From NCBI RefSeq assembly GCF_936916975.1, contig NZ_CAKZGO010000040.1:1-64000 (forward strand): a stretch of 64,000 nucleotides of DNA, written 5' to 3'. This document shows positions 1-64,000 of the stretch, one piece after another. Origin of the DNA: an uncultured Dongia sp. GTDB lineage: Bacteria; Pseudomonadota; Alphaproteobacteria; Dongiales; Dongiaceae. A program made the position numbers and the translations under genes. How positions within the stretch are numbered: the stretch's first letter is position 1; every line of letters begins with the position of its first letter. Under the pieces are notes generated by a model, which was not told the origin of the DNA, made no database searches, and saw nothing but the letters and a program-made list of their open reading frames with translations.

Positions 1-476
1 TTGGTAAACGCCTCGCCGAGCGAGGCGCGCTTGGTCATCAGCAGCAGGCGCCCGGTCCAGATCCGCTCCAACTCAGGCCGTGAGATCGCCATCGGCCGGT
101 TTTCTTCCGGGTCGTGAACCAAGGCTTTGGCTTCGGAAGTGCCGTTTTCTGCCGGTTCGCCGGTTGCTACCTTAGCGAGAACGAAGTAGCGGCCATCCCT
201 GGTTTCCGCGATGGCCGGCAGGGGTGTTTTGGTTAACCGCTCCCACCCGGTCCTAACCCAGCGCGCCTTGAGACCCGATTCCCGTGACGCACGCAGCAGA
301 TCGGCGTCTTCAAGGCCCTTGGGTCCGGGTGCGAACCGATGAGAGAGTGCTTTAGCGTCGACAGCCAAACCATGGAAGCGCAACATCAAAACCAAGCAAA
401 GAAGCCCAGTATCAATAGGTTTCGGTGTTTCTGATCCAACACCGTCCTGACCGATTGGCGTTGCCTGATCGACCAC
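1..476 (-). CDS. Type I secretion ABC transporter, N-terminal part (cut by window edge)
   Basis: The minus strand is open from about 476 to the window edge and encodes the first ~158 residues of a HlyB-type transporter. Its order of motifs is typical of the degenerate C39-like N-terminal domain of type I exporters: RFHGLAVDA, HRFAPG, LLRASRESGLKARW, TPLPAIAETRDGRYFVLAK, VHDP, then ISRPELERIWTGRLLLM leading to the membrane domain. The family exports RTX proteins through the inner membrane with a HlyD adaptor and a TolC-like porin. The domain carries no obvious peptidase cysteine-histidine pair, as in HlyB-like exporters of RTX proteins. The GTG start at 476 is tentative. The membrane and ATPase parts lie outside the window. 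A broken hlyD-like remnant and a giant RTX gene further right suggest one secretion module. Confidence 0.8.
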   Translation of the reverse strand, partial: MVDQATPIGQDGVGSETPKPIDTGLLCLVLMLRFHGLAVDAKALSHRFAPGPKGLEDADLLRASRESGLKARWVRTGWERLTKTPLPAIAETRDGRYFVLAKVATGEPAENGTSEAKALVHDPEENRPMAISRPELERIWTGRLLLMTKRASLGEAFT

Positions 477-738
477 ACCTACCCCGATCTCTGCTTCCGC
501 GCTGCGCGAACCCCTTCGTCAGCGACGTAATAAGATATGTCTCAAGACCTAAACGGCGCAAGCATGTTCTCTAGCTTAACGCGATCATCCCTCAAAATGT
601 CACGCAGAAGCTGTATGCAGCTGCGGCAACCTCAGGTTTATCTAGTTGGCTGAGACTTCTCGCACATTTATTCTCAAGCACCAGTCGGCTGCAGTGGTTT
701 GCGACGGCGTCGAAGACCCGCCGTGCTCTGAGGCCAAG

Positions 739-1116
739 TTAACCCGCGCTCGGGGTGCATTCGGGGCTTGATGGTACATCTCGATCCGCGCCGTGATTTT
801 CAGCTGCAGTGCTCGAGGGTTCACGTCGTCGCCGATCACGATCGTTGTCAGTGTCGACATTCAGACGGCAACGAGCCGCCATCACCAGAGCCGCCCAGAC
901 TATCCTCGATTCCGACCAACCGGGCCGGGTGGCGAGCATTCGCACAGTCGCCAAGGCCGAATCAGAGAGCTTGACCCGTGCCTGCTTGACTGGATCGCCT
1001 CTTCGCAATTCTGGAAAAAGCTCACACGCGGCAAGATGCCTCACCCCGACTTCTAGCAGTGATTTATACTGTAGTAATTCAACCGGAACACGTACCCGGA
1101 TTTCATTAACAATCAC
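739..1116 (-). CDS. Small hypothetical protein, possible ribbon-helix-helix type
   Basis: A 125-residue product I do not recognise. The N-terminus (NEIRVRVPVELL, then a helical stretch) resembles the beta strand and first helix of a ribbon-helix-helix DNA-binding protein, and the last ~35 residues are polar and look disordered. It follows the upstream small gene after only a couple of bases, so the two are probably co-transcribed. The pair is divergent from the virB operon, a common position for a regulator of conjugation genes. The regulatory role is inference only. Confidence 0.45.
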   Translation of the reverse strand: MIVNEIRVRVPVELLQYKSLLEVGVRHLAACELFPELRRGDPVKQARVKLSDSALATVRMLATRPGWSESRIVWAALVMAARCRLNVDTDNDRDRRRREPSSTAAENHGADRDVPSSPECTPSAG

Positions 1117-1118
1117 CC

Positions 1119-1322
1119 TTATTTCGCCTTTCTCTCCTGCAGACCCGCGAAAAACGCGGGTCCGATGGCCTTCGGATTGTCAGAATGAGAAAGCATAGAA
1201 ATCATCAGTAATTCAATAGCTTCGCTGTTCGGAATTTGATTCAAAACTGACCAGCTTTTGAAGGGTAGCCAAGCTTCATCACTTATTAACACATGCCGAG
1301 GCTTTTTGCCGGGCGCGCTCAT
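1119..1322 (-). CDS. Small hypothetical protein divergent from virB
   Basis: About 67 residues from the ATG at 1322 (MSAPGKKPRHVLISDEAW). An ATG 24 bases further upstream is also open. It is a small mixed-charge protein with a segment, SWSVLNQIPNSEAIELLMIS, that could form helices. No family is recognised. It is the first gene of a two-gene minus-strand unit whose promoter must share the ~115-base interval with the virB2 promoter and its CTATAC repeats. Confidence 0.45.
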   Translation of the reverse strand: MSAPGKKPRHVLISDEAWLPFKSWSVLNQIPNSEAIELLMISMLSHSDNPKAIGPAFFAGLQERKAK

Positions 1323-1376
1323 AGGAACGTACTCCGATGGCAGCAAATAGGTGTAGCGGATCGATTTTGATCAGTG

Positions 1377-1400
1377 CTATACATACTATACAGACTATAC
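1377..1400. promoter_or_regulatory. Three tandem CTATAC repeats, 9-base period, upstream of virB2
   Basis: CTATAC occurs at 1377, 1386 and 1395, exactly nine bases apart, in the only non-coding gap between the divergent small genes and virB2. The copies resemble overlapping -10 hexamers and could also be a regulator's operator. No convincing -35 box can be assigned by eye. Confidence 0.4.
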
Positions 1401-1439
1401 ACGATTATCGCATTTCGAAGACCTGATGGGGTATCTGCA

Positions 1440-1730
1440 ATGGCTCGTTTTAACATCCGTGTTCTCCTTTCAACGGCTCTCCTGTCACTTGCTACCAGAG
1501 CCGCCCTTGCTCAAGACAATCCTTTCGACAAGGCCACCCAGGTTGCCACCGAGTGGACCGAACTCGCCCGTAATATGGTGATCGCCGGCGCCTCCCTGGC
1601 AGGTATCGCTGTGATCGCCCTGGCCATTGCTGGCAGGCTTCAAATTGGCTGGGCCTTCCGCATCATCGGCGGTCTCATCGCCCTCTCCGGGCTGTCCTGG
1701 ATCGTGGAGCAGGCGGTCGGCGGCAGCTGA
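1440..1730 (+). CDS. virB2: VirB2-like conjugative pilin
   Basis: A 96-residue prepilin for the type IV secretion pilus. It has a signal peptide ending at ALA|QDNPF, then two long hydrophobic helices (around MVIAGASLAGIAVIALAIAG and FRIIGGLIALSGLSWIV) joined by a short basic loop, the standard VirB2/TrbC architecture. The ATG at 1440 is chosen over an upstream in-frame start because a GGGG ribosome-binding stretch lies about eight bases before it and the signal peptide begins there. It is the first gene of the virB operon and is followed two bases later by virB3. Confidence 0.85.
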   Translation: MARFNIRVLLSTALLSLATRAALAQDNPFDKATQVATEWTELARNMVIAGASLAGIAVIALAIAGRLQIGWAFRIIGGLIALSGLSWIVEQAVGGS

Positions 1731-1732
1731 CG

Positions 1733-2020
1733 ATGAACGCCGTCCTTCTGCGGCACGTCTCGGCACCGCCCAAGATGCTTTACGCGGCCCCGCGCCTGCT
1801 GATGCTGGAATTCTTGCTCGGCATGATTCTTGGCGCCCTGTTCCTGAACCCATTGGCGGCAATCGTCCTGTGGCTGGTCAGCCATCCCGTCGCCATCCTG
1901 ATCACGCTCAGAGAGCCCCATACCGACGCCTATCTGCAGGCGTGGGGAAGCTATCGGCATGTCCCAAACCACTGGCAAACGCCGCAAGGTGAAATGCGGG
2001 TGCGTGTCTATGTCTCTTGA
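1733..2020 (+). CDS. virB3: VirB3-like inner-membrane T4SS protein
   Basis: A 95-residue protein with two adjacent hydrophobic segments near residues 25-55 (MLEFLLGMILGALF and AIVLWLVSHPVAILI) followed by a polar tail, as in the VirB3 family, which sits in the inner membrane with VirB4. It lies between virB2 and virB4 as in the Agrobacterium and related operons, and its 3' end overlaps the virB4 start by 11 bases, suggesting translational coupling. Confidence 0.85.
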   Translation: MNAVLLRHVSAPPKMLYAAPRLLMLEFLLGMILGALFLNPLAAIVLWLVSHPVAILITLREPHTDAYLQAWGSYRHVPNHWQTPQGEMRVRVYVS

Positions 2021-4358
2021 ATCCTTCATCTTGCCGCTCGTCGCCACCGTCGTTCCGGTCCTAGCCGGGACGGCGGTCGCCCCCCTTTTGACGCGCTTCG
2101 TGCTTCCCCAAGCGCAAACCACGTTTCTGCGCGATCGCCTACCGTACACCAACATCAGCCCCGATGGCTGCACTGTCGAAATGCTCGGCAAGAAGGGCGG
2201 AGGCCTGTTCCGCGTCATCCATTTGCGCGGGCAAATCTACGCGGGCCTCACGTCAGAGGATTTGGCGGCCCTGTTCGGGCAGCGTAAGGCCTTCTTTGAC
2301 AGCATGACGGACCAACCGGTTCAGCTGCGCTTTATCTCGCAGCGCAGCCATTTGCCCGTCACCCCGCCGCCTATCCAGGATGGGCTTACCCAGCAGATCG
2401 ATAGCCGTTGGCATCAGCGCTTCGCCAACGCCTTCACGACCGACCATTACATTGTGATATCGGTCCCCACGGCCGACCAGCGCAAGCGCCTGGACCATGC
2501 CGAGCGGCTTATATTCGATCTCTTTAACCGCTACGGGCCGGAAGTGCTCAACAACGGCGAAGGTGACATCTCGCCCCTGCTGTCGTTCTTGGCATCATTC
2601 ATCAACGGCCAGGACTTGGTCCTACCGACCGTCTTAGACAACATCGGCGACCGCTTGCCGTTCGCGAATGTCGAATTCACACGCCACGGCGCCATCACCT
2701 ATCGTGATGGCACGAACGCCGTCCATCAGACCGCAATCGGCGTCCGGGCATGGCCGGAACGCTCGACGGCCGAGATCATCAACGGCCTCTTGCGCATCCC
2801 CGGCGCTATCACCGTTATTCTGAAAGCGCAGGCCTTTCAAAAAGCCGACGCGGATCTCCGCATTGCCAGCCGCGCGCGCCAGGCCAGGCTTGCCGTTTAC
2901 AATCCGCTGATTTCGCAAGAATGGAATGAAGCGAAAGACAAGGTGGGCGCGGCGCAGGAAGGTTTCTATCAAGCCGAACTCACCGCCTACGTTTCGGCAA
3001 CAACCACCGAAGAACTCGACCGCCTCGTGACGGACGTTCGCACCAGCCTTTCCAACCATGCTATTCGCGTGGTGAAGGAAACCATGCTGGCAGAACGCCT
3101 ATGGTGGGGACGCCTGCCCGGTTACGACTATTTCAGCCGTGACTATCATTTGGTCTCATCCAACCTCGCAGACTTCACGCCGTTGCCAGCAGAACCGCGC
3201 GGGCGCGATGCCTCGCAATGGGGCCCGCGCCCCATCCGCTATTTCCCGACAGCCTCCGGGGCACCTTACGGCTTTGTGTTCCACAAATCCGCGGCTGAGG
3301 ACCTTGCCCACTGGCTTGTCATCGGCCCGTCTGGTCGCGGCAAATCCACCCTGATCATGTCCCTGATCTTAGGCGCGCTGAGTGCCCACTCCGATCTCCG
3401 CGCCTTCGTTTTTGACCGCATGCTGGGCACAAAGACGACCTTCGATTGCTACGGCGGCGACTACCTTATTCCGGAAGACGAGCATCTGCCGCTCAATCCG
3501 TTCTTGGCGGATGACGGGTCGCCGGAATATCGCAACTTCCTTGAGCTGTGGTTGCGCATGCTGACCGGCCGGCACGATGATGATTCCATACAGCGGATCA
3601 CAACGGCGGTCGCCGACATCATGTCGGCCGACCCCGCCAACCGCTCTCTTGCTAAGCAGTATGCCCAAGTCTTTCCGACCGGCGAGCTTCGCAACGCCGT
3701 CAAGAAATGGGCCGCTGCCGGCCGCTATGGCCGCATCTTCAACGGCACCCGGGACGCGCTGAGCCTGACTGGTTCGCGTCTTGTGGGCTTCGACATGACA
3801 GCGATGTCAGACGATACCCAGCTATCGGCCGCCATGACCTACTACTTCATGCAACGCATTCGCCAGCTCGTGTTGAAGAACCCGACGCCGCATATCGCTT
3901 TCATCGATGAGGCACCGGCCCAGTTCAAGGACGAGTTTTTTGCGCAAAACGTCGAGGTGCTGTTCCGCGAGCATCGCAAGCTGAAAGGCTCGATCATTCT
4001 CGCAGCCCAAGATGCCGGCGCGTTCACCAAGCATAAAATTGCCGAAACGCTGCTGAACAATACGGCCGGTGTGATCTTCTTTCAGAACCCCAGCGCCCGG
4101 GTCGAAGACCTGGCGCCCTTCGGCCTGCAGAAAGAACAGCTCGATTTCATCTTGGGCCGCTCCGCAATTGCCCAGAGCCTACCGCGCTCGGTCCTCATCA
4201 GACGCGAGGACGAATCCGTCATTCTCGACATCAGCCTGAAAACGCTCGGACCATATTTACGCGCCCTTTCGTCCGGGATTGAAGACCGCAAAATCATTCA
4301 AGACCTCAAACAAAAATATGGAGAGACGCAATGGCTTCCCCACTTCATCCCCCTCTGA
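2010..4358 (+). CDS. virB4: VirB4 ATPase of the mating channel
   Basis: A 782-residue ATPase that powers pilus assembly and substrate transfer at the inner membrane. The Walker A motif GPSGRGKST is at about residues 439-447 and the Walker B IAFIDEA near residue 632; a QDAG-type motif follows at AAQDAGAF. Length and domain order match the CagE/VirB4 family. The ATG at 2010 is preferred over one at 1959 because it gives the usual short overlap with virB3, and the intervening residues have no VirB4 character. A hydrophobic N-terminal stretch (FILPLVATVVPVLAGTAV) could anchor it, or represent fusion of VirB3-like membrane sequence. Confidence 0.95.
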   Translation: MSLESFILPLVATVVPVLAGTAVAPLLTRFVLPQAQTTFLRDRLPYTNISPDGCTVEMLGKKGGGLFRVIHLRGQIYAGLTSEDLAALFGQRKAFFDSMTDQPVQLRFISQRSHLPVTPPPIQDGLTQQIDSRWHQRFANAFTTDHYIVISVPTADQRKRLDHAERLIFDLFNRYGPEVLNNGEGDISPLLSFLASFINGQDLVLPTVLDNIGDRLPFANVEFTRHGAITYRDGTNAVHQTAIGVRAWPERSTAEIINGLLRIPGAITVILKAQAFQKADADLRIASRARQARLAVYNPLISQEWNEAKDKVGAAQEGFYQAELTAYVSATTTEELDRLVTDVRTSLSNHAIRVVKETMLAERLWWGRLPGYDYFSRDYHLVSSNLADFTPLPAEPRGRDASQWGPRPIRYFPTASGAPYGFVFHKSAAEDLAHWLVIGPSGRGKSTLIMSLILGALSAHSDLRAFVFDRMLGTKTTFDCYGGDYLIPEDEHLPLNPFLADDGSPEYRNFLELWLRMLTGRHDDDSIQRITTAVADIMSADPANRSLAKQYAQVFPTGELRNAVKKWAAAGRYGRIFNGTRDALSLTGSRLVGFDMTAMSDDTQLSAAMTYYFMQRIRQLVLKNPTPHIAFIDEAPAQFKDEFFAQNVEVLFREHRKLKGSIILAAQDAGAFTKHKIAETLLNNTAGVIFFQNPSARVEDLAPFGLQKEQLDFILGRSAIAQSLPRSVLIRREDESVILDISLKTLGPYLRALSSGIEDRKIIQDLKQKYGETQWLPHFIPL

Positions 4359-5194
4359 CGTCTCAACCGGTTGTGACATCGCGCCACGTGGATAGAGACG
4401 ATGCCCGCGCACTTGCTGGCAAGTCTCGCGGTCGCTTTGGCAAAATCGTCGGCTTGAGCCTGTTCGGCTTCGCAGCCGTCGCTGTGCCGGCAGCCCTGGC
4501 AGCTTACCCGGTGACGGATGCCGGCAACCTCGTGCAGAACACCATGACGGCACTCAATTCCGTGAAGCAGCTCGGCGAATTGGTGAAGATCCTCTCCGAA
4601 GCCCAGAACATCTTTGGCGCCGTCGGCAAGGCCAAAGCCGCCGTCAACTCGATAGTTCCTAGCAGCTATTCGAATGTCGGCACGCAGGTTAATGCGGCGA
4701 CACCGCGCTTTGATAGCTGGGGCCTGGCGAAGGATGTTGCCCCCAACATCAGCTCGGTCAACAAGGCGATCGACTTTATTCAGGGCTCGCTCGACGTGCC
4801 GCCTGCCAAGGACGGCAAGAAACGCAAGGAAATTACGGCCGACGCGCAAGCGGACATTCTGCGGCGGCGATCTGCCGCCAACAAGGAAATCATGTTCCGC
4901 GCTCTTGGCACCGCGCAGAACGCGATTGCGACCGCGCAGGATGCGTCCAACACGGCCAATTCGATTGTCACGGCCGGCAATACCGATCTCCGGGAACAGA
5001 CGGCGCAGGCGATCCAGGCGACGGTTGGCAACACGCAGGAGCTCATTCAAATCCGTGTCTTGTTGGCAACGCAGCTCGAACTACAGGCGGCAGGGTTGAT
5101 CGCCGGTCAGCCTGTATCTGTCACCGCAGCTCGCAAGCCTTCGGAAACCGCCGAGGGCGACAGCGGCGACGTCACCAGTCCGTTTGGGAACTAA
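4331..5194 (+). CDS. virB5: VirB5/TrbJ-like periplasmic pilus-associated protein
   Basis: A 287-residue protein with a long polar N-terminus of about 35 residues, a hydrophobic segment (IVGLSLFGFAAVAVPAALA) that fits a signal peptide, and then a largely helical body rich in Ala, Gln, Asn and Thr. Helix patterns such as NSVKQLGELVKILSEAQ are typical of VirB5/TrbJ minor pilins. It overlaps the end of virB4 by 28 bases and has a strong GGAGAG ribosome site. The position between virB4 and virB6 supports the call; sequence recognition alone is moderate, as expected for this divergent family. Confidence 0.75.
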   Translation: MASPLHPPLTSQPVVTSRHVDRDDARALAGKSRGRFGKIVGLSLFGFAAVAVPAALAAYPVTDAGNLVQNTMTALNSVKQLGELVKILSEAQNIFGAVGKAKAAVNSIVPSSYSNVGTQVNAATPRFDSWGLAKDVAPNISSVNKAIDFIQGSLDVPPAKDGKKRKEITADAQADILRRRSAANKEIMFRALGTAQNAIATAQDASNTANSIVTAGNTDLREQTAQAIQATVGNTQELIQIRVLLATQLELQAAGLIAGQPVSVTAARKPSETAEGDSGDVTSPFGN

Positions 5195-5203
5195 TCAAGC
5201 TCC

Positions 5204-6151
5204 ATGAACTGTATAACCTGCAACATCTTCAGCGCTTGGGAAGAAGGCGCGACGCAATACGCCGAACAAGTGTCACAAGCTTTTTCGCCGATGCTCTTGC
5301 CGTTCTTTACCGCCGTTTTCACGCTGTTTTGGGCGTTTCGAATTGGCACTTTTGTCATGGGCGCGGATGTCGATTTCCTGACCACAGCCAAGGATCTATT
5401 CCTGGGCTGCGTTGCCGGCACGCTCATCACGTTTCCTGGCATCTGGGCCACTGTCATCGACACGTTCATGGAGACGTCCGTTGATCTGGCGACCTGGCTC
5501 GTGACCCTCGGCAACGCGCCAGCTGGAGATGGCTTGAGCGGCTTGCTCGCAGCCTTGGAAACGCCTCTGCTCGCCTTGATCAAGGGCACCTTGAAGATGG
5601 CGCAGGGCTCCGGCGACTGGTTCAGCGGATATTTTGGCGTACTAGGCGCCTTGGTGTTGTGGATCGTTTACGGGGTCCTTTGGTTCCTGCTCGTGATCGA
5701 CGCCGTCTGGTATTACACCAAGATCGTTCTGGTTGGCGTTCTTGGGCCCCTCCTCTTTATCTGCATCGCGGTGCCCACGCTGCGCGGCATTGCGATGCAA
5801 TCCTTTCGCTTGCTCGTTCAGTCCATCCTGGAGTTCGCGACACTTGGCGTCATGATTGGCCTCGCCGGCTTCATCCTTCAGCTATCGCTCACCTATATGC
5901 CGCTGGACGCCAGCGGTGCCGTCACGTCAAGCGGTGACGAGTATGTGGCGACCGATGACTATATGGGCGCGCTGCTTTGCGGCGCCCTCCTCATCTTCTT
6001 GCGCGGCTCTTTCAAGCATGTTGCCGCTCAGCTCGCCAACGCTGTTTCCGACAGCGCGCCAATCCGCCAAACCATGAGCGATATCAAGGGTGCCGTCTCA
6101 AAGATGGCTACCAGGGCCGCTCCCATGCCGACGCCTGCCCCAAAACCATAA
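5204..6151 (+). CDS. virB6: VirB6/TrbL polytopic inner-membrane protein
   Basis: A 315-residue protein with at least five long hydrophobic helices, for example around VLGALVLWIVYGVLWFLLVIDAV and VLLVGVLGPLLFICIAVP-like segments, ending in a polar Pro/Ala/Met tail. This matches VirB6/TrbL, the channel component that contacts the DNA substrate after VirB11. It starts nine bases after virB5 and precedes a small lipoprotein gene, the usual VirB6-VirB7 order. Confidence 0.85.
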   Translation: MNCITCNIFSAWEEGATQYAEQVSQAFSPMLLPFFTAVFTLFWAFRIGTFVMGADVDFLTTAKDLFLGCVAGTLITFPGIWATVIDTFMETSVDLATWLVTLGNAPAGDGLSGLLAALETPLLALIKGTLKMAQGSGDWFSGYFGVLGALVLWIVYGVLWFLLVIDAVWYYTKIVLVGVLGPLLFICIAVPTLRGIAMQSFRLLVQSILEFATLGVMIGLAGFILQLSLTYMPLDASGAVTSSGDEYVATDDYMGALLCGALLIFLRGSFKHVAAQLANAVSDSAPIRQTMSDIKGAVSKMATRAAPMPTPAPKP

Positions 6152-6172
6152 CGACCGTGTGAGGAACACTTT

Positions 6173-6325
6173 ATGAAGAAGCTTATCCTTATGGTGGTCC
6201 TCGCCGCCTCGCTCGCGGCCTGCACCAGCAGCCCCGCAAAGATCAAGGCGGACGAAGAATTGCCACCATCGCCCTGCGCCTGCGGGCCCCGCATTTATCC
6301 GCTTATGCAGGGCATGCCGGCATGA
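6173..6325 (+). CDS. virB7: VirB7-like lipoprotein
   Basis: A 50-residue lipoprotein. The N-terminus MKKLILMVVLAASLAAC is a lipoprotein signal with lipobox LAAC, followed by a short soluble peptide containing a CAC pair and a Pro-rich end. VirB7 anchors the VirB9/VirB10 core complex in the outer membrane. A good GAGGA site precedes the ATG, and the stop overlaps the virB8 start (ATGA). Size, lipobox and position between virB6 and virB8 make the assignment solid despite the lack of wider similarity in such short proteins. Confidence 0.85.
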   Translation: MKKLILMVVLAASLAACTSSPAKIKADEELPPSPCACGPRIYPLMQGMPA

Positions 6326-7050
6326 TGCCGCAACTACCCCGCATCAGCGGCAACCTCCGGCAATACGACACCGGCAGCGCCTATAACCGGGTCGCGGCCG
6401 CCAATCGGGTACTGATGAGCTATTCAATCATCGTCACAATTGCCTTCGTCATTGCCGCGGCCACCATCTGGTCACTGTTTCCCTTGAAGACGATTGTGCC
6501 GCAATTCGTCTATTTTTCCGATAAGCGAGAGCAGATCGTGACTGTCGAGCCAGGTCGCGTCAGCAAAGACACGGCCGACCTTCTCATCGAGAAGCAACTT
6601 AAGCAGCTCGTGCAGTATCGCGAAACGATCAACTGCATTGATGAGGGCGACCGCTACGCCTGGATACAGCGTGTCACCGATTTGCAGACCTTCGTCGCCT
6701 TCAAAAGCATGATGGACCCGAACGCCAACGCGAAAAGCCCGATCAAATCTTACTGTCAAAACAACATGGCCCGAGAGGTCTATATCTCGGCCGTCTATCC
6801 GAACAATTACGGCGCCGGCATCTGGACGGTCGATTTCGTCACCACCGACCGCAAGGTTGACGAGGTGATCGATCGCAAGGATCGCATCGCCACGATCGAA
6901 TTCACCATCTCGCCGCTCGACACCTCGCCCGATCGTGCCGACGAGAACCCCATTGGCATGACGGTCACGGGTTATCAGGCCCGCGACCGGGCCGCCGAGC
7001 AGCCGACCGACGCTAAAGACGCCATCCTAACTGACGAGGCCCAACAGTGA
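6322..7050 (+). CDS. virB8: VirB8 inner-membrane assembly factor
   Basis: A 242-residue bitopic protein: a cytoplasmic N-terminus of ~35 residues, one transmembrane helix (SIIVTIAFVIAAATIWSLF), and a periplasmic NTF2-like domain with the conserved pattern YAWIQRVTD, VYISAVYPN and a TVDFVTTDR strand. VirB8 nucleates channel assembly and contacts VirB9 and VirB10. It overlaps virB7 by four bases and the next small gene by four, so the whole block is translationally coupled. Confidence 0.9.
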   Translation: MMPQLPRISGNLRQYDTGSAYNRVAAANRVLMSYSIIVTIAFVIAAATIWSLFPLKTIVPQFVYFSDKREQIVTVEPGRVSKDTADLLIEKQLKQLVQYRETINCIDEGDRYAWIQRVTDLQTFVAFKSMMDPNANAKSPIKSYCQNNMAREVYISAVYPNNYGAGIWTVDFVTTDRKVDEVIDRKDRIATIEFTISPLDTSPDRADENPIGMTVTGYQARDRAAEQPTDAKDAILTDEAQQ

Positions 7051-7259
7051 TCCGCCTCGTGGCCCTTTCTGCCATTGCCACCGCTACGGCCGCTCGCGAA
7101 GCGACGGCCAATGAGTTGATCATCAATCAATGGGCGGGCCTGCAGCTGATCGCCACCTTTGATCGGCTGCCGATCGACTTCGCCAAGGCTGATGGCCGTG
7201 TGCTGGCTCGGAGCCGTGGCGAACCGTTCACGCCCATCAACGAGGACCTTTCTCAATGA
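7047..7259 (+). CDS. Small secreted protein between virB8 and virB9
   Basis: A 70-residue product starting with GTG, overlapping virB8 and virB9 by four bases on each side. The first ~20 residues (IRLVALSAIATATAARE) look like a weak signal peptide; the rest is a soluble segment, QWAGLQLIATFDRLPIDFAK. I do not recognise it. The canonical virB order has nothing between virB8 and virB9, so this is an accessory, probably periplasmic, member of the channel operon. The tight coupling argues that it is real. Confidence 0.6.
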   Translation: MIRLVALSAIATATAAREATANELIINQWAGLQLIATFDRLPIDFAKADGRVLARSRGEPFTPINEDLSQ

Positions 7260-8455
7260 CGTATTTCCGCACGTTGACAGCGTTGTCACTCGCCCTCGCC
7301 ACCACCTTGACACCGGTCGCGGCGAATCTTGCCCATGCCCAAGAAATCTTTGACGAAAACGGTGAGCTGCCGGCGAACCCCGACATTGAAGCACAGGTCA
7401 ACGGCGAATTCCCGAAGATGGACCGGTCCGTGCCGCCGCCTCTGGGGGCCCTTCAGCGCGCCTGGGACAATGCTGATATCGACGCCGGCATTACCCGCTT
7501 CAAGTACGAGCCCGGTCGCAGCTTCAAGATTATGACCCGCGAAGCCATGACCACGACCATTCGCCTTCCCGAATGGGAGTCCATCGAATCTATCATTCTC
7601 GGTGACCAGAGCATCTATCGCACTCAGCAGCTCAACGACAATACGCTTGAGGTCTGGACCACGATTCCGGGTTCGGACACAAGCTTGAAGGTCCTGGGTG
7701 ATAGTCAGAACATCTATTCGTTCTACGTTCGCAGCGAGACTTACAACTCCGGCAATCTGCCGGATCTTACCGTCTACATCGATGCTTCCGCCCCGGCGAT
7801 TTCTACACCGGCCAACAACGGCCCGACCGGCACCACGGGCGCTACCGGGCCCACCAGCATGTTTACGACCGGCGCCGGGGTCAGTAGCCAGGCTACCCTT
7901 GTAAGCAGTACCGGAGCGTCGCCGAATTGGTTGCGCGATCTCGGTTTTGATCCCACGCGGATCAAGCGCGATCGTGCGCTGTTTGGCGATGCGGAACTAG
8001 CGCCCGATGACATCTTTCGTGACGACCAGTTTACCTATCTTTGCTTTGGCGAAGCTTGGGACGACAGCAGCCTTATGGTTGCTGCACCCTATGAAGTCGT
8101 GGACGGCGTAGACCGCCAGGTGAATTTCCGCGTCTCCCACAATTGCATGATTGTCGAGACAACGGGCCCCCTCACCTTCCGTCGTGGCGACAAGGTTCTG
8201 TGCGTCCGTCCGGACACCGACAAAGTTACTCCCCGTCGATCGGCAGCCGCCGCGCGTGTTCGTCCCTTGCTACCCCAGGAGACGAGCGCGCCAGCGGCCG
8301 GCGATCTTCCCGCACCCTCAGCCGTCGAGCCAACGGCCGAGGGTGCGGCCTCTGCCACGACCACGCCTTCGGTGGCCCCGCTGCCGCCAACGCAGAAGGT
8401 CGCCACCGACAGCACGACCGGGCCCGATCTCCGACCGAAGAAGCACCAGAAGTAA
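7256..8455 (+). CDS. virB9: VirB9 outer-membrane core-complex protein
   Basis: A 399-residue protein, about 100 residues longer than typical VirB9. It has a signal peptide ending near ANLAHA|QEI, an N-terminal beta domain (YEPGRSFKIMTREAMTTTI, a strand pattern typical of VirB9/TrbG), a Gly/Thr/Pro linker around residues 182-225, and the C-terminal domain with FTYLCFGEAW and RVSHNCMIVET, which binds VirB7 and VirB10. The last ~80 residues are Ala/Pro/Thr-rich and look disordered. It overlaps the preceding gene by four bases and virB10 by one. Confidence 0.88.
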   Translation: MTYFRTLTALSLALATTLTPVAANLAHAQEIFDENGELPANPDIEAQVNGEFPKMDRSVPPPLGALQRAWDNADIDAGITRFKYEPGRSFKIMTREAMTTTIRLPEWESIESIILGDQSIYRTQQLNDNTLEVWTTIPGSDTSLKVLGDSQNIYSFYVRSETYNSGNLPDLTVYIDASAPAISTPANNGPTGTTGATGPTSMFTTGAGVSSQATLVSSTGASPNWLRDLGFDPTRIKRDRALFGDAELAPDDIFRDDQFTYLCFGEAWDDSSLMVAAPYEVVDGVDRQVNFRVSHNCMIVETTGPLTFRRGDKVLCVRPDTDKVTPRRSAAAARVRPLLPQETSAPAAGDLPAPSAVEPTAEGAASATTTPSVAPLPPTQKVATDSTTGPDLRPKKHQK

Positions 8456-9480
8456 TGATGCTGCTCCGCGCTGCGACCCTCAGTCTTGCCGGCCTTGTGA
8501 TCCTTACCGCGTGTGGCCCAGAGGAACAGGCGCCGGCGCCGCGCAAGGTCGAGAATACCCTGCCGGCCGACTATTTCACGCCGCCCCCAGCACCGCCGCC
8601 GCCGCCACCTCCCCCACCCGAGCCGGTGCCCGAGGTCGTGGAAGAAGTAGCGCCACCGCCGCCACCGCCTCCTCCTCCGCCACCACCACCCGATCCGGCG
8701 CCGGGGCTGCGCGCGCTTGATGCTGCCCGCATTCTCGCCAAGCGTTGGGAAGTCGGGCCGCAAGTCAACGCGCCGGCCAAGGACTCGACCGTTGCCGAGG
8801 TTGACCCGCGCATGGTCGATAAGGATTACAGCCGCGATGAAGCGCCGCGCGTCGATAGCGGCCTTCCGGTTGATCGGCACCGCTGGATCACGGCGGATCG
8901 CGTGATCAACGCAGTGCTGATCACCCCGATCAATTCCCAACTGCCGGGCATGGTCCGGGCTGTGGTGGACAGCAACGTTTATGGCTCGGATGGGCGCTTG
9001 ATCCTGATCCCGAAAGGATCGGTCGCCCTTGGCCGCTATGCGTCCTTGTCGAAAGTCGGTGAAACCCGCTTGAATGTGCAGTGGTATCGCATCATTCGCC
9101 CGGATGGCGCGCATATCTGGAACGATGAGGAGCCCTTTTTCATCGCCCAGGACCTTGCCGGCCGCACTGGCTTGATTGGTGAGGTCGACAATCGCGTGTG
9201 GGAGCGTTACGGCGCTGCCTTCATCACCAGCCTCTTATCCGCCGCTGCGTCAACGACCGTCGCCCTTGGCGATAACGTCGCGCTCAACAATGCCGGCAAC
9301 AACATGTCTCAGCAGCTCGCCCAGGTGACGGCGAAGGTCCTGGATCAGAATTTGAACCTAGCGCCGATCATCACGATTGACGCTGGTTCACTTATGACCA
9401 TCGCGCTTACCAAGGACGTCTATTTGCGCGATCCGATTTATCCAAATGATGAAGAAGAATCCCCGGAGAACGTGCAATGA
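8455..9480 (+). CDS. virB10: VirB10/TrbI core-complex protein with an N-terminal lipobox
   Basis: A 341-residue VirB10-family protein. A long proline-rich spacer (residues ~42-82) is followed by the conserved beta-barrel domain: INAVLITPINSQLPGMVRA, GSVALGRY, RLNVQWYRIIRPDG and a C-terminal LAPIITIDAGSLMTIALTKDV. VirB10 spans from the inner to the outer membrane and senses ATP use by VirB4/B11. The start at 8455 forms a TAATG junction with virB9. From this start the N-terminus is a lipoprotein signal with LTAC, Cys at residue 20, instead of a cytoplasmic tail plus transmembrane helix. An alternative upstream start would need a ~300-base overlap with virB9. Confidence 0.9.
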   Translation: MMLLRAATLSLAGLVILTACGPEEQAPAPRKVENTLPADYFTPPPAPPPPPPPPPEPVPEVVEEVAPPPPPPPPPPPPPDPAPGLRALDAARILAKRWEVGPQVNAPAKDSTVAEVDPRMVDKDYSRDEAPRVDSGLPVDRHRWITADRVINAVLITPINSQLPGMVRAVVDSNVYGSDGRLILIPKGSVALGRYASLSKVGETRLNVQWYRIIRPDGAHIWNDEEPFFIAQDLAGRTGLIGEVDNRVWERYGAAFITSLLSAAASTTVALGDNVALNNAGNNMSQQLAQVTAKVLDQNLNLAPIITIDAGSLMTIALTKDVYLRDPIYPNDEEESPENVQ

Positions 9481-9491
9481 AGGATCGCGCA

Positions 9492-11780
9492 ATGAAAACC
9501 GTCCGCATAACGCTTGCGGCCCCGTTCTTAGCGGCGCATTTGGCGTTGCTGGTGCCTCTTGGCGCCTACGCTCAGACCGCCCCTACCTATGTGGCACCTA
9601 CCTATGTGGCACCGACCGGCACCACGCCCGCCACAGACCCGACCACGCCGGTAACGCTCGGCACGCCCGGGTCGTTCGGCACAACCGCGCCGACAGACAG
9701 CAAGGCCGCGCCAAAAGCTGGCACTCTTGCCACGAACCCGAGCCCGTCGCGCGGCACGTCTGCGGCAACTACCGCTGACAAGAAGTCGCAGCAAAAGATC
9801 ACGACCTCCCTCATCGAGCCGACATCTTTGCAAGACCCCGCCACGATCAATGCTCGACTGCCCGGCCTCACCACCCAACCCAAATTGGCCGACATTGGCG
9901 ACAAGCTCAATCAGGTCATGATTTCTGGCACACCAACGGTCAAGAATGGCCGCGTCACGATCGATTGGACGACCGTCAGTCGTTCGGACACCGGCCAGAC
10001 GGTAAACCTGCCGGCCCCGCTGGCCAGTGCGCTGCGCACCAAGGCGCAGTCATTGCCGGCGAAAACCAAGATCGCCGCCAAAGGCGATGCGGACGAACTC
10101 TATGAAGCTATCCGCACGCTCTTTGCGGCGCAGCCCGCCAGCGCCGGCCTCACCAACGCGGCCGGCAAATCTAGCGGGCAACAGGGGGGTGGTTCGACAC
10201 CGACCGCAGGCGGCCAGCAGACGACAAATGGTGACGTGAAGGCCCTCGCCTCCAAGGCCACCGACACCTCATCGTCATCCAATGAGGAAACCAGCGTTTC
10301 GGTCGATACAACGACGGAAGGCTGTTCCATCCGCATTGATATCCCCCAGGGCGTTGTCATCCAGCAGGAGGCGGTTATCACGACCGTCAATGGCAAGGTG
10401 GAACGTGGTGCCTGCGAAGACGGGTCGCTCCGCTGGCCCATTCGCAAGACCGGACTTGGTTGCACGGATCAAATCCGCGACACCGAAGCCCAGGGCCTCA
10501 CCAGACAGTATTATATCAACGACAAGGGCGAAGAACTGCCGGTACAGGAATGCGCTCTCGATAATGAACTGATCTATCCGATTGTCGAGGAAATCGGTTC
10601 TTGCCCCATGTACACGGACGAAAGCACCCGTCGCGTGTTCGACCAAGCCGAGCGCGTCTATCGCAATAACATGAATGTCCGTAGCATCGTCACTGATTGC
10701 GCGCCGACCGGTGATGGCTACGCGCTCGAAACCACGCCCGAGGGTTGCCAGTTCCGCGACGACTTCACGGCTGGCAGCAGCGTCCAGCAGATTCGGGACT
10801 TCTACGTCAAGAACGGCACCATGTTTTATACCGGTTCCTGCTATGATGGCCAGCAGACCTACGCCCACCAGTTCGAAGAATGCAGCGTTGCAATCGATGT
10901 TCCCGGCGGCATGGTCTACAACGCTCACCGCATCTTTATCAATGGCCCGAGCGGCAAGGCCTATCGGTCGGAATGCACGCCTTACGGTGCCGGCAGCGCC
11001 ATCACGGCGACCACGGATGGTTGCCAGTCAGTACATTATGACTATCCGCCCTTGCAGCAGTCGCGCGGCTCGGAACGGCTCTACTACATGGCAGGTGCAA
11101 CCCGCACCTATCTGACCCAATGTCAGGAATCCACCGCCGTCTACAATTGGGACCTTGTCGTTGCTGGTTATCAGCACAACGACGAAGCCAAGACCTCGAC
11201 GGAGATCCTTGCCGCCAACATCAACATACCGGGTGTTGGCGTGGTGCAGGTATCAGCACCCGCCGTTCGTGACGTATCGGCAATTATTCCCTACATGTTC
11301 GAGGAAACGAAAGACATCGCCAACGGTGAGCCTAAGACCTATGCGAGCTGCAACGCCTATGTTCCGACCGACAAGGTGCAGGTCTATCGGCGTGCCGACC
11401 AAACCACGTACACGGTCAAAGTCGGTGCCGGTGCTCCGCAAGGTCCGGTAGACGAGTGTACACGCTCTGATGAGTCGCGGACCACGTTCAGTCACGCCTG
11501 CGCTGGTACAAGTCCGGACTGCAACCCGAAGCTCGCAGGACCGAAAGGCAACACGACTTCGGGTGATCCAAGTTGCGCATCCGGTGCTGTGAGTCCTTCT
11601 ACGGGTTTCAACTGGAGCAAAGTTGAAACACGCACAACGACAACTATGCCCGCAGGTGCCGGCGGTGAGTCGATTGTCGGCAATTGGGCGCTGAAGAACT
11701 ACCTGCAATTATCTATGTGGATGCACTACTCCTATCCCCCGTCAGGACAAGGCTCGTGCAAAGACACCGGTAAAGATTGA
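9492..11780 (+). CDS. Large secreted cysteine-module protein inside the T4SS operon
   Basis: A 762-residue exported protein of unknown function. The ATG at 9492 has an AAGGA site and opens a signal peptide (VRITLAAPFLAAHLALLVPLGAYA). An ATG at 9477 that overlaps virB10 is possible. A Thr/Pro/Ala-rich, probably disordered region (to about residue 270) is followed by six modules of about 45 residues (~276-555), each with a Cys near its start and another about 30 residues later, with an aromatic-rich strand before the second Cys; motifs include EGCSIRID, LGCTDQIR, GSCPMYTD, EGCQFRDD, EECSVAID and DGCQSVHY. Further cysteines follow in a C-terminal domain (HACAGTSPDC). Coupling to virB10 and the terminator right after it place it as the last product of the core operon. 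A surface or mating-pair role is inference. Confidence 0.85.
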   Translation: MKTVRITLAAPFLAAHLALLVPLGAYAQTAPTYVAPTYVAPTGTTPATDPTTPVTLGTPGSFGTTAPTDSKAAPKAGTLATNPSPSRGTSAATTADKKSQQKITTSLIEPTSLQDPATINARLPGLTTQPKLADIGDKLNQVMISGTPTVKNGRVTIDWTTVSRSDTGQTVNLPAPLASALRTKAQSLPAKTKIAAKGDADELYEAIRTLFAAQPASAGLTNAAGKSSGQQGGGSTPTAGGQQTTNGDVKALASKATDTSSSSNEETSVSVDTTTEGCSIRIDIPQGVVIQQEAVITTVNGKVERGACEDGSLRWPIRKTGLGCTDQIRDTEAQGLTRQYYINDKGEELPVQECALDNELIYPIVEEIGSCPMYTDESTRRVFDQAERVYRNNMNVRSIVTDCAPTGDGYALETTPEGCQFRDDFTAGSSVQQIRDFYVKNGTMFYTGSCYDGQQTYAHQFEECSVAIDVPGGMVYNAHRIFINGPSGKAYRSECTPYGAGSAITATTDGCQSVHYDYPPLQQSRGSERLYYMAGATRTYLTQCQESTAVYNWDLVVAGYQHNDEAKTSTEILAANINIPGVGVVQVSAPAVRDVSAIIPYMFEETKDIANGEPKTYASCNAYVPTDKVQVYRRADQTTYTVKVGAGAPQGPVDECTRSDESRTTFSHACAGTSPDCNPKLAGPKGNTTSGDPSCASGAVSPSTGFNWSKVETRTTTTMPAGAGGESIVGNWALKNYLQLSMWMHYSYPPSGQGSCKDTGKD

Positions 11781-11788
11781 TCAACTCA

Positions 11789-11821
11789 GGCGGCCGGCTG
11801 ATGCCGGCCGCCTTTCATTTT
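11789..11821 (+). terminator. Rho-independent terminator after the virB2-virB10 unit
   Basis: Perfect 10-base arms (11789-11798 and 11803-11812) enclose a TGAT loop and are followed by TTTCATTTT. It lies nine bases after the stop of the cysteine-module gene and before virB11, so virB11 probably depends on read-through or on its own promoter. Confidence 0.85.
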
Positions 11822-11843
11822 CTCCGATCATCTGGATCGATTG

Positions 11844-12755
11844 ATGGACGAGTTTTTAAGACCGCTTATGCGTTGGGTAAATCACAAGAACGCCGCCGAA
11901 GTGCTGGTCAATCGCTTCGGTGAAGTCATTGTTGAATGCCACGGCGAAGACCCGCGGCCCATCAAAGACCCGGCGCTGACCCAAGAGTATTTCGAGCGGT
12001 TGGCGCGCATGCTGTCCAACAAACTCGAAATTAAAGACTTCGAGAAGAAGCCCATTCTCGCCACCAAGCTCCCGGGCGGTCACCGCCTGCAGCTCAACAT
12101 TGGCTCGTTCGTCCTCTCCGGCATCGCCCTATCTGTCCGCGTTGCCAGCACGAAGGAGTACCGCCTTGATGACTACGCCTGCAGCCCGGAAACCGTGGAG
12201 CTACTGACGAAGGCCCTCGTCGACGGCCTCAACATCGTGATTTCAGGTGGGACCTTCTCGGGCAAAACGCAGTTTATGAATGCCCTTGGCAAATTCATCC
12301 CTGATAAGCAGCGACTGTTGACGGCCGAGGACGTGGACGAACTCAAGCTCGACCATGTTCACAACCTCGTTCGCTTTGTCGTCAACCGCCTCAGCACGCG
12401 TGAAGAGATCACCTATCGCGACGTCATCGATAGCATGACGCGCATGCGGCCGGACCGCATCTGGGTTGGCGAAATGTCGATTCAGAACACCTGGATTCTC
12501 TTGCGCTTGCTCGATACCGGTCACGCCGGCCTGCTCACCACGATCCATGCCGACTGTCCGGCCGGTGTTTTTGACGCCATCGAGCGCAACATCCAGCTGG
12601 CCGGTTTCGATAGGACCGGTGTGCGCGACTACTTCATGAACAAGATCGATCTTGTCGTGCAAATCCGCCGCCGGCCCGGGACTCATGTTCGCGAGGTGAG
12701 CGCTATTCATCGCCGCGGCGATGACCTCTCCGCCACGCCATCCCTCTTCCACTAA
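11844..12755 (+). CDS. virB11: VirB11 traffic ATPase
   Basis: A 303-residue hexameric ATPase of the secretion-ATPase family that docks under the channel and switches VirB4 between pilus assembly and DNA transfer. Walker A is GGTFSGKT at residues 135-142, an unusual Phe replacing the common Gly; the Asp box (RLLTAEDVDELK), Walker B region (RPDRIWVGEM) and His box (GHAGLLTTIHAD) are all present. The ATG at 11844 is used; a TTG directly before it is also open. It is separated from the upstream virB genes by a strong terminator. Confidence 0.93.
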   Translation: MDEFLRPLMRWVNHKNAAEVLVNRFGEVIVECHGEDPRPIKDPALTQEYFERLARMLSNKLEIKDFEKKPILATKLPGGHRLQLNIGSFVLSGIALSVRVASTKEYRLDDYACSPETVELLTKALVDGLNIVISGGTFSGKTQFMNALGKFIPDKQRLLTAEDVDELKLDHVHNLVRFVVNRLSTREEITYRDVIDSMTRMRPDRIWVGEMSIQNTWILLRLLDTGHAGLLTTIHADCPAGVFDAIERNIQLAGFDRTGVRDYFMNKIDLVVQIRRRPGTHVREVSAIHRRGDDLSATPSLFH

Positions 12756-12787
12756 CCACAACCCTAAACGTTAAAGGAACTTCGACC

Positions 12788-13141
12788 TTGTCAAACTTGA
12801 CTCAGGCCATCCTCGTCACCATCGGCGTTGCTGTCGGCAGTGCCGCAGGCACCTACACCACGGCAACGATCCTCATCCCGGAGGGAGTCATTGCGCCGGC
12901 TGTAACCATGCCTGCCGAGGGTCAACAGACCGCCTCTCAGAACGACGTAGCCGACAACGATCTGATCCTGTCGCCCGCGGACTATCTCGCTGCGGCCGAA
13001 GCATGTCGGGGTGTCGACCCGAGCATCGGTGTGGCCAATGCCACCGAGCAGCTGGCAACCGCCCGCGCAACAGCCAACGAGCTATTGCGGAAGGCGGTCG
13101 AAGCCGCGGGGCTGGATCCCAAGAACTGTGCCAAGCGATAG
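12788..13141 (+). CDS. Small single-pass membrane protein after virB11
   Basis: A 117-residue product starting with TTG after an AAAGGAA site. Residues ~6-30 form one hydrophobic segment rich in Gly, Ala, Thr and Val (ILVTIGVAVGSAAGTYTTA), followed by an acidic, probably periplasmic, domain with two cysteines (EACRGVD and DPKNCAKR) that could pair. No family is recognised. It is the last gene of the T4SS segment and may be an accessory channel or entry-exclusion factor; that role is inferred from position only. Confidence 0.6.
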   Translation: MSNLTQAILVTIGVAVGSAAGTYTTATILIPEGVIAPAVTMPAEGQQTASQNDVADNDLILSPADYLAAAEACRGVDPSIGVANATEQLATARATANELLRKAVEAAGLDPKNCAKR

Positions 13142-13305
13142 CGATAAGGGGTGCTGTCTTGCAAAAAGCGTATTGCCTGGGAGCGTAAATTGCCTCTTGG
13201 GCTAACGCGCGTTGGCACCCCAAACCCGAATCGGCTTACAACGGGAAATCTACATCTAGTAGCGGAGGACCGAGATCGGTCTAAACAGAGCGCAGAAATA
13301 AGAAA

Positions 13306-13325
13306 GCCCGGCTTGCAGGCCGGGC
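13306..13325 (+). terminator. Hairpin terminator of the virB11 unit
   Basis: Seven-base GC-only arms (13306-13312 and 13319-13325) with a TTGCAG loop lie in the gap after the small membrane protein. The tail is not U-rich, so termination is likely but not certain. Confidence 0.6.
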
Positions 13326-13339
13326 GATCTTCAAGGAGC

Positions 13340-13381
13340 GGATAGCGCCCCAGGGACTTAGAACACCCCCAGACGCTATCC
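13340..13381 (+). promoter_or_regulatory. Stem-loop in the leader of the RepC/DnaA-like gene
   Basis: GGATAGCG at 13340-13347 pairs perfectly with CGCTATCC at 13374-13381 around a 26-base loop. It sits about 90 bases before the start of a replication-type protein, after the terminator hairpin at 13306-13325. Such leaders often control rep expression. A possible -35 (TTGACT) lies downstream at about 13433, so the stem could be in a longer transcript or act as DNA. The 13142-13473 gap holds nothing else obvious. Confidence 0.35.
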
Positions 13382-13473
13382 CACATTTCAGAGTTGGACA
13401 AGCCTAAAATGCGTTTTAGGCAACGGAATGTGTTGACTTTTTGCTGCGCTCCCATTTGGGGAGCTTGAATGAC

Positions 13474-14850
13474 ATGAATCCAGCCCAGGACCACCAACCC
13501 GGCTTCGCGCGCCGGCCGGCGAACTTTGGAAAATTGGTAGCACTTGCAGAGAGTTACCAGGCCGAGGCCCTTAGCCGCGATGAGATCACGCGGGCCATTC
13601 TGTTCGGTATGCCGCACCTCACGCCGGCAGAAACCAAGCTTTTGCAGCTGTATTTCAGCTTTCTGGGCCGTGCCGACCTCTTGAGCGGTCGGGCCTTCGT
13701 CTACCCGTCAAGCAAGCTTCTGGAAGCCACTACAGGATGGAGCGCCAGCACTATCCGGCGCCTGCGCCAAGCGCTCGAGCATAAGGGCCTCATCATCCGC
13801 AACCTCAACCGCGCCAATCGTCCGGCGCACGATGAAGCCGTCGATCTGCGCCCATTGCTGGCGACCGTGCGCCAGGCTCAGGACGATGCCGAGACCGTCT
13901 TCGAGGCTCACCGCTCTTATGTTGCCGGCCTCGCCGGCAACGATATCTACCAGGAAGAAAGAAGCGCCCACCCGCGCGAAACCGATCACCTAATACAGTC
14001 CCAGGATTACCAAGTTCATTCTGTAACCAAATCGGAGCGCCCGGCGGCTAAGCGGCCGGTCGCCAGCACCAACATCGAAACAGCAGCGATCCAAAATCCA
14101 GTCTCGCCGAAAGAACGAGCTCAAGTTCGTTTTGAAACAAAACGTGTCAAATCCAGCCAGTCCAAATCAGGATCGACCATCGCTGAAAAACAGGACCGTG
14201 GTGCGTTGGCAAGAGCCATCGAACTCGCGCCAGAGCTGGCGCCCTACTTCGCCGGCACGGAAATTGGCACAGCATCCGTGACCGCGCTGCTCGCCCTAGC
14301 GGGCCAGGCCGTTGCCGGCCTTTTCCCAGACCGAAACACCGCGACACATACCTGGAACTGGGCAGTCAAACGGCATGGTTGGCGCGCCATCCTGGGGCTT
14401 GTTTCCGCCCTCGCCGACCCCTCCGTGCGGGATGGTTACGGCTTCCTGGGCTGGATTTCGAAGACACCGGGGATCGACTTTTCCACCAACCTGCAGCGCG
14501 CAAGCGCGGCGCGTGCGGCGGAAGCCGAAGAGCCTACGGAGACTGCGTCAAATGGCGCTGGATTGGTTGGCGATAAGTCGCCGCCGGTCGCGGTTGTGAG
14601 CCTGGATCTGGCGCCGCAATGGGCTTCCATGCTCGACATTTTGAGCAAGGAATTGGGAGCTGCTACGGTCAATGCCTGGTTGGCATTCCTGGGCTATCAT
14701 GGCATCGAGGCGCGGACGCTCTATTTGACGGCGCCGGGGGCTTTCATCCGTGACCGGGTCCAGATGAATTACACCGACGCGATCGTCCGGGCAGCCAAGG
14801 CCATTGGCCTCGATATCACCCACGTCGAAATCACTGTGGCGACGAGTTGA
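13474..14850 (+). CDS. Replication-type protein: RepC-like winged helix plus DnaA domain-I-like tail
   Basis: A 458-residue protein. Residues ~45-130 form a winged-helix region resembling the N-terminal domain of RepC-type plasmid initiators: LTPAETKLLQLYFSFLGR, VYPSSKLLEATTGWSAST, IRRLRQALEHKGLIIRNLN. A linker with low complexity follows. Around residues 250-340 is a helical region like the RepC C-terminal part (PELAPYFAG, ALAGQAVAGLFP, GYGFLGWISKTPG). The last ~75 residues (APQWASMLDILSKELG, VNAWLAFLGYHG, LYLTAPGAFIRDRVQMNY) match the pattern of DnaA domain I, which binds helicase loader partners. The ATG at 13474 follows GGGGAG. It may be a second replication initiator or a helicase-recruiting regulator; a separate iteron origin exists near 33 kb. 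Confidence 0.7.
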   Translation: MNPAQDHQPGFARRPANFGKLVALAESYQAEALSRDEITRAILFGMPHLTPAETKLLQLYFSFLGRADLLSGRAFVYPSSKLLEATTGWSASTIRRLRQALEHKGLIIRNLNRANRPAHDEAVDLRPLLATVRQAQDDAETVFEAHRSYVAGLAGNDIYQEERSAHPRETDHLIQSQDYQVHSVTKSERPAAKRPVASTNIETAAIQNPVSPKERAQVRFETKRVKSSQSKSGSTIAEKQDRGALARAIELAPELAPYFAGTEIGTASVTALLALAGQAVAGLFPDRNTATHTWNWAVKRHGWRAILGLVSALADPSVRDGYGFLGWISKTPGIDFSTNLQRASAARAAEAEEPTETASNGAGLVGDKSPPVAVVSLDLAPQWASMLDILSKELGAATVNAWLAFLGYHGIEARTLYLTAPGAFIRDRVQMNYTDAIVRAAKAIGLDITHVEITVATS

Positions 14851-14853
14851 GTC

Positions 14854-15294
14854 ATGCGGAGATTCAGGCATGTTTTCACCGTCGCCTTGCTGCTGGGCTT
14901 CGCCCTGCCGGCAGCGGCCAACGAGATCCGCGCGATCGACGGCGACACAATCGTTATCGACCAGGTCCGATATCGATTGCTCGGCATTGCAGCACCCGAC
15001 AAGCCCAAGGACGCCAAGGACCGGGCGACCGCCGTCATGATCGAGCTGCTGGCCGTAGGCGGCGTCTCGTGCCAGCCGACCGGCCGCAAGAGCTACAACC
15101 GCCTGGAAGCACGTTGCTCCAATTCCAAGGGCGATCTTGCCGGCCAGATGGTCAGCCGAGGCTTTGCGCTCGACTGGCGGAAATATTCAGGTGGTGCTTA
15201 TGCGCCACAAGAAAACGCCGCGCGAAACGCCAAAATCGGGCTTTGGTCACTCGGCTATGAACCAACCAGTAACCCCAATGCGTTATCCAGATAG
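14854..15294 (+). CDS. Secreted thermonuclease-like protein (SNase family)
   Basis: A 146-residue protein starting four bases after the replication-type gene. A signal peptide (residues 1-22, ending AAA|NEI) precedes a staphylococcal-nuclease fold: AIDGDTIVI carries the first catalytic Asp, YRLLGIAAPD the catalytic Arg and the following Asp region, and SYNRLEARC contains the third Arg region. A short Cys pair (SCQPTG and EARCSN) may form a disulphide. SNase-like proteins are common on conjugative elements, where they may trim DNA or clear the periplasm. The glutamate equivalent in the active site is not clear by eye, so activity is uncertain. Confidence 0.75.
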   Translation: MRRFRHVFTVALLLGFALPAAANEIRAIDGDTIVIDQVRYRLLGIAAPDKPKDAKDRATAVMIELLAVGGVSCQPTGRKSYNRLEARCSNSKGDLAGQMVSRGFALDWRKYSGGAYAPQENAARNAKIGLWSLGYEPTSNPNALSR

Positions 15295-15413
15295 TCCATG
15301 GGCGGCCGAGTCAGGCCGACCCGGCGAAGCCGCCGCCCCACGACCAGGCAGGGCGGCGTAGCCGGGTGAACCTGTGGACCCATCGGGGTAACGAAGATCG
15401 AAACCAAACCTAT

Positions 15414-15620
15414 ATGAATAGTATGGACAACGAGACACAGAAGTTGATCGACATTGCGAAGCGGCTTGCCGACGAACAACAAACGCAGTTTCACGTCATC
15501 GGTAATTTTCTAGGGAATCGCGAAATAATTTCTGCAGATCAGCTCCAGCGCTTCTATCTGTCTTATCCGACGATCAAGTTTCAATTTTCCACCACAACGC
15601 AGGAACAGAAGGCATCATGA
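15414..15620 (+). CDS. Small hypothetical soluble protein
   Basis: About 68 residues from the ATG at 15414; an earlier GTG at 15366 and a later ATG at 15423 are possible. It contains IDIAKRLADEQQTQFHVIGNFLG and a C-terminal strand-rich end. No family is recognised. It ends inside the start of the next small gene (ATGA), so the two are coupled and may be one functional unit. Confidence 0.5.
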   Translation: MNSMDNETQKLIDIAKRLADEQQTQFHVIGNFLGNREIISADQLQRFYLSYPTIKFQFSTTTQEQKAS

Positions 15621-15853
15621 CGGAAGACGAACAAACCATCGCCGACTATTGCGGCCCGAATCTCGATAAGCTGAAAGCGGATGGCGAACACAATCCAGAC
15701 CAACTCATCATCGCTCAGGCCGTCGAACAATCTTGTACTCAGTACATTCATCCACTTCAAAAGGCTAAGACGTTCGCAGAAATCGGGGCCGCTGTTAGTG
15801 CATTGTCTCTGATCGTCTTGCTCGCATATGTAATTTGGAAGAAGTTAAGGTAG
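15617..15853 (+). CDS. Small membrane-anchored hypothetical protein
   Basis: A 78-residue protein with a soluble N-terminal part, including two cysteines (ADYCGPN and EQSCTQY), and one C-terminal transmembrane helix (IGAAVSALSLIVLLAYVIW) ending in KKLR. It overlaps the preceding small gene by four bases. The tail-anchored layout with a cytoplasmic pair partner recalls small immunity or exclusion modules, but no function can be assigned. Confidence 0.5.
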   Translation: MTEDEQTIADYCGPNLDKLKADGEHNPDQLIIAQAVEQSCTQYIHPLQKAKTFAEIGAAVSALSLIVLLAYVIWKKLR

Positions 15854-16091
15854 CAATCGGCCTTCTGGCACATCCCTACGGGACCAGGCTTTATCTCGCG
15901 CTGCTCGGCGGAGCCCGCGCGCGGGTTCCGCCCTTCCGGTTGCGATCCTTTGCGCAGAGATGTGGCCGGCGCGGATCTCCGCGAGAGGTCGTCGCCGGCC
16001 ATGATCGACGGTCAAGCACTCCGTCGCCAAATACTCACCCCACGTAAGACATAGTGCGACCCGCAGTGCGGGCCACCCCTTCCCTTTCCCG

Positions 16092-16317
16092 GATGCTAAG
16101 AGGCTTCGCCCCCCGCGCTGGCCAGTGCTTGACGCAAGCGCGACCGTGGGGGTTTCCCCGCCGTTCGGCCTACGGCCTGCCACGGCCCGCGCCTATGGCG
16201 CTGGGCGATACCCCTCCCCCACGATCGACACTGGCCATTGCTACCCCCACCGCTCACGCGGCCCCGGAAGCATGCGCGAGCTGCATGCTTCGCATGGCAA
16301 AGAAGGGAAATCGGGAA
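16092..16317 (+). promoter_or_regulatory. Long structured leader, copy A (before the DUF3560/methyltransferase gene)
   Basis: This GC-rich 226-base leader is homologous to the one before ssb (45589-45844). Shared landmarks, in order, are GCTAAG/GCTAGG, a GGCTT..GCCCC hairpin, GCAAGCGCGA, TTTCCCC, TTCGGCC..CGGCC, GCTGGG, TTGCTA and a final GAAGCATG..CATGCTTC stem (16267-16274 with 16284-16291). A 12-base outer stem pairs 16141-16152 with 16216-16227, with one mismatch. The equivalent stem in copy B has different bases that still pair, which argues for a folded RNA or folded single-stranded DNA. The region 15854-16091 before it has further GC-rich inverted repeats but no gene. Confidence 0.7.
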
Positions 16318-18114
16318 ATGAACGACACACCGCGCGGGACTGCTACCTATTCACCAGACGACAACAAACTGCGCTTCTATCCGCTGCACCGGCTGGCAGC
16401 GGAACACTATCAGCAGATTAAGGCGGCAGGTTTTGCTTGGGCGCCGAAACAGGAATTATTTGTCGCGCCGAAATGGACACCAGCACGCGAGGACTTGTTA
16501 ACCGAATGGTGCGGCGAGATCGAGGACGAGGATAAAAGCCTTGTAGATAGGGCGGAAGTCCGCGCTGACCGTTTCAGTGGATACCGTGAGAAGCGCGCAA
16601 GCGAAGCAGACCAGCAACACGCTGCTGTTGACCAGTTCGCCGAACGCTTCGCTTTTGGGCAACCTATCCTTGTTGGCCATCACAGCGAGCAGCGCGCCAG
16701 GAAAGATAAAGAGCGCATCGAAAATGGCATGCGCAAGGCCATCAAGCTGTGGGAAACGTCCGAATATTGGAAGTACCGCGCAGCCGGCGCCATCCGTCAC
16801 GCGAAATTTAAAGAGCTGCCAGCCGTTCGCGCCCGACGCATCAAGACCATCGAGGCCGAGCAGCGCAAGACACAGCGAGAGCATGACAAGGCTGCGAAGA
16901 TGTTGCAGGCGTGGGAGACGATCGCCGCTATCAGCGACCCAGACCAGCAGCGCAAGGCCGCGTTGCACGTCGCGAATGTGGCTGATCATTACGGGCTGAC
17001 GATGCCCGATGGTGAGACGCATTGGAGCGCATGGGGTGCCATCGAGGACAACAAGGTTACAGTTGCCTATGTCATCGAGCGCCGCCACAAGGGCATGCCG
17101 GCCATCATGGCGCAGTGTGCGCGATGGCTTGCCCACTATGCTAACCGCCTCAATTACGAACGGGCGATGTTAGAAGAACAGGGCGCCGCCGCGTTGCTCG
17201 ACAAGAAGCCACGCAAGGAGCTGTTGCCGATCATGAACTATAGGGCACCGGATGGCATCGAGTGCGGCCGGTTCAATGCGTCGCGCGATACCGTGCGCCT
17301 TGGCCAGGTTGAAGTGACGAAGGCCGAATATAGTCAGATCGGGAATGACTATAAGGGTTGCCGCGCCGTCGCCGGCACGCATCGGGTGCGCGTTGCGATG
17401 GTGCGCCACGCTCTTGTTGCCGTCTACATCACTGATAGCAAGGATCATGGCACGCCGCCCGCTTCGAAGGCGAAGGACGAAATCCCGGCCGCCGAGCCGA
17501 CCCCACCCAATGAGGAACCGCGCAATTATACCCCGCGCCAGGAGACAGAGGAGCGAGCCGGCAAATTCGAGGCCCTGAAAGACGGCCTGCGCCAAGGCGT
17601 CAAGATGATCACAGCCCCGCAGCTTTTCCCGACGCCGGCAGCACTCGCCGCCCGGGTGGTAATCCTCGCCGGCATCGAGGCCGGCGCCGAAGTCTTGGAA
17701 CCGAGCGCCGGCACCGGCTCTTTGCTTCGCGCGTTGCCAGCAGACGAAACCGAGAAGCCCGGCCATGTGGTCGCCATCGAGATCAACCGCGATCTTGCCG
17801 ACCAGCTCGACCATTCGGGCCTTGCCGGCGCCGTGGTCAACGCTGATTTTCTGGAACTCACCCCGGAGATAATCGGCCTTTACGACATCGTTCTAATGAA
17901 CCCGCCATTTGAGAACGCGGCGGACATCAAGCATATTCAGCACGCCCGCGCCTTCCTGAAACCGGGTGGCCGGATCGTGGCGATTTGTGCCAATGGACCC
18001 AGGCAGCGGCGCGAGCTGATGGACATGGCGACCCATTGGGAGGATTTGCCGGCCGGTTCCTTTGCCGCGAGCGGTACACAGGTCAACGCGGCCCTGCTGG
18101 TCATCGACGTATAG
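16318..18114 (+). CDS. DUF3560 domain fused to an N6-adenine methyltransferase-like domain
   Basis: A 598-residue protein. The N-terminal ~240 residues match DUF3560 proteins of conjugative elements: a YSPDDNKLRFYPLHRL start, AGFAWAPKQELFVAPKWTP, a long basic coiled region, and GHHSEQRARKD. The C-terminal ~200 residues are a Rossmann methyltransferase: LEPSAGTGSLL (SAM binding), VAIEINRDLA and the catalytic DIVLMNPPFEN motif typical of adenine-N6 enzymes, with no clear target-recognition domain. The ATG at 16318 follows a GGGAAA stretch; the reading frame is open further upstream only through the conserved leader. Proteins of this type are often placed among anti-restriction or early-entry genes; that role here is inferred from family context and the shared leader with ssb. 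Confidence 0.8.
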   Translation: MNDTPRGTATYSPDDNKLRFYPLHRLAAEHYQQIKAAGFAWAPKQELFVAPKWTPAREDLLTEWCGEIEDEDKSLVDRAEVRADRFSGYREKRASEADQQHAAVDQFAERFAFGQPILVGHHSEQRARKDKERIENGMRKAIKLWETSEYWKYRAAGAIRHAKFKELPAVRARRIKTIEAEQRKTQREHDKAAKMLQAWETIAAISDPDQQRKAALHVANVADHYGLTMPDGETHWSAWGAIEDNKVTVAYVIERRHKGMPAIMAQCARWLAHYANRLNYERAMLEEQGAAALLDKKPRKELLPIMNYRAPDGIECGRFNASRDTVRLGQVEVTKAEYSQIGNDYKGCRAVAGTHRVRVAMVRHALVAVYITDSKDHGTPPASKAKDEIPAAEPTPPNEEPRNYTPRQETEERAGKFEALKDGLRQGVKMITAPQLFPTPAALAARVVILAGIEAGAEVLEPSAGTGSLLRALPADETEKPGHVVAIEINRDLADQLDHSGLAGAVVNADFLELTPEIIGLYDIVLMNPPFENAADIKHIQHARAFLKPGGRIVAICANGPRQRRELMDMATHWEDLPAGSFAASGTQVNAALLVIDV

Positions 18115-18153
18115 CGCCACAGGGGGAGCGGGCTTTCCCTCCCCGTGCCCCTG

Positions 18154-18186
18154 CCCTGCACCTGGTTCCCCGCACCAGGTGCAGGG
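18154..18186 (+). terminator. Terminator after the DUF3560/methyltransferase gene
   Basis: Perfect 12-base arms (18154-18165 and 18175-18186) with a 9-base loop follow the stop by about 40 bases. The tail CCAGCCCTTCTCTT is only partly T-rich. Confidence 0.7.
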
Positions 18187-18236
18187 CCAGCCCTTCTCTT
18201 AGGAATACCAGAGGTTTGGGCTGTGACTTGAAATTT

Positions 18237-18357
18237 CCGGCGAATTGCCGTACATATGGGTTGTCCGGCAATTTGCCGGACCTTAAAACGCAAGCAAAAC
18301 AGCAAAACACGCACCGAAAAACAGCAAAACGCAGAACAGCAAACAGCGCAAACCGAT
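18237..18357. promoter_or_regulatory. Palindromes and A-rich repeats before the toxin-antitoxin pair
   Basis: A 19-base palindrome with 9-base arms (GTCCGGCAA at 18263-18271, TTGCCGGAC at 18273-18281) and a related imperfect copy at 18237-18250 (CCGGCGAATTGCCG) are followed by a C/A-rich tract (about 18284-18357) with several GCAAAAC repeats. DUF1778/GNAT pairs autoregulate from such operators, so these are candidate binding sites. No gene is seen in the 18115-18487 interval. Confidence 0.45.
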
Positions 18358-18487
18358 AGCAAAAATGACGAACGGAGCTAACGGTAGGCCTCAGAGCAGC
18401 TTGGATAAGCAGCGCCCGTGCCAAAGACCTGACGCATGTCAGGTAGAGCCAGTGCCATGTGCCCCGAAGCAGCAGAAAGAGCGACCT

Positions 18488-18883
18488 ATGACGACTTTAA
18501 ATCACGGAACCCGTGGAACGCGGGGCGAAGGAAAAGGAGAGAGATTGGAGGCCAGGGTATCAAAGGGTCATAAGGAGCTGTTTCAACGTGCTGCTGATCT
18601 GGAAGGCGTGACGCTCTCTGATTACATCATCTCGGCCATGATGGACCGGGCTAGATCGACAATCAGAGAGCATGAAGTCATCGTATTGACCGGCCGTAAC
18701 CGCGAGGCATTTCTTGAGGCCCTGAGTAACCCGGCGCCAGTTTCGCCGAAGCTCGCCGCCGCATTCCGCAAACTAAGGAGTTTGCAGGATGCCCAGAAGC
18801 AGCCCGCTAAGCGACAGGCTTCCCGAATTGTTGAGCGCAAAGCACAGTCGCGCGGCGTTCAACAGCGGAAACGAACAGCTTGA
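18488..18883 (+). CDS. DUF1778-type antitoxin of a GNAT toxin-antitoxin pair
   Basis: A 131-residue protein. Residues ~18-95 have the DUF1778 (TacA/AtaR) pattern: a basic strand (RLEARVSKGHKELFQRAADLEG), VTLSDYIISAMMDRAR and a NREAFLEALSNPAPVSPKL segment, i.e. ribbon-helix-helix DNA binding followed by the toxin-neutralising helix. The last ~35 residues are a basic extension that overlaps the toxin gene by 95 bases. The ATG at 18488 is chosen because the domain begins just after it. The antitoxin binds DNA with its partner acetyltransferase and represses the operon. Confidence 0.8.
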   Translation: MTTLNHGTRGTRGEGKGERLEARVSKGHKELFQRAADLEGVTLSDYIISAMMDRARSTIREHEVIVLTGRNREAFLEALSNPAPVSPKLAAAFRKLRSLQDAQKQPAKRQASRIVERKAQSRGVQQRKRTA

Positions 18884-19304
18884 TAACTATCTAAAACTAC
18901 GCGCCAGCCAGGACGCGAAGCGCGGCGTTGCCGTTCCATACGTCATCGCCGACGACGAAAGCAGCGTAGTGGGCTATTATACGCTGTCATCTACCAGCAT
19001 CGACCTTGGCCAGTTGCCGCCGAAGCTGGAAAAGAAGCTACCCGCCCATGCAGTTCTTGGCGCGACGCTGCTAGGGCGCATGGCGGTTGATGTGAGCCAC
19101 CAACGCCGGGGCCTGGGATCGATCATGATCGCCCACGCCCTTGACCTAGCGTTTCGCGTTAATCCGGCCGGCAGCATCGCCGTGGTGGTTGATGCCATCG
19201 ACGCCCAGGCAGTGCGGTTCTATGAAGGTTACGGTTTTTTCCGATTACCGGAGGCAGACCGCACCTTGTACATGCTGCGGGGCTCACTTCTGAAATACCT
19301 GTAG
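18789..19304 (+). CDS. GNAT acetyltransferase toxin (TacT/AtaT type)
   Basis: A 171-residue GNAT-fold protein. It has the family start (PLSDRLPELLSAKHSRAAFNSG, LDNYLKLRASQDAKRGVA), the acetyl-CoA loop region RMAVDVSHQRRGLGSIMI and the C-terminal VDAIDAQAVRFYEGYGF with the conserved Tyr that is the general acid in TacT-type toxins. These enzymes acetylate the amino group of charged tRNAs and stop translation. Its ATG follows AAGGAG and lies within the antitoxin reading frame, giving an unusually long 95-base overlap. Confidence 0.85.
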   Translation: MPRSSPLSDRLPELLSAKHSRAAFNSGNEQLDNYLKLRASQDAKRGVAVPYVIADDESSVVGYYTLSSTSIDLGQLPPKLEKKLPAHAVLGATLLGRMAVDVSHQRRGLGSIMIAHALDLAFRVNPAGSIAVVVDAIDAQAVRFYEGYGFFRLPEADRTLYMLRGSLLKYL

Positions 19305-19581
19305 CCGTCGCTCGCCGGTCGGATCTCGTTACCGAGATACTGGCCGGCGCCGCGCCGCCAGTCGGGCCAGCCAGCGGCGGGCACGCCTGCCGCTGGCTGG
19401 GATTCTCACATTGACGCACTCGACATAGCCAGGTGTCGACTTGCACGTAAATCGGAGAATCCGCGGACCGATGAGGAACTGAGACACGTGCAAACCGACA
19501 GTTTGGGTATTTCTGGGTCATTAATTGGGTAATTAACCATCCTTCTTGCTCTTTTGGATATTTTTGGGTATATTTTTGGGT

Positions 19582-20634
19582 ATGCCCTTTGAAACTGATT
19601 CCTTCCAAATTACCGCCCCCATCCTCGCCCTGATCTCCGAGATCGACGAATTCAAAGGGGCCTGGCGGGCGCTGCGCACGCTCGCCCCCGAACGCCTATC
19701 CGCCCTGCGGCGGGTGGCTACGATCGAGAGCATCGGTTCGTCCACGCGCATCGAAGGCAGTAAGCTCTCCGATACCGACGTGGAGCGTCTGCTTTCCAAA
19801 CTCGAAATCAAATCCTTCAAGTCGCGCGACGAACAGGAAGTGGCTGGGTATGCGCAGGTGATGGAAACGGTCTTCGCGCATTTCGACGCGATTGACCTCA
19901 CCGAGAACCACATCATGCAGCTACACCGCGACTTGCTCGCTTTTAGCGACAAAGATGAACGCCACCGCGGCGCTTACAAGACGCTTCCCAACAACGTCAG
20001 TGCGTTCGACGCCGACGGAAAAGAAATCGGTGTCATCTTTGCGACGGCGACACCCTTTGATACCCCAGCGCGTATGAAGGAACTGGTCGAATGGGCCAGA
20101 AACGCGCTTAGTGAGCAGAGCTTGCATCCGCTCCTGGTCATCGGAACCTTTACCGTCGTGTTTCTCGAAATCCATCCCTTCCAGGATGGCAATGGAAGGC
20201 TCTCCCGTATTCTGACGACGCTGCTGCTGCTACGTTGTGGATATGCCTATGTGCCCTATTCCTCGCTCGAAAGCGTGGTTGAGGCCAGTAAGGAGGGCTA
20301 CTACCTCGCCCTGCGTCAAACGCAGCGGACGATCCGTGATCCAAAGCCTGATTGGCAACCCTGGATCACATATTTCTTGCGCATTCTTCAACAGCAAAAG
20401 CGCCGACTGGAAAGCAGAATAGAGCGAGAGCGCCTTATTGTAGGAATGCTACCTGAGCTCTCTCTCCAGATTCTGGATGCCGTCAAGGAGCGTGGGCGCA
20501 TCACTATCAGCGATGCTGTCAAACTAACCGGCGCGAATAGGAACACCATCAAAAAGCATATCGCTACACTTGTCGGTACTAACCATCTCAACCAGCACGG
20601 AAGTGGCAAAGGAACCTGGTATGGTGTCCCTTAG
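19582..20634 (+). CDS. Fic-domain AMP-transferase-type protein with own inhibitory helix
   Basis: A 350-residue protein. The catalytic loop HPFQDGNGRLSR starts at His198 and is intact (HPFx[D/E]GNGRxxR). Near residue 54 the sequence SSTRIEGS fits the class II inhibitory motif [S/T]xxxE[G/N] (Ser54, Glu58, Gly59), so activity is probably self-restrained. The C-terminal ~80 residues look like a winged helix (RGRITISDAVKLTGANRNTIKKHI). Such proteins modify target proteins with AMP. The upstream region holds four or five TTGGGTA-like repeats (19502-19590), possibly an operator. The ATG at 19582 is preferred; upstream codons are a poor Ile/Leu/Phe run derived from these repeats. Confidence 0.88.
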   Translation: MPFETDSFQITAPILALISEIDEFKGAWRALRTLAPERLSALRRVATIESIGSSTRIEGSKLSDTDVERLLSKLEIKSFKSRDEQEVAGYAQVMETVFAHFDAIDLTENHIMQLHRDLLAFSDKDERHRGAYKTLPNNVSAFDADGKEIGVIFATATPFDTPARMKELVEWARNALSEQSLHPLLVIGTFTVVFLEIHPFQDGNGRLSRILTTLLLLRCGYAYVPYSSLESVVEASKEGYYLALRQTQRTIRDPKPDWQPWITYFLRILQQQKRRLESRIERERLIVGMLPELSLQILDAVKERGRITISDAVKLTGANRNTIKKHIATLVGTNHLNQHGSGKGTWYGVP

Positions 20635-20681
20635 GTCGAAATCGGAGGCGGCTGAGGCCATTTGAATCTGAGAAGCGAAAA

Positions 20682-21074
20682 ATGATGGTTCAGGAGTATC
20701 CGTTTCCGGAGCAGACCGCGTTGGAAGGTGCGGGATATTGCGTGTTCCCGCCCCAACTTGAAAATGATGAACTGGTCCTGTTCCATGGCACGTCGGCTGA
20801 GAATTCGGACGCCATCCTGCGCGACGGTTTCAAAAGCGCAGTGACCCTTGGCACCGGCAATCTAACATCGGTGTCCTTCACCTATAAAAGTATGGCTGCG
20901 TTGACGCATCTGGCCAACCGGAACGGGGCTCGTGTAATTCTAGCCGTGCGCTATGAGACCCTCGATCGTCGGACGATCACTAAAAATTCGAGCGACATTC
21001 ACGACTATACGCTCGATCCGGCCCCCATTGTAATTGGGATTTGTCATTTGCCGCTCGACTACCGGCATACCTAG
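20682..21074 (+). CDS. Small ADP-ribosyltransferase-like protein
   Basis: A 130-residue product. The segment LVLFHGTSAENSDAILRDGFK fits the first strand and helix of ADP-ribosyltransferase folds (HGT motif, with a small residue run and a DGF turn); a Tyr-containing strand follows (VSFTYKSMAALTHLA) and a late strand DPAPIVIGI. These are candidates for the H-Y part of the triad; a catalytic Glu is not obvious. It starts 47 bases after the Fic gene and may belong to the same unit. An RNA 2'-phosphotransferase or phage-type ART are alternatives. I rate the fold as likely, the activity as unknown. Confidence 0.5.
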   Translation: MMVQEYPFPEQTALEGAGYCVFPPQLENDELVLFHGTSAENSDAILRDGFKSAVTLGTGNLTSVSFTYKSMAALTHLANRNGARVILAVRYETLDRRTITKNSSDIHDYTLDPAPIVIGICHLPLDYRHT

Positions 21075-21369
21075 TAGCGGCTCACAAGGCTGTTGAGAGC
21101 ATGAATTGAACCCCTCCTCTTCGGCGAAGCGGATCTAATCTGGCGCGTGACGGGCAAAGAGCAGCCCGGACCTGCTAGGCGGGGATTGCAGACCGATAAT
21201 AGCTCGTCCTGGTCAAAAACACGTGCACCGAAATACCGAAGCTCACTTGGTCTCGTCCTGCGTTTCGCCCAGGAATGTGACCAGCTTCTTATGCGCGCTC
21301 TCGATCCGAAACTCGGACTCGGTCAGAAGCTATCGGTGAGTTGGCGTATGGCTTCTTTCAAACTCCGGA

Positions 21370-21490
21370 CAGCAGAAAGGCGGGCCGCAGCCCGCCTTTC
21401 GATTTTGTGCCCTAAAGGCTTGTTAACGGCTGCGACGACCCGAGGGGTATCGCTGACGGCGCACGATTTCCTATCGGCTAAGATATTTGG
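21370..21490 (-). ncRNA. tracrRNA for the type II-C system
   Basis: The plus strand at about 21445-21484 contains a near copy of the reverse complement of the CRISPR repeat (CACGATTTCCTATCGGCTAA is identical in 19-20 positions). Read on the minus strand, this gives an anti-repeat at the 5' end, then a short ACCC-CTC-GGGT nexus-like stem, a GCC..GGC stem, and a terminator hairpin at 21376-21399 followed by TCTGC. That order is the normal tracrRNA layout. The anti-repeat pairs well with the 3' half of the minus-strand crRNA repeat, with a bulge before a second pairing block. The transcript diverges from cas9. The 5' end near 21490 is an estimate. Confidence 0.75.
21376..21399. terminator. Bidirectional hairpin ending the tracrRNA
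   Basis: Ten-base perfect arms, 21376-21385 and 21390-21399, with a CGCA loop. On the minus strand it is followed by TCTG; on the plus strand by CGATTTT. It would end the tracrRNA on one strand and also plus-strand transcripts arriving from the Fic side. Confidence 0.75.
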
Positions 21491-21557
21491 AATTACGCTT
21501 TACAACTGTCTATTTTCCCGCATTGAATTGCAAGAGCAATTATTGGGGGAGTGGCCG

Positions 21558-24500
21558 ATGAACTATCGTCTCGGCCTGGACGTCGGCACCAATTCCATCG
21601 GCTGGTGGCTTGTGACGCTTGATAAAGCCAATCGGCCAGGCGGATCGCTGGCAGGCGGCGTACGCATATTCTCGGATGGACGAAACCCAAAGGACGGTAC
21701 GTCGTTGGCGGTGCAGCGTCGAGTACCGCGCGGGATGCGCAAGCGGCGCGACCGCTATTTGAGGCGGCGCACCGATCTCATGGCGCTGCTAATCGCGACT
21801 GGTTTGATGCCATCAGACGAAGCAGAGCGCAAAGGACTGCAAACCCTAAATCCTTACGCACTGCGCGACTTGACAGTGACACAACAGGTTCGCCCTCACG
21901 AACTCGGCCGCGCCATCTTTCACCTCAACCAGCGTCGCGGGTTTAAATCCAATCGTAAGACCGACAAGAACGAAGACAACAAGATCACCGAGCGGATCGG
22001 CGAATTGAAGCGCCGCATCGCCGAGAGCGGCAGCATAACCCTTGGCCAGTATCTGCATCGCCGCAGGCTGAAGGATAAAATGGTCCGTGCCCGACCTGAA
22101 GCTGGTTTCTATCCCGAGCGCGCACTGTATGAAGAAGAGTTCGATCAAGTCCGCGCTACACAGCAAGCTCATCAAACGCTGAATGACGCACAATGGGATG
22201 CGATCAAGGATATCATTTTTTACCAACGCCCCCTAAAGCCGGTCGATCCTGGCTGGTGCCTGCTGGAAAGCGGGGAACGACGTGCGCACCGAGCCCTGCC
22301 CGCAGCGCAAGAGTTCCGAATGGTGCAAGAAGCGAACAATCTGCGCGTTCTGCAGCGCGGCCAGGGGTCACAACCGCTTTCGCAGGAACAGAGGGATAAG
22401 GTCCTGGGAGAACTGCGCGGTACTAAGGAACTGAAATTAGAGCGGCTGTTGAAATTGCTGAGTCTTCCAGATGGCGCGCAGATCAACCTTCTCGACGAAC
22501 ATCGCACAGTGTTGAAAGGTGACGAAACAGCAGCACGATTGTCACACAAACATATCTTCGGCAAGACGTGGCGCCAATTCACGTTCGAGCGACGGAGCGC
22601 CATCGTACATAAACTGCTGAAAACGGAGCAGCCCGAAGAAATCATGCGCATCGCGCGGGCTGAGTGGGGCCTCGATGAAGCGGCAGCATTGAAACTCACA
22701 CATCTGCCGTTGCCAGAAGGATATATGCGCCTTAGCGAAACGGCCATTCTGAAACTGCTGCCGCTCATGGAGGATCAGGGCCTCGGATATGCCGAAGCCG
22801 CTGCGGAAATTCCAGAGTACGGTCATCATTCTGACTTCAGGTCTGGTGAAGCACATGACCGCTTGCCCTACTACGGCGAAGTTCTTGCCCGCCATGTCGT
22901 CGGCGCGGACCCGACCAGACCTCGCACCGATGAAGTGGGACACTTCGGCCGCATCGCCAACCCCACGGTCCATATCGGACTGGGTCAAATGCGCCGTCTC
23001 GTCAACCGGTTGATCGAAATCTACGGCAAGCCTGAAGAAGTCAATATCGAAGTAGCGCGCGAGTTGAAGATGAACCAGGAAGAGAGGGAAAAAACACGCA
23101 AGACCAACAGCGACAATGAAAAGGCGAACCGCCGTCGCGAAGATCAGATTCGCGCTGCCGGCGGCGTGCCATCGCCCGACCTGCTGCGCAAATTGCGCCT
23201 GTGGGAGGAACAGAAAGTTGGTGCCATCAATGTGTGCCCCTTCACCGGAGCAGCCATTTCCCTCGCGATGTTGCTCACCGACGCGACCGAGATTGAACAC
23301 ATACTACCTTTCTCCAAGACACTGGACGATTCGATGGCCAACAAGGTGCTGTGTTTGCGTGAGGTGAATCGCGTCAAACGCGACCGGTCACCGTTTGAAG
23401 CGTTCCAAACCAATCTCCAGGCAGGACGCTATGCCTGCTCCTATGTTGATATCATCGCTCGGGCCGGCTCGCTGCCGCCGAACAAGAGATGGCGCTTCGA
23501 ACCCGATGCAATGGAGAGGTTCGCGCAAGAGTCAGGATTCCTCGACCGCCAGCTTAATGAGACCAAATATCTCTCCCGCATTGCACGCGCTTACTTGGCA
23601 ACTCTCTACAATGAGAAAGGCGAAGGACGTCTACGGGTGCGCGCTATTCCCGGCAAGCTCACGGCCATGTTGCGCGGCAAATGGGGACTGAACAGCCTGT
23701 TGCGCGATCACAATCGGCTGATCGGCGACGCTCCCAAGAAGAACCGCGATGACCATCGGCATCATGCCCTGGATGCTTTCGTCATCGCCATGACCGACCA
23801 GGGCATGCTGCAGCGGATTGCAGCCCTAAATTCCGATGCTGACCGGTATCGGCTGATCGACGTGATGCCAGCACCCTGGGAGGGTTTCACGCCCGATAGC
23901 CTGCGGCCACAGCTCGATCGACTAGTCGTCTCACATAAGCCGGATCACGGCACATTCGACGGCAAGAGCACTAGCGGCGCCCTGCATAACGATACCGCCT
24001 TTGGCCTGCTGCCCAAGGACAGCGATCCGCGCGGTAATGTGGTGGCACGCGTTGCGCTTACCAGCATCAAGAAGCGCGACGAGATCGGCAGGATCCGCGA
24101 CAGAGCGTTGGCCACTGCCCTGGAGCAACTGTGGGACGATGTCGCTGCTTCCGGCGGTAAACCCGCCGACTTCGCCGCTCGCGCGCAAAAGGAGGGCATT
24201 GCGATCGGCGGCCGGCGCATGCATGTGCGGCGCGCCCGCATGATCAGTAATGAGCAGACGGTCGTATTTATCCGAGATCGTAGGACGGGCCAGATGTATA
24301 AAGCGTACAAGCCGGACGGCAATGCTTTTGCCGACATCTATCGGCTGCCCGATGGCAATTGGAATGCTGTCGTTGTGCGACGCTTCGATGCGAACCAGCC
24401 CGATTTCGATCCTTGTCGGATGCGCCCGCATCCGGCAGCCAGAAAGATCATGCGGCTGCACAATGACGATATGGTCGCCGTGGATGACAATGGCCGCAGG

Positions 24501-24713
24501 CGCATCCTCCGGGTGGTCAAAATGTCCGGGCAGACAATTTTCCTGGCCGATCATCTGGAGGCCGGGAGTCTCAAGAAACGCGATCAAGACAAGGAGGATT
24601 CCTTCAAGTACCTCGCCAAATCGGCCAACAGCTTTCGCAAAATGAAACTGCGCAAGATCGGCATTGATGAGATCGGACGCATCAGCGACCCTGTCGTTCG
24701 GCGATATAAATAA
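21558..24713 (+). CDS. cas9: Cas9 nuclease, type II-C
   Basis: A 1051-residue RNA-guided nuclease, a normal size for type II-C. All catalytic residues are visible: RuvC-I Asp8 in LGLDVGTNSIGW, RuvC-II Glu498 in NIEVAREL, HNH His581 in EIEHILPFS with a downstream Asn in MANKVL, and RuvC-III His736/Asp739 in DHRHHALDAF. The arginine-rich bridge helix is at residues ~54-75. The C-terminal ~300 residues would hold the wedge and PAM-interacting domains. The ATG at 21558 is used because the RuvC-I strand begins there; the open frame upstream crosses the tracrRNA. Downstream is the CRISPR array. No cas1, cas2 or csn2/cas4 gene is present in the window, so spacer acquisition must come from elsewhere or not at all. 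Confidence 0.97.
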   Translation: MNYRLGLDVGTNSIGWWLVTLDKANRPGGSLAGGVRIFSDGRNPKDGTSLAVQRRVPRGMRKRRDRYLRRRTDLMALLIATGLMPSDEAERKGLQTLNPYALRDLTVTQQVRPHELGRAIFHLNQRRGFKSNRKTDKNEDNKITERIGELKRRIAESGSITLGQYLHRRRLKDKMVRARPEAGFYPERALYEEEFDQVRATQQAHQTLNDAQWDAIKDIIFYQRPLKPVDPGWCLLESGERRAHRALPAAQEFRMVQEANNLRVLQRGQGSQPLSQEQRDKVLGELRGTKELKLERLLKLLSLPDGAQINLLDEHRTVLKGDETAARLSHKHIFGKTWRQFTFERRSAIVHKLLKTEQPEEIMRIARAEWGLDEAAALKLTHLPLPEGYMRLSETAILKLLPLMEDQGLGYAEAAAEIPEYGHHSDFRSGEAHDRLPYYGEVLARHVVGADPTRPRTDEVGHFGRIANPTVHIGLGQMRRLVNRLIEIYGKPEEVNIEVARELKMNQEEREKTRKTNSDNEKANRRREDQIRAAGGVPSPDLLRKLRLWEEQKVGAINVCPFTGAAISLAMLLTDATEIEHILPFSKTLDDSMANKVLCLREVNRVKRDRSPFEAFQTNLQAGRYACSYVDIIARAGSLPPNKRWRFEPDAMERFAQESGFLDRQLNETKYLSRIARAYLATLYNEKGEGRLRVRAIPGKLTAMLRGKWGLNSLLRDHNRLIGDAPKKNRDDHRHHALDAFVIAMTDQGMLQRIAALNSDADRYRLIDVMPAPWEGFTPDSLRPQLDRLVVSHKPDHGTFDGKSTSGALHNDTAFGLLPKDSDPRGNVVARVALTSIKKRDEIGRIRDRALATALEQLWDDVAASGGKPADFAARAQKEGIAIGGRRMHVRRARMISNEQTVVFIRDRRTGQMYKAYKPDGNAFADIYRLPDGNWNAVVVRRFDANQPDFDPCRMRPHPAARKIMRLHNDDMVAVDDNGRRRILRVVKMSGQTIFLADHLEAGSLKKRDQDKEDSFKYLAKSANSFRKMKLRKIGIDEIGRISDPVVRRYK

Positions 24714-24743
24714 TTGTTATATCAATGACTTACTGCCATTCCG

Positions 24744-25101
24744 AACTTAGCCGATAGGAAATCGCGCGCCAGCCGCAACCGGGCAACTGAACATAGATGT
24801 AGACGTAGAGTTTAGCCGATAGGAAATCGCATGCCAGCCGCAACCGTGAGCGAAGCCGTGGATGAATAATTTAGCCGATAGCAAAGCACGCGCCAGCCGC
24901 AACGTATCTCCTGCTCGCGGGTCATGGCTCAACAGTTTAGCCTATAGGAACTCCCGCGCCAGCCGCAACGAAGGGCGGCAGGCTTGAGGAGTCAGCCGTA
25001 GTTTAGCCGATAGGAAGTCGCGCGCCAGCCGCAACCAGCCCGCCGCAGAGGTGCCGTACCACTAGAGTTTAGCCGATAGGAACTCCCGCGCCAGCCGCAA
25101 C
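24744..25101 (-). CRISPR. Six-repeat type II-C CRISPR array
   Basis: Six 36-base repeats at 24744, 24809, 24868, 24934, 25000 and 25066 separate five spacers of 29, 23, 30, 30 and 30 bases. In plus orientation each repeat reads A(G)TTTAGCCGATAGGAA, then a variable middle (AATCGCG, CTCCCGC, GTCGCGC), then GCCAGCCGCAAC. The minus-strand reading (starting GTTGCGGCTGG) is preferred as crRNA sense: it matches the tracrRNA anti-repeat, and the copy nearest cas9 (24744) is degenerate at its minus-strand 3' end, as expected of the last repeat. The leader would then be right of 25101. The repeats at 24809, 24868 and 24744 carry more changes than the others. Confidence 0.93.
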
Positions 25102-25530
25102 CCGCTCTGACGTGGGTGGTGTGGGTAGCGTGGCCGCAAGTTTCCGGTCGATAACCGTGTGGAAACCACGCCCCAGGCTACAGCCTATGACATCACTGTC
25201 GCGAGGCTGTTAGTGGCTATAATGCTGCTTGGGAAGATGTAGGAGTTGGCGAGTGCACTTACTGTCGGTGAGCCAACTTGCAAAGCGCTTGCCAAGGCTA
25301 ATATGACCGCGGAAACGTGATTTCGGTGCGGCATCGTCGTTCCAATTGTGACTGGATATCCTCATCCGATAGCGGTGGGTTTTGTCAGAAATGGGGCACT
25401 ATGTCGGTCTTGGAGCCCGTCCATTCGTGAAACCCGTCCGCCGGTGCGATGCCGCGCCGCACTGGCGAAGCATATCGGCGTGACTTGCCGCCGAGCGGGC
25501 TTTGTCGCACTTGCCCAGCGCAGCTACTTG
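25102..25530. other. Presumed CRISPR leader and spacer DNA before darG
   Basis: A 429-base interval with no convincing gene; an open plus frame here is only the antisense of darG. It should contain the array leader and promoter on the minus strand. A plus-strand GGCTATAATGCTG (around 25216) looks like a good -10 but points away from the array. No seventh repeat occurs at the expected spacing. Confidence 0.5.
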
Positions 25531-26562
25531 TTATGCCGCCAACCAGTGTTCACTTTGCAAACGAGCAAGAGCAAGCTGCATTTGTCGCGGCGTAAACTTT
25601 TGCTTGCGCTGGTTCCACGAATGTACACCGTCAACAATCTGCTCGATGCTGTGCGCCTGTTCTCTCGCTGCTACCCAATGAACAGTCGACAGCAGTTCGA
25701 GGCCGTAGGGAGTTTCATATCCCTCGACCAAGCTCTTTACGCGCTCAAGGCGCTCAATCGTATCCTGATTGCCCTCGATGTATCGCTCTGCCTCATCAAT
25801 AGCGAGCGGCACCAGCTCAATTGGTTTTTCCGGCGCCTCGCCACCATCGGCGAAGCCTGAGATCAGGTGTCCCTCCATGTCCCGAAGGACATGCCGCAAG
25901 TTGTCAGCATATGGACCGTAGGGACCCTTTTCGTATCGTAGCCTAAGTGGCTCCCCCGCCACTTGAATGAAGTACATCAGCTTTTGAATTTCCAGCAATG
26001 ACGCGTATGGATCAAGGAGCCCTGACAAGTACCGATGTACCAGTGCAACGAGGGTGGCGCGGCCAAGGGTCATTTTCGGCACCTTAGGCGCGACATAGCT
26101 CGCCGGCACATCGATAGGCTCGTACACGATGACGCTAACATCCTGGAGAGACGCCATCGCTTCTACAATGCGCTGGCGCACGTCGGGCCAATACAAGCCA
26201 CCGAGGCCCGCGCCCAGCGGTGGAATCGCAATCGACTTAATCGAGCGGTTTTGGATCTCAGATACCAGGGCCACGAGGCCGGCTTCGATGTCTTCGATCT
26301 GACTCTTACCTTTCCAGTGTCGCTTGGTGGGAAAGTTGATGATGAACTTTGGATTAGTGAGGGATAGCGTTTCATACACGAGCATTGTCCCGGGACGAAC
26401 CAATCCCTGATCGCAAGCGCGCTTATACACTTTGAAGTTCGCGGGATAAGCTCCCTTGAACTTCAACGCAATGCCGCGACCCATTATGCCAACACAGTTC
26501 ACGGTGTTGACCAATGCTTCGGCGTCGGATTTGAGTATGTCGCCCGTAGTGTACGTAATCAT
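25531..26562 (-). CDS. darG: DarG-type antitoxin (macro domain)
   Basis: A 343-residue antitoxin of the DarTG system. The N-terminal ~150 residues are a macrodomain with TGDILKSDAEALVNTVNCVGIMGRGIA, FPTKRHW and a IPPLGAGLGGLYW loop, which removes ADP-ribose from thymidine in DNA. The C-terminal half (LLEIQKLMYFIQVAG, LRYEKGPYGPYADNLRHVL) matches the DarG C-terminal domain that binds and neutralises DarT. The ATG at 26562 is chosen because the macrodomain starts there; a TTG 12 bases upstream abuts the DarT stop. Coupling to darT supports the pair. Confidence 0.93.
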   Translation of the reverse strand: MITYTTGDILKSDAEALVNTVNCVGIMGRGIALKFKGAYPANFKVYKRACDQGLVRPGTMLVYETLSLTNPKFIINFPTKRHWKGKSQIEDIEAGLVALVSEIQNRSIKSIAIPPLGAGLGGLYWPDVRQRIVEAMASLQDVSVIVYEPIDVPASYVAPKVPKMTLGRATLVALVHRYLSGLLDPYASLLEIQKLMYFIQVAGEPLRLRYEKGPYGPYADNLRHVLRDMEGHLISGFADGGEAPEKPIELVPLAIDEAERYIEGNQDTIERLERVKSLVEGYETPYGLELLSTVHWVAAREQAHSIEQIVDGVHSWNQRKQKFTPRQMQLALARLQSEHWLAA

Positions 26563-26574
26563 CACCAATCCCAA

Positions 26575-27219
26575 CTAATAATACCAGCCCTGCCGCAACT
26601 CTACAATCGGCCTATGCGGGTCACGACCCATTGCCTGTGCGACTTTTTGTGCGACCTCAGCGGAATGAACACCAATCCGCCTCACTAAGTGCCACGGAAA
26701 GTACGTTTCCATGAGAAATTCCGCCTGCTTGCCTTCCTTGTACTGCCCCGCCCACTGATATGCTGCCACAGCATCCCATTGGATCTGGTTAAGATCGTCC
26801 AGATCGCAGCAATCCTCAAAGTAGTAAGCCCCAGCGTTCGATAGCGTGAACGCCCACCTCACATCGTTTTCACCGGCCCACTCAACGCTTTCGTGAAGAT
26901 CGCACTCAAGATGCACAATGGGCCCCTGGCCCCCTTTGTATGTGATGCCAGGATGATTGCCCTTGTGCAGCAGATAGAGCATCACGGAACGTGGGCAGAA
27001 ATAGAATGGCACGCACTGCCCAATGTATAGATCCGGGTGACTGCTGAGCTTGAGATTCTTGAGGCGGCGCTCTTTAATGTCCGACATTCCAACCGTGGTC
27101 CCCCCACGTTGGCGCGCGCGCACCTCGGCATCGGAGAATAAGCAGCCGTCCGCGACAATCGAGGCAAGTTTGTCGACATGCACGATGTGATAGATCTTTG
27201 GATGAGCTGGCGCCGGCAT
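26575..27219 (-). CDS. darT: DarT-type DNA ADP-ribosyltransferase toxin
   Basis: A 214-residue DUF4433 protein. The N-terminus IYHIVHVDKLASIVADGCLFSD holds the NAD-binding His, YIGQCVPFYFCPRSVMLY the conserved aromatic core, and KQAEFLMETYFPW the catalytic Glu (Glu167). DarT attaches ADP-ribose to thymidine in single-stranded DNA in a sequence-specific manner, blocking replication of phage or host. Its stop is directly followed by the antitoxin gene. It lies between the Cas9/CRISPR locus and an integrase, as part of a defence block on the minus strand. Confidence 0.95.
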   Translation of the reverse strand: MPAPAHPKIYHIVHVDKLASIVADGCLFSDAEVRARQRGGTTVGMSDIKERRLKNLKLSSHPDLYIGQCVPFYFCPRSVMLYLLHKGNHPGITYKGGQGPIVHLECDLHESVEWAGENDVRWAFTLSNAGAYYFEDCCDLDDLNQIQWDAVAAYQWAGQYKEGKQAEFLMETYFPWHLVRRIGVHSAEVAQKVAQAMGRDPHRPIVELRQGWYY

Positions 27220-27291
27220 TGGTCCCGACCTTTGGATGGGCGATCAACCTATTCCCATCAGTCTGCCACTCCAATGGCATTTTTACGATGC

Positions 27292-27894
27292 TCAAGCGGC
27301 GAGCTGATTGTGTCTGGCTGGTCCTGCACCGGTTGCCTCCAGATATTGGGGTAGAAGTGCGAAATGGAGCTTCGGCCAGCGTCGACGCCAGGCCGTAACA
27401 GCGCGCCAAGGGGACCAGTCGGCCGACATGAAGTCATACACGGCCACCACGTCGATACCCTCCTTGTCACGCTGCCGGCGGTGCTCAACTTTGAATGTCA
27501 CTTTGCGCAACGGCAGAGACGTTCCCCAATGCTGCCAGCACCAGGCGCCGCCGGCGACGCGCCAGCCAGCCCGGAGGATCTTCTGGGGGATCGGCTGCAG
27601 GGCATTGAGATCGAGCGGTGCGATCGTATAGCCGCAATCGGCGTCGGTGCGGGCATCGGCAATCGCCCACCAGAGATAATCGGCATAGCGCTGCGCCAAG
27701 CGATCGGCTGCGGCCGGCGACGGTGCGCCACCGCGTAACGCGATCGCCGACCAGTAATCTCGCTCCTCACTTGGCGGCCACGTCCAGTCGACGAACCCCG
27801 GCCCTTGCGCGACCATCATGAATGCCTGCAGGGCCTTGTCCGGCCCGGTCACTTCCAGGCGATGGAACAGCCAGTCGGGATCGAGCGTCAGCAT
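27292..27894 (-). CDS. Hypothetical protein coupled to the integrase
   Basis: A 200-residue soluble protein that starts three bases after the integrase stop. It is rich in Trp (FVDWTWPPSEERDYW, AGWRVAGGAWCWQHWG) and has a final segment resembling a helix-turn region (SPWRAVTAWRRRWPKLHFALLPQYLE). No family is recognised. The tight junction suggests it acts with the integrase, for example as an accessory or directionality factor, but this is only a positional guess. The C-terminal Ala/Gly/Pro end looks disordered. Confidence 0.6.
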   Translation of the reverse strand: MLTLDPDWLFHRLEVTGPDKALQAFMMVAQGPGFVDWTWPPSEERDYWSAIALRGGAPSPAAADRLAQRYADYLWWAIADARTDADCGYTIAPLDLNALQPIPQKILRAGWRVAGGAWCWQHWGTSLPLRKVTFKVEHRRQRDKEGIDVVAVYDFMSADWSPWRAVTAWRRRWPKLHFALLPQYLEATGAGPARHNQLAA

Positions 27895-27897
27895 GGC

Positions 27898-28890
27898 CTA
27901 CCCCAACAGCCCCTTGGCCGGATTGCCCTTGAAGGCCGACGCCACGCGATTGTAACCGCGGGTGGTATCGGCCCGCTTATGCCGGACATGCTTTTGGGTC
28001 GCCTGTTCCGGCACATCCATTTCATAAGCCGTCGTGATGAAGCCCGCGCGTAGACTATGCCCCGCCAGCTTGGCAACATCCACTGGCCGGAGGCCTGCGG
28101 CCATCGCCCGGGATTTGACGATGAGGGCAACCGATCGATCAGAAAGGCGGTCGAGCTCGACGGCACCCCATCGCGTCACCCGCCGAAACACCGGCCCGCC
28201 ATCGATGTCCGCCAGGCGTAGCCAGGCCTTGATGGCCGTCACGGGGCAGAGGTCGGCATTTGGGCTGCGGGGAATCCCCAAGACCGCCCCCTGCCCGTCC
28301 TGATCGGTCTTGGAGAAGGGCAGCGTCAGCAAATAGCCGTCTTTGGTCTCCGCCAGGTGCTCGACGTCGACGCCGACCAGCTCGCTCCGACGCAGGGCGC
28401 CGCTGAATCCGAGCAGCAGCAGGGCTCGGTCGCGGACGCCGGCGAGGTCACGGCCGCACACCTCGATCACCGGCAGCATCCTATCGGCCGTCAGGGCAGC
28501 TTTAGGGCGCTTGGCCCGGCGCACGCTGCGTTTGAGGCCTGACAGCACGTCGGCAACAGCCGGGTGCCGGCGGTCGAAGGGGAAGCCCTTCAGCCGATGT
28601 TGTGACGAGATCCCGGCAAGGGCGCGTTCGATCGAGGACGGCGCCTTGGCCCCTGCCCCCGTGCCGATCGCGGCGATATAGAGACCGATCGTCGCTGGCG
28701 ACGCCGGCAGGGGGTCAAAATGATTGGTGGCGCACCAGCTGCGGAAGGACCGCCAATCGGCATCATAGGCGCGGCGGGTGTTGTCGGATTTGGCGGCGCG
28801 ACCGAGAATGGCGGCTTGTTGCGCCATCTCCGCTACATGCGGAGTGGTCCCTTCTGGGATCTTTGATACTGACGATTTCTCGTCGCGCAT
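27898..28890 (-). CDS. Tyrosine recombinase/integrase
   Basis: A 330-residue phage-type integrase. The N-terminal core-binding (SAM-like) domain contains NTRRAYDADWRSFRSWC; the catalytic domain shows all key residues: Arg in GALRRSELVG, HSLRAGF (HxxR), HVRHKRADTT and the nucleophilic Tyr in RGYNRVA. It cuts and rejoins DNA at short attachment sites. The ATG at 28890 lies five bases after the stop of the OLD gene; the longer upstream frame overlaps it. It may act on the tRNA-Arg fragment at 34548 or on the palindrome at 31272. Confidence 0.93.
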   Translation of the reverse strand: MRDEKSSVSKIPEGTTPHVAEMAQQAAILGRAAKSDNTRRAYDADWRSFRSWCATNHFDPLPASPATIGLYIAAIGTGAGAKAPSSIERALAGISSQHRLKGFPFDRRHPAVADVLSGLKRSVRRAKRPKAALTADRMLPVIEVCGRDLAGVRDRALLLLGFSGALRRSELVGVDVEHLAETKDGYLLTLPFSKTDQDGQGAVLGIPRSPNADLCPVTAIKAWLRLADIDGGPVFRRVTRWGAVELDRLSDRSVALIVKSRAMAAGLRPVDVAKLAGHSLRAGFITTAYEMDVPEQATQKHVRHKRADTTRGYNRVASAFKGNPAKGLLG

Positions 28891-28894
28891 TGTA

Positions 28895-30613
28895 TTACAC
28901 GCTCCCACGTAGATGCTGGTGGACATCGTCTACAAACTTTACAAGCGGTTCGCTGTCACCCAGTTTTGTTTTAGCCACGTGTTCGAGTGCCTTGCCTATC
29001 CATCTGCCTTTCTTTCTGCTGCCAGTGACGGACTTTAACCAACCCTCCAAGCCACCCACAGGTACAATGAAGATATCGAGTTGTCGGCAGAGTTGCTCTA
29101 GGTCATCAAAATGTTTTTGACCTACGGGACTCAACGCATCGCGACCGTGTTCTTTTACCTTTGCCCATTTCTTGGCATAGTCCTGTGCTTTGTCGATGTT
29201 CCGTTTAAGATTCTGGAGCTCGCGAGAAGCGTCTTCCTGCGCATCTACTGTAGTAGGCGCGGCTGCGATGCAAGCCGTCAGGGCTGCCAACGTCTCTAGA
29301 TAAACCTCCCTATCCGTTTTCTGTAGAACTTCATTGGCAATCACCGCCTGCAGTTCCATCACGCGCTGAATTGTTGGCGTAGCATCGTCAATCGTTGGCA
29401 AGAGCCGCTTTAGTTCGGCTGACTCGCGTAGCACGTCGAAGTCAACAATAACGACATGGGGTACTTTGATGGCACGATAGGCATTAGCAACTTTATGGGC
29501 TGTCTGCTTGTTATGAGCATTGACGTAGTGTATTTCTTCGCCGGGATAACATTGTTGAGCGACCGCTTGATAAAGCGCTCTATCGCTATCCCCTTCAACA
29601 ACTACCGCACCCTTGTAGAACAACGCATCGAGCACGCGGCCAGATTTTAGCAAGGGATTGCGGGCAATTTCTGCGATCTTATCTTTCTCCAAAACATTCG
29701 CGACGGTGTTGTCTTCCTGTCGCGATAGGCGGACGATTGTGACGTTGTCATTGTCCAGCATGCCGCGCAGTACATCAGTGCTATGGGTCGAGCAGATAAT
29801 CTGCTGCTGATCAGAAGCAGTCCGCGCCATAACTTGGCCGAGCTGCAGAGCCTGCGGAGGATGAAGGAACGCTTCAGGCTCATCAATAAATGTTACAGGC
29901 CGCTTCATCAGCGTAAGGAACAAGAGGGTGGTGACAAAGCTTTTGAATCCATCGCCTTGAACGTCAAGCGTCTCGTACTTGTCCAACAGAGGCCGCGCAT
30001 CTCTCATGTTGGGGGGGATTTGATCGAAGTTTTTCCCGATACGAATGACATGCTCGGTCAATGTAGACGAGTCGAGCTTCATGGATTGGCCAAATGCGAG
30101 CGTTGTTTCGACGGAGAGGGCGCTGTCAGTGGCACTACCGCTTTCGTATAGAGACTGCAGCAAACCGTCTTCTTGGCCTGTTGACTGACGCTTTGCTGCT
30201 GCCAGTCTGTCCTCAGTCCGTGCTTGCACAAACCATGCTCGCCCAAAGTGCTGAAGAAAATCTGTACGTTCATTGAGAGGCGCGGCCCCAATTGTCTTTT
30301 TTAACCCCTTTATGTAGCTACTATCGATGCCTAAAGACAAACCTTGATACGGGAGTGCTGTCTTGATGCGATATTGCGTCGGTGAGCCTTCTTCAATTTT
30401 AAGACCAGCGGCTGCGAAACATTCATCGCCCGACATTTGTGGTAAAGTGATACCGGCAACAATCTTCCGACTATCGTCGAGCCCCTGTAATGCGAATGCA
30501 CACTCATTTAGGAGCAGAGTCTTGCCGGCGTTGTTCGGCCCAACTATCACCGTCAGGGCGGCTAGCGGGATCCGCTTGCCATTAGCTAGCGTCAGTTCTT
30601 GAATACCGAGCAT
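28895..30613 (-). CDS. OLD-family ATPase/TOPRIM nuclease
   Basis: A 572-residue protein with an ABC-type ATPase half (Walker A GPNNAGKT at residues 25-32, a signature-like region, Walker B TFIDEPEAFLHPPQ, switch CSTHSTDVL) and a C-terminal TOPRIM nuclease with VVVEGDSDR and VIVDFD acidic motifs. This is the overcoming lysogenisation defect architecture, close to the GajA subunit of Gabija and to other class 1 OLD nucleases. No UvrD-type GajB partner follows: the next gene is the integrase. A stand-alone defence nuclease, or one paired with the integrase operon, is the reasonable reading. Confidence 0.9.
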   Translation of the reverse strand: MLGIQELTLANGKRIPLAALTVIVGPNNAGKTLLLNECAFALQGLDDSRKIVAGITLPQMSGDECFAAAGLKIEEGSPTQYRIKTALPYQGLSLGIDSSYIKGLKKTIGAAPLNERTDFLQHFGRAWFVQARTEDRLAAAKRQSTGQEDGLLQSLYESGSATDSALSVETTLAFGQSMKLDSSTLTEHVIRIGKNFDQIPPNMRDARPLLDKYETLDVQGDGFKSFVTTLLFLTLMKRPVTFIDEPEAFLHPPQALQLGQVMARTASDQQQIICSTHSTDVLRGMLDNDNVTIVRLSRQEDNTVANVLEKDKIAEIARNPLLKSGRVLDALFYKGAVVVEGDSDRALYQAVAQQCYPGEEIHYVNAHNKQTAHKVANAYRAIKVPHVVIVDFDVLRESAELKRLLPTIDDATPTIQRVMELQAVIANEVLQKTDREVYLETLAALTACIAAAPTTVDAQEDASRELQNLKRNIDKAQDYAKKWAKVKEHGRDALSPVGQKHFDDLEQLCRQLDIFIVPVGGLEGWLKSVTGSRKKGRWIGKALEHVAKTKLGDSEPLVKFVDDVHQHLRGSV

Positions 30614-30944
30614 TGCTGCCTGACCCCTATTGTGACGATATCAGCTATTAAATTCAGCCATTGCTCCCCAAATAACTGAATGCCCACGTCACGCCTCGCA
30701 TGGGCCGCGCCAGGCATGGTTATCCACGCGACCGGCCTGGCGCGATTGTCGGCGGTGTTTTGGCGAGCCGCGTTGCGAGATTCCAACAGGCGGCCGCCGC
30801 GAGTTTGCGCCGCGCGGTCGTGCGCCGATATTCTGCCGGTGCCAACATCACTACTCCATCAACACGAATCGCCGTGGCCGGCTATGACGGCGCCATACGG
30901 GTGCCGAACAGATCCCGCCCAATCGCCAAACGGTAGGCGCACCG
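30614..30944. other. Non-coding or eroded interval
   Basis: The stretch has several overlapping short open frames on both strands but none with a good ribosome site or a recognisable fold. A minus-strand frame near 30592-30786 encodes RRDVGIQLFGEQWLN, which vaguely resembles the start of a DNA-binding fold, but it runs out quickly. It may be a remnant of a regulator. Confidence 0.35.
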
Positions 30945-31247
30945 TCATTGCTGGATTGGTCCTGCCGAACCCTTTCTCATTTCCCGTTCCCAGTCATCGC
31001 GAACGTGGCTGCCATAGATGACGGCCCGGTTGAGAGCCTCGCTCTTACGCGTGCGGACATCGCCCCGGTCGAGCCAGCCGGCGCCAACGACGTGGACCCG
31101 CCAGCGCCAGGCCGGCTGCTTCGAGGTGCCGGCGGCACTTGCCTCGGCCACGACGTCACCTTGGTCTCTGCCGGTGCCATAGAGAATGCGGCGCAGGATG
31201 ATAGCGCCCTCTTCCCGGTGTTCCACCCAGTCCTGGTCGACATTCAT
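30945..31247 (-). CDS. Small hypothetical protein next to a perfect palindrome
   Basis: About 100 residues from the ATG at 31247, which has a GGAGG site 11 bases before it; a GTG at 31277 within the palindrome is also in frame. The product has WVEHREEGAIILRRILYG and WRWRVHVVGAGWLDRG segments, a mix of strands and helices. No family is recognised. The 31272-31307 palindrome upstream is a likely operator or recombination site. Confidence 0.55.
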   Translation of the reverse strand: MNVDQDWVEHREEGAIILRRILYGTGRDQGDVVAEASAAGTSKQPAWRWRVHVVGAGWLDRGDVRTRKSEALNRAVIYGSHVRDDWEREMRKGSAGPIQQ

Positions 31248-31271
31248 CTTCAAAGCGTCCTCCGTTGCGGT

Positions 31272-31307
31272 ACTCACTTCCGATAAGAAGCCTTATCGGA
31301 AGTGAGT
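31272..31307. repeat. Perfect palindrome with 16-base arms
   Basis: ACTCACTTCCGATAAG (31272-31287) and its exact reverse complement (31292-31307) surround AAGC. Seen another way it is two 11-base arms, ACTTCCGATAA and TTATCGGAAGT, around six central bases, the geometry of XerCD or other tyrosine-recombinase core sites. It lies upstream of the small minus-strand gene. Operator and recombination-site readings are both open. Confidence 0.8.
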
Positions 31308-31477
31308 GAGTAGATGCCTTATTGTACGCTAACCTATTGGAGCCGCAAGCGTTGCCGGCAACGGGATGGCACTAATTCGTCCCGATGCAGACCCCCGGCA
31401 TTTTTCCGTCGATGGAGGCTACGGTCGGCAGGCCGGCACAACATTCACGGTCCTGCACTCTGGACCGGAGTTTTCCG

Positions 31478-31591
31478 ATGCCCCGTATAGCTCTTTGCCT
31501 CGCCCTTTTCTTTACCTTGACGTCCTGCAACCCCTTAGCTTCATCCTGGCGGCTCGCCGAGGTGTGTCCGGTGCATTCTGGTTATCGATAG
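31478..31591 (+). CDS. Tiny predicted lipoprotein
   Basis: About 37 residues: MPRIALCLALFFTLTSC is a clean lipoprotein signal with lipobox LTSC, followed by 20 residues ending HSGYR. A GGAG site lies nine bases before the ATG. Small plasmid lipoproteins serve as entry-exclusion or lysis/anchoring factors, but nothing here decides between them. It is short, so this is a moderate call. Confidence 0.45.
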   Translation: MPRIALCLALFFTLTSCNPLASSWRLAEVCPVHSGYR

Positions 31592-31655
31592 TAGGCTTCA
31601 AATTGCCCCCTGCCCCACCAGAGCATGGTCCGGCCAACCAGAGTAAAAAGCGAAC

Positions 31656-31943
31656 ATGCAATTGGAGCCTTGGTGCGCACAGGTCGAGGACTCAGTGCCG
31701 GGCGATGTGTTGCATATCACCTGCCTGGTGTACGGCTGCCAAGCGAGGGTCACGGCCGCCCAGATCGTGCGGCGGATCAAGCCAAACGCCGGCACCGACG
31801 ATCTTTGCGCCATCACGCCGGTTAAGAGGATCGATCCGCATCTCAAATGCACACGCTGCGTGCGCATCGGGGTCAAGTCCGGGGCGCGTCGCGTGTACAT
31901 CAACATCGCGATGCAGAAGCTGCCCATCACTACGTGTCAGTGA
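31656..31943 (+). CDS. Small cysteine-rich hypothetical protein
   Basis: About 95 residues with several cysteines (PWCAQVED, HITCLVYGCQAR, DLCAITP, LKCTRCVRIGV, TTCQ). The CTRC pair with the earlier cysteines could bind zinc. It has the style of a small zinc-ribbon protein, like the product at 39204-39509, and may bind nucleic acid. The ribosome site is weak, so the start is uncertain. Confidence 0.5.
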   Translation: MQLEPWCAQVEDSVPGDVLHITCLVYGCQARVTAAQIVRRIKPNAGTDDLCAITPVKRIDPHLKCTRCVRIGVKSGARRVYINIAMQKLPITTCQ

Positions 31944-32033
31944 AAGCGGCCGCCCGCACGTTACGACGTGCCTCGCCGGCACCAGCAAAGTGCTGGTGCA
32001 CATGTGCACGAGGACGATTAGCCTTCACAATTA

Positions 32034-32128
32034 ACTGGTAGCTACTAGATAGCTACTTGGTAGCTATGCGAAAGTAATAAGGTTGCTATCGGATAGCATT
32101 CTTGTTACTATCAGCTAGCAATCCGAAA
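32034..32128. promoter_or_regulatory. Repeated TAGCTAC/ATAGC elements before parA (candidate centromere/operator)
   Basis: Between ~32034 and 32128 are clustered short repeats: GGTAGCTACTAGATAGCTAC, TTGGTAGCTATG, TTGCTATCGGATAGCA (a perfect 7-base inverted repeat around GG) and CTATCAGCTAG. Such arrays directly upstream of a parA-type gene commonly act as both autoregulatory operator and partition centromere. Confidence 0.6.
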
Positions 32129-32145
32129 ACATTCAGGAAGCACCC

Positions 32146-32826
32146 ATGCCAACGATAGCATTCGTTTCCCCCAAAGGCGGCGCAGGCAAGACAACGTCCT
32201 CTCTTATCCTGGCATGCGAGCTTGCCCGCGCCGCGCCAGTCACCATCATCGATGCAGACCCTAATCGTCCAATCAAGGCCTGGGCGGAAGGAGGGGCAGC
32301 ACCCGCGAATCTTGCTGTGCTTGCAGACGCCGACGAGGAGACCATTCTGGATCGCGTGGAGGACGCTCAGCGGGCAACGCCGTTCGTAGTTATTGACCTT
32401 GAAGGGACCGCGGCGAAGATCGTGCTATTGGCAATTTCCGCTGCGGATTTCGTGGTCATTCCAACGCAAGGCAGTGAATTGGACGCGGCACAGTCAGCTC
32501 GCGCCATTCGAGCGATCAAGCAGCAAGAGAAGATGTCAGGGAAGCAGAAGCCATTTGCCATCTTGCTCACTCGAACGTCAGCGGCGATTACGACGAGAGC
32601 GATGACTCACTTACAGAAGTCGATGGATGCGGCTGGGATTCCAATTCTCAGAACGTCACTCGTCGAACGAGAGGCATTCCGCGCGATGTTTGCATTCCGC
32701 CGCCCGCTCGAATCCCTCGACAAGGCGCAGGTCAGCGGCCTCGACAAGGCCAAGGCCAATGCGGAAGCGTTTACCGCGGAAATCATTGAGCAATTGAAGA
32801 AGGCAAAATCAGCGAGGGCAGCATGA
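32146..32826 (+). CDS. parA: ParA-family partition ATPase
   Basis: A 226-residue Walker-type ATPase. The deviant Walker A KGGAGKTT is at residues 10-17 with its signature Lys, and the Asp-rich motif IIDADPNR and VVIDLEGTA follow. It is small, without an N-terminal DNA-binding domain, like type Ib ParA proteins that pair with a ribbon-helix-helix ParB. It moves plasmid copies apart over the nucleoid. It overlaps the next small gene by four bases and is preceded by the repeat cluster at 32034. Confidence 0.93.
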   Translation: MPTIAFVSPKGGAGKTTSSLILACELARAAPVTIIDADPNRPIKAWAEGGAAPANLAVLADADEETILDRVEDAQRATPFVVIDLEGTAAKIVLLAISAADFVVIPTQGSELDAAQSARAIRAIKQQEKMSGKQKPFAILLTRTSAAITTRAMTHLQKSMDAAGIPILRTSLVEREAFRAMFAFRRPLESLDKAQVSGLDKAKANAEAFTAEIIEQLKKAKSARAA

Positions 32827-33188
32827 GCGCTGAGCGAAATAACCCATTTGATCTAGGTGATCTCGTTCCCCAGGCGCCGGCACAGACCGTGAAGCGTGAT
32901 ATCGCTGAGGTTAAGCCGACAGATCCATCTGCTTCCCCGTCCTTTGAACGGCCCATCGAACGACCGAGTAGAGCGCAGATAGATCAGCTGGCTAAGGAGA
33001 CAGGTTTCGTCTCCAGAGAGCGCCCTCGGATGGGGCCACGGCGGCGCACTGGCCGCAATCGGCAGTTAAACCTCAAGATCCGAGAGCTGGATCTTGAGCG
33101 GTTCTACCACTATGCGGACAAGAAGAATTACACGCTCGGCGAAGCCTTCGAGAAGGCAATGGACGCCTTGGAGACTCTGGACCGCTAA
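32823..33188 (+). CDS. Small centromere-binding partition protein (ParB analogue)
   Basis: A 121-residue basic protein. A disordered N-terminus is followed by a ribbon-helix-helix-like end: RQLNLKIRELDLERFYHYADKK and NYTLGEAFEKAMDALETL. This arrangement, immediately downstream of and overlapping parA, fits the small centromere-binding partners of type Ib partition systems. It would bind the repeats before parA. It does not resemble canonical ParB. Confidence 0.75.
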   Translation: MSAERNNPFDLGDLVPQAPAQTVKRDIAEVKPTDPSASPSFERPIERPSRAQIDQLAKETGFVSRERPRMGPRRRTGRNRQLNLKIRELDLERFYHYADKKNYTLGEAFEKAMDALETLDR

Positions 33189-33212
33189 CTTATTGATTAA
33201 TAAAGAGAGCGC

Positions 33213-33474
33213 TTCGGACTAGAGCGATGGGAAGCGCCGAGAACACCAACCGTCTGATGGCCTGGCAATAACGATCGGCTCGCATCGGTAACCTTTCGGA
33301 CCAGAGCGATGGAGTGAGTCGGCAAGGGCAGGGCGTGATCGTGCCTCGGACTAGAGCGATATCAGGCGCTTATGCACAGAAAGAGCATCTTATCCACGGG
33401 ACCAGAGCGATGCAGGTTCGGACCAGCGCGATAATCCACCGGACCATAGGGATGAAACAATCGGACTAAAGCGA
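33213..33474 (+). other. Replication origin (oriV): seven iterons plus DnaA boxes
   Basis: Seven copies of an iteron with consensus TCGGAC[C/T]AGAGCGAT lie at 33213, 33295, 33345, 33398, 33417, 33438 and 33459; the last ones diverge (CGGACCATAGGGAT, TCGGACTAAAGCGA). DnaA-box-like TTATCCACG (33390) and TTATGCACA (33370) are embedded. An A/T-rich stretch (33478-33525) follows, and the initiator gene begins 60 bases later. This is the classical layout of an iteron origin with its own Rep protein. Confidence 0.9.
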
Positions 33475-33595
33475 GCCTCCATATATAGCTACTAATAACC
33501 ATCCTAATAACTACTACTACCGTCATCGCCGCAGTCCGAATGGACGCCGACACCCGCATGCAGGCAAACTGCGCTTAGGGAATCGGAGGACTGAG

Positions 33596-34537
33596 ATGGG
33601 CGAAATCCACCAGATAGTGCTTTTGAACGGCAAAGCAGCCGCCCGTCAGCTTGTCGCTCCGGAAGATAAGAAGCTGGTCGATATCGCTTCGAGCGTCATG
33701 GCATCCGAGAACCAAGATCTGGGCATCGCTTATTCCGGCTTCGCGGTTGTCAGCCTGCCGCACAGGCGACTGCCCGACGATGCGATTTGGGTGAGGGAAG
33801 GGCGCAGCCTCAAGCTTATCGTTGAACCAGGCGTTAGTCCGCTTACGCACAAGCGCCTTGGCGTTCCATTCGGAGCCAAGGCACGCATGATCTTGCTCTA
33901 TCTGCAAACCCAGGCGGTCAAGACCGGAAGCCAAGAAATCGAACTTGGGCGGTCGATGAACGACTGGCTAGACCGCATGGGTATCTCGGGCGGCGGCAAG
34001 AGCTACAAGATCGTTCGCGATCAAATGATGAGGCTCAGTTTCTCATCGATGATGTTTTCTGGCGTCAATCATACCGGAGAACGGATGGACTGGAAAAAGG
34101 AGGCGTTTGTGTCCGGTGGCTCCTTCTATGCCTTCGCGCCCACGGACAACCGCCAGCCATCGCTTTGGTCCGAGTCTTTGAGATTGTCTGATAGCTTCTA
34201 TGAGGCGCTACGCGACCATCCAGTTCCACTTCTGGACGCCGCAATTCGTGCACTTAGTGACGATAGTGCTGGCCTCGATATTTACGTTTGGCTGGCGTAT
34301 CGTCTACGTTCATTGGAGCGAGCGACAAATGTCTCTTGGAAAGCGCTCCATGCTCAGTTCGGCGGCGGGTACAAACACCTTTATCAGTTCAAACCACGGT
34401 TCGTTGATGCTCTCAAGCGAGCCGTAGCAGCCTATCCGGAGGCACGGTTAGACATAACCGCAGATGGCCTTATTCTGCGTCCCTCACAGCCACCTATTGC
34501 AGAACTCAAACGCGTATACCTGCCTAAGGCGCTTTGA
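33596..34537 (+). CDS. repA: RepA-type plasmid replication initiator (RPA family)
   Basis: A 313-residue initiator. It shows the conserved blocks of the plasmid RepA (RPA) family: SLPHRRLPDDAIWVREGRSL, GVPFGAKARMILLYLQTQAV, GRSMNDWLDRMGIS with the GGKSYKIVRDQMMRL helix, and IYVWLAYRLRSL, with a last domain FKPRFVDALKRAVAAYPEA. It binds the iterons just upstream and opens the A/T-rich stretch. Position, orientation and iterons all agree. Confidence 0.93.
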   Translation: MGEIHQIVLLNGKAAARQLVAPEDKKLVDIASSVMASENQDLGIAYSGFAVVSLPHRRLPDDAIWVREGRSLKLIVEPGVSPLTHKRLGVPFGAKARMILLYLQTQAVKTGSQEIELGRSMNDWLDRMGISGGGKSYKIVRDQMMRLSFSSMMFSGVNHTGERMDWKKEAFVSGGSFYAFAPTDNRQPSLWSESLRLSDSFYEALRDHPVPLLDAAIRALSDDSAGLDIYVWLAYRLRSLERATNVSWKALHAQFGGGYKHLYQFKPRFVDALKRAVAAYPEARLDITADGLILRPSQPPIAELKRVYLPKAL

Positions 34538-34547
34538 CGATCGCTAC

Positions 34548-34602
34548 GAGCACCTGATTACGAATCAGAAGGTTGGAGGTTCGAGTCCTTCCGGGTGCGC
34601 CA
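34548..34602 (+). pseudogene. 3' part of tRNA-Arg(ACG), probable attachment site
   Basis: The 55 bases fit the 3' two-thirds of a tRNA: GAGCACCTGATTACGAATCAG gives a D-arm end and an anticodon stem-loop with anticodon ACG, then a variable loop, a GGTTCGAGTCC T-arm and an acceptor end CGGGTGCGCCA. The 5' acceptor half and most of the D-arm are missing, and the preceding bases are the end of repA. Such 3' tRNA ends are the usual attachment sites of tyrosine-integrase elements: integration restores a full host tRNA gene. Confidence 0.8.
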
Positions 34603-34890
34603 TTTTCCTTAAGAAATTCAGTATGTTGCGATCCATGCGGAGTCGGCTTTGCCGGCTCTTTTCGTTCTGGGGTAACATCCAGGGTAACACGTGAGAAAAA
34701 ACACGACTTCGCGGGTCGGACACTCGTCATGGCGCGGCCATCTGTCGATGATGGGCTTCGGCAGTCGTTTCATGTTTTGTATCTAACCGTATCAAATTCA
34801 GGTCATCCCAAAAACCACTCCGGCGGGGTTTTTCTTTTATAAACCCGGGTTCACTAGGGCTGCCAGGGTCGACCCTGATCAACAGCCATT
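34603..34890. other. Non-coding interval after the tRNA fragment
   Basis: No gene is convincing here. Near 34806-34834 is a hairpin-like stretch ending in GGTTTTTC, a possible terminator, and the region contains a GGGTAACA-type motif twice (34670 and 34682). The interval looks like DNA carried along from an element boundary. Confidence 0.4.
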
Positions 34891-35436
34891 CTAGCTATGT
34901 CGCATCTTCTTTATCGCATCGCCAAAAAGCGGAGGAGGGCTCCCCCAAGCATCGATCACAGTTTGAAACAAATCTCGAATGAGAAGGTCAATTTTCCCAG
35001 CGACATTGTCGATTTGGGGATAACTCAGTTTCCAGTCAAATGGAGGTTTTGAGCCAGTCCACTTGAAAGCTGTTATTTTGCCATCCAGTGGATTTGTGGA
35101 TGTGGCCACCTGCTCGCCGCTTTGCCCCCACATGCCATGTACAATCCTGTCACGCTCTTGCTGCATCCCGGCAGCACGATCAATGACCTTTACGATGTGC
35201 GACTGCCAAGGTTCATTTAGCTTTGACTTCGTGAGCTCTCTCCATCGATCGAGCTTCTTTCGAGCGGGAAGCACATGAAAAGACGTCATGATAGCCTCGT
35301 CGTCGTCGACGAGCTTCGCAACGAAGAGCTCCATCCAAGCCTCGAAGGCACTCCAACTTACAACGACGTCGCCGATTGCCCGAAGCTGCATATCAGAGAC
35401 AGCGTAACGAAAGTGGCGCTTACGATGCTGTTGCAT
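34891..35436 (-). CDS. Hypothetical protein, possible HEPN-like fold
   Basis: A 181-residue, mainly helical protein. It contains MQQERDRIVHGMWG, in which RDRIVH fits the R-x4-H pattern of HEPN ribonuclease and related toxin or Abi folds; helices around VVVSWSAFEAWMELFVAKL and the C-terminal DWKLSYPQIDNVAGKIDLLI fit too. The fold assignment is by eye and weak. No partner gene (MNT nucleotidyltransferase) lies nearby, so a HEPN/MNT pair is not supported. Confidence 0.5.
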   Translation of the reverse strand: MQQHRKRHFRYAVSDMQLRAIGDVVVSWSAFEAWMELFVAKLVDDDEAIMTSFHVLPARKKLDRWRELTKSKLNEPWQSHIVKVIDRAAGMQQERDRIVHGMWGQSGEQVATSTNPLDGKITAFKWTGSKPPFDWKLSYPQIDNVAGKIDLLIRDLFQTVIDAWGSPPPLFGDAIKKMRHS

Positions 35437-35489
35437 TCCTAGACAGTATCACGCGATCAAATCAATGGAAGCGGGTTCGCCCAGTTGCC

Positions 35490-35840
35490 ATGCCACGCTT
35501 CCCACTGCCGTCCGCCGGCCGCTTACTCCATCCCCAAACTACCGGGGCCAGGCGGCACCCGCAGCCGACGATCGAAAACCCGCTTCGACACCTTGTCGCC
35601 GCATTCGCATTTCAGCCGGCGCAGGGCGCAAACCAAAACATTCAAGCCGGGACCGTCCCTAAAGTTACGCGCACGGCGATCGCTCGTGATGTTGGCATCC
35701 GCGCCCACCAGCAGGAGACCGCCATTCGGGTCGCCAATGTCCCGACCAACCAACTTGAAGAACATGTCGAAGCACCAACACCACCCACCATTACCAAGCT
35801 GGCGGAACAGGGGACGCCTGCGAACGACAATCAGGACTAG
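35490..35840 (+). CDS. Hypothetical protein, C-terminal part resembles phage/plasmid DNA-metabolism proteins
   Basis: About 116 residues from ATG 35490. The last ~50 residues (ARDVGIRAHQQETAIRVA, NQLEEHV, PPTITKLAEQGT) resemble a helical segment found in DUF3102/methyltransferase-linked plasmid and phage proteins. The N-terminal part is Pro/Ala rich without a fold. It may be the broken 3' half of a longer gene. It is convergent with the minus-strand gene that ends at 35837, overlapping it by four bases. Confidence 0.4.
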   Translation: MPRFPLPSAGRLLHPQTTGARRHPQPTIENPLRHLVAAFAFQPAQGANQNIQAGTVPKVTRTAIARDVGIRAHQQETAIRVANVPTNQLEEHVEAPTPPTITKLAEQGTPANDNQD

Positions 35841-36073
35841 TCCTCCAGGAACTCGACGCAGTGCGGCTTCATAAATGGCGCATCTGGCTGGCTCTCGACA
35901 TAGTCGGCGAAATGCCGCCATAGCGGATCCCGCATTCGCTTGTTGATCCCGCGGTCATGCAGATACCGGCCATACTCAAAGAGCTTCGTGTGCCAACCGT
36001 CGATAAACTCAACGGCCTCACCGTCGATCACGACTTTAGTCGGAGCCGCAAGCGGCCGCGCTGCCTTCAACAT
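35837..36073 (-). CDS. Small hypothetical protein
   Basis: About 78 residues from the ATG at 36073, preceded by GGAGGA; a start at 36085 is also possible. It contains KVVIDGEAVEFIDGWHTKLFEYGRYLHDRGI, WRHFADYVES and a C-terminal EFLED. It is compact and well formed but matches no family I know. It is divergent from the membrane protein at 36188. Confidence 0.55.
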   Translation of the reverse strand: MLKAARPLAAPTKVVIDGEAVEFIDGWHTKLFEYGRYLHDRGINKRMRDPLWRHFADYVESQPDAPFMKPHCVEFLED

Positions 36074-36187
36074 CCATTCCTCCATAAAGTTGTGTCGGGA
36101 TCTGGATGCGACGAAAGGTTGTTGTCCGGTAAAGATGTTGGCGTAAATTGGGGCCAACTATCAAAGCAACGTTGGCAGGGGGTAGGT

Positions 36188-37186
36188 ATGAGATTTGGAG
36201 CGTGGGCGACGGGCAAGCCACAAGCGATGAAACAACCAGCAGGAGATGAGAAACCTATGGGACCAAGTTGGCTGGGGGCCTGGTGTGAGGCCAACAAAAC
36301 TCTCGTAGCCGGGCTCATCTCGGTTACCGTTGCTGTGGCTGGCATTCTCTCAGGCTTGGTTATTACGAAGTACAACAAGTCTGTTGATATCCAGCAGGAA
36401 ATGGTGAGGTCTGCCAGCTTAATTGAAACCCAAGCGATACTCTTAGAGCGAGTAGTCTTGAGAGCTGCGCTCGACCTCGATGACTTCACTCATTTCGTCA
36501 ATGTGGGCCCAGTTACAGCTGAGGGTCTCATCACGAGAAAGGTGCGTTATCTAGAGACGATTGCTCAAGCAAAGCAGCAATCACGGGAAATTCTGGAAAC
36601 TATATCTAACGATCCATCTACCGCGAGAGCTTCACTTATGCGGGCTCTTATAGCCTTTGGACATATGCGTTATAATTTTGAGGCCTCACTGTATGCGCTT
36701 GAGAGAAAAATCGAGTATGAGCAAATTTCCGACCAAGCGTTCGGCGAGTCTGTGCAGAAAGGAAGATACGAAGCCTGGATCGACGATCGGATGGAGAGTT
36801 ACCTTTCGTTGGCTCAGCACCTCGCAAAGGTGGGACAACAATCGGCGATTGCATGGATCGCTCAGGTCGGTTTTGCTTGCACGGACATTCGAAAGGTTGC
36901 CGGAATGGACTGGACGAAGGGATGGACTTCCCGATATGCGAAGAATTATCTCGCTGAAAGTGAAGATAGTACTTCCGTGCTGTCATTGGAGTTCAAATAT
37001 ACCAGTGCAGCGCAAGACATTCTCGAAGAAGCCTTGGTCCTCGACGATGCAATAAGCGACCTAGAGTTTCAGCGTGAAACTGTTTTTCGTGCCGCATCGG
37101 GCATGAATGAAAGCGACTATCGGATTGCAATTCAGTTAAGTCCCTATGGTCCCCCGCCAGAAATGTTCCGATACAGCGACTGGTAA
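36188..37186 (+). CDS. Membrane-anchored hypothetical protein
   Basis: A 332-residue protein with one transmembrane helix near residues 40-60 (TLVAGLISVTVAVAGILSGLVI) and a long helical domain behind it (QQEMVRSASLIETQAILLERVVLRAALDLDDFTHFV and later coiled segments). The ATG at 36188 follows GGGGGTAGG. No family is recognised. The topology, a short basic N-terminus, one helix and a large coiled domain, is shared by many abortive-infection effectors and by structural membrane proteins; no choice is possible. Confidence 0.65.
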   Translation: MRFGAWATGKPQAMKQPAGDEKPMGPSWLGAWCEANKTLVAGLISVTVAVAGILSGLVITKYNKSVDIQQEMVRSASLIETQAILLERVVLRAALDLDDFTHFVNVGPVTAEGLITRKVRYLETIAQAKQQSREILETISNDPSTARASLMRALIAFGHMRYNFEASLYALERKIEYEQISDQAFGESVQKGRYEAWIDDRMESYLSLAQHLAKVGQQSAIAWIAQVGFACTDIRKVAGMDWTKGWTSRYAKNYLAESEDSTSVLSLEFKYTSAAQDILEEALVLDDAISDLEFQRETVFRAASGMNESDYRIAIQLSPYGPPPEMFRYSDW

Positions 37187-37319
37187 GATTCTGCATGACA
37201 TCGAAATTGTTGGCGCCGCCGGCGTGCGCAAGGCTGGCCGCGCTACGGTGCAAGAGGTGTCACCAGAGTGGTGACTATTCACTAGTCTGCATCGGGAAAT
37301 AATTGTGGGGGCATGGCCC

Positions 37320-37790
37320 ATGGCGAGAAAGCCTGCACCAAAAGCGAAGCAGCGCAAGTCCTCCGGCCGTATGGCCAGCAAAGGTTTCCCAAACCCGATC
37401 GATGTTCACGTCGGACAACGGATGCGCCAGCGCCGCACGCTGCTAGGCATGAGCCAAACCATCTTGGGAGATGCCATTGGCCTCACCTTTCAGCAGGTGC
37501 AGAAGTATGAGCGTGGCGCCAACCGTGTAAGCGGGATTCGCCTATTCGATCTCGGCCGCGTGCTTGACGTGCCGGCGGCTTATTTCTTCGAAGAGATGCC
37601 TAGCGACATGGCGAAGGAATCGCCCTCGCATTTGATGGGCATCAAGCCTGTTGCGGAAGAATTCGAAGCCGCCCCGCTGGCAAGGCGCGAGACGCTTGAA
37701 CTGGTGCGGGCCCATTACAAAATTGAAGACGCTGGCGCCCGACGCAAGCTTGCCGATCTGGTTAGGGCACTCTCGAAGCTTGAAGATTAG
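37320..37790 (+). CDS. XRE-family helix-turn-helix regulator
   Basis: About 156 residues. Residues ~24-82 form an HTH_3 domain: VGQRMRQRRTLLGMSQTILGDAIG, LTFQQVQKYERGANRVSGIRLFDLGRVLDV and PAAYFFE; this form is common among alphaproteobacterial SinR-like regulators. The rest is a helical domain (RRETLELVRAHYKIEDAGARRKLADLVRAL). A GTG at 37305 is an alternative start. Its target is unknown. Confidence 0.85.
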   Translation: MARKPAPKAKQRKSSGRMASKGFPNPIDVHVGQRMRQRRTLLGMSQTILGDAIGLTFQQVQKYERGANRVSGIRLFDLGRVLDVPAAYFFEEMPSDMAKESPSHLMGIKPVAEEFEAAPLARRETLELVRAHYKIEDAGARRKLADLVRALSKLED

Positions 37791-38029
37791 CCGTTGACCT
37801 CAAAGCTTGACGTATATCGCTGCGCCAAGCTGCTCTGCCGAGGGTCATTTGTCCTGGATGCGGATCCTGCGCGCGATCGTCGAGCTCCGGTGCGAGGTGT
37901 CGAAATTTGGCGAGACGTTGCACTGGTGATCGGTACCGCTGCTCTCAATGTGAATCGATCTCCCGTATTTTCCCGCATTCTCTGCAAATGATGCCGTAGC
38001 CTATCAATCGAAATTAGGCGGAGGTTGCA

Positions 38030-38254
38030 GTGCTCTTGGGTTGGATCTTTGTCTGGCTATTCAGCCATCCGTGGGCGCTGGCACTGCTGTGCGCAGCATT
38101 CTTTGGCGCTTTGTATGGTGTGGTCTTGCTCGGATCTGCGACTATCCGACACCTTCGGCGACCGAAAGAGGTGTCAGGCGTCGACACTCACAGCGCAGAA
38201 GTTGAGATTCCAGCGACGGTGCCCGATGAGCTCCTGCGCCGAAGGAATGGTTGA
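38030..38254 (+). CDS. Small membrane protein
   Basis: A 74-residue product starting with GTG after a strong GGCGGAGG site. Two hydrophobic segments fused into one long stretch (LLGWIFVWLFSHPW and LALLCAAFFGALYGVVLL) are followed by a short cytoplasmic tail ending LLRRRNG. No family is recognised. The 37791-38029 gap before it contains nothing obvious. Confidence 0.5.
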   Translation: MLLGWIFVWLFSHPWALALLCAAFFGALYGVVLLGSATIRHLRRPKEVSGVDTHSAEVEIPATVPDELLRRRNG

Positions 38255-38257
38255 AGC

Positions 38258-38548
38258 CTACTTTGTCTTACGACGACTGCCGCGCCCGCGGACGATCACC
38301 GGCAGGTCGGCGTGCAGTTTGCTTCGTGCCAAGTCTTCCGGCGTCGGAACCGGCCCACCCCGACGCCGGCTCTCTTCGATGGCCCAATCGGTATGCTCAT
38401 CGCAGTGCATCACGCCGATATGTCCCGGCGTCGCTGCAGAGCCGAAGTAGCCGGCAAGCGAGCATCCTGGGTACGCGCACGTCGTCCCCATCTCCCACTC
38501 ACCGATGAAGTTGAGGGTGACCGGGCCTTCGCCGTCGCCAGCGTTCAT
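38258..38548 (-). CDS. Small zinc-binding-type hypothetical protein (intact copy)
   Basis: A 96-residue protein whose ATG overlaps the stop of the SRAP gene. Cys and His ligand candidates are in TTCAYPGCSLAGYFGS and GVMHCDEHTDW, followed by a basic tail, ADLPVIVRGRGSRRKTK. A broken second copy lies at 42574-42850. The gene forms an operon with SRAP and a second Cys-rich protein. Nucleic-acid binding in the SRAP pathway is a guess. Confidence 0.7.
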   Translation of the reverse strand: MNAGDGEGPVTLNFIGEWEMGTTCAYPGCSLAGYFGSAATPGHIGVMHCDEHTDWAIEESRRRGGPVPTPEDLARSKLHADLPVIVRGRGSRRKTK

Positions 38549-39201
38549 GTCTCGCCATCCTTCTTCTGGCCACGCGCCACGATCTTGAGGGCGCCGTCGG
38601 GCAGTGGCCGCTGCAGCTTCAAAGCGTCGGCCGCCGGCGCCGTCATCCATGTCTCGATTTCATCGGCCGTCGTCAGGATCACCGGCATCGCCTTCGGGTG
38701 AATGGCGCCGACCTCGGCGTTGGGATCTGTCGTCAGGAAGGCGAAGATATCGATCGTCTCCGGCCCGACCTTCACCTTCCGGATCGAGGTGTGATTGGTC
38801 CAGATGCCGGCGAAGAAAGCGAGAGGCCTGGTCTCATCGAGGGCGAACCAGACCGGCGGCTTCTTGCCATCGGGCAAGGTCTCATTCTCCGAAAAGCTGG
38901 TGAACGGTGCGACGCACCGGCTCTCGACGCCCAACCAGCGCCGCCAGTGCGCCGAGGCCGTGTTGCGCACGTTGGTGATGCCTGAATCGCTGTTGCGGCC
39001 CATGAGCGCGAAGACTGGTGACGGCATGCCCCAGCGCGCGGTGGTGAGCTCTCGGCCGGCCGCGGTGTTGCGCACGATCGGTGCGGCATAGTCCGGGAAG
39101 ACACCGGGATATGTCGGCATGTTTCCGGTGCTGTCTATCATGGCCCTGACGGCCTCCAGGATGGCCTTCTGGCCCTTCATCAGCGAATAGAGGTTGCACA
39201 T
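38545..39201 (-). CDS. SRAP/HMCES-type abasic-site protein
   Basis: A 218-residue SRAP peptidase-like protein. The initiator Met is followed by the catalytic Cys (MCNLYS), an Asn after it, with RWGMPSP, FTSFSENE and the late His in AIHPKAMPVIL. These proteins form a covalent link to abasic sites in single-stranded DNA through Cys2 and protect them. Single-stranded plasmid DNA arriving by conjugation would be a plausible substrate. The gene sits in a three-gene minus-strand unit with overlaps of a few bases on both sides. Confidence 0.92.
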   Translation of the reverse strand: MCNLYSLMKGQKAILEAVRAMIDSTGNMPTYPGVFPDYAAPIVRNTAAGRELTTARWGMPSPVFALMGRNSDSGITNVRNTASAHWRRWLGVESRCVAPFTSFSENETLPDGKKPPVWFALDETRPLAFFAGIWTNHTSIRKVKVGPETIDIFAFLTTDPNAEVGAIHPKAMPVILTTADEIETWMTAPAADALKLQRPLPDGALKIVARGQKKDGET

Positions 39202-39203
39202 CG

Positions 39204-39509
39204 TCAGGCCCGTTCGTCGGGAAGGAATTGGTCGCGGTCGTGGTGCTGCCGCTGGCGCATCGGGTCAGGCCGATAGACCAGCTTGAAATGGGCCGACGCG
39301 AGCCGGTGGCGGCACTTCTTGCAGGTCAACCGAGAGATGGCTTCTCGGATATGCAGCTTCCCAGCGCGCCGGGAGACAGCCCAGAGCCGGGTTGCGACCC
39401 GATCGGCATCAGCGCCCTTGAGTTCGCCAACATGGCGACACTCGGGCCGTTCGCAGTGCACATCGATCACCAGGGTAGGCGGCCCGTTTTTGTCCCTTCG
39501 TTCCGGCAT
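39204..39509 (-). CDS. Small Cys4-type hypothetical protein upstream of SRAP
   Basis: About 101 residues from the ATG at 39509, preceded by GGAGGCGCCGA. Cysteines in DVHCERPECRHVG and LTCKKCRHRL form two CxxxxC/CxxC pairs, a likely zinc ribbon; the C-terminus is basic. Its stop lies two bases before the SRAP start, so it heads the SRAP operon. No family is recognised beyond the zinc-ribbon form. Confidence 0.65.
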   Translation of the reverse strand: MPERRDKNGPPTLVIDVHCERPECRHVGELKGADADRVATRLWAVSRRAGKLHIREAISRLTCKKCRHRLASAHFKLVYRPDPMRQRQHHDRDQFLPDERA

Positions 39510-39706
39510 TCGGCGCCTCCGATCTGCCGGCACGATATAGAGAACAAGAAGGGAACGTCAATGGGAGGAAAGTCCGTTTAGACTGGGCAAGCTCGTGGAT
39601 AGTCATAGCCCCTACCAGCCAAGAGTCGATTCGACTCTTGCGCGAAGTGAGGCATATACTTCAGCTACAAATCGCTTGCCGCAGCTGTCACCTGGGGGGA
39701 CTGGCA

Positions 39707-40393
39707 ATGAAGGCGCTTATCGCATTCGCTCTTTTTGCGGCGATGATAGCGGCGGCCGGCGCCGCGGCGGATCAGACGGTCATCAAAAACTACAACAAGG
39801 CGCGTGGGATCTTTTGGAAGCAGGTCTACCCCGACAAGACGACGGGTGCGTCCTATTCAGATCTCTATTGCGGCTTCGACTTTCAGTCTCGCGACGATGT
39901 CGAGATGCAGGTAGAGCATACGTTTCCCGCCAACTGGTTCGCGACCGAGCTCGGCTGCGGCACCCGGAAAGCGTGCCAGAAAAACAGCCCGCGCTTCAAC
40001 CCTATCGAAGCGGATCTCCACAACCTTTGGCCCGCCGCAGCAGATGCCAACAAGGAGCGCTCCAATCACAGCTTCGCCATCATCTCAGGCGAAGACTGGG
40101 TGTTTGAGGACTGTGACATGGAGAAGGCCGCGTCGACATTTGACGGCACGCCGACGAAATCAGTGATCGAGCCCCGTCCGACTGCGCGCGGCAACCTTGC
40201 CCGGTCCATCTTTTACATGGCGCACGAGTACGATCTAACAATAGAAGCGCGCCTCGTGACACTGCTGAAGCAGTGGAACGAGTCAGATAAGGTCAGCAAG
40301 GACGAGAAGCGCCGAAACGACCTTATCGAGGGGATCCAAGGCACGCGAAACAGATACATCGACGATCCGCAACTTGTGGACAGCGAGTGGTAG
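39707..40393 (+). CDS. Endonuclease I-type secreted nuclease
   Basis: A 228-residue exported DNase of the EndA/Dns (endonuclease I) family. It has a signal peptide ending near AAGAAA|DQT, the catalytic VEHTFPANW, then DLHNLWPAAADANKERSN with the metal-binding Asn and the RSN motif, and later cysteines (GCGTRKACQ, DCDM). It degrades double-stranded DNA outside the cytoplasm. It stands alone between two convergent blocks. The ATG at 39707 is chosen because the signal peptide begins there. Confidence 0.9.
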   Translation: MKALIAFALFAAMIAAAGAAADQTVIKNYNKARGIFWKQVYPDKTTGASYSDLYCGFDFQSRDDVEMQVEHTFPANWFATELGCGTRKACQKNSPRFNPIEADLHNLWPAAADANKERSNHSFAIISGEDWVFEDCDMEKAASTFDGTPTKSVIEPRPTARGNLARSIFYMAHEYDLTIEARLVTLLKQWNESDKVSKDEKRRNDLIEGIQGTRNRYIDDPQLVDSEW

Positions 40394-40458
40394 GAGTTAG
40401 ATTCTTCAGCAGAAGCATACTCTCAGTCGATGTAGCTAATTCGATTTTGTGAGGGACA

Positions 40459-41631
40459 ATGTCGAATCAGAACGATGCCGTTCATACAGACGAGCAAAAT
40501 GATACGCAGATGACGATCGAAGGTATTCTTCAACATGCCGGGCTCGACATTGAGCTGAGGAAGTTTCTCCTTGAAAAGCTATTCGAGGAGCGCCGAGTGG
40601 ATAGGGAAATGGCGCTCAAGGTTCAAGACGCCGCTGCAACACGCTCCTTAGCGAAGCGCCAGTTCTTTCACAACACGCCACTGGTCCTCGCATTGGTGGG
40701 CATGATAACGATCGGTGCGAACGGTATTAGCGCATGGTGGCTGAACGAACAGAACTCCGAGAACACCGCCGCGCTCAAGCTGCTCGACACGAGCGCTACC
40801 GAAAAACTCAATCTTCTCGGATCTCAGATACTAGAAGCGGGTCGTTCTGCTGACGCAAAACGTCAGGCCGAGCAGGACGAGAGAGCATTCGCGTTCAAAG
40901 TTGTCGAACAAGAGCTTGCCAAAAGTGTAGAGTTCAAGGAGCGGGCGGGCGTTCTGCTGTTTCTGGTCCGCGCGGGCATTCTAAAAGGGCTCAATCAGGA
41001 AGCCTTAGAGAAAATGGCTCTGGACGACTTAAAGGGCGACGGTTCGAAGGTCAGTATCCCGCCAACCCTTGGCGTCGGTGCCACAAGCTACAACCTTCCA
41101 CTCCCGCCGGTCGATCCTGCCCAGACAGCAGAAGGCGCCCAGTTGTTGGCATCTGCGGTGGCCGAAATAAATAAGAACCTAAACGAAGTGTCATCCTGGA
41201 GCGACGTCCTGCGCTATTGGTCTGCGATACCTAATTTTTCAGACCCAAGCCCAAATACACCATGGAATGCGACTTTTCTCTCTTGGTTGATCCAAGCTTC
41301 GGGCAACCCGGACAAATTGACGATGTCGCCTTCAAGTGCAGTAATTTGGGCGAGTGCTCGATCACAGGGCATCATTATCGATATGGCCAAGAGTCAGCCG
41401 CTACCAGGCGATATTGCGTTTTATGCGCCCAGTGAAGACGTGGCAGTGTCGATGCGCACTGGACCTGTGACGTTTAAATCGCTCTCCGTTGGAGTCGTCT
41501 ATCGCGTCACCGATGCAGAAGTCGAAGTCATCTCAGGAAACGTCAGAAATAGCGTGGGAATATTTAAGCGCGAAATCAAAGACCCCAGGCTCTTGGGCTT
41601 CGGGCGCCTTGGTACGAGTAAGAAAGATTGA
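40459..41631 (+). CDS. Membrane protein with a CHAP/NlpC-like C-terminal domain lacking the catalytic residues
   Basis: A 390-residue protein. One transmembrane helix (residues ~75-95, LVLALVGMITIGANGISAWW) follows an acidic helical N-terminus. The C-terminal ~130 residues have the order of a CHAP/TIGR02594-type amidase: TPWNATFLSWLIQASG, SAVIWASARSQG, PLPGDIAFYAP, SVGVVYRV, VEVISGNVRNSV and LLGFGRL. In active members the first motif carries Cys and the VG motif is preceded by His; here Asn and Leu/Ser stand there, so it is probably not an active peptidase. A binding or sensor role is possible. Confidence 0.6.
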   Translation: MSNQNDAVHTDEQNDTQMTIEGILQHAGLDIELRKFLLEKLFEERRVDREMALKVQDAAATRSLAKRQFFHNTPLVLALVGMITIGANGISAWWLNEQNSENTAALKLLDTSATEKLNLLGSQILEAGRSADAKRQAEQDERAFAFKVVEQELAKSVEFKERAGVLLFLVRAGILKGLNQEALEKMALDDLKGDGSKVSIPPTLGVGATSYNLPLPPVDPAQTAEGAQLLASAVAEINKNLNEVSSWSDVLRYWSAIPNFSDPSPNTPWNATFLSWLIQASGNPDKLTMSPSSAVIWASARSQGIIIDMAKSQPLPGDIAFYAPSEDVAVSMRTGPVTFKSLSVGVVYRVTDAEVEVISGNVRNSVGIFKREIKDPRLLGFGRLGTSKKD

Positions 41632-41850
41632 CCGACGGCGGCAAGAATGTCGCACTACTGGTTGATTCCTAAATCTTGGCCTGCTGCATTTGGGAGAAAG
41701 CAGACGTAGAGGTTGACGCCATGGTGGCCTCGGCATGGCCAGAGGCATTGTCATTGCGGTTCGGCAAGCGCAACTAGATCAGACGAGAATTTGGCCCGTC
41801 AACCTATGGTCTGAGATGCCGTGGCGCCTATCAAACGGAGCACAAATAGT

Positions 41851-42531
41851 ATGCCGACGTTTCGCTTGGGGAATTTTAACGCGCATTCGCAGCCACAACA
41901 TGAAACAGCCATGACCGCGGTCGTCAGATCACTCTTTGGAACAATAGGCTATCCGCCCCTCAAGTCGGATGTGGTGCATATCGTCAACAGTCCTGCCGTG
42001 CAAGTTCCAATGTACTGTACTGGCACGCCCGAAGAGATAATCTTGATTGCGTCGCCCGGGAACTTTCCTTGGCAATTCTCATATCAGCTTGCCCATGAAC
42101 TCAGCCATATGTCCGCCCGTGCTGATCTAAGGTTCCCCCGCCGAGATGGGCTTCATTGGATCGAAGAAACGCTAGCCGAAACTCATTCGCTGATTGCTAT
42201 GCGACGGATGGCGGAGAATCCTGGGCCACTGCAGACCGGCGCGATCACCTATGATAATGAGTTGCACCGGCGGCATCGTGATTTGCCAATTAACAAGGAC
42301 TGGTACGCCGCGAATGCTGATCAGCTTCGCACAATGGAGTCACTTTCAGATCTCGGACAAGCGCTCGCGAGGTTCTTGTTCGACCATGTTCCGCACGATC
42401 GGATCCTCGCTGACAATCGACTGCTATATGAGCTCGATATTGGCACTGAACTCTCTGGCTTCCTAGCGAGCTGGATCGAAAGTGGCGGTGACGGGCCAAG
42501 TGTACCGTCAGCACTCGCAGCACTGATTTAG
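41851..42531 (+). CDS. Metallopeptidase-like protein (HExxH)
   Basis: About 226 residues from the ATG at 41851; a GTG at 41821 is also open. The motif QLAHELSHMSARADLR contains HELSH (HExxH), and a third ligand candidate, Glu, lies in HWIEETLAETHS about 25 residues later, typical of gluzincins. No signal peptide is visible, so it probably acts in the cytoplasm. Short zinc peptidases of this type appear in toxin or regulator-cleavage systems, but no partner gene is seen. Confidence 0.65.
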   Translation: MPTFRLGNFNAHSQPQHETAMTAVVRSLFGTIGYPPLKSDVVHIVNSPAVQVPMYCTGTPEEIILIASPGNFPWQFSYQLAHELSHMSARADLRFPRRDGLHWIEETLAETHSLIAMRRMAENPGPLQTGAITYDNELHRRHRDLPINKDWYAANADQLRTMESLSDLGQALARFLFDHVPHDRILADNRLLYELDIGTELSGFLASWIESGGDGPSVPSALAALI

Positions 42532-42573
42532 CTTCGGCTCGTACATCTGTCTCCCACGAGATTTCTCGGCGAC

Positions 42574-42850
42574 TCACTTCGTCTTCCGACGACTGCCGCG
42601 GCCGCGAACGATTACCGGCAGATCCGCGTGCAGTTTGCTTCGCGCCAAGTCTTCCGGCGTCGGAATGGGCACACCCGTCGCCGGTTCTCCTCGATGGCCC
42701 AATCCGTATGCTCGTCGCAGTGCATCACGCCGATATGCGCCGACGTCGCCGCGGAGCCGTAGTAGCCGGCCCGTGAGCATGCACGTCGTCGCCATCTCCG
42801 GCTCACCGACGAAGTTTAGGGTAATCGGGCCGTTCTGGGCTGGCGCCTGG
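42574..42850 (-). pseudogene. Degraded second copy of the 38258 zinc-type gene
   Basis: The segment is about 85% identical by eye to 38258-38548 on the same strand. A single-base deletion between the codons for AIEENRRR and PTPEDLARSK shifts the frame, and an approximately 11-base deletion removes part of the first Cys motif. The C-terminal end ADLPVIVRGRGSRRKTK is still intact. The SRAP partner is not duplicated with it, so this is a remnant of a former duplication. Confidence 0.85.
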
Positions 42851-42948
42851 CATGACGGCGCCCAAAGCTCGTTTCATGGTCACCCGGTAATGAGAACATA
42901 AGCAGAACATAGTTCGAATACCTCTGTAGTATAGCTACATTTCGCCCC

Positions 42949-42978
42949 TTGAACAATCGTAGCTAATGGCTACATAAT
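42949..42978 (+). promoter_or_regulatory. Promoter with operator before the RelE gene
   Basis: TTGAAC (42949) and TACATAAT (42971-42978) form a -35/-10 pair about 17 bases apart. GTAGC-TAATG-GCTAC (42959-42973) lies between and over them, and another GTAG..CTAC pair lies at 42926-42938. This is the usual place for an autoregulatory operator of a toxin-antitoxin unit. Confidence 0.55.
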
Positions 42979-42983
42979 CAGGC

Positions 42984-43235
42984 ATGAAAGCGATCCGCTA
43001 CTCCACCCCGGCCCTGAAACAGCTTCGTAAAATCCCGGCTGCAGACGCCAAACGGATCGTTGCGAAGGTCGAGCAGTTGGTATCGGGACCGGCGGCGCTC
43101 GCGAACCAAGTGAAGAAGCTACAAGGCGTCGATGCGATGCGGCTCCGCGTCGGCAATTACCGGGTCATCTATACCGATGTTGGTTTGGTGCTGCTGGTGC
43201 TCAAGGTTAGGCGGCGCGGTAGCGTCTATGAGTGA
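42984..43235 (+). CDS. RelE/ParE-type toxin
   Basis: An 83-residue protein (MKAIRYSTPALKQLRKIPAADAKRI, LQGVDAMRLRVGNYRVIYTDVG) with the RelE/ParE core: a first strand, two helices and the basic RLRVGNYRVIY strand. RelE-type toxins cut mRNA in the ribosome; ParE-type block gyrase. The sequence does not decide. It precedes the antitoxin in reversed order, the arrangement seen for HigBA-like pairs. Confidence 0.85.
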   Translation: MKAIRYSTPALKQLRKIPAADAKRIVAKVEQLVSGPAALANQVKKLQGVDAMRLRVGNYRVIYTDVGLVLLVLKVRRRGSVYE

Positions 43236-43245
43236 GGAGATTTCA

Positions 43246-43854
43246 ATGGCCAAGACAAAGGATATCCGCGTTCGGGTCGCCCCGAAGATCACCCCGCGCG
43301 GTCAGCCAATCGTATTCGGGACACGCTCCTCCGCCGCCGCAGAAGCGGCCAAGATCGTGAGGCGCTATAACGACCGAATGGCTGCCCTGACCAAGAGTTT
43401 CGTCGAGGATTTCAAGGTCATTGCTGATGCTGCTGTTAAAGCCGCTACGCTGGGTGAAGTCGCTGAAGATATCGCTGATGCGACCGATGCGCGCGCCGTC
43501 ATTGAAGGCGTCCGCGCCGGCACCATCGAAACCTTCCCTGGTGAACTTGTCGGCCGTCTGATCGCGGGCGAAAACCCTGTCCGCATCTTCCGTGAGTTCC
43601 GGGGAATGACCGGTGAACAGTTGGCAGCGAAGGTCGGCATTTCGCGGCCCTACCTGACGCAGATCGAAACCGGCAAACGCGAGGCCATGTTCCCGGTGAT
43701 GGCCAAGATCGCGCGGGCCCTCGACGTCAGCCTGGATCTGCTGGCACCCGGACCGGATGATCCTTCAGGGGCCAACGTGAGCGCCGAAGAAATGTACACG
43801 GAAGACCTCGAAGTGATTGCAAGTAAGGAGGGGAAATTGCCGCCCTCCGTCTAG
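43246..43854 (+). CDS. HTH antitoxin/regulator paired with RelE
   Basis: About 202 residues. A C-terminal helix-turn-helix domain (ENPVRIFREFRGMTGEQLAAKVGIS, YLTQIETGKREAMFPVMAKIARAL) is preceded by a 120-residue helical N-terminal region that is long for an antitoxin. The start at 43246 follows GAGGAG; an earlier ATG at 43228 overlaps the toxin stop and is possible. It should neutralise the toxin and repress the pair from the GTAGC-type operator. Confidence 0.8.
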   Translation: MAKTKDIRVRVAPKITPRGQPIVFGTRSSAAAEAAKIVRRYNDRMAALTKSFVEDFKVIADAAVKAATLGEVAEDIADATDARAVIEGVRAGTIETFPGELVGRLIAGENPVRIFREFRGMTGEQLAAKVGISRPYLTQIETGKREAMFPVMAKIARALDVSLDLLAPGPDDPSGANVSAEEMYTEDLEVIASKEGKLPPSV

Positions 43855-43936
43855 GATAGGCAGCGTTTCACTTGACCCTGGGGTTGGCTGTTACTGTGTG
43901 TGCTCATGATCGGCAAACCCAAGAAAGGATACGACT

Positions 43937-44149
43937 ATGGCTGACGATAAATCAAAGACCGGTAAGCCTGATCGCGACCGGGTGGCTGTCGGTGAGGATT
44001 ACGAGGTCGATGTGCTAGCGAAAAAATATCCGAAGCTGACCCGCGCCGATATCACCAAGGCCATTCGCGACCAAGGCCCGATGCGCACCGATATCGAGAA
44101 GGAACTGGACGCCAAGATGTTCTACGCCAACGCCAAGAAGGGTTCCTGA
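43937..44149 (+). CDS. DUF3606-type small protein
   Basis: A 70-residue protein matching the DUF3606 pattern: RDRVAVGEDYEVDVLAKKYPKLTRADITKAIRDQGPMRTDIEKEL. The family is a short, charged helical protein found widely in alphaproteobacteria, of unknown function. An AAAGGA site lies before the ATG. A terminator follows directly. Confidence 0.75.
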   Translation: MADDKSKTGKPDRDRVAVGEDYEVDVLAKKYPKLTRADITKAIRDQGPMRTDIEKELDAKMFYANAKKGS

Positions 44150-44157
44150 AGCGACAA

Positions 44158-44198
44158 AAGAGCCGCCGCCCCATTAGGGACAGCGGCTCTTCTTCTTT
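44158..44198 (+). terminator. Terminator after the DUF3606 gene
   Basis: Nine-base arms AAGAGCCGC (44158-44166) and GCGGCTCTT (44183-44191) are followed by CTTCTTT. Confidence 0.8.
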
Positions 44199-44435
44199 GT
44201 GCGGATGACGGGTTCGATACCGCTCTGACGGTCGGTGGCGCCGACCTGCCTCCCAATGGGCTACATCCGCTCGGATGTATTTAGGCCAGCGCTCCAAAAC
44301 CCGGGCAATTTCTCAAAACCGCACCGTCAAGTTCGTCACCAGCGGCAACCGCCCGCCGCCCTGCGCCGCCCATACTCGTTGAACTGAGCATGAAAATGCC
44401 TGCTAGTTCGGGGGGGGGGCGGCATGACGGAACAT

Positions 44436-44804
44436 CTATTTGCCACAGCTCGGAAAGCCCTCAATAAGCGCGCTGATAACCAAGCTCGAGGCCGTCAGGT
44501 GCCATTCTGCCGGATGCTCGTTCATCCATTTCATATATACCGCCCTCATCTGGCCGGCAGTGACTTGCGGAGGAATGTCGAAAAGACACGTCGTATCTCC
44601 GGCCCGTACAAGCGTGGCGTGCAGATCTGCAATGCCCATCAAGTAGCCTAGGCACTCACCGTAGCGCGCGCCGGTCTCGACCGAGCAGTCGTCGTACAGC
44701 TGCTGGCCGCTCAAATAGCTGCCTGTGCTCTGCAGCTTGTCCGCCGCCCCTGGCGACGCGCAAATCAATAAGCCCAGCGCTGCAAAAAACAGTACACGCG
44801 ACAT
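44436..44804 (-). CDS. Rap1a/Tai-like secreted protein
   Basis: A 122-residue protein with a signal peptide (VLFFAALGLLICASPGAA). The body fits the Rap1a/Tai family: YLSGQQLYDDCS, ARYGECLGYLMGIAD, TTCLFDIPPQVTAGQMRAVYMKWM and ISALIEGFPSCGK, with cysteines in conserved places. Rap1a proteins are immunity factors against peptidoglycan-cleaving effectors, but stand-alone members of unknown role are common. No matching effector lies next to it. A run of ten G on the plus strand lies just past its 3' end. Confidence 0.75.
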   Translation of the reverse strand: MSRVLFFAALGLLICASPGAADKLQSTGSYLSGQQLYDDCSVETGARYGECLGYLMGIADLHATLVRAGDTTCLFDIPPQVTAGQMRAVYMKWMNEHPAEWHLTASSLVISALIEGFPSCGK

Positions 44805-45039
44805 GTCCAATCCCTTCCCACGGCGGTGCGTATTGCACCCACAATCACGGGTTGCGTCAAGGCTCCAGACAAGGGGAAAGCGCCGGGCTGCCCGTGCTCG
44901 CTGAAGTCGCTGACGATCTTGAGCGGGAGGCCAGCCTTCTACGAGTGATGGCCACGGGAAGGGCGCTCTGGTCCTAGGGCCTGCCAGGCGGCGGGCGAGC
45001 AATTGCCCGCCGCTGCAGGCTAGCTCAATACCAGGGCCA

Positions 45040-45261
45040 CTATTTGGCCTCATAACCAAACATCGTTCGACCGCCATACTTCTTTGCAATCTTCTTTGCT
45101 TCTTCGGTGCATTGAAACGCATCGGCCAGCGCCTCGGCATATCGTTTGACGAACTTCCTCAATTGTTTCTGACGTAAAGATTTGTTACCGCCGGCATCCG
45201 ACGGTAGCATTGCGTTTACGGCATGCTTTATAGCGCAGATGTTCTCTGAACTGATTTCCAT
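45040..45261 (-). CDS. Small hypothetical helical protein
   Basis: About 73 residues from the ATG at 45261; a longer frame extends to 45312. It contains ISSENICAIKHAVNAML and LRQKQLRKFVKRYAEALADAF, two amphipathic helices, and a Lys/Gly-rich tail. No family is recognised. The gap to the next plus-strand gene (45262-45844) has no other gene apart from leader B. Confidence 0.45.
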   Translation of the reverse strand: MEISSENICAIKHAVNAMLPSDAGGNKSLRQKQLRKFVKRYAEALADAFQCTEEAKKIAKKYGGRTMFGYEAK

Positions 45262-45588
45262 GCAACTAAGTATGCGAGACACGTCGGGCAGAAGCCGGGC
45301 ACAAACTTGCACAGCACGCGAATGGCTTCGGCTGGACTTTTGGCGCTGCTTCTTGCTTCGGCCCTCCTATTGGCTGTTAGTTCTTAGTAACCTGGGATTG
45401 GGATGATGAGTGGAAGCGTTGAGCGAAATGAGCACGGCGACTCCCACGGTAATCTGCCGTTGCGACACGGCAGTCGAATGAGGAGCGACCGTACGCCGCC
45501 ATCCATCGCATTCTCGACAAATTCAATCTTTAACTTTGCATCAACACTCTGTTGATAGGTCGTTATTCCTCCGCGCGAAACGCGCGGG

Positions 45589-45844
45589 GATCGCTAGGGG
45601 CTTGGCCCCACGCGCGGCCTAGGGCTGGAGCGCCAAGCGCGATTGTCGGGTTTCCCCACCCTTCGGCCTAACGGCCTGCAGGGCGCTTATGCGGCGCTCT
45701 GCGCTGGGTGATTCCCCTTTCCGACAATCGGCCCTTGTCCTTGCTAACCCCACCGGTCGCCCGGCTCCGGGAAGCATGAGCGCGGTGCTCATGCTTCGCG
45801 ATGCGAAGTGAAAACTATCGATAGACCAGGAAGGTAGATAGACC
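45589..45844 (+). promoter_or_regulatory. Long structured leader, copy B (before ssb)
   Basis: This copy shares the order of elements with copy A (16092-16317): GCTAGG, GGCTTGGCCCC, CAAGCGCGA, TTTCCCC, TTCGGCCTAACGGCC, GCTGGG, TTGCTA, CCGG and a final stem. A perfect ten-base outer stem pairs 45640-45649 (CGATTGTCGG) with 45721-45730; the matching stem of copy A has different bases that also pair. The final stem pairs 45771-45781 with 45787-45797 (11 bases). The ssb start follows 48 bases later. Confidence 0.7.
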
Positions 45845-46222
45845 ATGTTCAATCGCAATCAGGTTGAATTGATCGGCCACATTGCCAGCAACCCGGAAGT
45901 CCGCAGCCTCGATGATGGCAAGAAGGTATTGAACCTTCGTATTGCCACGAATGAAAGCTGGAAAGACAAGAAATCCGGCGAGCGCCACGAGCGGACAGAG
46001 TTCACGCCAATTGTGATTTGGCGGCCGTCCTTGATCGACTTTGTCGAAAAGCATGTCCGCAAGGGTGCTTATGTCTTGATCGAGGCGAAGTTGCAGAACC
46101 GCGCGAAAGAGAAGGACGGCGAGAAGGTCTATCAGATTGATGTCGTCGGCAATCGTCTTTCGTTCTGTGAAGCCAAGGACGGCGGCGACTACCAGGATGA
46201 TGGCGACCAGCCGCAGGATTGA
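45845..46222 (+). CDS. ssb: Single-stranded DNA-binding protein
   Basis: A 125-residue SSB with a complete OB fold: NQVELIGHIASNPEVRSL, LRIATNESWKDKKSGE, RTEFTPIVIWRP, VRKGAYVLIEAKLQNR, YQIDVVGNRLSF. The acidic tail is short (GGDYQDDGDQPQD) and lacks the DDDIPF-type end used for partner binding in chromosomal SSB. Plasmid SSBs coat the incoming strand during transfer. It follows leader B and begins a unit with virD4. Confidence 0.93.
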   Translation: MFNRNQVELIGHIASNPEVRSLDDGKKVLNLRIATNESWKDKKSGERHERTEFTPIVIWRPSLIDFVEKHVRKGAYVLIEAKLQNRAKEKDGEKVYQIDVVGNRLSFCEAKDGGDYQDDGDQPQD

Positions 46223-46284
46223 GCAGGGCAGGGGAGGGGTGAAAACCTCTCCCCTTTGTTTTCTTCATCACTCACGGCGGACAG

Positions 46285-46683
46285 ATGGCAACACCACATT
46301 TGCAATCCGAATTGGCACAGCTCCTCATTTTCGTTTCCAAAGTCTCGCAAGCTATCCGCAGCAATACCGCATTCAATAGCAGCACCTTTGGCGATCGGCA
46401 GGCACACGTTGACGCCATGTATCTTTCGGACACCCTCCATCGAATGCACCGGCTTGGCCGCGCCATCATCGAGCTGCAGCCCGTGCAGATCAGCGCCGTT
46501 TGTGACGACCTCATAACGCTGTTTGAGGATTACCGCGCGCCGGCCGGGCCTTTCGCCAAAGGCGGCGCGCCCGAGTGCTTCGCACGCCACAACACCTATT
46601 TCCGCCTAACCGACGCCATCGAACTATTCCAATCGATCAAGCAAAAATCCCTCGCCTCGCTGCAAGGAGACGTCGCGCCATGA
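46285..46683 (+). CDS. Small helical hypothetical protein before virD4
   Basis: A 132-residue soluble helical protein (QSELAQLLIFVSKVSQAIRS, HVDAMYLSDTLHRMHRLGRAII, RLTDAIELFQSIKQK). It overlaps virD4 by four bases (ATGA), so it is co-translated with the coupling protein. No family is recognised. It could be a coupling-protein adaptor; this is inference from position. Confidence 0.65.
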   Translation: MATPHLQSELAQLLIFVSKVSQAIRSNTAFNSSTFGDRQAHVDAMYLSDTLHRMHRLGRAIIELQPVQISAVCDDLITLFEDYRAPAGPFAKGGAPECFARHNTYFRLTDAIELFQSIKQKSLASLQGDVAP

Positions 46684-48395
46684 GCCTCAATTTCGACCCC
46701 CTATCACGTGGCAGCATTGCCATACGCAAGGCGATCATTGCATTATCGATTTCCGCAGCCATCACGGCGGCGGCTGTCTATCTTCTATCGCCCAGCTTCG
46801 CCACGGACCCGCACCTATGGCCGTCAATCATTATGGCGAGCTTGGGCTACACCGCCCAGGCCTTGACCTGGTTCTTTGATCACCCGAGCTGGGGCGCCTT
46901 CATGTCGCTGGATTTCGCGCCGCTCATTCATGGCGTGGCCATGGCGATAAGTGCAGTCGTCACCATGATGTGCGGCATCCGGGTATGGATCAGCATCAGT
47001 GACCGCAAAGAGTATGGCGAAAGCGAGTATGCGAAATGGGCAGATATCAAGCGCCTGCAGGTCACGGGCAAGTTCGGCCCGGTCCTTGGTAAATTCGGCA
47101 GTCGCCTTCTTATGCCAACCGGCCCGCGTTCGACGTTGGTCCTCGCACCCACCCGTGGCGGCAAGACGCGCGGCATCGTTATCCCAACCATTCTCACCTA
47201 TCCCGGCAGCAAGGTGATTATTGATCCCAAGCGTGAGCTGATCGAAAAGACGGCCGAGGCGGAACGGCGTTCCGGCCGCGCCGTCCACATCATCGATTGG
47301 ACAGACCCGCAGAGTCCGAGTGGCTGGAATCCGCTTGGCCTCGATCTGCCAACAAACGAGGTTGGCTTGGAACGCGCTATCGACCGCATGGCGGCGATGG
47401 TCTACCCGGCTTCCGGTTCCGGGGATTCCCATTGGAAAGACACCGCACGCCGCAACTTTGCCGCCCTCGCCATTTTCCAGGTCCTTGAAGGCCGACGCGT
47501 GAGTGTTCAGCCCAAGGTCGCCGATGTCTATTCTATCATTGCCGCCTGCGCACAAGAGAATCCAACCAGTGATGATGACGGCGATCCTGTTGCCGAAAAT
47601 CTAAAAGCCCTTGCGAAGCAAGCCATCATTAATAGCTATCCAGGCCGCGTCAGCGACGACCTGTTGCTTTTTGCGAACACGCATTACCGCGAGCGGTCGA
47701 GCCACATCAGCACGCTGCTCACTGGCTTGCAGGTATGGCGCAGCGCCGCCGTTGCCGCTGTCACGTCGCATTCCTCGTTCACATGGTCCGAACTCCGGCA
47801 GCGGCCGACGACGATTTACATTGCCTTTCCGCAGGCCGACGCCAAGGCATTCGGCCCGCTCACAGCTATCTTTCTTGAAAGCTTGTTTGCGTGGGGCATC
47901 GACACCCCGCAGGGCAAGAAGGAACAGCCGATCTTAATCATCGGTGAGGAATTCGCCTCCCTGCCGGAGATCCCGCTTTTGTTTGACGCCTTGGCCAAGG
48001 GTAACGGCATGGGCCTTCATTTGATGGTGGTCCTGCAGGAAATCGCGCAGTTCGAAGCGATCTATAAACAGACTGGCGTTTCTCAGCTCACCACGAACTG
48101 CAGCAGCATTATCGCCTTTAACACCGTCAACCGGCAGACCCAGGAAATGCTCACCAAGCTTGTTGGCAACACCACGCGCGAGCGTAAGACCAAGAGCCGC
48201 AACGCCAACCAGCTCTTTGCGGGCAACGCCAATTACAGCAAGGAATCGGTCCCTCTCATCCGAACCGAGCAATGGGGCGCTATTCCGTTTGGCAATCACA
48301 TGCTGCTCGTGCAGCCAGATTTCACCCGGCCGATTTTCTGCAAAACCCCATTCTGGGATAAGCAACGCGCCATGCGCCGAAAGATGGCCGCATGA
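46680..48395 (+). CDS. virD4: VirD4/TraG coupling protein
   Basis: A 571-residue ATPase that brings the relaxase-DNA complex to the VirB channel. The N-terminal third has three hydrophobic segments (IRKAIIALSISAAITAAAVY, a mid segment, and LIHGVAMAISAVVTMMCG). The motor domain has Walker A APTRGGKTRG, then KVIIDPKRELI, YVWRSAA-type helices and Walker B PILIIGEEFASL. It is the expected size for VirD4. virB1 overlaps its stop by four bases, placing coupling and lytic factors in one unit apart from the main virB operon. Confidence 0.95.
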   Translation: MSLNFDPLSRGSIAIRKAIIALSISAAITAAAVYLLSPSFATDPHLWPSIIMASLGYTAQALTWFFDHPSWGAFMSLDFAPLIHGVAMAISAVVTMMCGIRVWISISDRKEYGESEYAKWADIKRLQVTGKFGPVLGKFGSRLLMPTGPRSTLVLAPTRGGKTRGIVIPTILTYPGSKVIIDPKRELIEKTAEAERRSGRAVHIIDWTDPQSPSGWNPLGLDLPTNEVGLERAIDRMAAMVYPASGSGDSHWKDTARRNFAALAIFQVLEGRRVSVQPKVADVYSIIAACAQENPTSDDDGDPVAENLKALAKQAIINSYPGRVSDDLLLFANTHYRERSSHISTLLTGLQVWRSAAVAAVTSHSSFTWSELRQRPTTIYIAFPQADAKAFGPLTAIFLESLFAWGIDTPQGKKEQPILIIGEEFASLPEIPLLFDALAKGNGMGLHLMVVLQEIAQFEAIYKQTGVSQLTTNCSSIIAFNTVNRQTQEMLTKLVGNTTRERKTKSRNANQLFAGNANYSKESVPLIRTEQWGAIPFGNHMLLVQPDFTRPIFCKTPFWDKQRAMRRKMAA

Positions 48396-48823
48396 CCCGC
48401 GCCGCGATCCTCGCCACCCTTTTCGCATTCGTCGCCGGCAGCGCCCAGGCCGATTGCTTCAAGGACGCCGCCAACCACTACGGCGTCAATGAAACTCTGT
48501 TACGGACCATCGCGGAGGTCGAGAGCAGCAACAATCCGAGTGCCGTCAACGTCAACACGGACGGCAGCAAGGATATTGGCATCATGCAGATTAATTCTTG
48601 GTGGCTGGGGCCGCTCAGCCAGTACGGCTATACAGAGGCGCACCTTTACGACCGCTGCATAAACATCCAGCTCGGGGCATGGGTTCTTGCCCAAGAGATT
48701 TCTCAGCATGGGGCGAATTGGAAGGCAGTAGGCGCCTACAACGCCAAGTCGCCCGACAAAGCAACGGCCTATGCCAAGCGGGTATGGGCCCGGCTACAGA
48801 GGAAGAAAAGATCCCAGCCATAG
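48392..48823 (+). CDS. virB1: VirB1-like lytic transglycosylase
   Basis: A 143-residue exported protein of the soluble lytic transglycosylase family. A signal peptide (ILATLFAFVAGSAQA|DCF) is followed by the catalytic Glu in IAEVESSNNPSAVN, then DIGIMQINSWW, and the late AVGAYNAKSPDKA. It cuts peptidoglycan so that the channel can cross the wall. The ATGA overlap with virD4 ties it to the conjugation unit. Confidence 0.9.
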   Translation: MTRAAILATLFAFVAGSAQADCFKDAANHYGVNETLLRTIAEVESSNNPSAVNVNTDGSKDIGIMQINSWWLGPLSQYGYTEAHLYDRCINIQLGAWVLAQEISQHGANWKAVGAYNAKSPDKATAYAKRVWARLQRKKRSQP

Positions 48824-50070
48824 AGGCTGGGGGCCACTCCGCGGCAGTCGACGGCGCTCCCGCCTGTGCACCGCCCGGACACGATAGCCGAAACAACAAT
48901 TATGCTTGCAGGTGCGCGAGTTTATTTCGCCGACCAAGATAAGAGGTCGACACACCGTCACGGCAAAAGGAGCACTAGCATCCGGCTCTAACTCTCCACA
49001 AAGCCCTGATGAGATGGCCCGAGGGGTGGGAGAGACTTTCTCGTGTAGATACCGTCGCCCCTACGACCGTGCCAACGGACGTCGTCTTTGCCGCCGTAGG
49101 CGACTAAGGATGGGTCTGACGAGACGATCGACGTGCCGGCCGGGCCGTTGAACAGTATTGACGTACGAGTTCCAAGGGCCGGCGAAACTAACGACTCAGA
49201 GGGCCACCTAATCAACTATCTCACTCGTGAAATCATCTTCGACGAAGTCGGCGTCCCGGCATCAAGGTCCATAGACGCATATTTCGAGCGAGCGTGCCCA
49301 GGCAACGCTTGCAAGGGATATTTAAGAAAATGTCACGATAAGTTTCTATAAATCTAAATCAGTAGTTGAACATGCTGCATACAGCTTGTGCGTGACATTT
49401 TGCAGAATGGTCTCGTTTAGATAGAAAACAAGCTTGCGGCATTTAGGTTTTCAGGCATAGCTTGATACACCGCTGACGAAAGGATTCGCGCAGCGTAGAG
49501 TTCCAGATAGGGGTAGGTGTGGTCGACCAGACGACGCTAATTTGCCGGGACAGGGGCCTGCCAACTGCACCGCAGTCTATTGAAAACGAGCGGTTTTGCC
49601 TCGCATTGAAACAATGGTTCCGGGGATCGGCCACTGGAACGAACCCACCCCAACGTTGGCCAGTACTTGGTCCTAAATGGAGGAAAGACGCCGGCCAACT
49701 GCGGGTCTTTCCGGAATCAAGTCTTAAGCCGCCCCTGATCGGGCGCGGCTGGGATCGGTTAGGCAAAGGACCACAATCAACCATCTTGGACAAAAAGGGC
49801 TTCCGCTACGCCGCTCTCGTCAAGGTAGCAGCGCAGACGCCTCGGGAGGTGGCCCCGTCCAAGCCGAAACCCTACTCCATAACGTCGAAAAACATCGACC
49901 ACTGCCGATGTCTCGCGCCGAGTTCGAGCTGATCTGAATGGGAAAGTTGATGACGGCCAAGCATCACTCGCTCGGGGATTCCTTCGCCGACGGCGACATC
50001 AATTGGGCCATCCCGACGATCCCCAAAAACAAACGCGTAGTTGCCAGGGTGCTGGTTGCCTCAGTAATGC
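48824..50070. other. Degraded, non-coding stretch before the RTX module
   Basis: About 1.2 kb with only short, overlapping open frames on both strands; none has good codon flow or a recognisable domain. The longest plus frame (49519-49932) has no homologous features. The region continues into the hlyD-like remnant, so it looks like decayed coding DNA left by a recombination or insertion. Confidence 0.55.
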
Positions 50071-50292
50071 AACTCCTTGGGCCTAGTCATCGCGCCCGAA
50101 GACGCCAGCCTCGAGATCGAGAAGAAGGGCGTCGGCTTCGTCACAGTCGACTAGGGCGCGGTCGTCCAGCCCGATCTGGTTACGTTCACAAGATACAGCC
50201 CTCTGATCGGCCATGCGGTCATGATCTCGATCGATTCAGTCGAGCAGAAGGGTGCCAACGGCCTGCGCCCAAGGTCTACTTTTTACGACAGG
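50071..50292 (+). pseudogene. Remnant of a HlyD-type secretion adaptor
   Basis: One frame reads LGLVIAPEDASLEIE, KGVGFV, a stop codon at about 50152, then QPDLVTFTRYSPLIGHAV and ISIDSVEQKGANGL. This order is that of the C-terminal half of HlyD-type membrane-fusion proteins (IxPEdxxLexea, NKDIGFV, VxxFPFTRYGxixG, vxxIsxDsv). The frame is broken at both ends, has an internal stop, and lost several residues before KGVGFV. It lies upstream of the giant RTX gene, where an adaptor gene would be expected. Confidence 0.7.
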
Positions 50293-50434
50293 CATTCGCC
50301 TCGAAAAAGACATCATGAACATTGATGGTAGGGACGCGTGTCTCGGCTCCCGCATGGTTGCCGCGTCCGAGGTCAAGACTAGGAAATGCAGGCCGGCCGA
50401 GTTCGTCCCAGCTTACTTTGTGGAGGATGCAAGA

Positions 50435-51238
50435 ATGATGCTCACGCGATTTGTACCCATGGTGATAAGTGCATTTGCCGCCTTCACATCTCTCTCTACG
50501 TCGTCCGCAATAGCCGACGTATCCTCGACGCTGACGTCTGAAAGACGCGCCACGATTATCTCCGGTGCAGGCGTCGCCGTATGCGAGGAAGCAGCGCGAC
50601 AAGTGCAGTCGGCTATTGGCAACTCTTCGAACGTTTGCGCGATCCCAAACGGTCAAGCTGGCACCGCTTTCCAGAATATGCCGTGGGAGTCGATCAGGCC
50701 TAGCAGCATTCCTGATGTGATGCGCGAGGCGCTGCCTCAACTGGGTTGGGATGTTAAAAAAATGGTGGAGGAAGCTCTTAAAGAATCCATTGATGCGTCC
50801 GGATTGGCAGGCGCACGAAGTCAATTCTTCCAGCGCTACGGCTCTTCAATGATCGAGGTTCTGGAGACTGACCCAACATTCGTCCAGAAAGTGATGTTCC
50901 AAACAGAGGTAAGTCGCCGCGCAGTTACCGCATACCGGATTGCAATACTTCATCCCGAACCATCCGGCTCCTCGACGCGTTGGGCGCCTGCGCGTTGTGC
51001 GGATGATCCTGAATCTTTTCCAGGTTACGCGCTGTTTCTATATGGAGCAGAGGATAACATAAGAAAACTAGTGGCCGATCCGGTAACGTTGTCTTGGAAG
51101 GACCTTATCTCTTTTGGAGATGTCGTCTACCTCACCACCCGTGGCCCGAGTGCTGTCAATATCACTGCGTTAGAACTTCCGCCGCTTGCCCGGGCTAAGT
51201 TCAGTCCCGTTTGCACGATCTTAATTGAAGATAAGTAG
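50435..51238 (+). CDS. Secreted hypothetical protein upstream of the RTX gene
   Basis: A 267-residue protein with a signal peptide (TRFVPMVISAFAAFTSLSTSSAIA|DVSS). The ATG at 50435 follows GGAGG by eight bases. The mature part has a Cys pair (GVAVCEEAARQ and SNVCAIPN) and late cysteines (PARCADD, PVCTIL). No family is recognised. It ends 11 bases before the RTX GTG start, so the two are very probably expressed together and may act together, for example as chaperone, immunity protein or cofactor. Confidence 0.7.
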   Translation: MMLTRFVPMVISAFAAFTSLSTSSAIADVSSTLTSERRATIISGAGVAVCEEAARQVQSAIGNSSNVCAIPNGQAGTAFQNMPWESIRPSSIPDVMREALPQLGWDVKKMVEEALKESIDASGLAGARSQFFQRYGSSMIEVLETDPTFVQKVMFQTEVSRRAVTAYRIAILHPEPSGSSTRWAPARCADDPESFPGYALFLYGAEDNIRKLVADPVTLSWKDLISFGDVVYLTTRGPSAVNITALELPPLARAKFSPVCTILIEDK

Positions 51239-51248
51239 GGAGCGCAGC

Positions 51249-54200
51249 GTGTTTACTTTCAATTTGTTGTCCACAGAAGATACAACGACGACCGAGAACT
51301 ACAATCGATCGAACTATCTTGATTATGCCTGGGCCATCCTCAAACAGCTTGAAGGATCTGAAGCGCTCCCATATCTCGACAACGCCGAGCCAGATCACAA
51401 AGCAACTATCGGAATGGGTTTCAACATTGAAGATACGCCTCTTGCGTTGCAGAAAACTATCGAAGCTATGGGGTACAACCCTGCGCTGACACATACGGAC
51501 CCTGCTGATGGACAGGTCAAGACACTTCAAGAAAAGGCACAAGAGGTCATCAATGCAGCGACGACGACTGGAAATCTGAGAGCAACGTTGAACACCATGT
51601 TGCGTGAGTGGACCGGAGATGCCAACGCGACCTTTGCCCTGCCAAATGCAAACGATGAAATACTCCGACCTATCTGGGATGAACTGCTTGAGACATACGA
51701 AAATCGCGTGGATATAAAGATTCAGATCTTGGGCGCGCCAGGCCCAGCGGGAACGGTGCCACCTTCCAGAGAAAGGGCGGTGTTTCTCTCGCTGGTCTAC
51801 CAAAGTGCCAATCTGCTTGGATCATCACTTGAACAGGCGATCAACGCGAATGACCGTGCTGAAGCCTGGTACGAGATACGGTACAACAGTAACGGCGATA
51901 ACTCGCATACCAAACGCCGGTATGTTGAGAGTCAAATATTTGGCCTTTACCAGAGCCTCGATAGCAATTACGAGCCCACTCAGCAAGAGGCGCTGACGGC
52001 GTTTCGGGTGTTCACTAAGCATGAGAACAAGATACTGACATACGATGCGGCCAATATTGTGCAATTTGGTCAAGCTGAGGCAGAACTTGCCGGAATTGAA
52101 GGCTATCTCGGCGAAGAGATTGGTGCAGTGCAGAACCGCGAAGCGTCATTACAGCCTGCATTGAATGTTCTCAAAAACTGGTGGCAGCAAGACGTATGGT
52201 CAGTAATCGCTGATCAGCTTGATGGCGCCGGAATAACGGCGTCTGATTTCTATGGGAATGAACTAGCGAGTGTCTTTGTCGCCGCCAACTCGGCGCCGCA
52301 GGTGCGAGTCAACGGCGCATTGGCCGACGACGTAAACGAAGTTCCAAAATTTACCGTCGACCGCACGAATCCGACGTCTGAGTTGTGGAATGGGGGTGAA
52401 TCAGGCGACGCTACTCTGAACGACATGATCTTCGGTCGAATAGAGGACTCAACAGGCGCGTTATCCGACGAAGATGACACCCTCAAAGGCGGGAATGGCA
52501 ACGACATTATTATCGACGGTGGCGGCGATGACGACATCTCCGGAGGCGCCGGAAACGATCTTCTGATTGGTGGAGCACATAACGATACACTCAATGGCGA
52601 CGACGGCAACGACGCCATTTTCGGTGGCTCAGGCGACGATCACATATTTGGTGGCATCGGCAACGATGCCATCTGGGACGAAGATAGTGATGACAATAAC
52701 GGAGGCGCTGGAGTCGACATCATCAATGGAGATCCAGAGGCACCGGACGCTGGCGACAATACGATTGATGGCGGCGCTGGCAACGACACAATTCGTACAG
52801 GCAGCGGCGATGATGTCATCGAAGGCGGCGCCGACGAAGATCTCATCATCGCGGGAAATGGAGCGGACGTTCTCTATGGCGGCAATGATCAAGGTGATGA
52901 TGGCAAGCGAGACATCCTTGATGGCGGAGCAGGCCCCAACGAGTTCCACCTCGGGGAAGGCGATGTCATCACAAATTTCAAAGCGGGGGACAAGCTTTTC
53001 TATAATGGCGTTGAGCTGGTGGGGGCTATCGATGGTCCCACTGAATTTCTATCAATCGAGCAGATAGAGTTCCTGTATCACCTCGACGGCGCAACCCCTC
53101 TTGGCCACGTTGGAACATTAGGAGAAGCATATACGTTCGTCGAATTTGATGAGAGTGGGCCGGTGGAAGGTGAACAAGTCTATGGAGATGGATGGTTTAG
53201 TAGTTGGAAAGCGACGGGTGTCGCTCTGGCAATTCTCCTCCCGGGCACGACCAAGCCGGTGCTCATTCTTGACCTCGATGTAGAGAAGAACCCAAACTAC
53301 GAAGAAGATATGATCCGAGGAAATGTTGCTCAGATCAATGAACAACATTTGTCGGTGGCCGGTGGGACACTGAACTTCAATTACTGGGTACCCAACGACA
53401 CCGGCCCCGTTCCCGGCTATGAAGCACCGCAGTGGAGGATGGACGCCTGGATCCATCAATCAAGTCTGTGGAGCTCAAATCAAGAATTCGAAGCGGCATT
53501 GAACTATGAGGGAACGATCGAAGAGCTCAAGCTCCTCGGCTATGATTTCGAAGCAAAGCGATGGAAGTCAGACCTGAGCTCTGGGCCTGGCATGATGTCG
53601 AATAGTCAGGGGCAGGATGGCGGCGGATACAAGTCTCCCGATAATCTCTCGCCTGGCTTGAGCGCTCCAACAGCGCCCAGCTCTCTCGGGCTTATAGCAT
53701 CGTCAAGCATCTCGACGGCCAGTCAGTTGAACTCTCCCCTGGTGATTGATCTTGATGGAAATGGCGTCTCGACAACGAACCTGGCGTCCTCAACCGCATA
53801 CTTCGACCTTGATGCCAATGGTTTTGCGCAGAGAACTGGATGGATTTCCTCGTCCGATGGCTTCCTCGCTGTTGATACAAACGGCAACGGCATCATTGAT
53901 AACGTTACCGAGCTATTCGGCACGCAAGAGACGCTACCAAACGCCACGACAAACGGCTTCGACGCGCTTCGAACCTTTGATTCGAACGCCGATGGTACCG
54001 TCGACGCCAGCGACTCAAACTTCTCAGTGTTAAAGGTGTGGATCGATGCCGATTCCGACGGCTTCACGGATAGTGGTGAACTTCATTCATTGAGCTCGCT
54101 GGGAATTCAGTCGATCTTGCTTACGGAAACGACGGTCAATACAACCGTGAACGGAAACGTCATCACGGAGACTGCCGTCGTAACGACGTCGAGCGGATCA

Positions 54201-57200
54201 ACGACCATTGGCGATGTATGGTTCCAGAATAGCGCAACCGATACCTTGGATACTGGTGAAGCAACGCTCGCTGACGTTTATGGGAGGCTCCCGGCCATTC
54301 GTGGCTCAGGCACCCTATCCGGACTGCGTGTGTCTGCATCCAGTAATGCGAAACTGTTGGGCGCCTTGGTCGATCTTGTAAATTGGCCAATAGCAACGCT
54401 GGGCGTGCCACCAGATATCATGAAGCGGATTGACGAAATCGCGTGGCTCTGGGGTACACGTAGTGCAAGCGCCAACAGCCAGAACCGCGGTGAGTTCGTA
54501 GACGGCAATCACTTGGTGGCACTTGAGAATTTTGCGGGAACAAACTTTGTTCAGGCCACGGGGCCAGAAGGCGCCAATCCAGGGTTGAACGCTGCAAAGT
54601 CCTTGGAAGGAGCTTGGGCGCAGTTGGTTGAGGCGATCGCTGCCCGTGTTCTGGTGCAATCCATATTTAGCGACGTCTTCAGTGGAGTAACTTACAACTG
54701 GAGTACGGACTCCTTCGCCGGCACTATGAATGTTTCCACTGTCATTACGGGATTGACGGCACTGGCTCCCACCGGGGACGATATTCAGAAGCTACAGTTT
54801 TGGAAATCAGCGATCGCTTCACTCGATCAAGTTGCTGGCGGCCTTGGTATCTCTCAATTGACGTATTTATCGCAATTGAATGGTGCGCTCGCAGCCGCTG
54901 GGGTCGAGCGAACGGCTGCGGATGTTCGATCTCTCCAGTTCCAGTTCGGCGCCGATAGATGGGTGGGAGCGGGAGAAATCAACAAGATCTACACGAGTGA
55001 TTCGCCAACAGTGGCGACGGCCGGAATGTTTGCCACAGAAATTCACGGCGGCGCGGGCAATGACATTCTGATTGGCGGTGCGGGCAATGATCACTTGGAA
55101 GGCGGCGGCGGCGCAAACGTTTACTATTTTGGCCAAGGCGCGGGTAGCGACACGGTCCTAGAGAGCGATCTCGTACCTGGTGAGATTGATACTATCCAGT
55201 TCACCGGCACTGTGGCGCCGAGCGATATCATCCTGTCGATCGATCCAAACAATCCAAACTCCCTTCGGATTGAGCTGAAGAACAGCGGTGACGTCCTAAA
55301 TATTGTCGATCAGTTCGCGTCTGCAACGAGCGGCATTGACCTCTTCAAATTTGCGAACGGCATCGATCTGACCCGATCCCAGCTGGTTAGTACCTACGTA
55401 ACCGGAACCACCTCTGGTGACGCGGACCTAACTGGAGGGGTAGGAGCCGACGTCATCAACGGCCTCGCCGGTGCCGATACAATGACCGGCAGGATCGGAA
55501 ATGACACATATGTCGTCGAGAATTCGGGAGATGTCGTCGTCGAACAGAGTGACGGCGGTTACGACAGCGTTGACGCGTCGATAAGCTATTCCCTTGGAGC
55601 CAATATCGAGAGCCTCATTCTTCACGGTGGAGATTTGAATGGAGCAGGCAATAGCCTCGACAATCGAATCAGTGGGACCGAAGGCGATAACATTCTCGAC
55701 GGACAGACAGGCGCGGACACGTTGATTGGCCGCGGCGGCAACGACACCTATCATGTTGATGACGCCAAAGATGTCGTCATAGAGAGTGAAGAGGGCGGCA
55801 GTGACGTGGTCATTTCCTCGATCTCCCATACCCTGGCGAACGACGTCGAAACACTGATCCTCAGTGGGAGCGGTGCCACCAATGGCACGGGGAATGTAGG
55901 TAGCAACAACATCACTGGAACCCAGGGGAACAATGTTCTCAGCGGAGACAAAGGCGATGACAGTTTAGATGGCAGTGCCGGTGATGACACGTTGGACGGA
56001 GGCGACGGTGCGGATATTTTGCAAGGAGGTATCGGCGCTGACACGATGATCGGTGGTGCTGGGAACGATTCTTACTATGTAGATAGTGCCGGTGACCAAG
56101 TCATTGAGGTTGGTCCCGGGGGCGACGATACGGTCTACTCTTCTATCGATTTTGTCGCCGGAGACTACATTGACCGGGTAGATCTGGTGGGGGATGCGGA
56201 TATCAACGTCACAGGCAGTAACCAGGGCACCTTCATTTGGGGGAATGACGGCGCAAATTCATTAACAGGGCTGGATGGGGCCGATGAGCTTCACGGCCAG
56301 GGCGGCGATGACACGCTAAGCGGTGGGGCGGGGAACGATTATCTGTTCGGCGACGACGGCAAGAATATTCTGGATGGGGGGGCCGGGATCGACAACATGT
56401 GGGGCGGTGACGGCATCGATACGTTTTACGTCGATGATGTTGCCGACTACGCTTTTGACTGGGGAGATGTGGGTATATTTGATGAGGTGATTGCAAGCGT
56501 AAGTTACACGATCAATAACAGCATCGAAGTCCTGACTCTGGTCGGCCCCGCGGCGCTCAGTGGAACTGGCGCGGCCAACTACAACACCATCAATGGCAAC
56601 AGCCTGAATAATACGCTGGACGGCAAACACGGCGACGACACGCTGTATGGTGCCGACGGTGACGATACGCTGATTGGTGGAGATGAGGCTGATTTTGTCG
56701 GCGACGATGAACTTTATGGAGAATCGGGATCCGACAATCTCTCCGGTGGCGGTGGCAGCGATATTTTGGATGGGGGAGCTGACGATGACGTGCTGAGTGG
56801 CGGCACCGGTAATGATACTCTGGATGGCGGCGCTGGATCGGACACCATTGTCGGCGGTGCCGGGAATGACACTTACGTCGTAGATAGCAGTGGCGACACG
56901 ATTACGGAAGCGAGCGGGGAAGGCGTCGACCTGGTTAAAAGCACGGTCTCCTGGTCCCTCGGCAGCAATTTTGAGAACCTTACGCTAATAGGTTCGGCAA
57001 GCATCGACGGCACCGGCAATGCCATCGCCAACGCCATCGTGGGGAATTCTGGTGCCAACATCATTGATGGTGGCACCGGCGCGGACACTATGACGGGCGG
57101 TCAAGGTGACGACCATTACTATGTCGACACTGCCAGTGACAAAGCTGTTGAGTTGGTTAGCGAGGGCACCGATACCATTCACGCGTCCATCAACTGGACA

Positions 57201-60200
57201 CTAGGTGCCAATATCGAGAACCTCGTACTTTCCGGCGGCTCAGCTATCTCCGGTACAGGCAATACCCTCGACAACAACGTCGTTGGCAATGTGGCAGCGA
57301 ACACTCTTTCAGGTGGTACCGGTGCTGACACGATGTCCGGCGGCGATGGTGATGACATCTATGTCGTCGACAATTCCTTAGACACTGTTGTCGAAACGAC
57401 GAACGAGGGCAAAGATTTAGTTCAATCGTCCATGGACTGGAGCCTTAGCGCCAATACCGAGAACCTGACACTCACTGGGGCGCTTGCGATCAACGGAACC
57501 GGGAATGAGCTGGACAACATAATTATCGGCAACACGGGAGCAAACTCCCTGTTCGGTGGCGCAGGCAATGACACGCTAAATGGCGGCACTGGAGCCGACA
57601 GTTTATCGGGTGGAGCAGGCAATGATACGTACGTCGTCGACAATGTGGGAGATGTTGTCAGCGAAGTAGCTGACGAAGGTATCGACACAGTTCAATCGTC
57701 GATTGCGTACACGCTTGGATCTGACGTTGAGAATCTTACCTTGGCAGGGTCGTCGGGCGTTGCCGGAACAGGCAACGCATTGGACAACATCATCATTGGT
57801 AACACGGGGGCGAACAACCTCTCTGGCGGCCTAGGTAACGACATCATAATTGGTGGCTCTGGCACTGATACGATGTCGGGTGGGGTCGGTGACGATACCT
57901 ACATTGTTGACAGTGCTAGTGACGCGACCAATGAAAATGCTGGCGAGGGCACAGATCTCGTTGAGAGCTCTGTGACGCGCACGCTGGGCCTCAACCTTGA
58001 AAATCTAACACTCACCGGCGCTTCCGCAATCAATGGCACCGGTAACGCAGCGGCAAACACCATTCGCGGCAACACTGCAAACAACATTCTGGATGGCGCT
58101 GCTGGAGCCGATACGTTGATCGGTGGCACAGGCAACGATACTTACAATGTCGATGATGTCGGCGATGACATTGTCGAGCTTGCCAACGAGGGCACAGATC
58201 TCGTGCAAGCTTGGGTCACACACACGCTGAGCGCCGAAATCGAGAATCTGACGCTCATGACAACGACCGCAATCAACGGCACGGGCAATGACCTGGACAA
58301 TGTTCTGACGGGTAACTCTGGCGTAAATATTCTAACTGGCGGTGTTGGCAACGACTTGCTGAATGGCGCAGCTGGCGCAGACACTCTTATTGGCGGCGCT
58401 GGAAACGATACTTACGTCGTCGACAATGTGAATGATGTCGCCACGGAATCCACCGACGAAGGTGTGGATGTCGTACAGAGCTCGATCGCCTGGACACTCG
58501 CGGGCAACATCGAGAATTTGACCCTGACCGGCAGCGGCAACATCAACGGGACTGGCAATTCTCTGAACAACTCGCTGACAGGCACGAGCGGGAACAACCT
58601 TTTGGATGGTGGTGCCGGCGAGGACACGCTCGCTGGTGGGGCTGGCAACGATACCTACATCGTCGATAACTCAAATGACGTGGTGACTGAGAACGCCGCT
58701 CAGGGGACCGCAGATCTGGTGCAGAGTTCGATATCGTGGACTTTGGGTGCTGAGATCGAGAATCTGACGTTGACTGGTACGCTCGGAAATAGTGGCACCG
58801 GAAATAGCGCGGCCAACGTGATCACTGGGAATACCGGCGCAAACACGCTCTCTGGTGGCGACGGCAACGATACGCTAGACGGCGGCACCGGCGCAGACAC
58901 CCTGGAAGGTGGCCTCGGCGACGACATCTTCGTCGTCGACAACGCCGGTGACACTATCAGCGAGGCGACGGGTGAAGGTGTGGATACGGTCCAATCCTCG
59001 CTCACCTACACGTTGGCGGTGGATCTCGAGAACCTGACATTGACCGGTTCTGCCGCGCTCAATGGTACCGGCAACGCTGCTGACAATGTTCTGACCGGTA
59101 ACAGCGGGATCAACATTCTGACTGGTGGTATCGGCAATGACACCCTGAATGGTGCAGGGGGTGCTGATAACCTTTCTGGCGGTGTCGGAGACGATACGTA
59201 TGTCGTGGACAACGCCAGTGATGTCACGACGGAAAGTGCCGGCGATGGCACGGACCTGGTGCAGAGCTCTGTGACGCGCACCTTGGGCGCAAATCTTGAG
59301 AATCTGACATTGATAGGCAGTGGCAATATCAGCGGCACCGGCAACACACTCGACAATGTGGTTACGGGAAACTCTGGGAACAACACGCTCGATGGCGGCG
59401 GTGGTACAGATACGCTGGTCGGCGGTGGCGGCAACGACACATATATTGTTGACGGTCTTGAGGACACGATTGCGGAGGTGGCCGGTCAAGGTACCGCTGA
59501 TTTGGTGCAGACCGCTCTCTCATGGACACTTGGTACTAACATCGAGAATCTGACATTGACGGGTGTCGGAGCCGTCGATGGAACGGGCAATGCACTCGAT
59601 AACGTCTTGACCGGTAATACCGCGGCCAATGTGCTGGCCGGCGGCGACGGCAATGACACCCTTAATGGCGGGACGGGCATCGACACGCTGACGGGTGGTG
59701 CCGGCAACGACATCTATGTTGTGGATGTTGCTGGCGATGTCGTAACGGAGCTGGCAGACGAAGGGGTTGACGCAGTCCAGAGTGTGATCGCCTACACGCT
59801 AGGTGCGAATATCGAGAACCTTACTCTTACTGGTAGCTCCGCCATCAGCGGCACGGGCAATGCCCTGGATAACATGATCACCGGTAACACAGGCATCAAC
59901 ACGCTAACCGGCGGTGACGGCAACGATACTTTGAACGGCGGTACTGGCGCGGATGTCTTGATTGGCGGTACTGGTAACGACGTCTATGTGGTCGACAATG
60001 CCAGCGATACGGTGACCGAGAATGCGGATGAGGGCATCGATCTCGTGCAATCGTCGGTCACCTGGACGTTGTCGGCAACAGTGGAGAATTTGACGCTGAC
60101 CGGCAGCTCAGGGCTCAGCGCCACGGGGAATGCGCTGGACAATATCCTCATTGGAAACAGCGGTGCCAACGCCCTTACTGGGGGCGCCGGTAACGATCGG

Positions 60201-61163
60201 CTCGATGGCGGCACGGGCAACGACACGATGACTGGCGGCACTGGTGACGATGTATTCGTTGTACAGGCGGCCGGCGATTCCGTGGTCGAAGCCGTTGGCG
60301 AAGGTATCGATTCGGTCGAGAGCTCCATCACGATCACATCCCTTGCGGCCAATGTTGAAAATCTAACTCTCACTGGTACATCCGGCATTGGAGGTACGGG
60401 CAATGCGCTCGACAACAGCATCCTTGGCAATAGTGGTGCCAACGCGCTGAACGGCGGCGGCGGCAATGATCTCCTAAATGGCGGTGGCGGTGCTGACGCG
60501 ATGACCGGTGGCATGGGCGATGACCGATACGTGGTCGATCTCGCGACGGATTCGGTCACCGAAAACGCGTCGGAAGGGGCTGATCTCGTGCAAAGCGGTG
60601 TCACTTGGACGCTTGGCGCCAATCTCGAAAATCTCAGCCTGACCGGGTCGAACGCAATCAATGGCACAGGAAATACACTCGACAATCAGCTTATAGGTAA
60701 CGGCGGGGCGAACGTCCTGACGGGCGGCGACGGCAACGATAGCCTTGATGGTGGTGCTGGCAACGATAGTTTGATCGGGGGCCAAGGCGCAGATGAATTC
60801 AAGTTCGGCCTTGCTGGCGGCAGAGACACGATTGATGCAACCGATACAGATGGTGGTGCGGACAAGCTCTTGATTGGGGCAGGAGTCTCGAATGAGCAAT
60901 TCTGGTTCCAGCAGTCTGGAAATGACCTGCTGATGACCATTATTGGCACGAATGACACGGTCACTGTCCAGGGCTGGTACAGCAGCACGACCAAGCAGCT
61001 CGATCGGATCGAACTGGCAGACGGGAAATACGCTACAGCCAGTGATGTAGAACAATTGCGGTCGGCCATGGCATCGTTCAGCCCGCCGCCATTGGGCCAG
61101 ATGACACTTGATCCTACTGCGTTGCAGTCGTTGACGCCGACGTTGGCAGCTGCTTGGCACTAA
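51249..61163 (+). CDS. Giant RTX repeat protein with N-terminal lysozyme-like domain
   Basis: A 3304-residue RTX protein. Residues ~20-210 resemble a T4-lysozyme (GH24) fold, with Glu35, Asp44 and a TIGMGF strand in EGSEALPYLDNAEP; this is a candidate peptidoglycan-cutting or binding domain. Calcium-binding GGxGxD repeats occupy ~415-570. A stretch of EF-hand-like DLDGNG, DTNGNG, DSNADG and DADSDG sites is at ~831-951. From ~1265 to 3180 come about 19 long repeats of roughly 90 residues, each NLTLTGS..GTGNxLDN followed by GGxGNDTLxGGxGxDTL and YVVDNxxD. The final ~120 residues (VTVQGWYSS and similar) have no repeats and should hold the type I secretion signal. The GTG start at 51249 follows GGGAG; a TTG at 51225 is possible. 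Confidence 0.93.
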   Translation: MFTFNLLSTEDTTTTENYNRSNYLDYAWAILKQLEGSEALPYLDNAEPDHKATIGMGFNIEDTPLALQKTIEAMGYNPALTHTDPADGQVKTLQEKAQEVINAATTTGNLRATLNTMLREWTGDANATFALPNANDEILRPIWDELLETYENRVDIKIQILGAPGPAGTVPPSRERAVFLSLVYQSANLLGSSLEQAINANDRAEAWYEIRYNSNGDNSHTKRRYVESQIFGLYQSLDSNYEPTQQEALTAFRVFTKHENKILTYDAANIVQFGQAEAELAGIEGYLGEEIGAVQNREASLQPALNVLKNWWQQDVWSVIADQLDGAGITASDFYGNELASVFVAANSAPQVRVNGALADDVNEVPKFTVDRTNPTSELWNGGESGDATLNDMIFGRIEDSTGALSDEDDTLKGGNGNDIIIDGGGDDDISGGAGNDLLIGGAHNDTLNGDDGNDAIFGGSGDDHIFGGIGNDAIWDEDSDDNNGGAGVDIINGDPEAPDAGDNTIDGGAGNDTIRTGSGDDVIEGGADEDLIIAGNGADVLYGGNDQGDDGKRDILDGGAGPNEFHLGEGDVITNFKAGDKLFYNGVELVGAIDGPTEFLSIEQIEFLYHLDGATPLGHVGTLGEAYTFVEFDESGPVEGEQVYGDGWFSSWKATGVALAILLPGTTKPVLILDLDVEKNPNYEEDMIRGNVAQINEQHLSVAGGTLNFNYWVPNDTGPVPGYEAPQWRMDAWIHQSSLWSSNQEFEAALNYEGTIEELKLLGYDFEAKRWKSDLSSGPGMMSNSQGQDGGGYKSPDNLSPGLSAPTAPSSLGLIASSSISTASQLNSPLVIDLDGNGVSTTNLASSTAYFDLDANGFAQRTGWISSSDGFLAVDTNGNGIIDNVTELFGTQETLPNATTNGFDALRTFDSNADGTVDASDSNFSVLKVWIDADSDGFTDSGELHSLSSLGIQSILLTETTVNTTVNGNVITETAVVTTSSGSTTIGDVWFQNSATDTLDTGEATLADVYGRLPAIRGSGTLSGLRVSASSNAKLLGALVDLVNWPIATLGVPPDIMKRIDEIAWLWGTRSASANSQNRGEFVDGNHLVALENFAGTNFVQATGPEGANPGLNAAKSLEGAWAQLVEAIAARVLVQSIFSDVFSGVTYNWSTDSFAGTMNVSTVITGLTALAPTGDDIQKLQFWKSAIASLDQVAGGLGISQLTYLSQLNGALAAAGVERTAADVRSLQFQFGADRWVGAGEINKIYTSDSPTVATAGMFATEIHGGAGNDILIGGAGNDHLEGGGGANVYYFGQGAGSDTVLESDLVPGEIDTIQFTGTVAPSDIILSIDPNNPNSLRIELKNSGDVLNIVDQFASATSGIDLFKFANGIDLTRSQLVSTYVTGTTSGDADLTGGVGADVINGLAGADTMTGRIGNDTYVVENSGDVVVEQSDGGYDSVDASISYSLGANIESLILHGGDLNGAGNSLDNRISGTEGDNILDGQTGADTLIGRGGNDTYHVDDAKDVVIESEEGGSDVVISSISHTLANDVETLILSGSGATNGTGNVGSNNITGTQGNNVLSGDKGDDSLDGSAGDDTLDGGDGADILQGGIGADTMIGGAGNDSYYVDSAGDQVIEVGPGGDDTVYSSIDFVAGDYIDRVDLVGDADINVTGSNQGTFIWGNDGANSLTGLDGADELHGQGGDDTLSGGAGNDYLFGDDGKNILDGGAGIDNMWGGDGIDTFYVDDVADYAFDWGDVGIFDEVIASVSYTINNSIEVLTLVGPAALSGTGAANYNTINGNSLNNTLDGKHGDDTLYGADGDDTLIGGDEADFVGDDELYGESGSDNLSGGGGSDILDGGADDDVLSGGTGNDTLDGGAGSDTIVGGAGNDTYVVDSSGDTITEASGEGVDLVKSTVSWSLGSNFENLTLIGSASIDGTGNAIANAIVGNSGANIIDGGTGADTMTGGQGDDHYYVDTASDKAVELVSEGTDTIHASINWTLGANIENLVLSGGSAISGTGNTLDNNVVGNVAANTLSGGTGADTMSGGDGDDIYVVDNSLDTVVETTNEGKDLVQSSMDWSLSANTENLTLTGALAINGTGNELDNIIIGNTGANSLFGGAGNDTLNGGTGADSLSGGAGNDTYVVDNVGDVVSEVADEGIDTVQSSIAYTLGSDVENLTLAGSSGVAGTGNALDNIIIGNTGANNLSGGLGNDIIIGGSGTDTMSGGVGDDTYIVDSASDATNENAGEGTDLVESSVTRTLGLNLENLTLTGASAINGTGNAAANTIRGNTANNILDGAAGADTLIGGTGNDTYNVDDVGDDIVELANEGTDLVQAWVTHTLSAEIENLTLMTTTAINGTGNDLDNVLTGNSGVNILTGGVGNDLLNGAAGADTLIGGAGNDTYVVDNVNDVATESTDEGVDVVQSSIAWTLAGNIENLTLTGSGNINGTGNSLNNSLTGTSGNNLLDGGAGEDTLAGGAGNDTYIVDNSNDVVTENAAQGTADLVQSSISWTLGAEIENLTLTGTLGNSGTGNSAANVITGNTGANTLSGGDGNDTLDGGTGADTLEGGLGDDIFVVDNAGDTISEATGEGVDTVQSSLTYTLAVDLENLTLTGSAALNGTGNAADNVLTGNSGINILTGGIGNDTLNGAGGADNLSGGVGDDTYVVDNASDVTTESAGDGTDLVQSSVTRTLGANLENLTLIGSGNISGTGNTLDNVVTGNSGNNTLDGGGGTDTLVGGGGNDTYIVDGLEDTIAEVAGQGTADLVQTALSWTLGTNIENLTLTGVGAVDGTGNALDNVLTGNTAANVLAGGDGNDTLNGGTGIDTLTGGAGNDIYVVDVAGDVVTELADEGVDAVQSVIAYTLGANIENLTLTGSSAISGTGNALDNMITGNTGINTLTGGDGNDTLNGGTGADVLIGGTGNDVYVVDNASDTVTENADEGIDLVQSSVTWTLSATVENLTLTGSSGLSATGNALDNILIGNSGANALTGGAGNDRLDGGTGNDTMTGGTGDDVFVVQAAGDSVVEAVGEGIDSVESSITITSLAANVENLTLTGTSGIGGTGNALDNSILGNSGANALNGGGGNDLLNGGGGADAMTGGMGDDRYVVDLATDSVTENASEGADLVQSGVTWTLGANLENLSLTGSNAINGTGNTLDNQLIGNGGANVLTGGDGNDSLDGGAGNDSLIGGQGADEFKFGLAGGRDTIDATDTDGGADKLLIGAGVSNEQFWFQQSGNDLLMTIIGTNDTVTVQGWYSSTTKQLDRIELADGKYATASDVEQLRSAMASFSPPPLGQMTLDPTALQSLTPTLAAAWH

Positions 61164-61173
61164 GTTGGAGAAC

Positions 61174-61200
61174 GGATGACCCGTCAGCAGCGGGTCATCC
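61174..61200 (+). terminator. Terminator after the RTX gene
   Basis: Perfect ten-base arms GGATGACCCG (61174-61183) and CGGGTCATCC (61191-61200), 7-base loop, ten bases after the stop codon. The tail lacks a T run. Confidence 0.7.
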
Positions 61201-61426
61201 GAAGTCAATTCCGATATTGAGGCGGCGTCGCCACCCATACCGCCAAACTTGATTGGCTTTGCCCCCACGTCCGCTCGACTTCCGGTCCAGCGTCGAGCGC
61301 GCCTCTCTTTGGCGGGCTGTCGTGTGGGGTGAGGCCTCTCGTTTGCCGGCGCCGGAAGGGGCTCCCACCGCCCCCCAATGCCGTGTCCAAATACGCGCCA
61401 ATCCTTTCCTAAGATATGAGCGAAGC

Positions 61427-61459
61427 GGGCGCGCGCCGGCAACGGCGCGCCCTCTTTTC
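61427..61459 (+). terminator. Second terminator at the oriT boundary
   Basis: Arms GGGCGCGC (61427-61434) and GCGCGCCC (61445-61452) are followed by TCTTTTC. It would shield the oriT and mob genes from RTX transcription. Confidence 0.75.
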
Positions 61460-61484
61460 ATGCTCGCTTACGGGTTAGGTCGAG

Positions 61485-61685
61485 TGTGACAGGCAAAAAG
61501 CCCCTTGTGACAGCTCATGCCCCTAGGTGTGACAGCCCAAAAAGTAGCTGTGACGGGCATGGGACAGCGAAACGGCAGAATGTGACTTGGGCATAGGCAC
61601 GCGTTCGAATTCCGAAATGGCGGTTTTCTGCGGGATTGAAGATGAATAGGCTAGCTGATAGTGTAGTAGGTAGTATGGCAGGATA
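61485..61685. other. Candidate transfer origin (oriT)
   Basis: Five TGTGAC direct repeats (61485, 61506, 61528, 61549, 61581), most in the form TGTGACAG and about 21 bases apart, precede an A/T-richer stretch. On the minus strand, 61685-61678 read TATCCTGC, which fits the RK2/IncP nick consensus YATCCTG|Y. MobC and the relaxase follow directly. The nick would make the minus strand the transferred strand, with its 5' end pointing toward lower coordinates. Inverted CATGCCC/GGGCATG elements also occur (61516-61522 and 61555-61561). Confidence 0.6.
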
Positions 61686-61811
61686 CGCATATTGGCAGCC
61701 AATGCGCTCGACCTGACCCCTGCCAGGGTGGGCAGGCCCGATAAATCGAGCCAATCGGCCCCCGTCGCGACGCTGGGGCCGAAGCCGGTCAGAACCGGCG
61801 AAGGAGAAGAA

Positions 61812-62156
61812 ATGGCGATCAACCCTCAAATGATGTTCCGGGCAGATCCTGAATTGCGAGACGCCATCACCGCATCCCAAGAGGGGGCCGGTGATCGCAA
61901 CACTGCCGCCGCCTTGCGGCGTCTCGTGGTGCGGGGTCTCGAATTGGGGCCGGTGTTCACCCGGCCCGAGTTGGAACAGCTCGAACAGGTCCGCTTGCAA
62001 CTGTCCTATCTGGGCAACAACCTGAATCAGCTCTTGCGCCAGGCCTACATGCGGGATGTGGCGACCGGCTTTGATTGGCCGGCCCTTGAGCATACCGCGG
62101 TCGAGCTTGGCCGGGTTCGCCAGGCCCTCACCAAAGCCTTCCTGGGTCGTCTGTGA
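61812..62156 (+). CDS. mobC: MobC-like relaxosome accessory protein
   Basis: A 114-residue protein of the MobC/relaxosome form: a ribbon-helix-helix-like N-terminal half (NPQMMFRADPELRDAITAS, ALRRLVVRGLEL) and the signature LEQVRLQLSYLGNNLNQLLRQAY found in MobC proteins. It should bind oriT and help the relaxase open the strands. ATG 61812 follows AAGGAGA. It overlaps the relaxase start. Confidence 0.85.
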   Translation: MAINPQMMFRADPELRDAITASQEGAGDRNTAAALRRLVVRGLELGPVFTRPELEQLEQVRLQLSYLGNNLNQLLRQAYMRDVATGFDWPALEHTAVELGRVRQALTKAFLGRL

Positions 62157-64000
62157 GCGACAGCGCCTTTGATGACCGGGCCAAGGGCCGCGCCCTCTGG
62201 GGCCGCCCTGAGTTCGATCGCTTCGCCAAAGGGCGCCTCATCGAGAAGGGGGCGCGGGACCGACATAGGGCAGGGCGGGCCAGCCAGCGGGCCTCCCAGG
62301 GCGCGCCGGGGTCCGAGCCGGGCGGGCATGAGGCCGTCATCAAGGTTGTTAGCTGGGGCAAAAGCTCACGCTCCGCCCTGGCGACTGCTCGGTACATTAC
62401 CCGGACCCGCCCCAAGGACGCCCCGGAGGCCGCCCTGTCGGCTCGGACCAGTGATGGCCTAGAGATCGCCCCGGAAGATATGAAGGCCTACTTAGAGACG
62501 TGGGGGCTCATCCCTGACGCCCGGAATTTGTCCGCCGAAGCACAGGGGCTCAGTGCCAACGAGCGGTTGCAAATGCCTGAGCGCGACCGGTTCGACCGTC
62601 GTCAGATCGGACACATGATTATGTCCATCCCGGCAGTGGCAGGTGCCACCGCCGACCAGGTCGAGGCGATCAGCCAAGACACCCTTGAGGAAGCGTTTGC
62701 CCGGCGCGGCATCGAGTACATCTATGTCGTCCACACCGACCACAGCGCCCGGCCCCATGCCCATGTCATGTTTCGGGTGACCCTTGCGGAGCCAGGTGGC
62801 AACAAGCGTCAGCTTCGCATGGGCCCCGAGGATCTGCGCGTCATCCGGCAGACCTTCGCAGAGAAGGGGAGGGACCAAGGCGTCAATCTGGTGGCGACCG
62901 CCCGTGAGGACCGCAAGCAGCTTGCGCCGGCATTGGCCCAGGGGATCGAGCAAGCCCGGCCCAACCGTCGCTACATCGATGCCAAGACCCGCGAGGATCA
63001 AGACGCCCCTTGGCTGGCAGTGAGGGCGCCCGTTTTTCATTCGCGACATGGCGCTGCCTATCAGCAGCGATTCCTTGGGGCGGAACAGACCAGCTCGTTA
63101 CCGCCGCCCCCGGCGATCGAGCTGCCGGCGTTGCCCAAGAAGACCGACCGGCTGATAGAGCAGGCCTGCACGTCATTCGCCGATCCAGTTGCGGCTAAGC
63201 GGAATTTCACGGAGCTTTACGCCGAGGCTCCACAGTTTGCGCTTTGGGCCCTGAATAATAGACCCGAGGTTGTCGGTACGGTCGCGCCGGGGGCCAAGGC
63301 GCCGCGCCTCTATTTGCGCCAGAAGGACACCGGGCCAGTTAGGGAGCCATTTGAGGCGAGCCCTGAACGCGTCGCAGAACTCGACCGCCGTATGCAAATG
63401 ACCTATGGCCGGGGCTGGAAGGAACGTATGGCGGGTGAAATTCAAGGCAGCGATGCACTGTCGCGATTGCCCATCGTGAATGCCGAGCGACAACACCAGA
63501 AAGCGATTGCGCGCGACCCGCAGTTTAGCCAAGCAGATTCGGCCGAACCGACGTTGAAAGCTTGGCGCGACAAGGCCCGCCAGGCGTTGTCAGCAGCGCC
63601 ACAGGAACCACGGCCGATTGCTGCCGCGCGTGCCTCAGCGGAGCGAGCCGCGCGCGCTGCCGTAACGCATCAGCGGCGGGTGAAGCGGACCGAGAACAAC
63701 AACGCCTTGCTCCAACGCGCGGTAGATCGGTTTGGCGCCTTGCCGGGGCTACCGCGGCCGGCACCGACGATTGGGCCCCTAGCGGCAATGCCAGCGCCGA
63801 AAGAAGCGCCGGAAAAGAGCCTGCCGGGCTGGTTTAACCGGATGTTCAAGCGCGAGAAGCCTGCTGCGCCGGCACCGACGCCTGCGATGCCGGCAACGCA
63901 GCCGACCGCAGCGCGGCCGGCGCCGGATGCACCTATCACGCCTGAAGTGCCAAGGCCTGTGACCCAAACGCAGCAGCCGACGCAGATTTCACCGCGTCGT
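62153..64000 (+). CDS. HUH relaxase (MobA/VirD2-like), cut by window end
   Basis: The first 616 residues of a relaxase, open to the window edge. The GTG at 62153 overlaps the mobC stop (GTGA). SALATARYITRTR holds a candidate nucleophilic Tyr and the motif VVHTDHSARPHAHVMFR supplies the metal-binding His triad (HxDxxxxPHxH). It cuts oriT and stays covalently bound to the 5' end. The middle region is basic and helical; residues from about 560 are Pro/Ala-rich, an expected linker to a C-terminal secretion or helicase part outside the window. It is of the MOBP/MOBQ style; the exact class cannot be set from this part. Confidence 0.9.
   Translation, partial: MSDSAFDDRAKGRALWGRPEFDRFAKGRLIEKGARDRHRAGRASQRASQGAPGSEPGGHEAVIKVVSWGKSSRSALATARYITRTRPKDAPEAALSARTSDGLEIAPEDMKAYLETWGLIPDARNLSAEAQGLSANERLQMPERDRFDRRQIGHMIMSIPAVAGATADQVEAISQDTLEEAFARRGIEYIYVVHTDHSARPHAHVMFRVTLAEPGGNKRQLRMGPEDLRVIRQTFAEKGRDQGVNLVATAREDRKQLAPALAQGIEQARPNRRYIDAKTREDQDAPWLAVRAPVFHSRHGAAYQQRFLGAEQTSSLPPPPAIELPALPKKTDRLIEQACTSFADPVAAKRNFTELYAEAPQFALWALNNRPEVVGTVAPGAKAPRLYLRQKDTGPVREPFEASPERVAELDRRMQMTYGRGWKERMAGEIQGSDALSRLPIVNAERQHQKAIARDPQFSQADSAEPTLKAWRDKARQALSAAPQEPRPIAAARASAERAARAAVTHQRRVKRTENNNALLQRAVDRFGALPGLPRPAPTIGPLAAMPAPKEAPEKSLPGWFNRMFKREKPAAPAPTPAMPATQPTAARPAPDAPITPEVPRPVTQTQQPTQISPRR

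Follow-up and report, generated by a model that had tools for sequence, protein, structure and literature searches.

The window, by which we mean the whole stretch of 64,000 nucleotides analysed here, contains two long leaders: A (16092-16317), preceding a gene that codes for a protein with DUF3560 and methyltransferase domains, and B (45589-45844), preceding ssb. Near its end lie a candidate nic site and a relaxase gene of MOBP type (Table 1), which also matches the NCBIfam model MobP1 at 3.7e-9, yet far below that model's cut-off. Among the matches listed for the DUF3560/methyltransferase gene, at least 4968 of 5000 plasmid records cover at least 80% of it.

Two related leaders before unrelated genes

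A and B share 75.2% identity across 206 nt (blastn E 2.5e-27), and the proteins encoded behind them, a DUF3560 methyltransferase and an SSB, are unrelated, just as the original prediction had it. Elsewhere on the 131,920-base contig, matches to either leader have E values of 0.08 or worse, the exception being the 3' palindrome of B, which matches itself backwards (E 1.8e-4). A covariance model run over the 5.48 Mb of the organism's own genome recovered A (49.9 bits) and B (38.0 bits) as the only two significant members, with the next match at E 0.15, and a blast-type search of the same genome with B as query returned nothing besides B.

Both leaders fold more stably as DNA than shuffled versions of themselves (200 shuffles each), with z-scores of -2.76 on either strand for A, and of -3.59 on the coding strand and -4.22 on the opposite strand for B. 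The earlier claim that one stem is paired by different bases in the two copies holds for the inner helix P3, whose arms are GACCGTGGGGG/CCCCCACGATC in A and CGATTGTCGG/CCGACAATCG in B, and the terminal GAAGCATG stem is indeed kept as a hairpin in both. Two helices had been overlooked, the outer stem P1 and a small inner one, P4 (CGCC/GGCG in A and CACCC/GGGTG in B); the pairing of P4 is shifted in A and B relative to the family consensus. A GGGGC/GCCCC hairpin like P0 of A, and the segment TTGCTACCCC within the conserved block of A, recur among many homologues.

Table 1. Coordinates of the two leaders, their helices and conserved segments, and the associated genes in the window
Feature	Position	Strand	Evidence or remark
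Element A, whole leader	16092..16317	- (written on +; the minus strand is inferred to fold and transfer)	homology to B; CM R1 49.9 bits, minus strand
A, 5' hairpin P0 (GAGGCTTCGCCCC)	16100..16112		sequence
A, outer helix P1, TGGCCAGTG/CACTGGCCA	5' arm 16119..16127, 3' arm 16229..16237		sequence
A, small hairpin P2	16128..16138
A, inner helix P3, GACCGTGGGGG/CCCCCACGATC, one C.A	16142..16152 / 16216..16226		strong covariation over 51 sequences
A, helix P4	5' arm 16159..16163, partner about 16203-16207 (GGGCG of GGGCGAT)		covariation
A, conserved core motif GGGYGATNCCCC	16203..16214		start codon 103 nt further on
A, conserved block TTGCTACCCCCACCG	16238..16252
A, 3' hairpin P5 (GGAAGCATG...CATGCTTC)	16266..16291
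DUF3560 and methyltransferase-domain gene behind A	16318..18114	+	Pfam DUF3560 2.8e-31
Element B, whole leader	45589..45844	- (folded/transferred strand, inferred)	CM R1 38.0 bits, minus strand
B, 5' hairpin P0 (GGGGCTTGGCCCC)	45597..45609
B, outer helix P1, CTAGGGC/GCCCTTG, one T.T	45619..45625 / 45731..45737
B, small hairpin P2 (GCGCCAAGCGC)	45630..45640
B, inner helix P3, CGATTGTCGG/CCGACAATCG	45640..45649 / 45721..45730		covariation
B, helix P4, CACCC/GGGTG	45657..45661 / 45706-45710
B, conserved core motif GGGYGATNCCCC	45706..45717		start codon 127 nt further on
B, conserved block TTGCTAACCCCACCG	45741..45755
B, 3' hairpin P5 (GAAGCATGAGC...GCTCATGCTTC)	45771..45797
ssb gene behind B	45845..46222	+	Pfam SSB 2e-23
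Candidate nic, TATCCTG|CC	61678..61685	-	position; motif frequency in window at chance
MOBP-type relaxase gene	62153..64000 (contig 62153-64033)	+	Pfam Relaxase 1.8e-6, above cut-off

A covarying family and the genes behind it

Judged by sequence comparison, A and B belong as divergent members to a large family, found mostly in Alphaproteobacteria, with scattered representatives in Gamma- and Betaproteobacteria and Desulfovibrionales; many members are plasmid-borne, and one conserved pattern has at least 120 matches in GTDB contigs. Simple searches did not reveal it: neither A nor B gave a blastn match among plasmids at E 1e-5, and B against 96 relatives gave only short matches, whose loci were rescanned and of which two (L003 and L016) were inspected and rejected. 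True homologues first surfaced in an E<=10 list of 26 records, in which five rows were examined and the other 21 left out; H87, H93, H100 and H102 were retained for their intergenic position and common layout, and H89 was rejected on inspection. A pattern match in a viral contig (L036) was likewise set aside, lying inside a long open frame near phage-like genes and lacking the family layout. A Rhizobiaceae subtype (pAgK84, L042; L172; L173), with weak or no covariance-model matches and with L042 found by HMM, may be a separate branch. Rfam gave no match at E<=1 over the whole window, and over four further loci (L037, L039, L040, L043) its three matches at E<=2 overlapped no element.

RNAalifold returned no structure from the first 16 sequences, after which the helices were defined from anchored arms and then tested for covariation. 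Across 51 sequences and 19 pairs the covariation score is 0.537, against 0.157 +- 0.012 in shuffles that ignore the relatedness among these sequences, with none of 500 shuffles reaching the observed value; sliding the helices out of register yields at most 0.141. Changes on both sides occur in 14 pairs, for a shuffled mean of 11.7 (3 of 500). The original prediction would have been refuted by a lack of covariation among homologues; as measured by a method other than R-scape, the covariation is strong.

The 125 downstream proteins scanned include 30 with HTH_ParB, 27 with ArdC-N, 17 with DUF932, 8 with DUF3768, 7 with ArdA and 6 N6/N4 methyltransferases, a set that by gene type is typical of plasmid leading regions. 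The distance from the core to the predicted start codon has a median of 102 nt and quartiles of 99-107 (n 125), and this spacing recurs in most clusters, across proteins of widely differing length; smaller groups lie near 63 and 160 nt. The family is apparently undescribed: among the papers listed in a literature search, none describes it in title or abstract opening, and none in the collection searched combines Frpo, Alphaproteobacteria and the leading region.

The folded strand and the direction of transfer

An A.C mismatch on the coding strand is a G.T wobble on the opposite one, and tolerated exceptions to pairing can thus point to the strand that folds. In 20 similarity clusters, leaving out positions fixed by the search pattern, we counted 41 wobbles for the strand opposite to the mRNA against 8 for that of the mRNA itself (p 2e-6), with 14 clusters leaning toward the opposite strand, one in reverse and five tied; including a pattern-fixed position of P4 the counts become 58 and 14. 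With 12 rigid columns the lean is weak in P3 (20 vs 12) and comes to 37 vs 2 in P4, where one pair is fixed by the search pattern, and other mismatches are as frequent as A.C (56 in P3, 9 in P4). The flanking and loop hairpins have no wobble lean, and a terminator control went weakly in the expected direction (79 G.T vs 57 A.C in 337 hairpins). A mutational lean of exposed single strands may contribute to the asymmetry, since the A.C cells within clusters arise mainly via G>A (14, with 2 via T>C) and four-fold sites of the downstream genes carry more C than G (9729 vs 7623); the excess of T over A at the same sites (2283 vs 1366), in turn, is not what a general G>A lean would give.

Folding energies lead in the same direction. 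DNA folding energy is lower on the opposite strand in 118 of 131 cores and higher in 11, and the cluster means agree in 20 of 20, whereas 95-mers taken from genes show a slight opposite lean (43 lower and 69 higher; n 112). Wobble asymmetry and folding energies both back the strand opposite the mRNA as the one that folds, and together with the covariation they indicate the long duplex-like T-strand fold expected of Frpo/ssi elements.

The copies are also oriented with respect to conjugation, 75 of 86 lying on the strand of the relaxase gene and 11 opposite to it, several of these near that gene; a further opposite case is L044 10285-10455. Fifty contigs or records have a single relaxase match together with copies detected by the pattern; in 40 of them all copies follow the relaxase strand, in five all oppose it, and five are mixed. 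Given an oriT upstream of the relaxase gene, as is assumed for the other plasmids, this bias assigns the fold to the T-strand, the one that is transferred. In the window, the nic-like site and the relaxase orientation put A and B on the T-strand side, with their genes facing oriT. The proposed nic, a motif that we take to be of IncP/MOBP type, does stand on the minus strand 5' of the relaxase frame, but ATCCTGY occurs in the window at chance level (16 matches vs 16.7 expected), and hence its support is its position. B lies about 16 kb and A about 45 kb from it, which counts against their reading as single-strand initiation elements.

Known single-strand promoters and competing explanations

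The F plasmid has two copies, 90% identical, of an element that we take to be Frpo, one before ssb and the other before a small gene followed by a DUF932 gene. In these copies, as in the family, the strand opposite to the mRNA gives the better fold, and the gene repertoire is similar too. Both carry GTGATGCCCC, located 137-138 nt ahead of the next start codon, much as the family has GGGYGATNCCCC at about 102 nt. They differ in a long A+T-rich hairpin absent from the family sequences inspected. Neither nhmmer nor the covariance model matches F Frpo to the family, and more broadly F, ColIb-P9 and R388 have no detectable sequence or covariance-model relation to it. In the leading region of ColIb-P9 (IncI1), ssi copies stand ahead of ardA, psiB and other early genes, and the ColIb-P9 record contains no covariance-model match to the family. 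On its nikAB strand GTGATNCCCC occurs only within traJ, for which reason the motif common to F Frpo and the family may be a chance likeness; kinship through GTGATNCCCC gained no support from this check or from the covariance-model tests, and was dropped. A simple sigma-70 scan found no sites on either strand around A and B, and in 121 copies none reaches 9 of 12 matches; the same scan scores the two F copies at only 7 of 12.

Single-strand promoters named in the available text of PMC7736820 include ColIb-P9 ssi beside Frpo. Promoter activity of Frpo is experimental for F (cited in PMC11541004), and the family is known from sequence alone. In the accessible passages of that paper (Samuel et al. 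2024), Frpo' and Frpo* are leading-region single-strand promoters proposed from their fold and -35/-10 matches, through searches seeded by five known Frpo/ssi sequences and candidates from four islands (S. enterica, S. marcescens, an insect metagenome and S. pneumoniae); they may overlap with our family.

We consider A and B to be, with good probability, transferable single-stranded-DNA initiation elements functionally like Frpo/ssi of F. The original prediction had offered single-strand promoters or structured RNA regulators, and the anatomy, with its opposite-strand fold, relaxase-strand orientation and leading-region genes, favours the former and disfavours the latter. A structured mRNA leader, riboswitch-like or translational, would account for the strong covariation, the 5' leader position and the fairly fixed distance to the start codon, yet the tolerated wobbles belong to the other strand, the coding strand folds worse in the great majority of cores, the relaxase-strand bias is left unaccounted for and Rfam has no match, all of which makes it very improbable. 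An antisense RNA made from the minus strand and controlling the gene in the manner of repABC-plasmid ctRNA would at least agree with the conserved minus-strand fold, and antisense ctRNAs are a precedent on alphaproteobacterial plasmids (PMC10194956, in the portion available). It would need a promoter in a short stretch before, or within, many unrelated gene families, the simple sigma-70 scan around A and B is empty on either strand, and the relaxase-strand bias would have no reason; we regard it as very improbable as well.

The fold might instead only prime second-strand synthesis on the T-strand, as a primase-type initiation site of the G4 origin or ssi kind, and involve no transcription. Such signals are hairpins of single-stranded DNA at which RNA synthesis begins, and the likeness drawn here is one of description only. 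The T-strand fold and location fit this equally well, sigma-70 hexamers are absent, and on the T-strand the conserved GTGCAG becomes CTGCAC, which contains CTG, the triplet at which E. coli primase starts. GTGCAG is present in most copies, but it belonged to the search pattern, and A and B lack it at the conserved place. Furthermore, the elements stand directly before early genes, often several per plasmid, with start codons mostly near 102 nt away, whereas priming needs neither such a position nor a spacing. This leaves priming alone an unlikely explanation, although one to be taken seriously.

For a single-strand initiation element, the following course of events can be proposed. The minus strand would enter the recipient as T-strand, led by its 5' end at the nic (about 61.68 kb) and proceeding toward lower coordinates, and the element would fold on it into P0, P1, P2, P3, an internal loop with GGGYGATNCCCC (in coding notation), P4 and a conserved loop. 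This fold would let a polymerase of the recipient begin RNA synthesis on the single-stranded DNA and continue into the gene, some 100 nt further on, whereby early proteins might be made before the second strand exists: here SSB and the DUF3560 methyltransferase, and elsewhere ArdC, ArdA, ParB-like and DUF932 proteins and methylases. Formation of the duplex would abolish the fold and end expression. We infer the synthesis of RNA from the folded strand, the polymerase that starts there and the transience of expression. At roughly even chances, the family would constitute a second, independently built class of ssDNA promoters on plasmids of Alphaproteobacteria (with the scattered occurrences elsewhere), which would dispense with sigma-70 hexamers, rely on the fold and a few loop bases, and express anti-defence and establishment genes from the T-strand.

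Few single-strand promoters are known experimentally, the five Frpo/ssi sequences being the starting set in the available part of PMC11541004, and two large surveys, as far as their accessible text describes, searched by BLAST from known Frpo/ssi sequences or candidates derived with them. The wobble-asymmetry test names the folded strand from sequences alone and is reusable on other candidates. If the family has the same function, early expression from entering ssDNA would be a general plasmid strategy far beyond the enterobacteria; across many environmental plasmids the element would mark leading regions and anti-defence genes as yet unknown, and it would offer a short, strongly covarying object for dissecting single-strand initiation.

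The leader family and its plasmid setting

Elements A and B, the leaders lying directly 5' of a DUF3560/methyltransferase gene and of ssb, respectively, share 75% identity over 206 nt (blastn), which upholds the predicted homology of two leaders whose downstream genes are indeed unrelated. They are the only two significant family members that a covariance model recovers from their own genome. The candidate nic sequence is present upstream of the relaxase gene; if it is nic, the minus strand would enter the recipient with the lower coordinates first, and thus be the template of both genes.

Features of the window, its contig and related plasmid records
Feature	Record	Position	Strand	Remark
Element A	window	16092-16317		before DUF3560/methyltransferase gene
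Element B	window	45589-45844		before ssb
VirB4, VirD4-type coupling protein, RepA_C	same contig			
nic-like TATCCTG/CC (slash, nick)	window	61678-61685	minus	upstream of relaxase
MOBP-type relaxase	same contig	62153-64033
Type II Cas9	window	21147-24713		plasmid-borne; TIGR01865, 563 bits
Short CRISPR-like array	window	24723-25101		adjoins Cas9; 6 repeats, spacing 59-66 nt
Cas9 annotation	family plasmid pLA6_010 (L170)	18203-21205
OLD-like AAA/TOPRIM ATPase gene	window	28895-30613		possible defence gene
RTX-repeat protein ORF, very long	window	51225-61163		3312 aa; 34 calcium-binding repeat stretches; between oriT candidate and coupling-protein region
Reversed element	Caulobacter plasmid (L044)	10285-10455	minus	by mobC/relaxase start
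Rfam traJ-II RNA match	Sedimenticola plasmid (L043)	6653-6752	minus	beside relaxase operon
GTGATGCCCC, first copy	F plasmid (L174)	10496-10505
GTGATGCCCC, second copy	F plasmid (L174)	15886-15895

Strict blastn searches of plasmids with A or B returned no match, and Rfam gave none over the elements tested. Among 26 records at E ≤ 10, four intergenic matches (two Thiothrix plasmids, Ca. Tenderia and Agrobacterium pusense) shared a common layout, and two of them, used as new queries, brought in 101 and 67 plasmid records at E ≤ 1, counted as raw matches. A seven-seed profile detected 20 copies at E ≤ 1 among the 11 sequences supplied; a Desulfovibrio copy, weak by profile (E 0.019), scored 8.6e-9 with the covariance model. 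The pattern GTGCAGNNCGGGYGATNCCCCTCC marked at least 120 loci in GTDB contigs and a single one in viral contigs, some of the records being chromosomes, and its reversed control had no matches in 60 genomes or records. Profile matches at E ≤ 1e-3 were found in 118 of the 121 pattern loci listed, amounting to 133 copies. Judged by title, 73 of the 80 pattern-matched records shown were alphaproteobacterial. Under stricter filters, the covariance model matched 12 of 398 genomes sampled evenly across the phylum, 11 of them (own genome counted) from the window's class, presumably Alphaproteobacteria.

Anatomy and reality of the fold

Anchoring succeeded for 132 distinct copies out of 152. In coding-strand letters, the core runs through helix P3 (mostly about 10–12 bp, of free sequence), T-N-T-C, helix P4 (CCCnnnC paired with GnnnGGG), a loop reaching from TTCC to GTGCA and possibly containing a hairpin, the motif YGATNCCCCCT, and the second arm of P3. 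Around this core lie P0 and, in part of the copies, the outer helix P1 with a small hairpin P2; 3' of it, a TTGCTACCCC-like block is followed by hairpins ahead of the start codon. In both A and B, P4 is shifted relative to the family, GTGCAG is missing at its usual place, and the 3' part resembles a Rhizobiaceae subtype. That subtype (L040, L042, L172 and L173, including pAgK84) has a 3' hairpin similar to theirs, has no GGGYGAT in the copies read, L040 and L042, and is matched poorly by the covariance model (L042, L172, L173).

The conserved fold is real, and the predicted base compensation extends across the family. Over 51 sequences the covariation score was 0.537 against 0.157 in shuffles that ignore relatedness (0 of 500 reached it), and slid helices, a control that allows for relatedness, scored at most 0.141. 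Two-sided changes affected 14 of 19 pairs in these sequences (11.7 when shuffled), and P3 arms matched their own partners at 8.0 of 10 positions, as against 4.6 when swapped between cluster representatives.

The folding strand, its orientation and the downstream genes

G·T wobbles are tolerated in RNA or DNA helices and A·C pairs are not, an A·C on one strand being a G·T on the other. With pattern-fixed positions omitted, the wobble-type exceptions on the coding strand are A·C: 36 A·C, 5 G·T and 56 other mismatches in P3 cells, and 35, 3 and 9 in P4. One count per cluster and position gives 41 A·C to 8 G·T (p 2e-6), with clusters leaning 14 to 1 (5 ties); P3 alone, in rigid columns, gives 20 to 12. 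Of 131 cores, 118 fold better on the minus strand, as do 61 of the 71 with G-C at the pattern-fixed P4 pair; pieces of downstream genes lean slightly the opposite way. These exceptions and energies make it most likely that the strand opposite the mRNA is the one whose fold is conserved. The A·C cells arose mostly by G>A (14; T>C, 2), the change expected from deamination of an exposed T-strand. At four-fold sites of downstream genes, the excess of T over A (2283 vs 1366) counts against a general G>A lean; that of C over G (9729 vs 7623) either says nothing about it or favours it.

Pattern-detected copies were compared with the relaxase in 50 contigs or records that each gave a single relaxase match (5 below the Pfam cut-off): they lay all on the relaxase strand in 40, all opposite in 5 and mixed in 5 (75 of 86 copies; p 8e-8 with mixed contigs left out and contigs treated as independent). 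For this bias to count as evidence for the T-strand, oriT must sit 5' of the relaxase gene, the arrangement seen in the window. Reversed copies like that of the Caulobacter plasmid lie no more than a few kb from the relaxase in G102:C3, G114:C40 and G135:C23, and such copies might conceivably act at or near oriT; the traJ-II match probably marks the oriT region of its plasmid.

Downstream starts were assigned by a simple rule (ATG plus ribosome-site preference, within 250 nt). Among 125 proteins scanned of 128 listed, HTH_ParB (30), ArdC-N (27) and DUF932 (17) prevailed over DUF3768 (8), ArdA (7) and N6/N4 methylases (6); nine proteins behind covariance-model matches in the phylum sample included 2 ArdC and 5 HTH_ParB, two of the latter below cut-off. 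Between core and start codon the median distance is 102 nt (n = 125; quartiles 99–107). Most clusters keep to this spacing, and smaller groups of copies sit near 63 and 160. The distance was 92–103 in 9 of 12 covariance-model matches with the core motif, 103 in A and 127 in B.

Proposed single-stranded initiation and its alternatives

The leading region of F has similar gene types (ssb, a ParB-like gene, DUF932, a methylase and an antirestriction gene), and its two copies that we take to be Frpo fold better on the minus than the coding strand (-140.1 vs -128.5 and -146.8 vs -131.7 kcal/mol). Both carry GTGATGCCCC, which resembles the family core motif, 137–138 nt before the next gene; ColIb-P9 gives no support. 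By anatomy the family seems to work like Frpo/ssi, but our scan saw no sigma-70 promoter at the elements, missing those of F as well, and no sequence relation to F, ColIb-P9 or R388 was found. Because both the -35/-10 elements and this relation were looked for without success, we do not count the family within Frpo/ssi; the single-strand promoter of the original prediction is supported as to anatomy, strand and genes. Passages of PMC11541004 and PMC12826799 describe surveys that used BLAST with Frpo sequences, known or putative, as queries. Among the titles and abstracts listed in literature searches, none describes the family; overlap with the Frpo' sequences of PMC11541004 is possible.

A fold serving primase only is rather unlikely, as the core-to-start spacing speaks against it. 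The structured RNA regulator that had also been proposed, with the fold acting in the leader of the mRNA, conflicts with the strand evidence and is very improbable; likewise improbable is an antisense RNA, which has no promoter visible in our scan and gives no reason for the relaxase bias.

The strand, spacing and gene content fit a single-stranded initiation element at which, we infer, RNA starts as at Frpo. The element would fold as a single strand on DNA entering the recipient, and the folded strand may then let RNA start and read into the gene behind it.

What the first reader, a model, noticed from the sequence alone, without database searches (positions are those of the whole stretch)
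21370..25101. Orphan plasmid-borne type II-C Cas9 with an antisense tracrRNA and a short, drifting array, no cas1/cas2
cas9 is complete with all catalytic residues, but no adaptation genes are present anywhere in the window. The tracrRNA, on the minus strand upstream of cas9, and the array, best read on the minus strand, converge on cas9 from either side. Repeats differ among themselves in the middle (AATCGCG, CTCCCGC, GTCGCGC), unusual for an array with active acquisition. A mobile Cas9 may use a fixed set of spacers for plasmid competition, or control genes with its long anti-repeat.
Basis: partly seen in the sequence, partly recalled or inferred. Interest (0 to 1): 0.65.

Follow-up and report, generated by a model that had tools for sequence, protein, structure and literature searches.

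The report
Plasmid Cas9 with frozen CRISPR memory
A conjugative plasmid in an alphaproteobacterium carries a complete Cas9 with its guide RNAs but has lost the genes that record new invaders, and its tracrRNA has an extra hairpin inserted where it pairs with the guide, a variation absent from nearly all of its relatives.

Summary
cas9 is 21558-24713 (1051 aa, catalytic residues intact) on a 131.9-kb conjugative-plasmid contig (RepA, ParA, VirB-type T4SS, VirD4, relaxase). A 6-repeat/5-spacer array begins 30 bp after the cas9 stop; the tracrRNA is on the minus strand upstream. No Cas1 was found in the 5.48-Mb genome, nor another array with this repeat.

Of about 75 related loci, nearly all that are not cut by a contig end keep cas9-cas1-cas2-array, so adaptation genes were lost here. 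Repeats average 2.3 mismatches per copy, against a median of 0 (maximum 0.25) in 49 relatives' arrays; changes avoid repeat positions 1-12 and the -10-like end.

The antisense tracrRNA and converging array are the ordinary II-C layout, and CampyICE1 is a direct precedent for a mobile II-C Cas9 without cas1/cas2. The spacers match nothing, so plasmid competition is unproven.

The new part was not in the finding: a 26-nt hairpin splits the anti-repeat at the bulge, predicting a three-way crRNA:tracrRNA junction. 55 of 56 relatives have 0-6 extra nt there (the other is a trimming artefact); three other alphaproteobacterial loci share the hairpin. Verdict: a II-C variant, mostly explained, with one guide-RNA feature worth testing.

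The parts
21558..24713 (+). cas9, type II-C, 1051 aa, apparently intact
   Evidence: TIGR01865 564 bits; RuvC_III and HNH_4 Pfam domains; catalytic residues invariant
21375..21482 (-). tracrRNA: anti-repeat, inserted hairpin, lower-stem strand, nexus, terminator (5' end not known)
   Evidence: complementary to the repeats; orthologue with covarying terminator in G172, G032, G319
21458..21482 (-). anti-repeat, upper-stem part
   Evidence: pairs with repeat positions 10 onward
21432..21457 (-). 26-nt insert holding a hairpin (paired part 21432-21453) between repeat positions 9 and 10 of the duplex: predicted three-way junction
   Evidence: 26 nt excess against 0-6 in relatives; fold z = -3.6; aligned in four loci
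21422..21431 (-). lower-stem strand AGCCGUUAAC, pairs with repeat 5' end GUUGCGGCU
   Evidence: cofold; GUUAACAAG motif shared with relatives that lack the hairpin
21375..21400 (-). tracrRNA terminator hairpin
   Evidence: 10 pairs, 4 with compensatory changes among four sequences; listed on the + strand by the scan, the stem is palindromic
24744..25101 (-). CRISPR array: six 36-nt repeats (GTTGCGGCTGGCGCGCGATTTCCTATCGGCTAAACT consensus on the minus strand), five spacers
24714..24743 (.). 30-bp gap between cas9 stop and last repeat; in relatives this place holds cas1, cas2 and a leader of about 60-95 bp that usually holds an inverted repeat
1959..12755 (+). VirB-type T4SS genes (VirB4, VirB8/9-like, VirB11): plasmid context
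33596..34537 (+). plasmid RepA (PF04796)
46575..48395 (+). VirD4-type coupling protein

Best explanation
A type II-C CRISPR-Cas9 locus captured by a conjugative plasmid, which has lost cas1, cas2 and the integration leader by deletion and now works as a frozen, non-learning interference system. Each repeat carries its own -10-like promoter end on the minus strand and yields one crRNA; the minus-strand tracrRNA pairs with it, host RNase III trims the duplex, and Cas9 cuts DNA that matches one of the five inherited spacers. The guides most likely act against other mobile elements that compete with the plasmid or attack its host. In this lineage the crRNA:tracrRNA duplex is a three-way junction because a hairpin is inserted at the bulge. 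Shown by sequence: intact Cas9, tracrRNA, pairing, absence of cas1 in the genome, repeat drift, hairpin. Inferred: transcription, processing, cutting, and the identity of the targets.
For: Cas9 complete. No cas1 in the genome, no remnant on the contig. Of 31 genome-contig loci whose contigs reach past cas9 all keep cas1 and cas2, so the state here is derived. Repeats average 2.33 mismatches per copy and none equals the consensus, against a median of 0.0 and maximum 0.25 in 49 relatives' arrays; the cas-proximal repeat, the newest in II-C arrays (PMC12080349), is normally perfect (mean 0.02) but has 2 mismatches here. Signs of retained function: all nine variable positions lie outside repeat positions 1-12 (chance 0.014) and outside 1-12 plus 31, 32, 36 (chance 0.003) (sets chosen after seeing the data); all six repeats still pair with the tracrRNA; repeats end in TAnnnT in the window and TA is invariant in 53 relatives' repeats. 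Cas9 codons against G172: pN 0.205, pS 0.758. Precedents: CampyICE1; plasmid systems carry adaptation modules in 36% against 88% on chromosomes (PMC9071438).
Against: No spacer has a convincing target in plasmids, phages, IMG/VR or the own genome, so the anti-plasmid role is an analogy. One spacer is shortened to 23 nt and one repeat has four mismatches, which also fits slow decay. The purifying-selection signal covers the whole split from G172 and may predate the loss of cas1/cas2. No expression data.
Confidence: 0.72

Rival explanations
1. The locus is a decaying remnant: after the loss of cas1/cas2 the array drifts neutrally and Cas9 is on its way to inactivation, with no present role.
For: Repeat divergence in every copy, a shortened spacer, no findable targets.
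Against: Open reading frame and all catalytic residues intact; repeat changes avoid the Cas9-bound 5' part and the -10 positions; tracrRNA terminator and lower stem conserved.
Confidence: 0.18
2. Cas9 and tracrRNA were recruited to regulate genes (scaRNA or tracr-L style), and the array is incidental.
For: Precedents in other type II systems (own knowledge); no spacer targets found.
Against: No match of 11 nt or more to the 38 nt 5' of the anti-repeat elsewhere in the window; spacers have no good match in the own genome; the array keeps its pairing part.
Confidence: 0.05
3. The plasmid uses the adaptation machinery of another host in trans and still acquires spacers when it moves.
For: Suggested for other mobile systems (PMC9071438).
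Against: Present host has no Cas1 at all; the leader region seen in relatives is gone; repeats are not homogenised.
Confidence: 0.05

Closest known systems
CampyICE1 CRISPR-Cas9 (PMC8743540)
   Same: Type II-C Cas9 on a conjugative element, no cas1/cas2, short arrays, own tracrRNA
   Different: CampyICE1 is a chromosomal ICE with up to three arrays and a tracrRNA inside an array; most of its spacers match Campylobacter plasmids, while none match here; hosts are unrelated; no bulge hairpin reported in the parts read
Alphaproteobacterial type II-C loci (L004-L035, L063, L076-L115)
   Same: Homologous Cas9 (30-47% full length), same tracrRNA position and strand, same array orientation, 36-nt repeats starting GTTG and ending TAnnnT
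   Different: They keep cas1, cas2, a leader, homogeneous repeats, and no hairpin in the anti-repeat
G172 contig 46 cas9 fragment (L061)
   Same: 69% identical over Cas9 1-255; tracrRNA orthologue with the hairpin
   Different: Contig ends inside cas9, so array and cas1/cas2 status are unknown

Membership tests
Type II-C CRISPR-Cas | Cas9 with RuvC and HNH motifs | tested here: met
Type II-C CRISPR-Cas | CRISPR array with tracrRNA complementary to the repeat | tested here: met
Type II-C CRISPR-Cas | No csn2 or cas4 (separates II-C from II-A and II-B) | not tested
   No csn2 or cas4 search was run; the genes next to cas9 that were scanned (Fic, DarTG and others) are neither
Type II-C CRISPR-Cas | cas9-cas1-cas2 operon | tested here: not met
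   adaptation loss is known in II-C (PMC8743540), so the effector is II-C but the locus is incomplete
Type II-C CRISPR-Cas | Promoter in each repeat, array read toward cas genes | tested here: inconclusive
   TAnnnT end kept in all six repeats and TA invariant in 53 relatives; transcription not measured
Mobile anti-plasmid CRISPR-Cas (CampyICE1-like) | Located on a conjugative element | tested here: met
   T4SS, VirD4, relaxase, RepA, ParA on the contig; contig ends do not overlap, so circularity is not shown
Mobile anti-plasmid CRISPR-Cas (CampyICE1-like) | Spacers match competing plasmids | tested here: not met
   absence from the collections does not exclude targets

The most novel reading that the evidence does not exclude
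This Cas9 lineage uses a crRNA:tracrRNA guide with a true three-way junction: a hairpin inserted at the bulge of the repeat:anti-repeat duplex that Cas9 must accommodate and may recognise, giving an orthogonal guide architecture with a natural insertion site.
Probability: 0.5. Interest if true: 0.6.

Novelty: new variant of a known kind. Interest (0 to 1): 0.42.

Why it matters
It is a further example, in a different class of bacteria, of a conjugative element carrying Cas9 as a fixed weapon without adaptation, and it shows the mark that losing cas1/cas2 leaves: repeats drift except where they are needed. If the three-way junction is real, it shows that the bulge of the Cas9 guide duplex tolerates a whole hairpin in nature, which bears on guide orthogonality and on guide RNA engineering.

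Tried and rejected
Repeat-like hit in contig C12 (80% over 40 nt): lies at an isolated coding-region site without array neighbours, taken as chance. Seed matches of spacers 2, 4 and 5 in IMG/VR: mismatches over the rest of the protospacer, 18-22 identities, about the number expected by chance. Spacer hits in plasmids and phages: bits of 39-43, E 0.4 or worse. L015 (labelled Chloroflexi) as a close relative: the sequence upstream of its cas9 C-terminal part is unrelated, looks chimeric, set aside. Excess of 39 nt in L093: the search motif GTTAACACG was missed by the trimming, an artefact. One origin of the hairpin: the Cas9 tree joins the window with G172 (100/100) but does not resolve G032 and G319. 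More hairpin examples: tracrRNA model over 384 genomes gave only the same three high scores (131, 123 and 117 bits, next 52). Rfam: no tracrRNA family hit above gathering.

Full report
Observation. The window is the first 64 kb of contig C40 (131,920 bp) of a 5.48-Mb alphaproteobacterial genome. The best 16S matches among plasmid-borne copies are Azospirillum at 92%, so the host is only distantly related to it. cas9 runs from 21558 to 24713 on the + strand and encodes 1051 aa, covering TIGR01865 nearly end to end. D8, E498, H581, N604, H736 and D739 are invariant. Six 36-nt repeats follow at 24744-25101, starting 30 bp after the cas9 stop. The anti-repeat lies at 21458-21482 and the tracrRNA reads on the minus strand to a terminator at 21375-21400.

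Plasmid. The contig carries VirB4, VirB8/9-like and VirB11 genes, a VirD4-type coupling protein, RepA and a ParA-family protein and a MobA/VirD2-like relaxase just beyond the window at 62153-64033. Its ends do not overlap, so it is a conjugative plasmid by content, not shown to be closed.

Loss of adaptation. Cas1 (PF01867) is absent from the whole genome, while the same model recognises the Cas1 of a relative. I collected 32 relatives from 84,980 species genomes and 43 from a draw of the class plus G013 of the same family. Apart from loci cut by a contig end, all keep cas1 and cas2 downstream of cas9, with one exception: in L079 (G258) cas2 follows cas9 directly and cas1 was not found. Relatives also have a leader of about 60-95 bp, usually with an inverted repeat, between cas2 and the array; the 30 bp here have none. 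cas1, cas2 and leader were therefore probably lost together. No remnants were found.

Drift. In 49 arrays of relatives the median number of mismatches per interior repeat is 0.0 and the highest 0.25, the latter in L079, the locus without a detected cas1. The cas-proximal repeat is almost always perfect (mean 0.02). Here each copy departs from the consensus (2, 2, 4, 3, 1, 2). This fits an array that no longer copies its newest repeat; in II-C the last repeat, next to the cas genes here, is the one used for acquisition (PMC12080349). The nine variable positions avoid repeat positions 1-12, which pair with the tracrRNA nearest the spacer-bearing end, and positions 31, 32 and 36, which form a TAnnnT -10-like box that is invariant at T31-A32 in 53 relatives' repeats. 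Chance of this is 0.014 for 1-12 alone and 0.003 for both, with the caution that I chose the sets after seeing the data. All six repeats still pair with the tracrRNA at -84 to -100 kcal/mol, against -61 +/- 3 for shuffled repeats.

Layout. In the relatives the tracrRNA lies on the minus strand upstream of cas9 and the array reads toward the cas genes. A large survey found upstream and reverse to be the commonest tracrRNA arrangement (79.2% and 69.8%; PMC10278012). The converging arrangement is therefore ordinary.

The hairpin. In the predicted duplex, repeat positions 1-9 pair with AGCCGUUAAC and positions 10 onward with the main anti-repeat, and 26 nt of tracrRNA lie between. That insert folds alone at -11.7 kcal/mol (z -3.6). 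In 56 relatives with both array and tracrRNA the excess is 0-2 nt in 52 and 5-6 in three; the one remaining value is an artefact of trimming. G172 (Cas9 69% identical over 255 aa), G032 and G319 have the insert at the same place. The hairpin has one compensatory pair (C-G to U-A) among four sequences, with three pairs invariant and three broken in part, so covariation support for it is weak; the terminator has four pairs with changes on both sides. A covariance model scored only those three above 52 bits in 384 genomes. The three other loci end at contig edges before the array, so the junction is shown complete only in the window. The tree joins the window with G172 but leaves the others unresolved. 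In the literature searched, only the IscB structure combined tracrRNA and three-way junction; non-canonical tracrRNA folds are known to be common, so I do not claim that nothing similar has been drawn before.

Function. Best reading: a frozen interference system carried for the benefit of the plasmid. The direct precedent is CampyICE1, a conjugative element with a II-C Cas9, no cas1/cas2 and short arrays, most of whose spacers match competing plasmids. Plasmid systems in general lack adaptation modules far more often than chromosomal ones. Here no spacer target was found in plasmids, phages, the own genome or IMG/VR, so the targets are inferred. The Cas9 comparison with G172 shows purifying selection (pN 0.205, pS 0.758) but cannot be dated to after the loss.

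Verdict. The finding is right in its facts and largely explained by known biology. Its fresh part is the interrupted anti-repeat.

Noticed in passing
window 25531-30613: DarTG toxin-antitoxin pair, a tyrosine recombinase and an OLD-like ATPase/TOPRIM protein lie just beyond the array, with a Fic protein at 19546-20634 before cas9: a defence-rich cargo region on the plasmid.
   Followed up: partly
window 13441-14850: A 469-aa protein joins a RepC-like N-terminal region with a DnaA_N domain at its C-terminus; a separate RepA_C protein lies at 33596-34537.
   Followed up: no
L079 (G258:C2:600000-616000), cas9 3818-7018: cas2 follows cas9 by about 185 bp and no cas1 was found; its array has the highest repeat divergence of the 49 relatives. 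Possibly an independent partial loss of adaptation.
   Followed up: partly
G057:C9:700024-700478 and G279:C1:877901-878608: Two tracrRNA-model matches each upstream of cas9; possible duplicated tracrRNA.
   Followed up: no
window 51225-61163; C40 81178-96174 and 108148-116313: Very long open frames of 3312, 4998 and 2721 codons on the plasmid; the first is an RTX-repeat protein (34 calcium-binding nonapeptide stretches). The other two were not examined.
   Followed up: partly
window 20682-21074: 130-aa frame next to the Fic gene with a weak RNA 2'-phosphotransferase (KptA/Tpt1) match.
   Followed up: no
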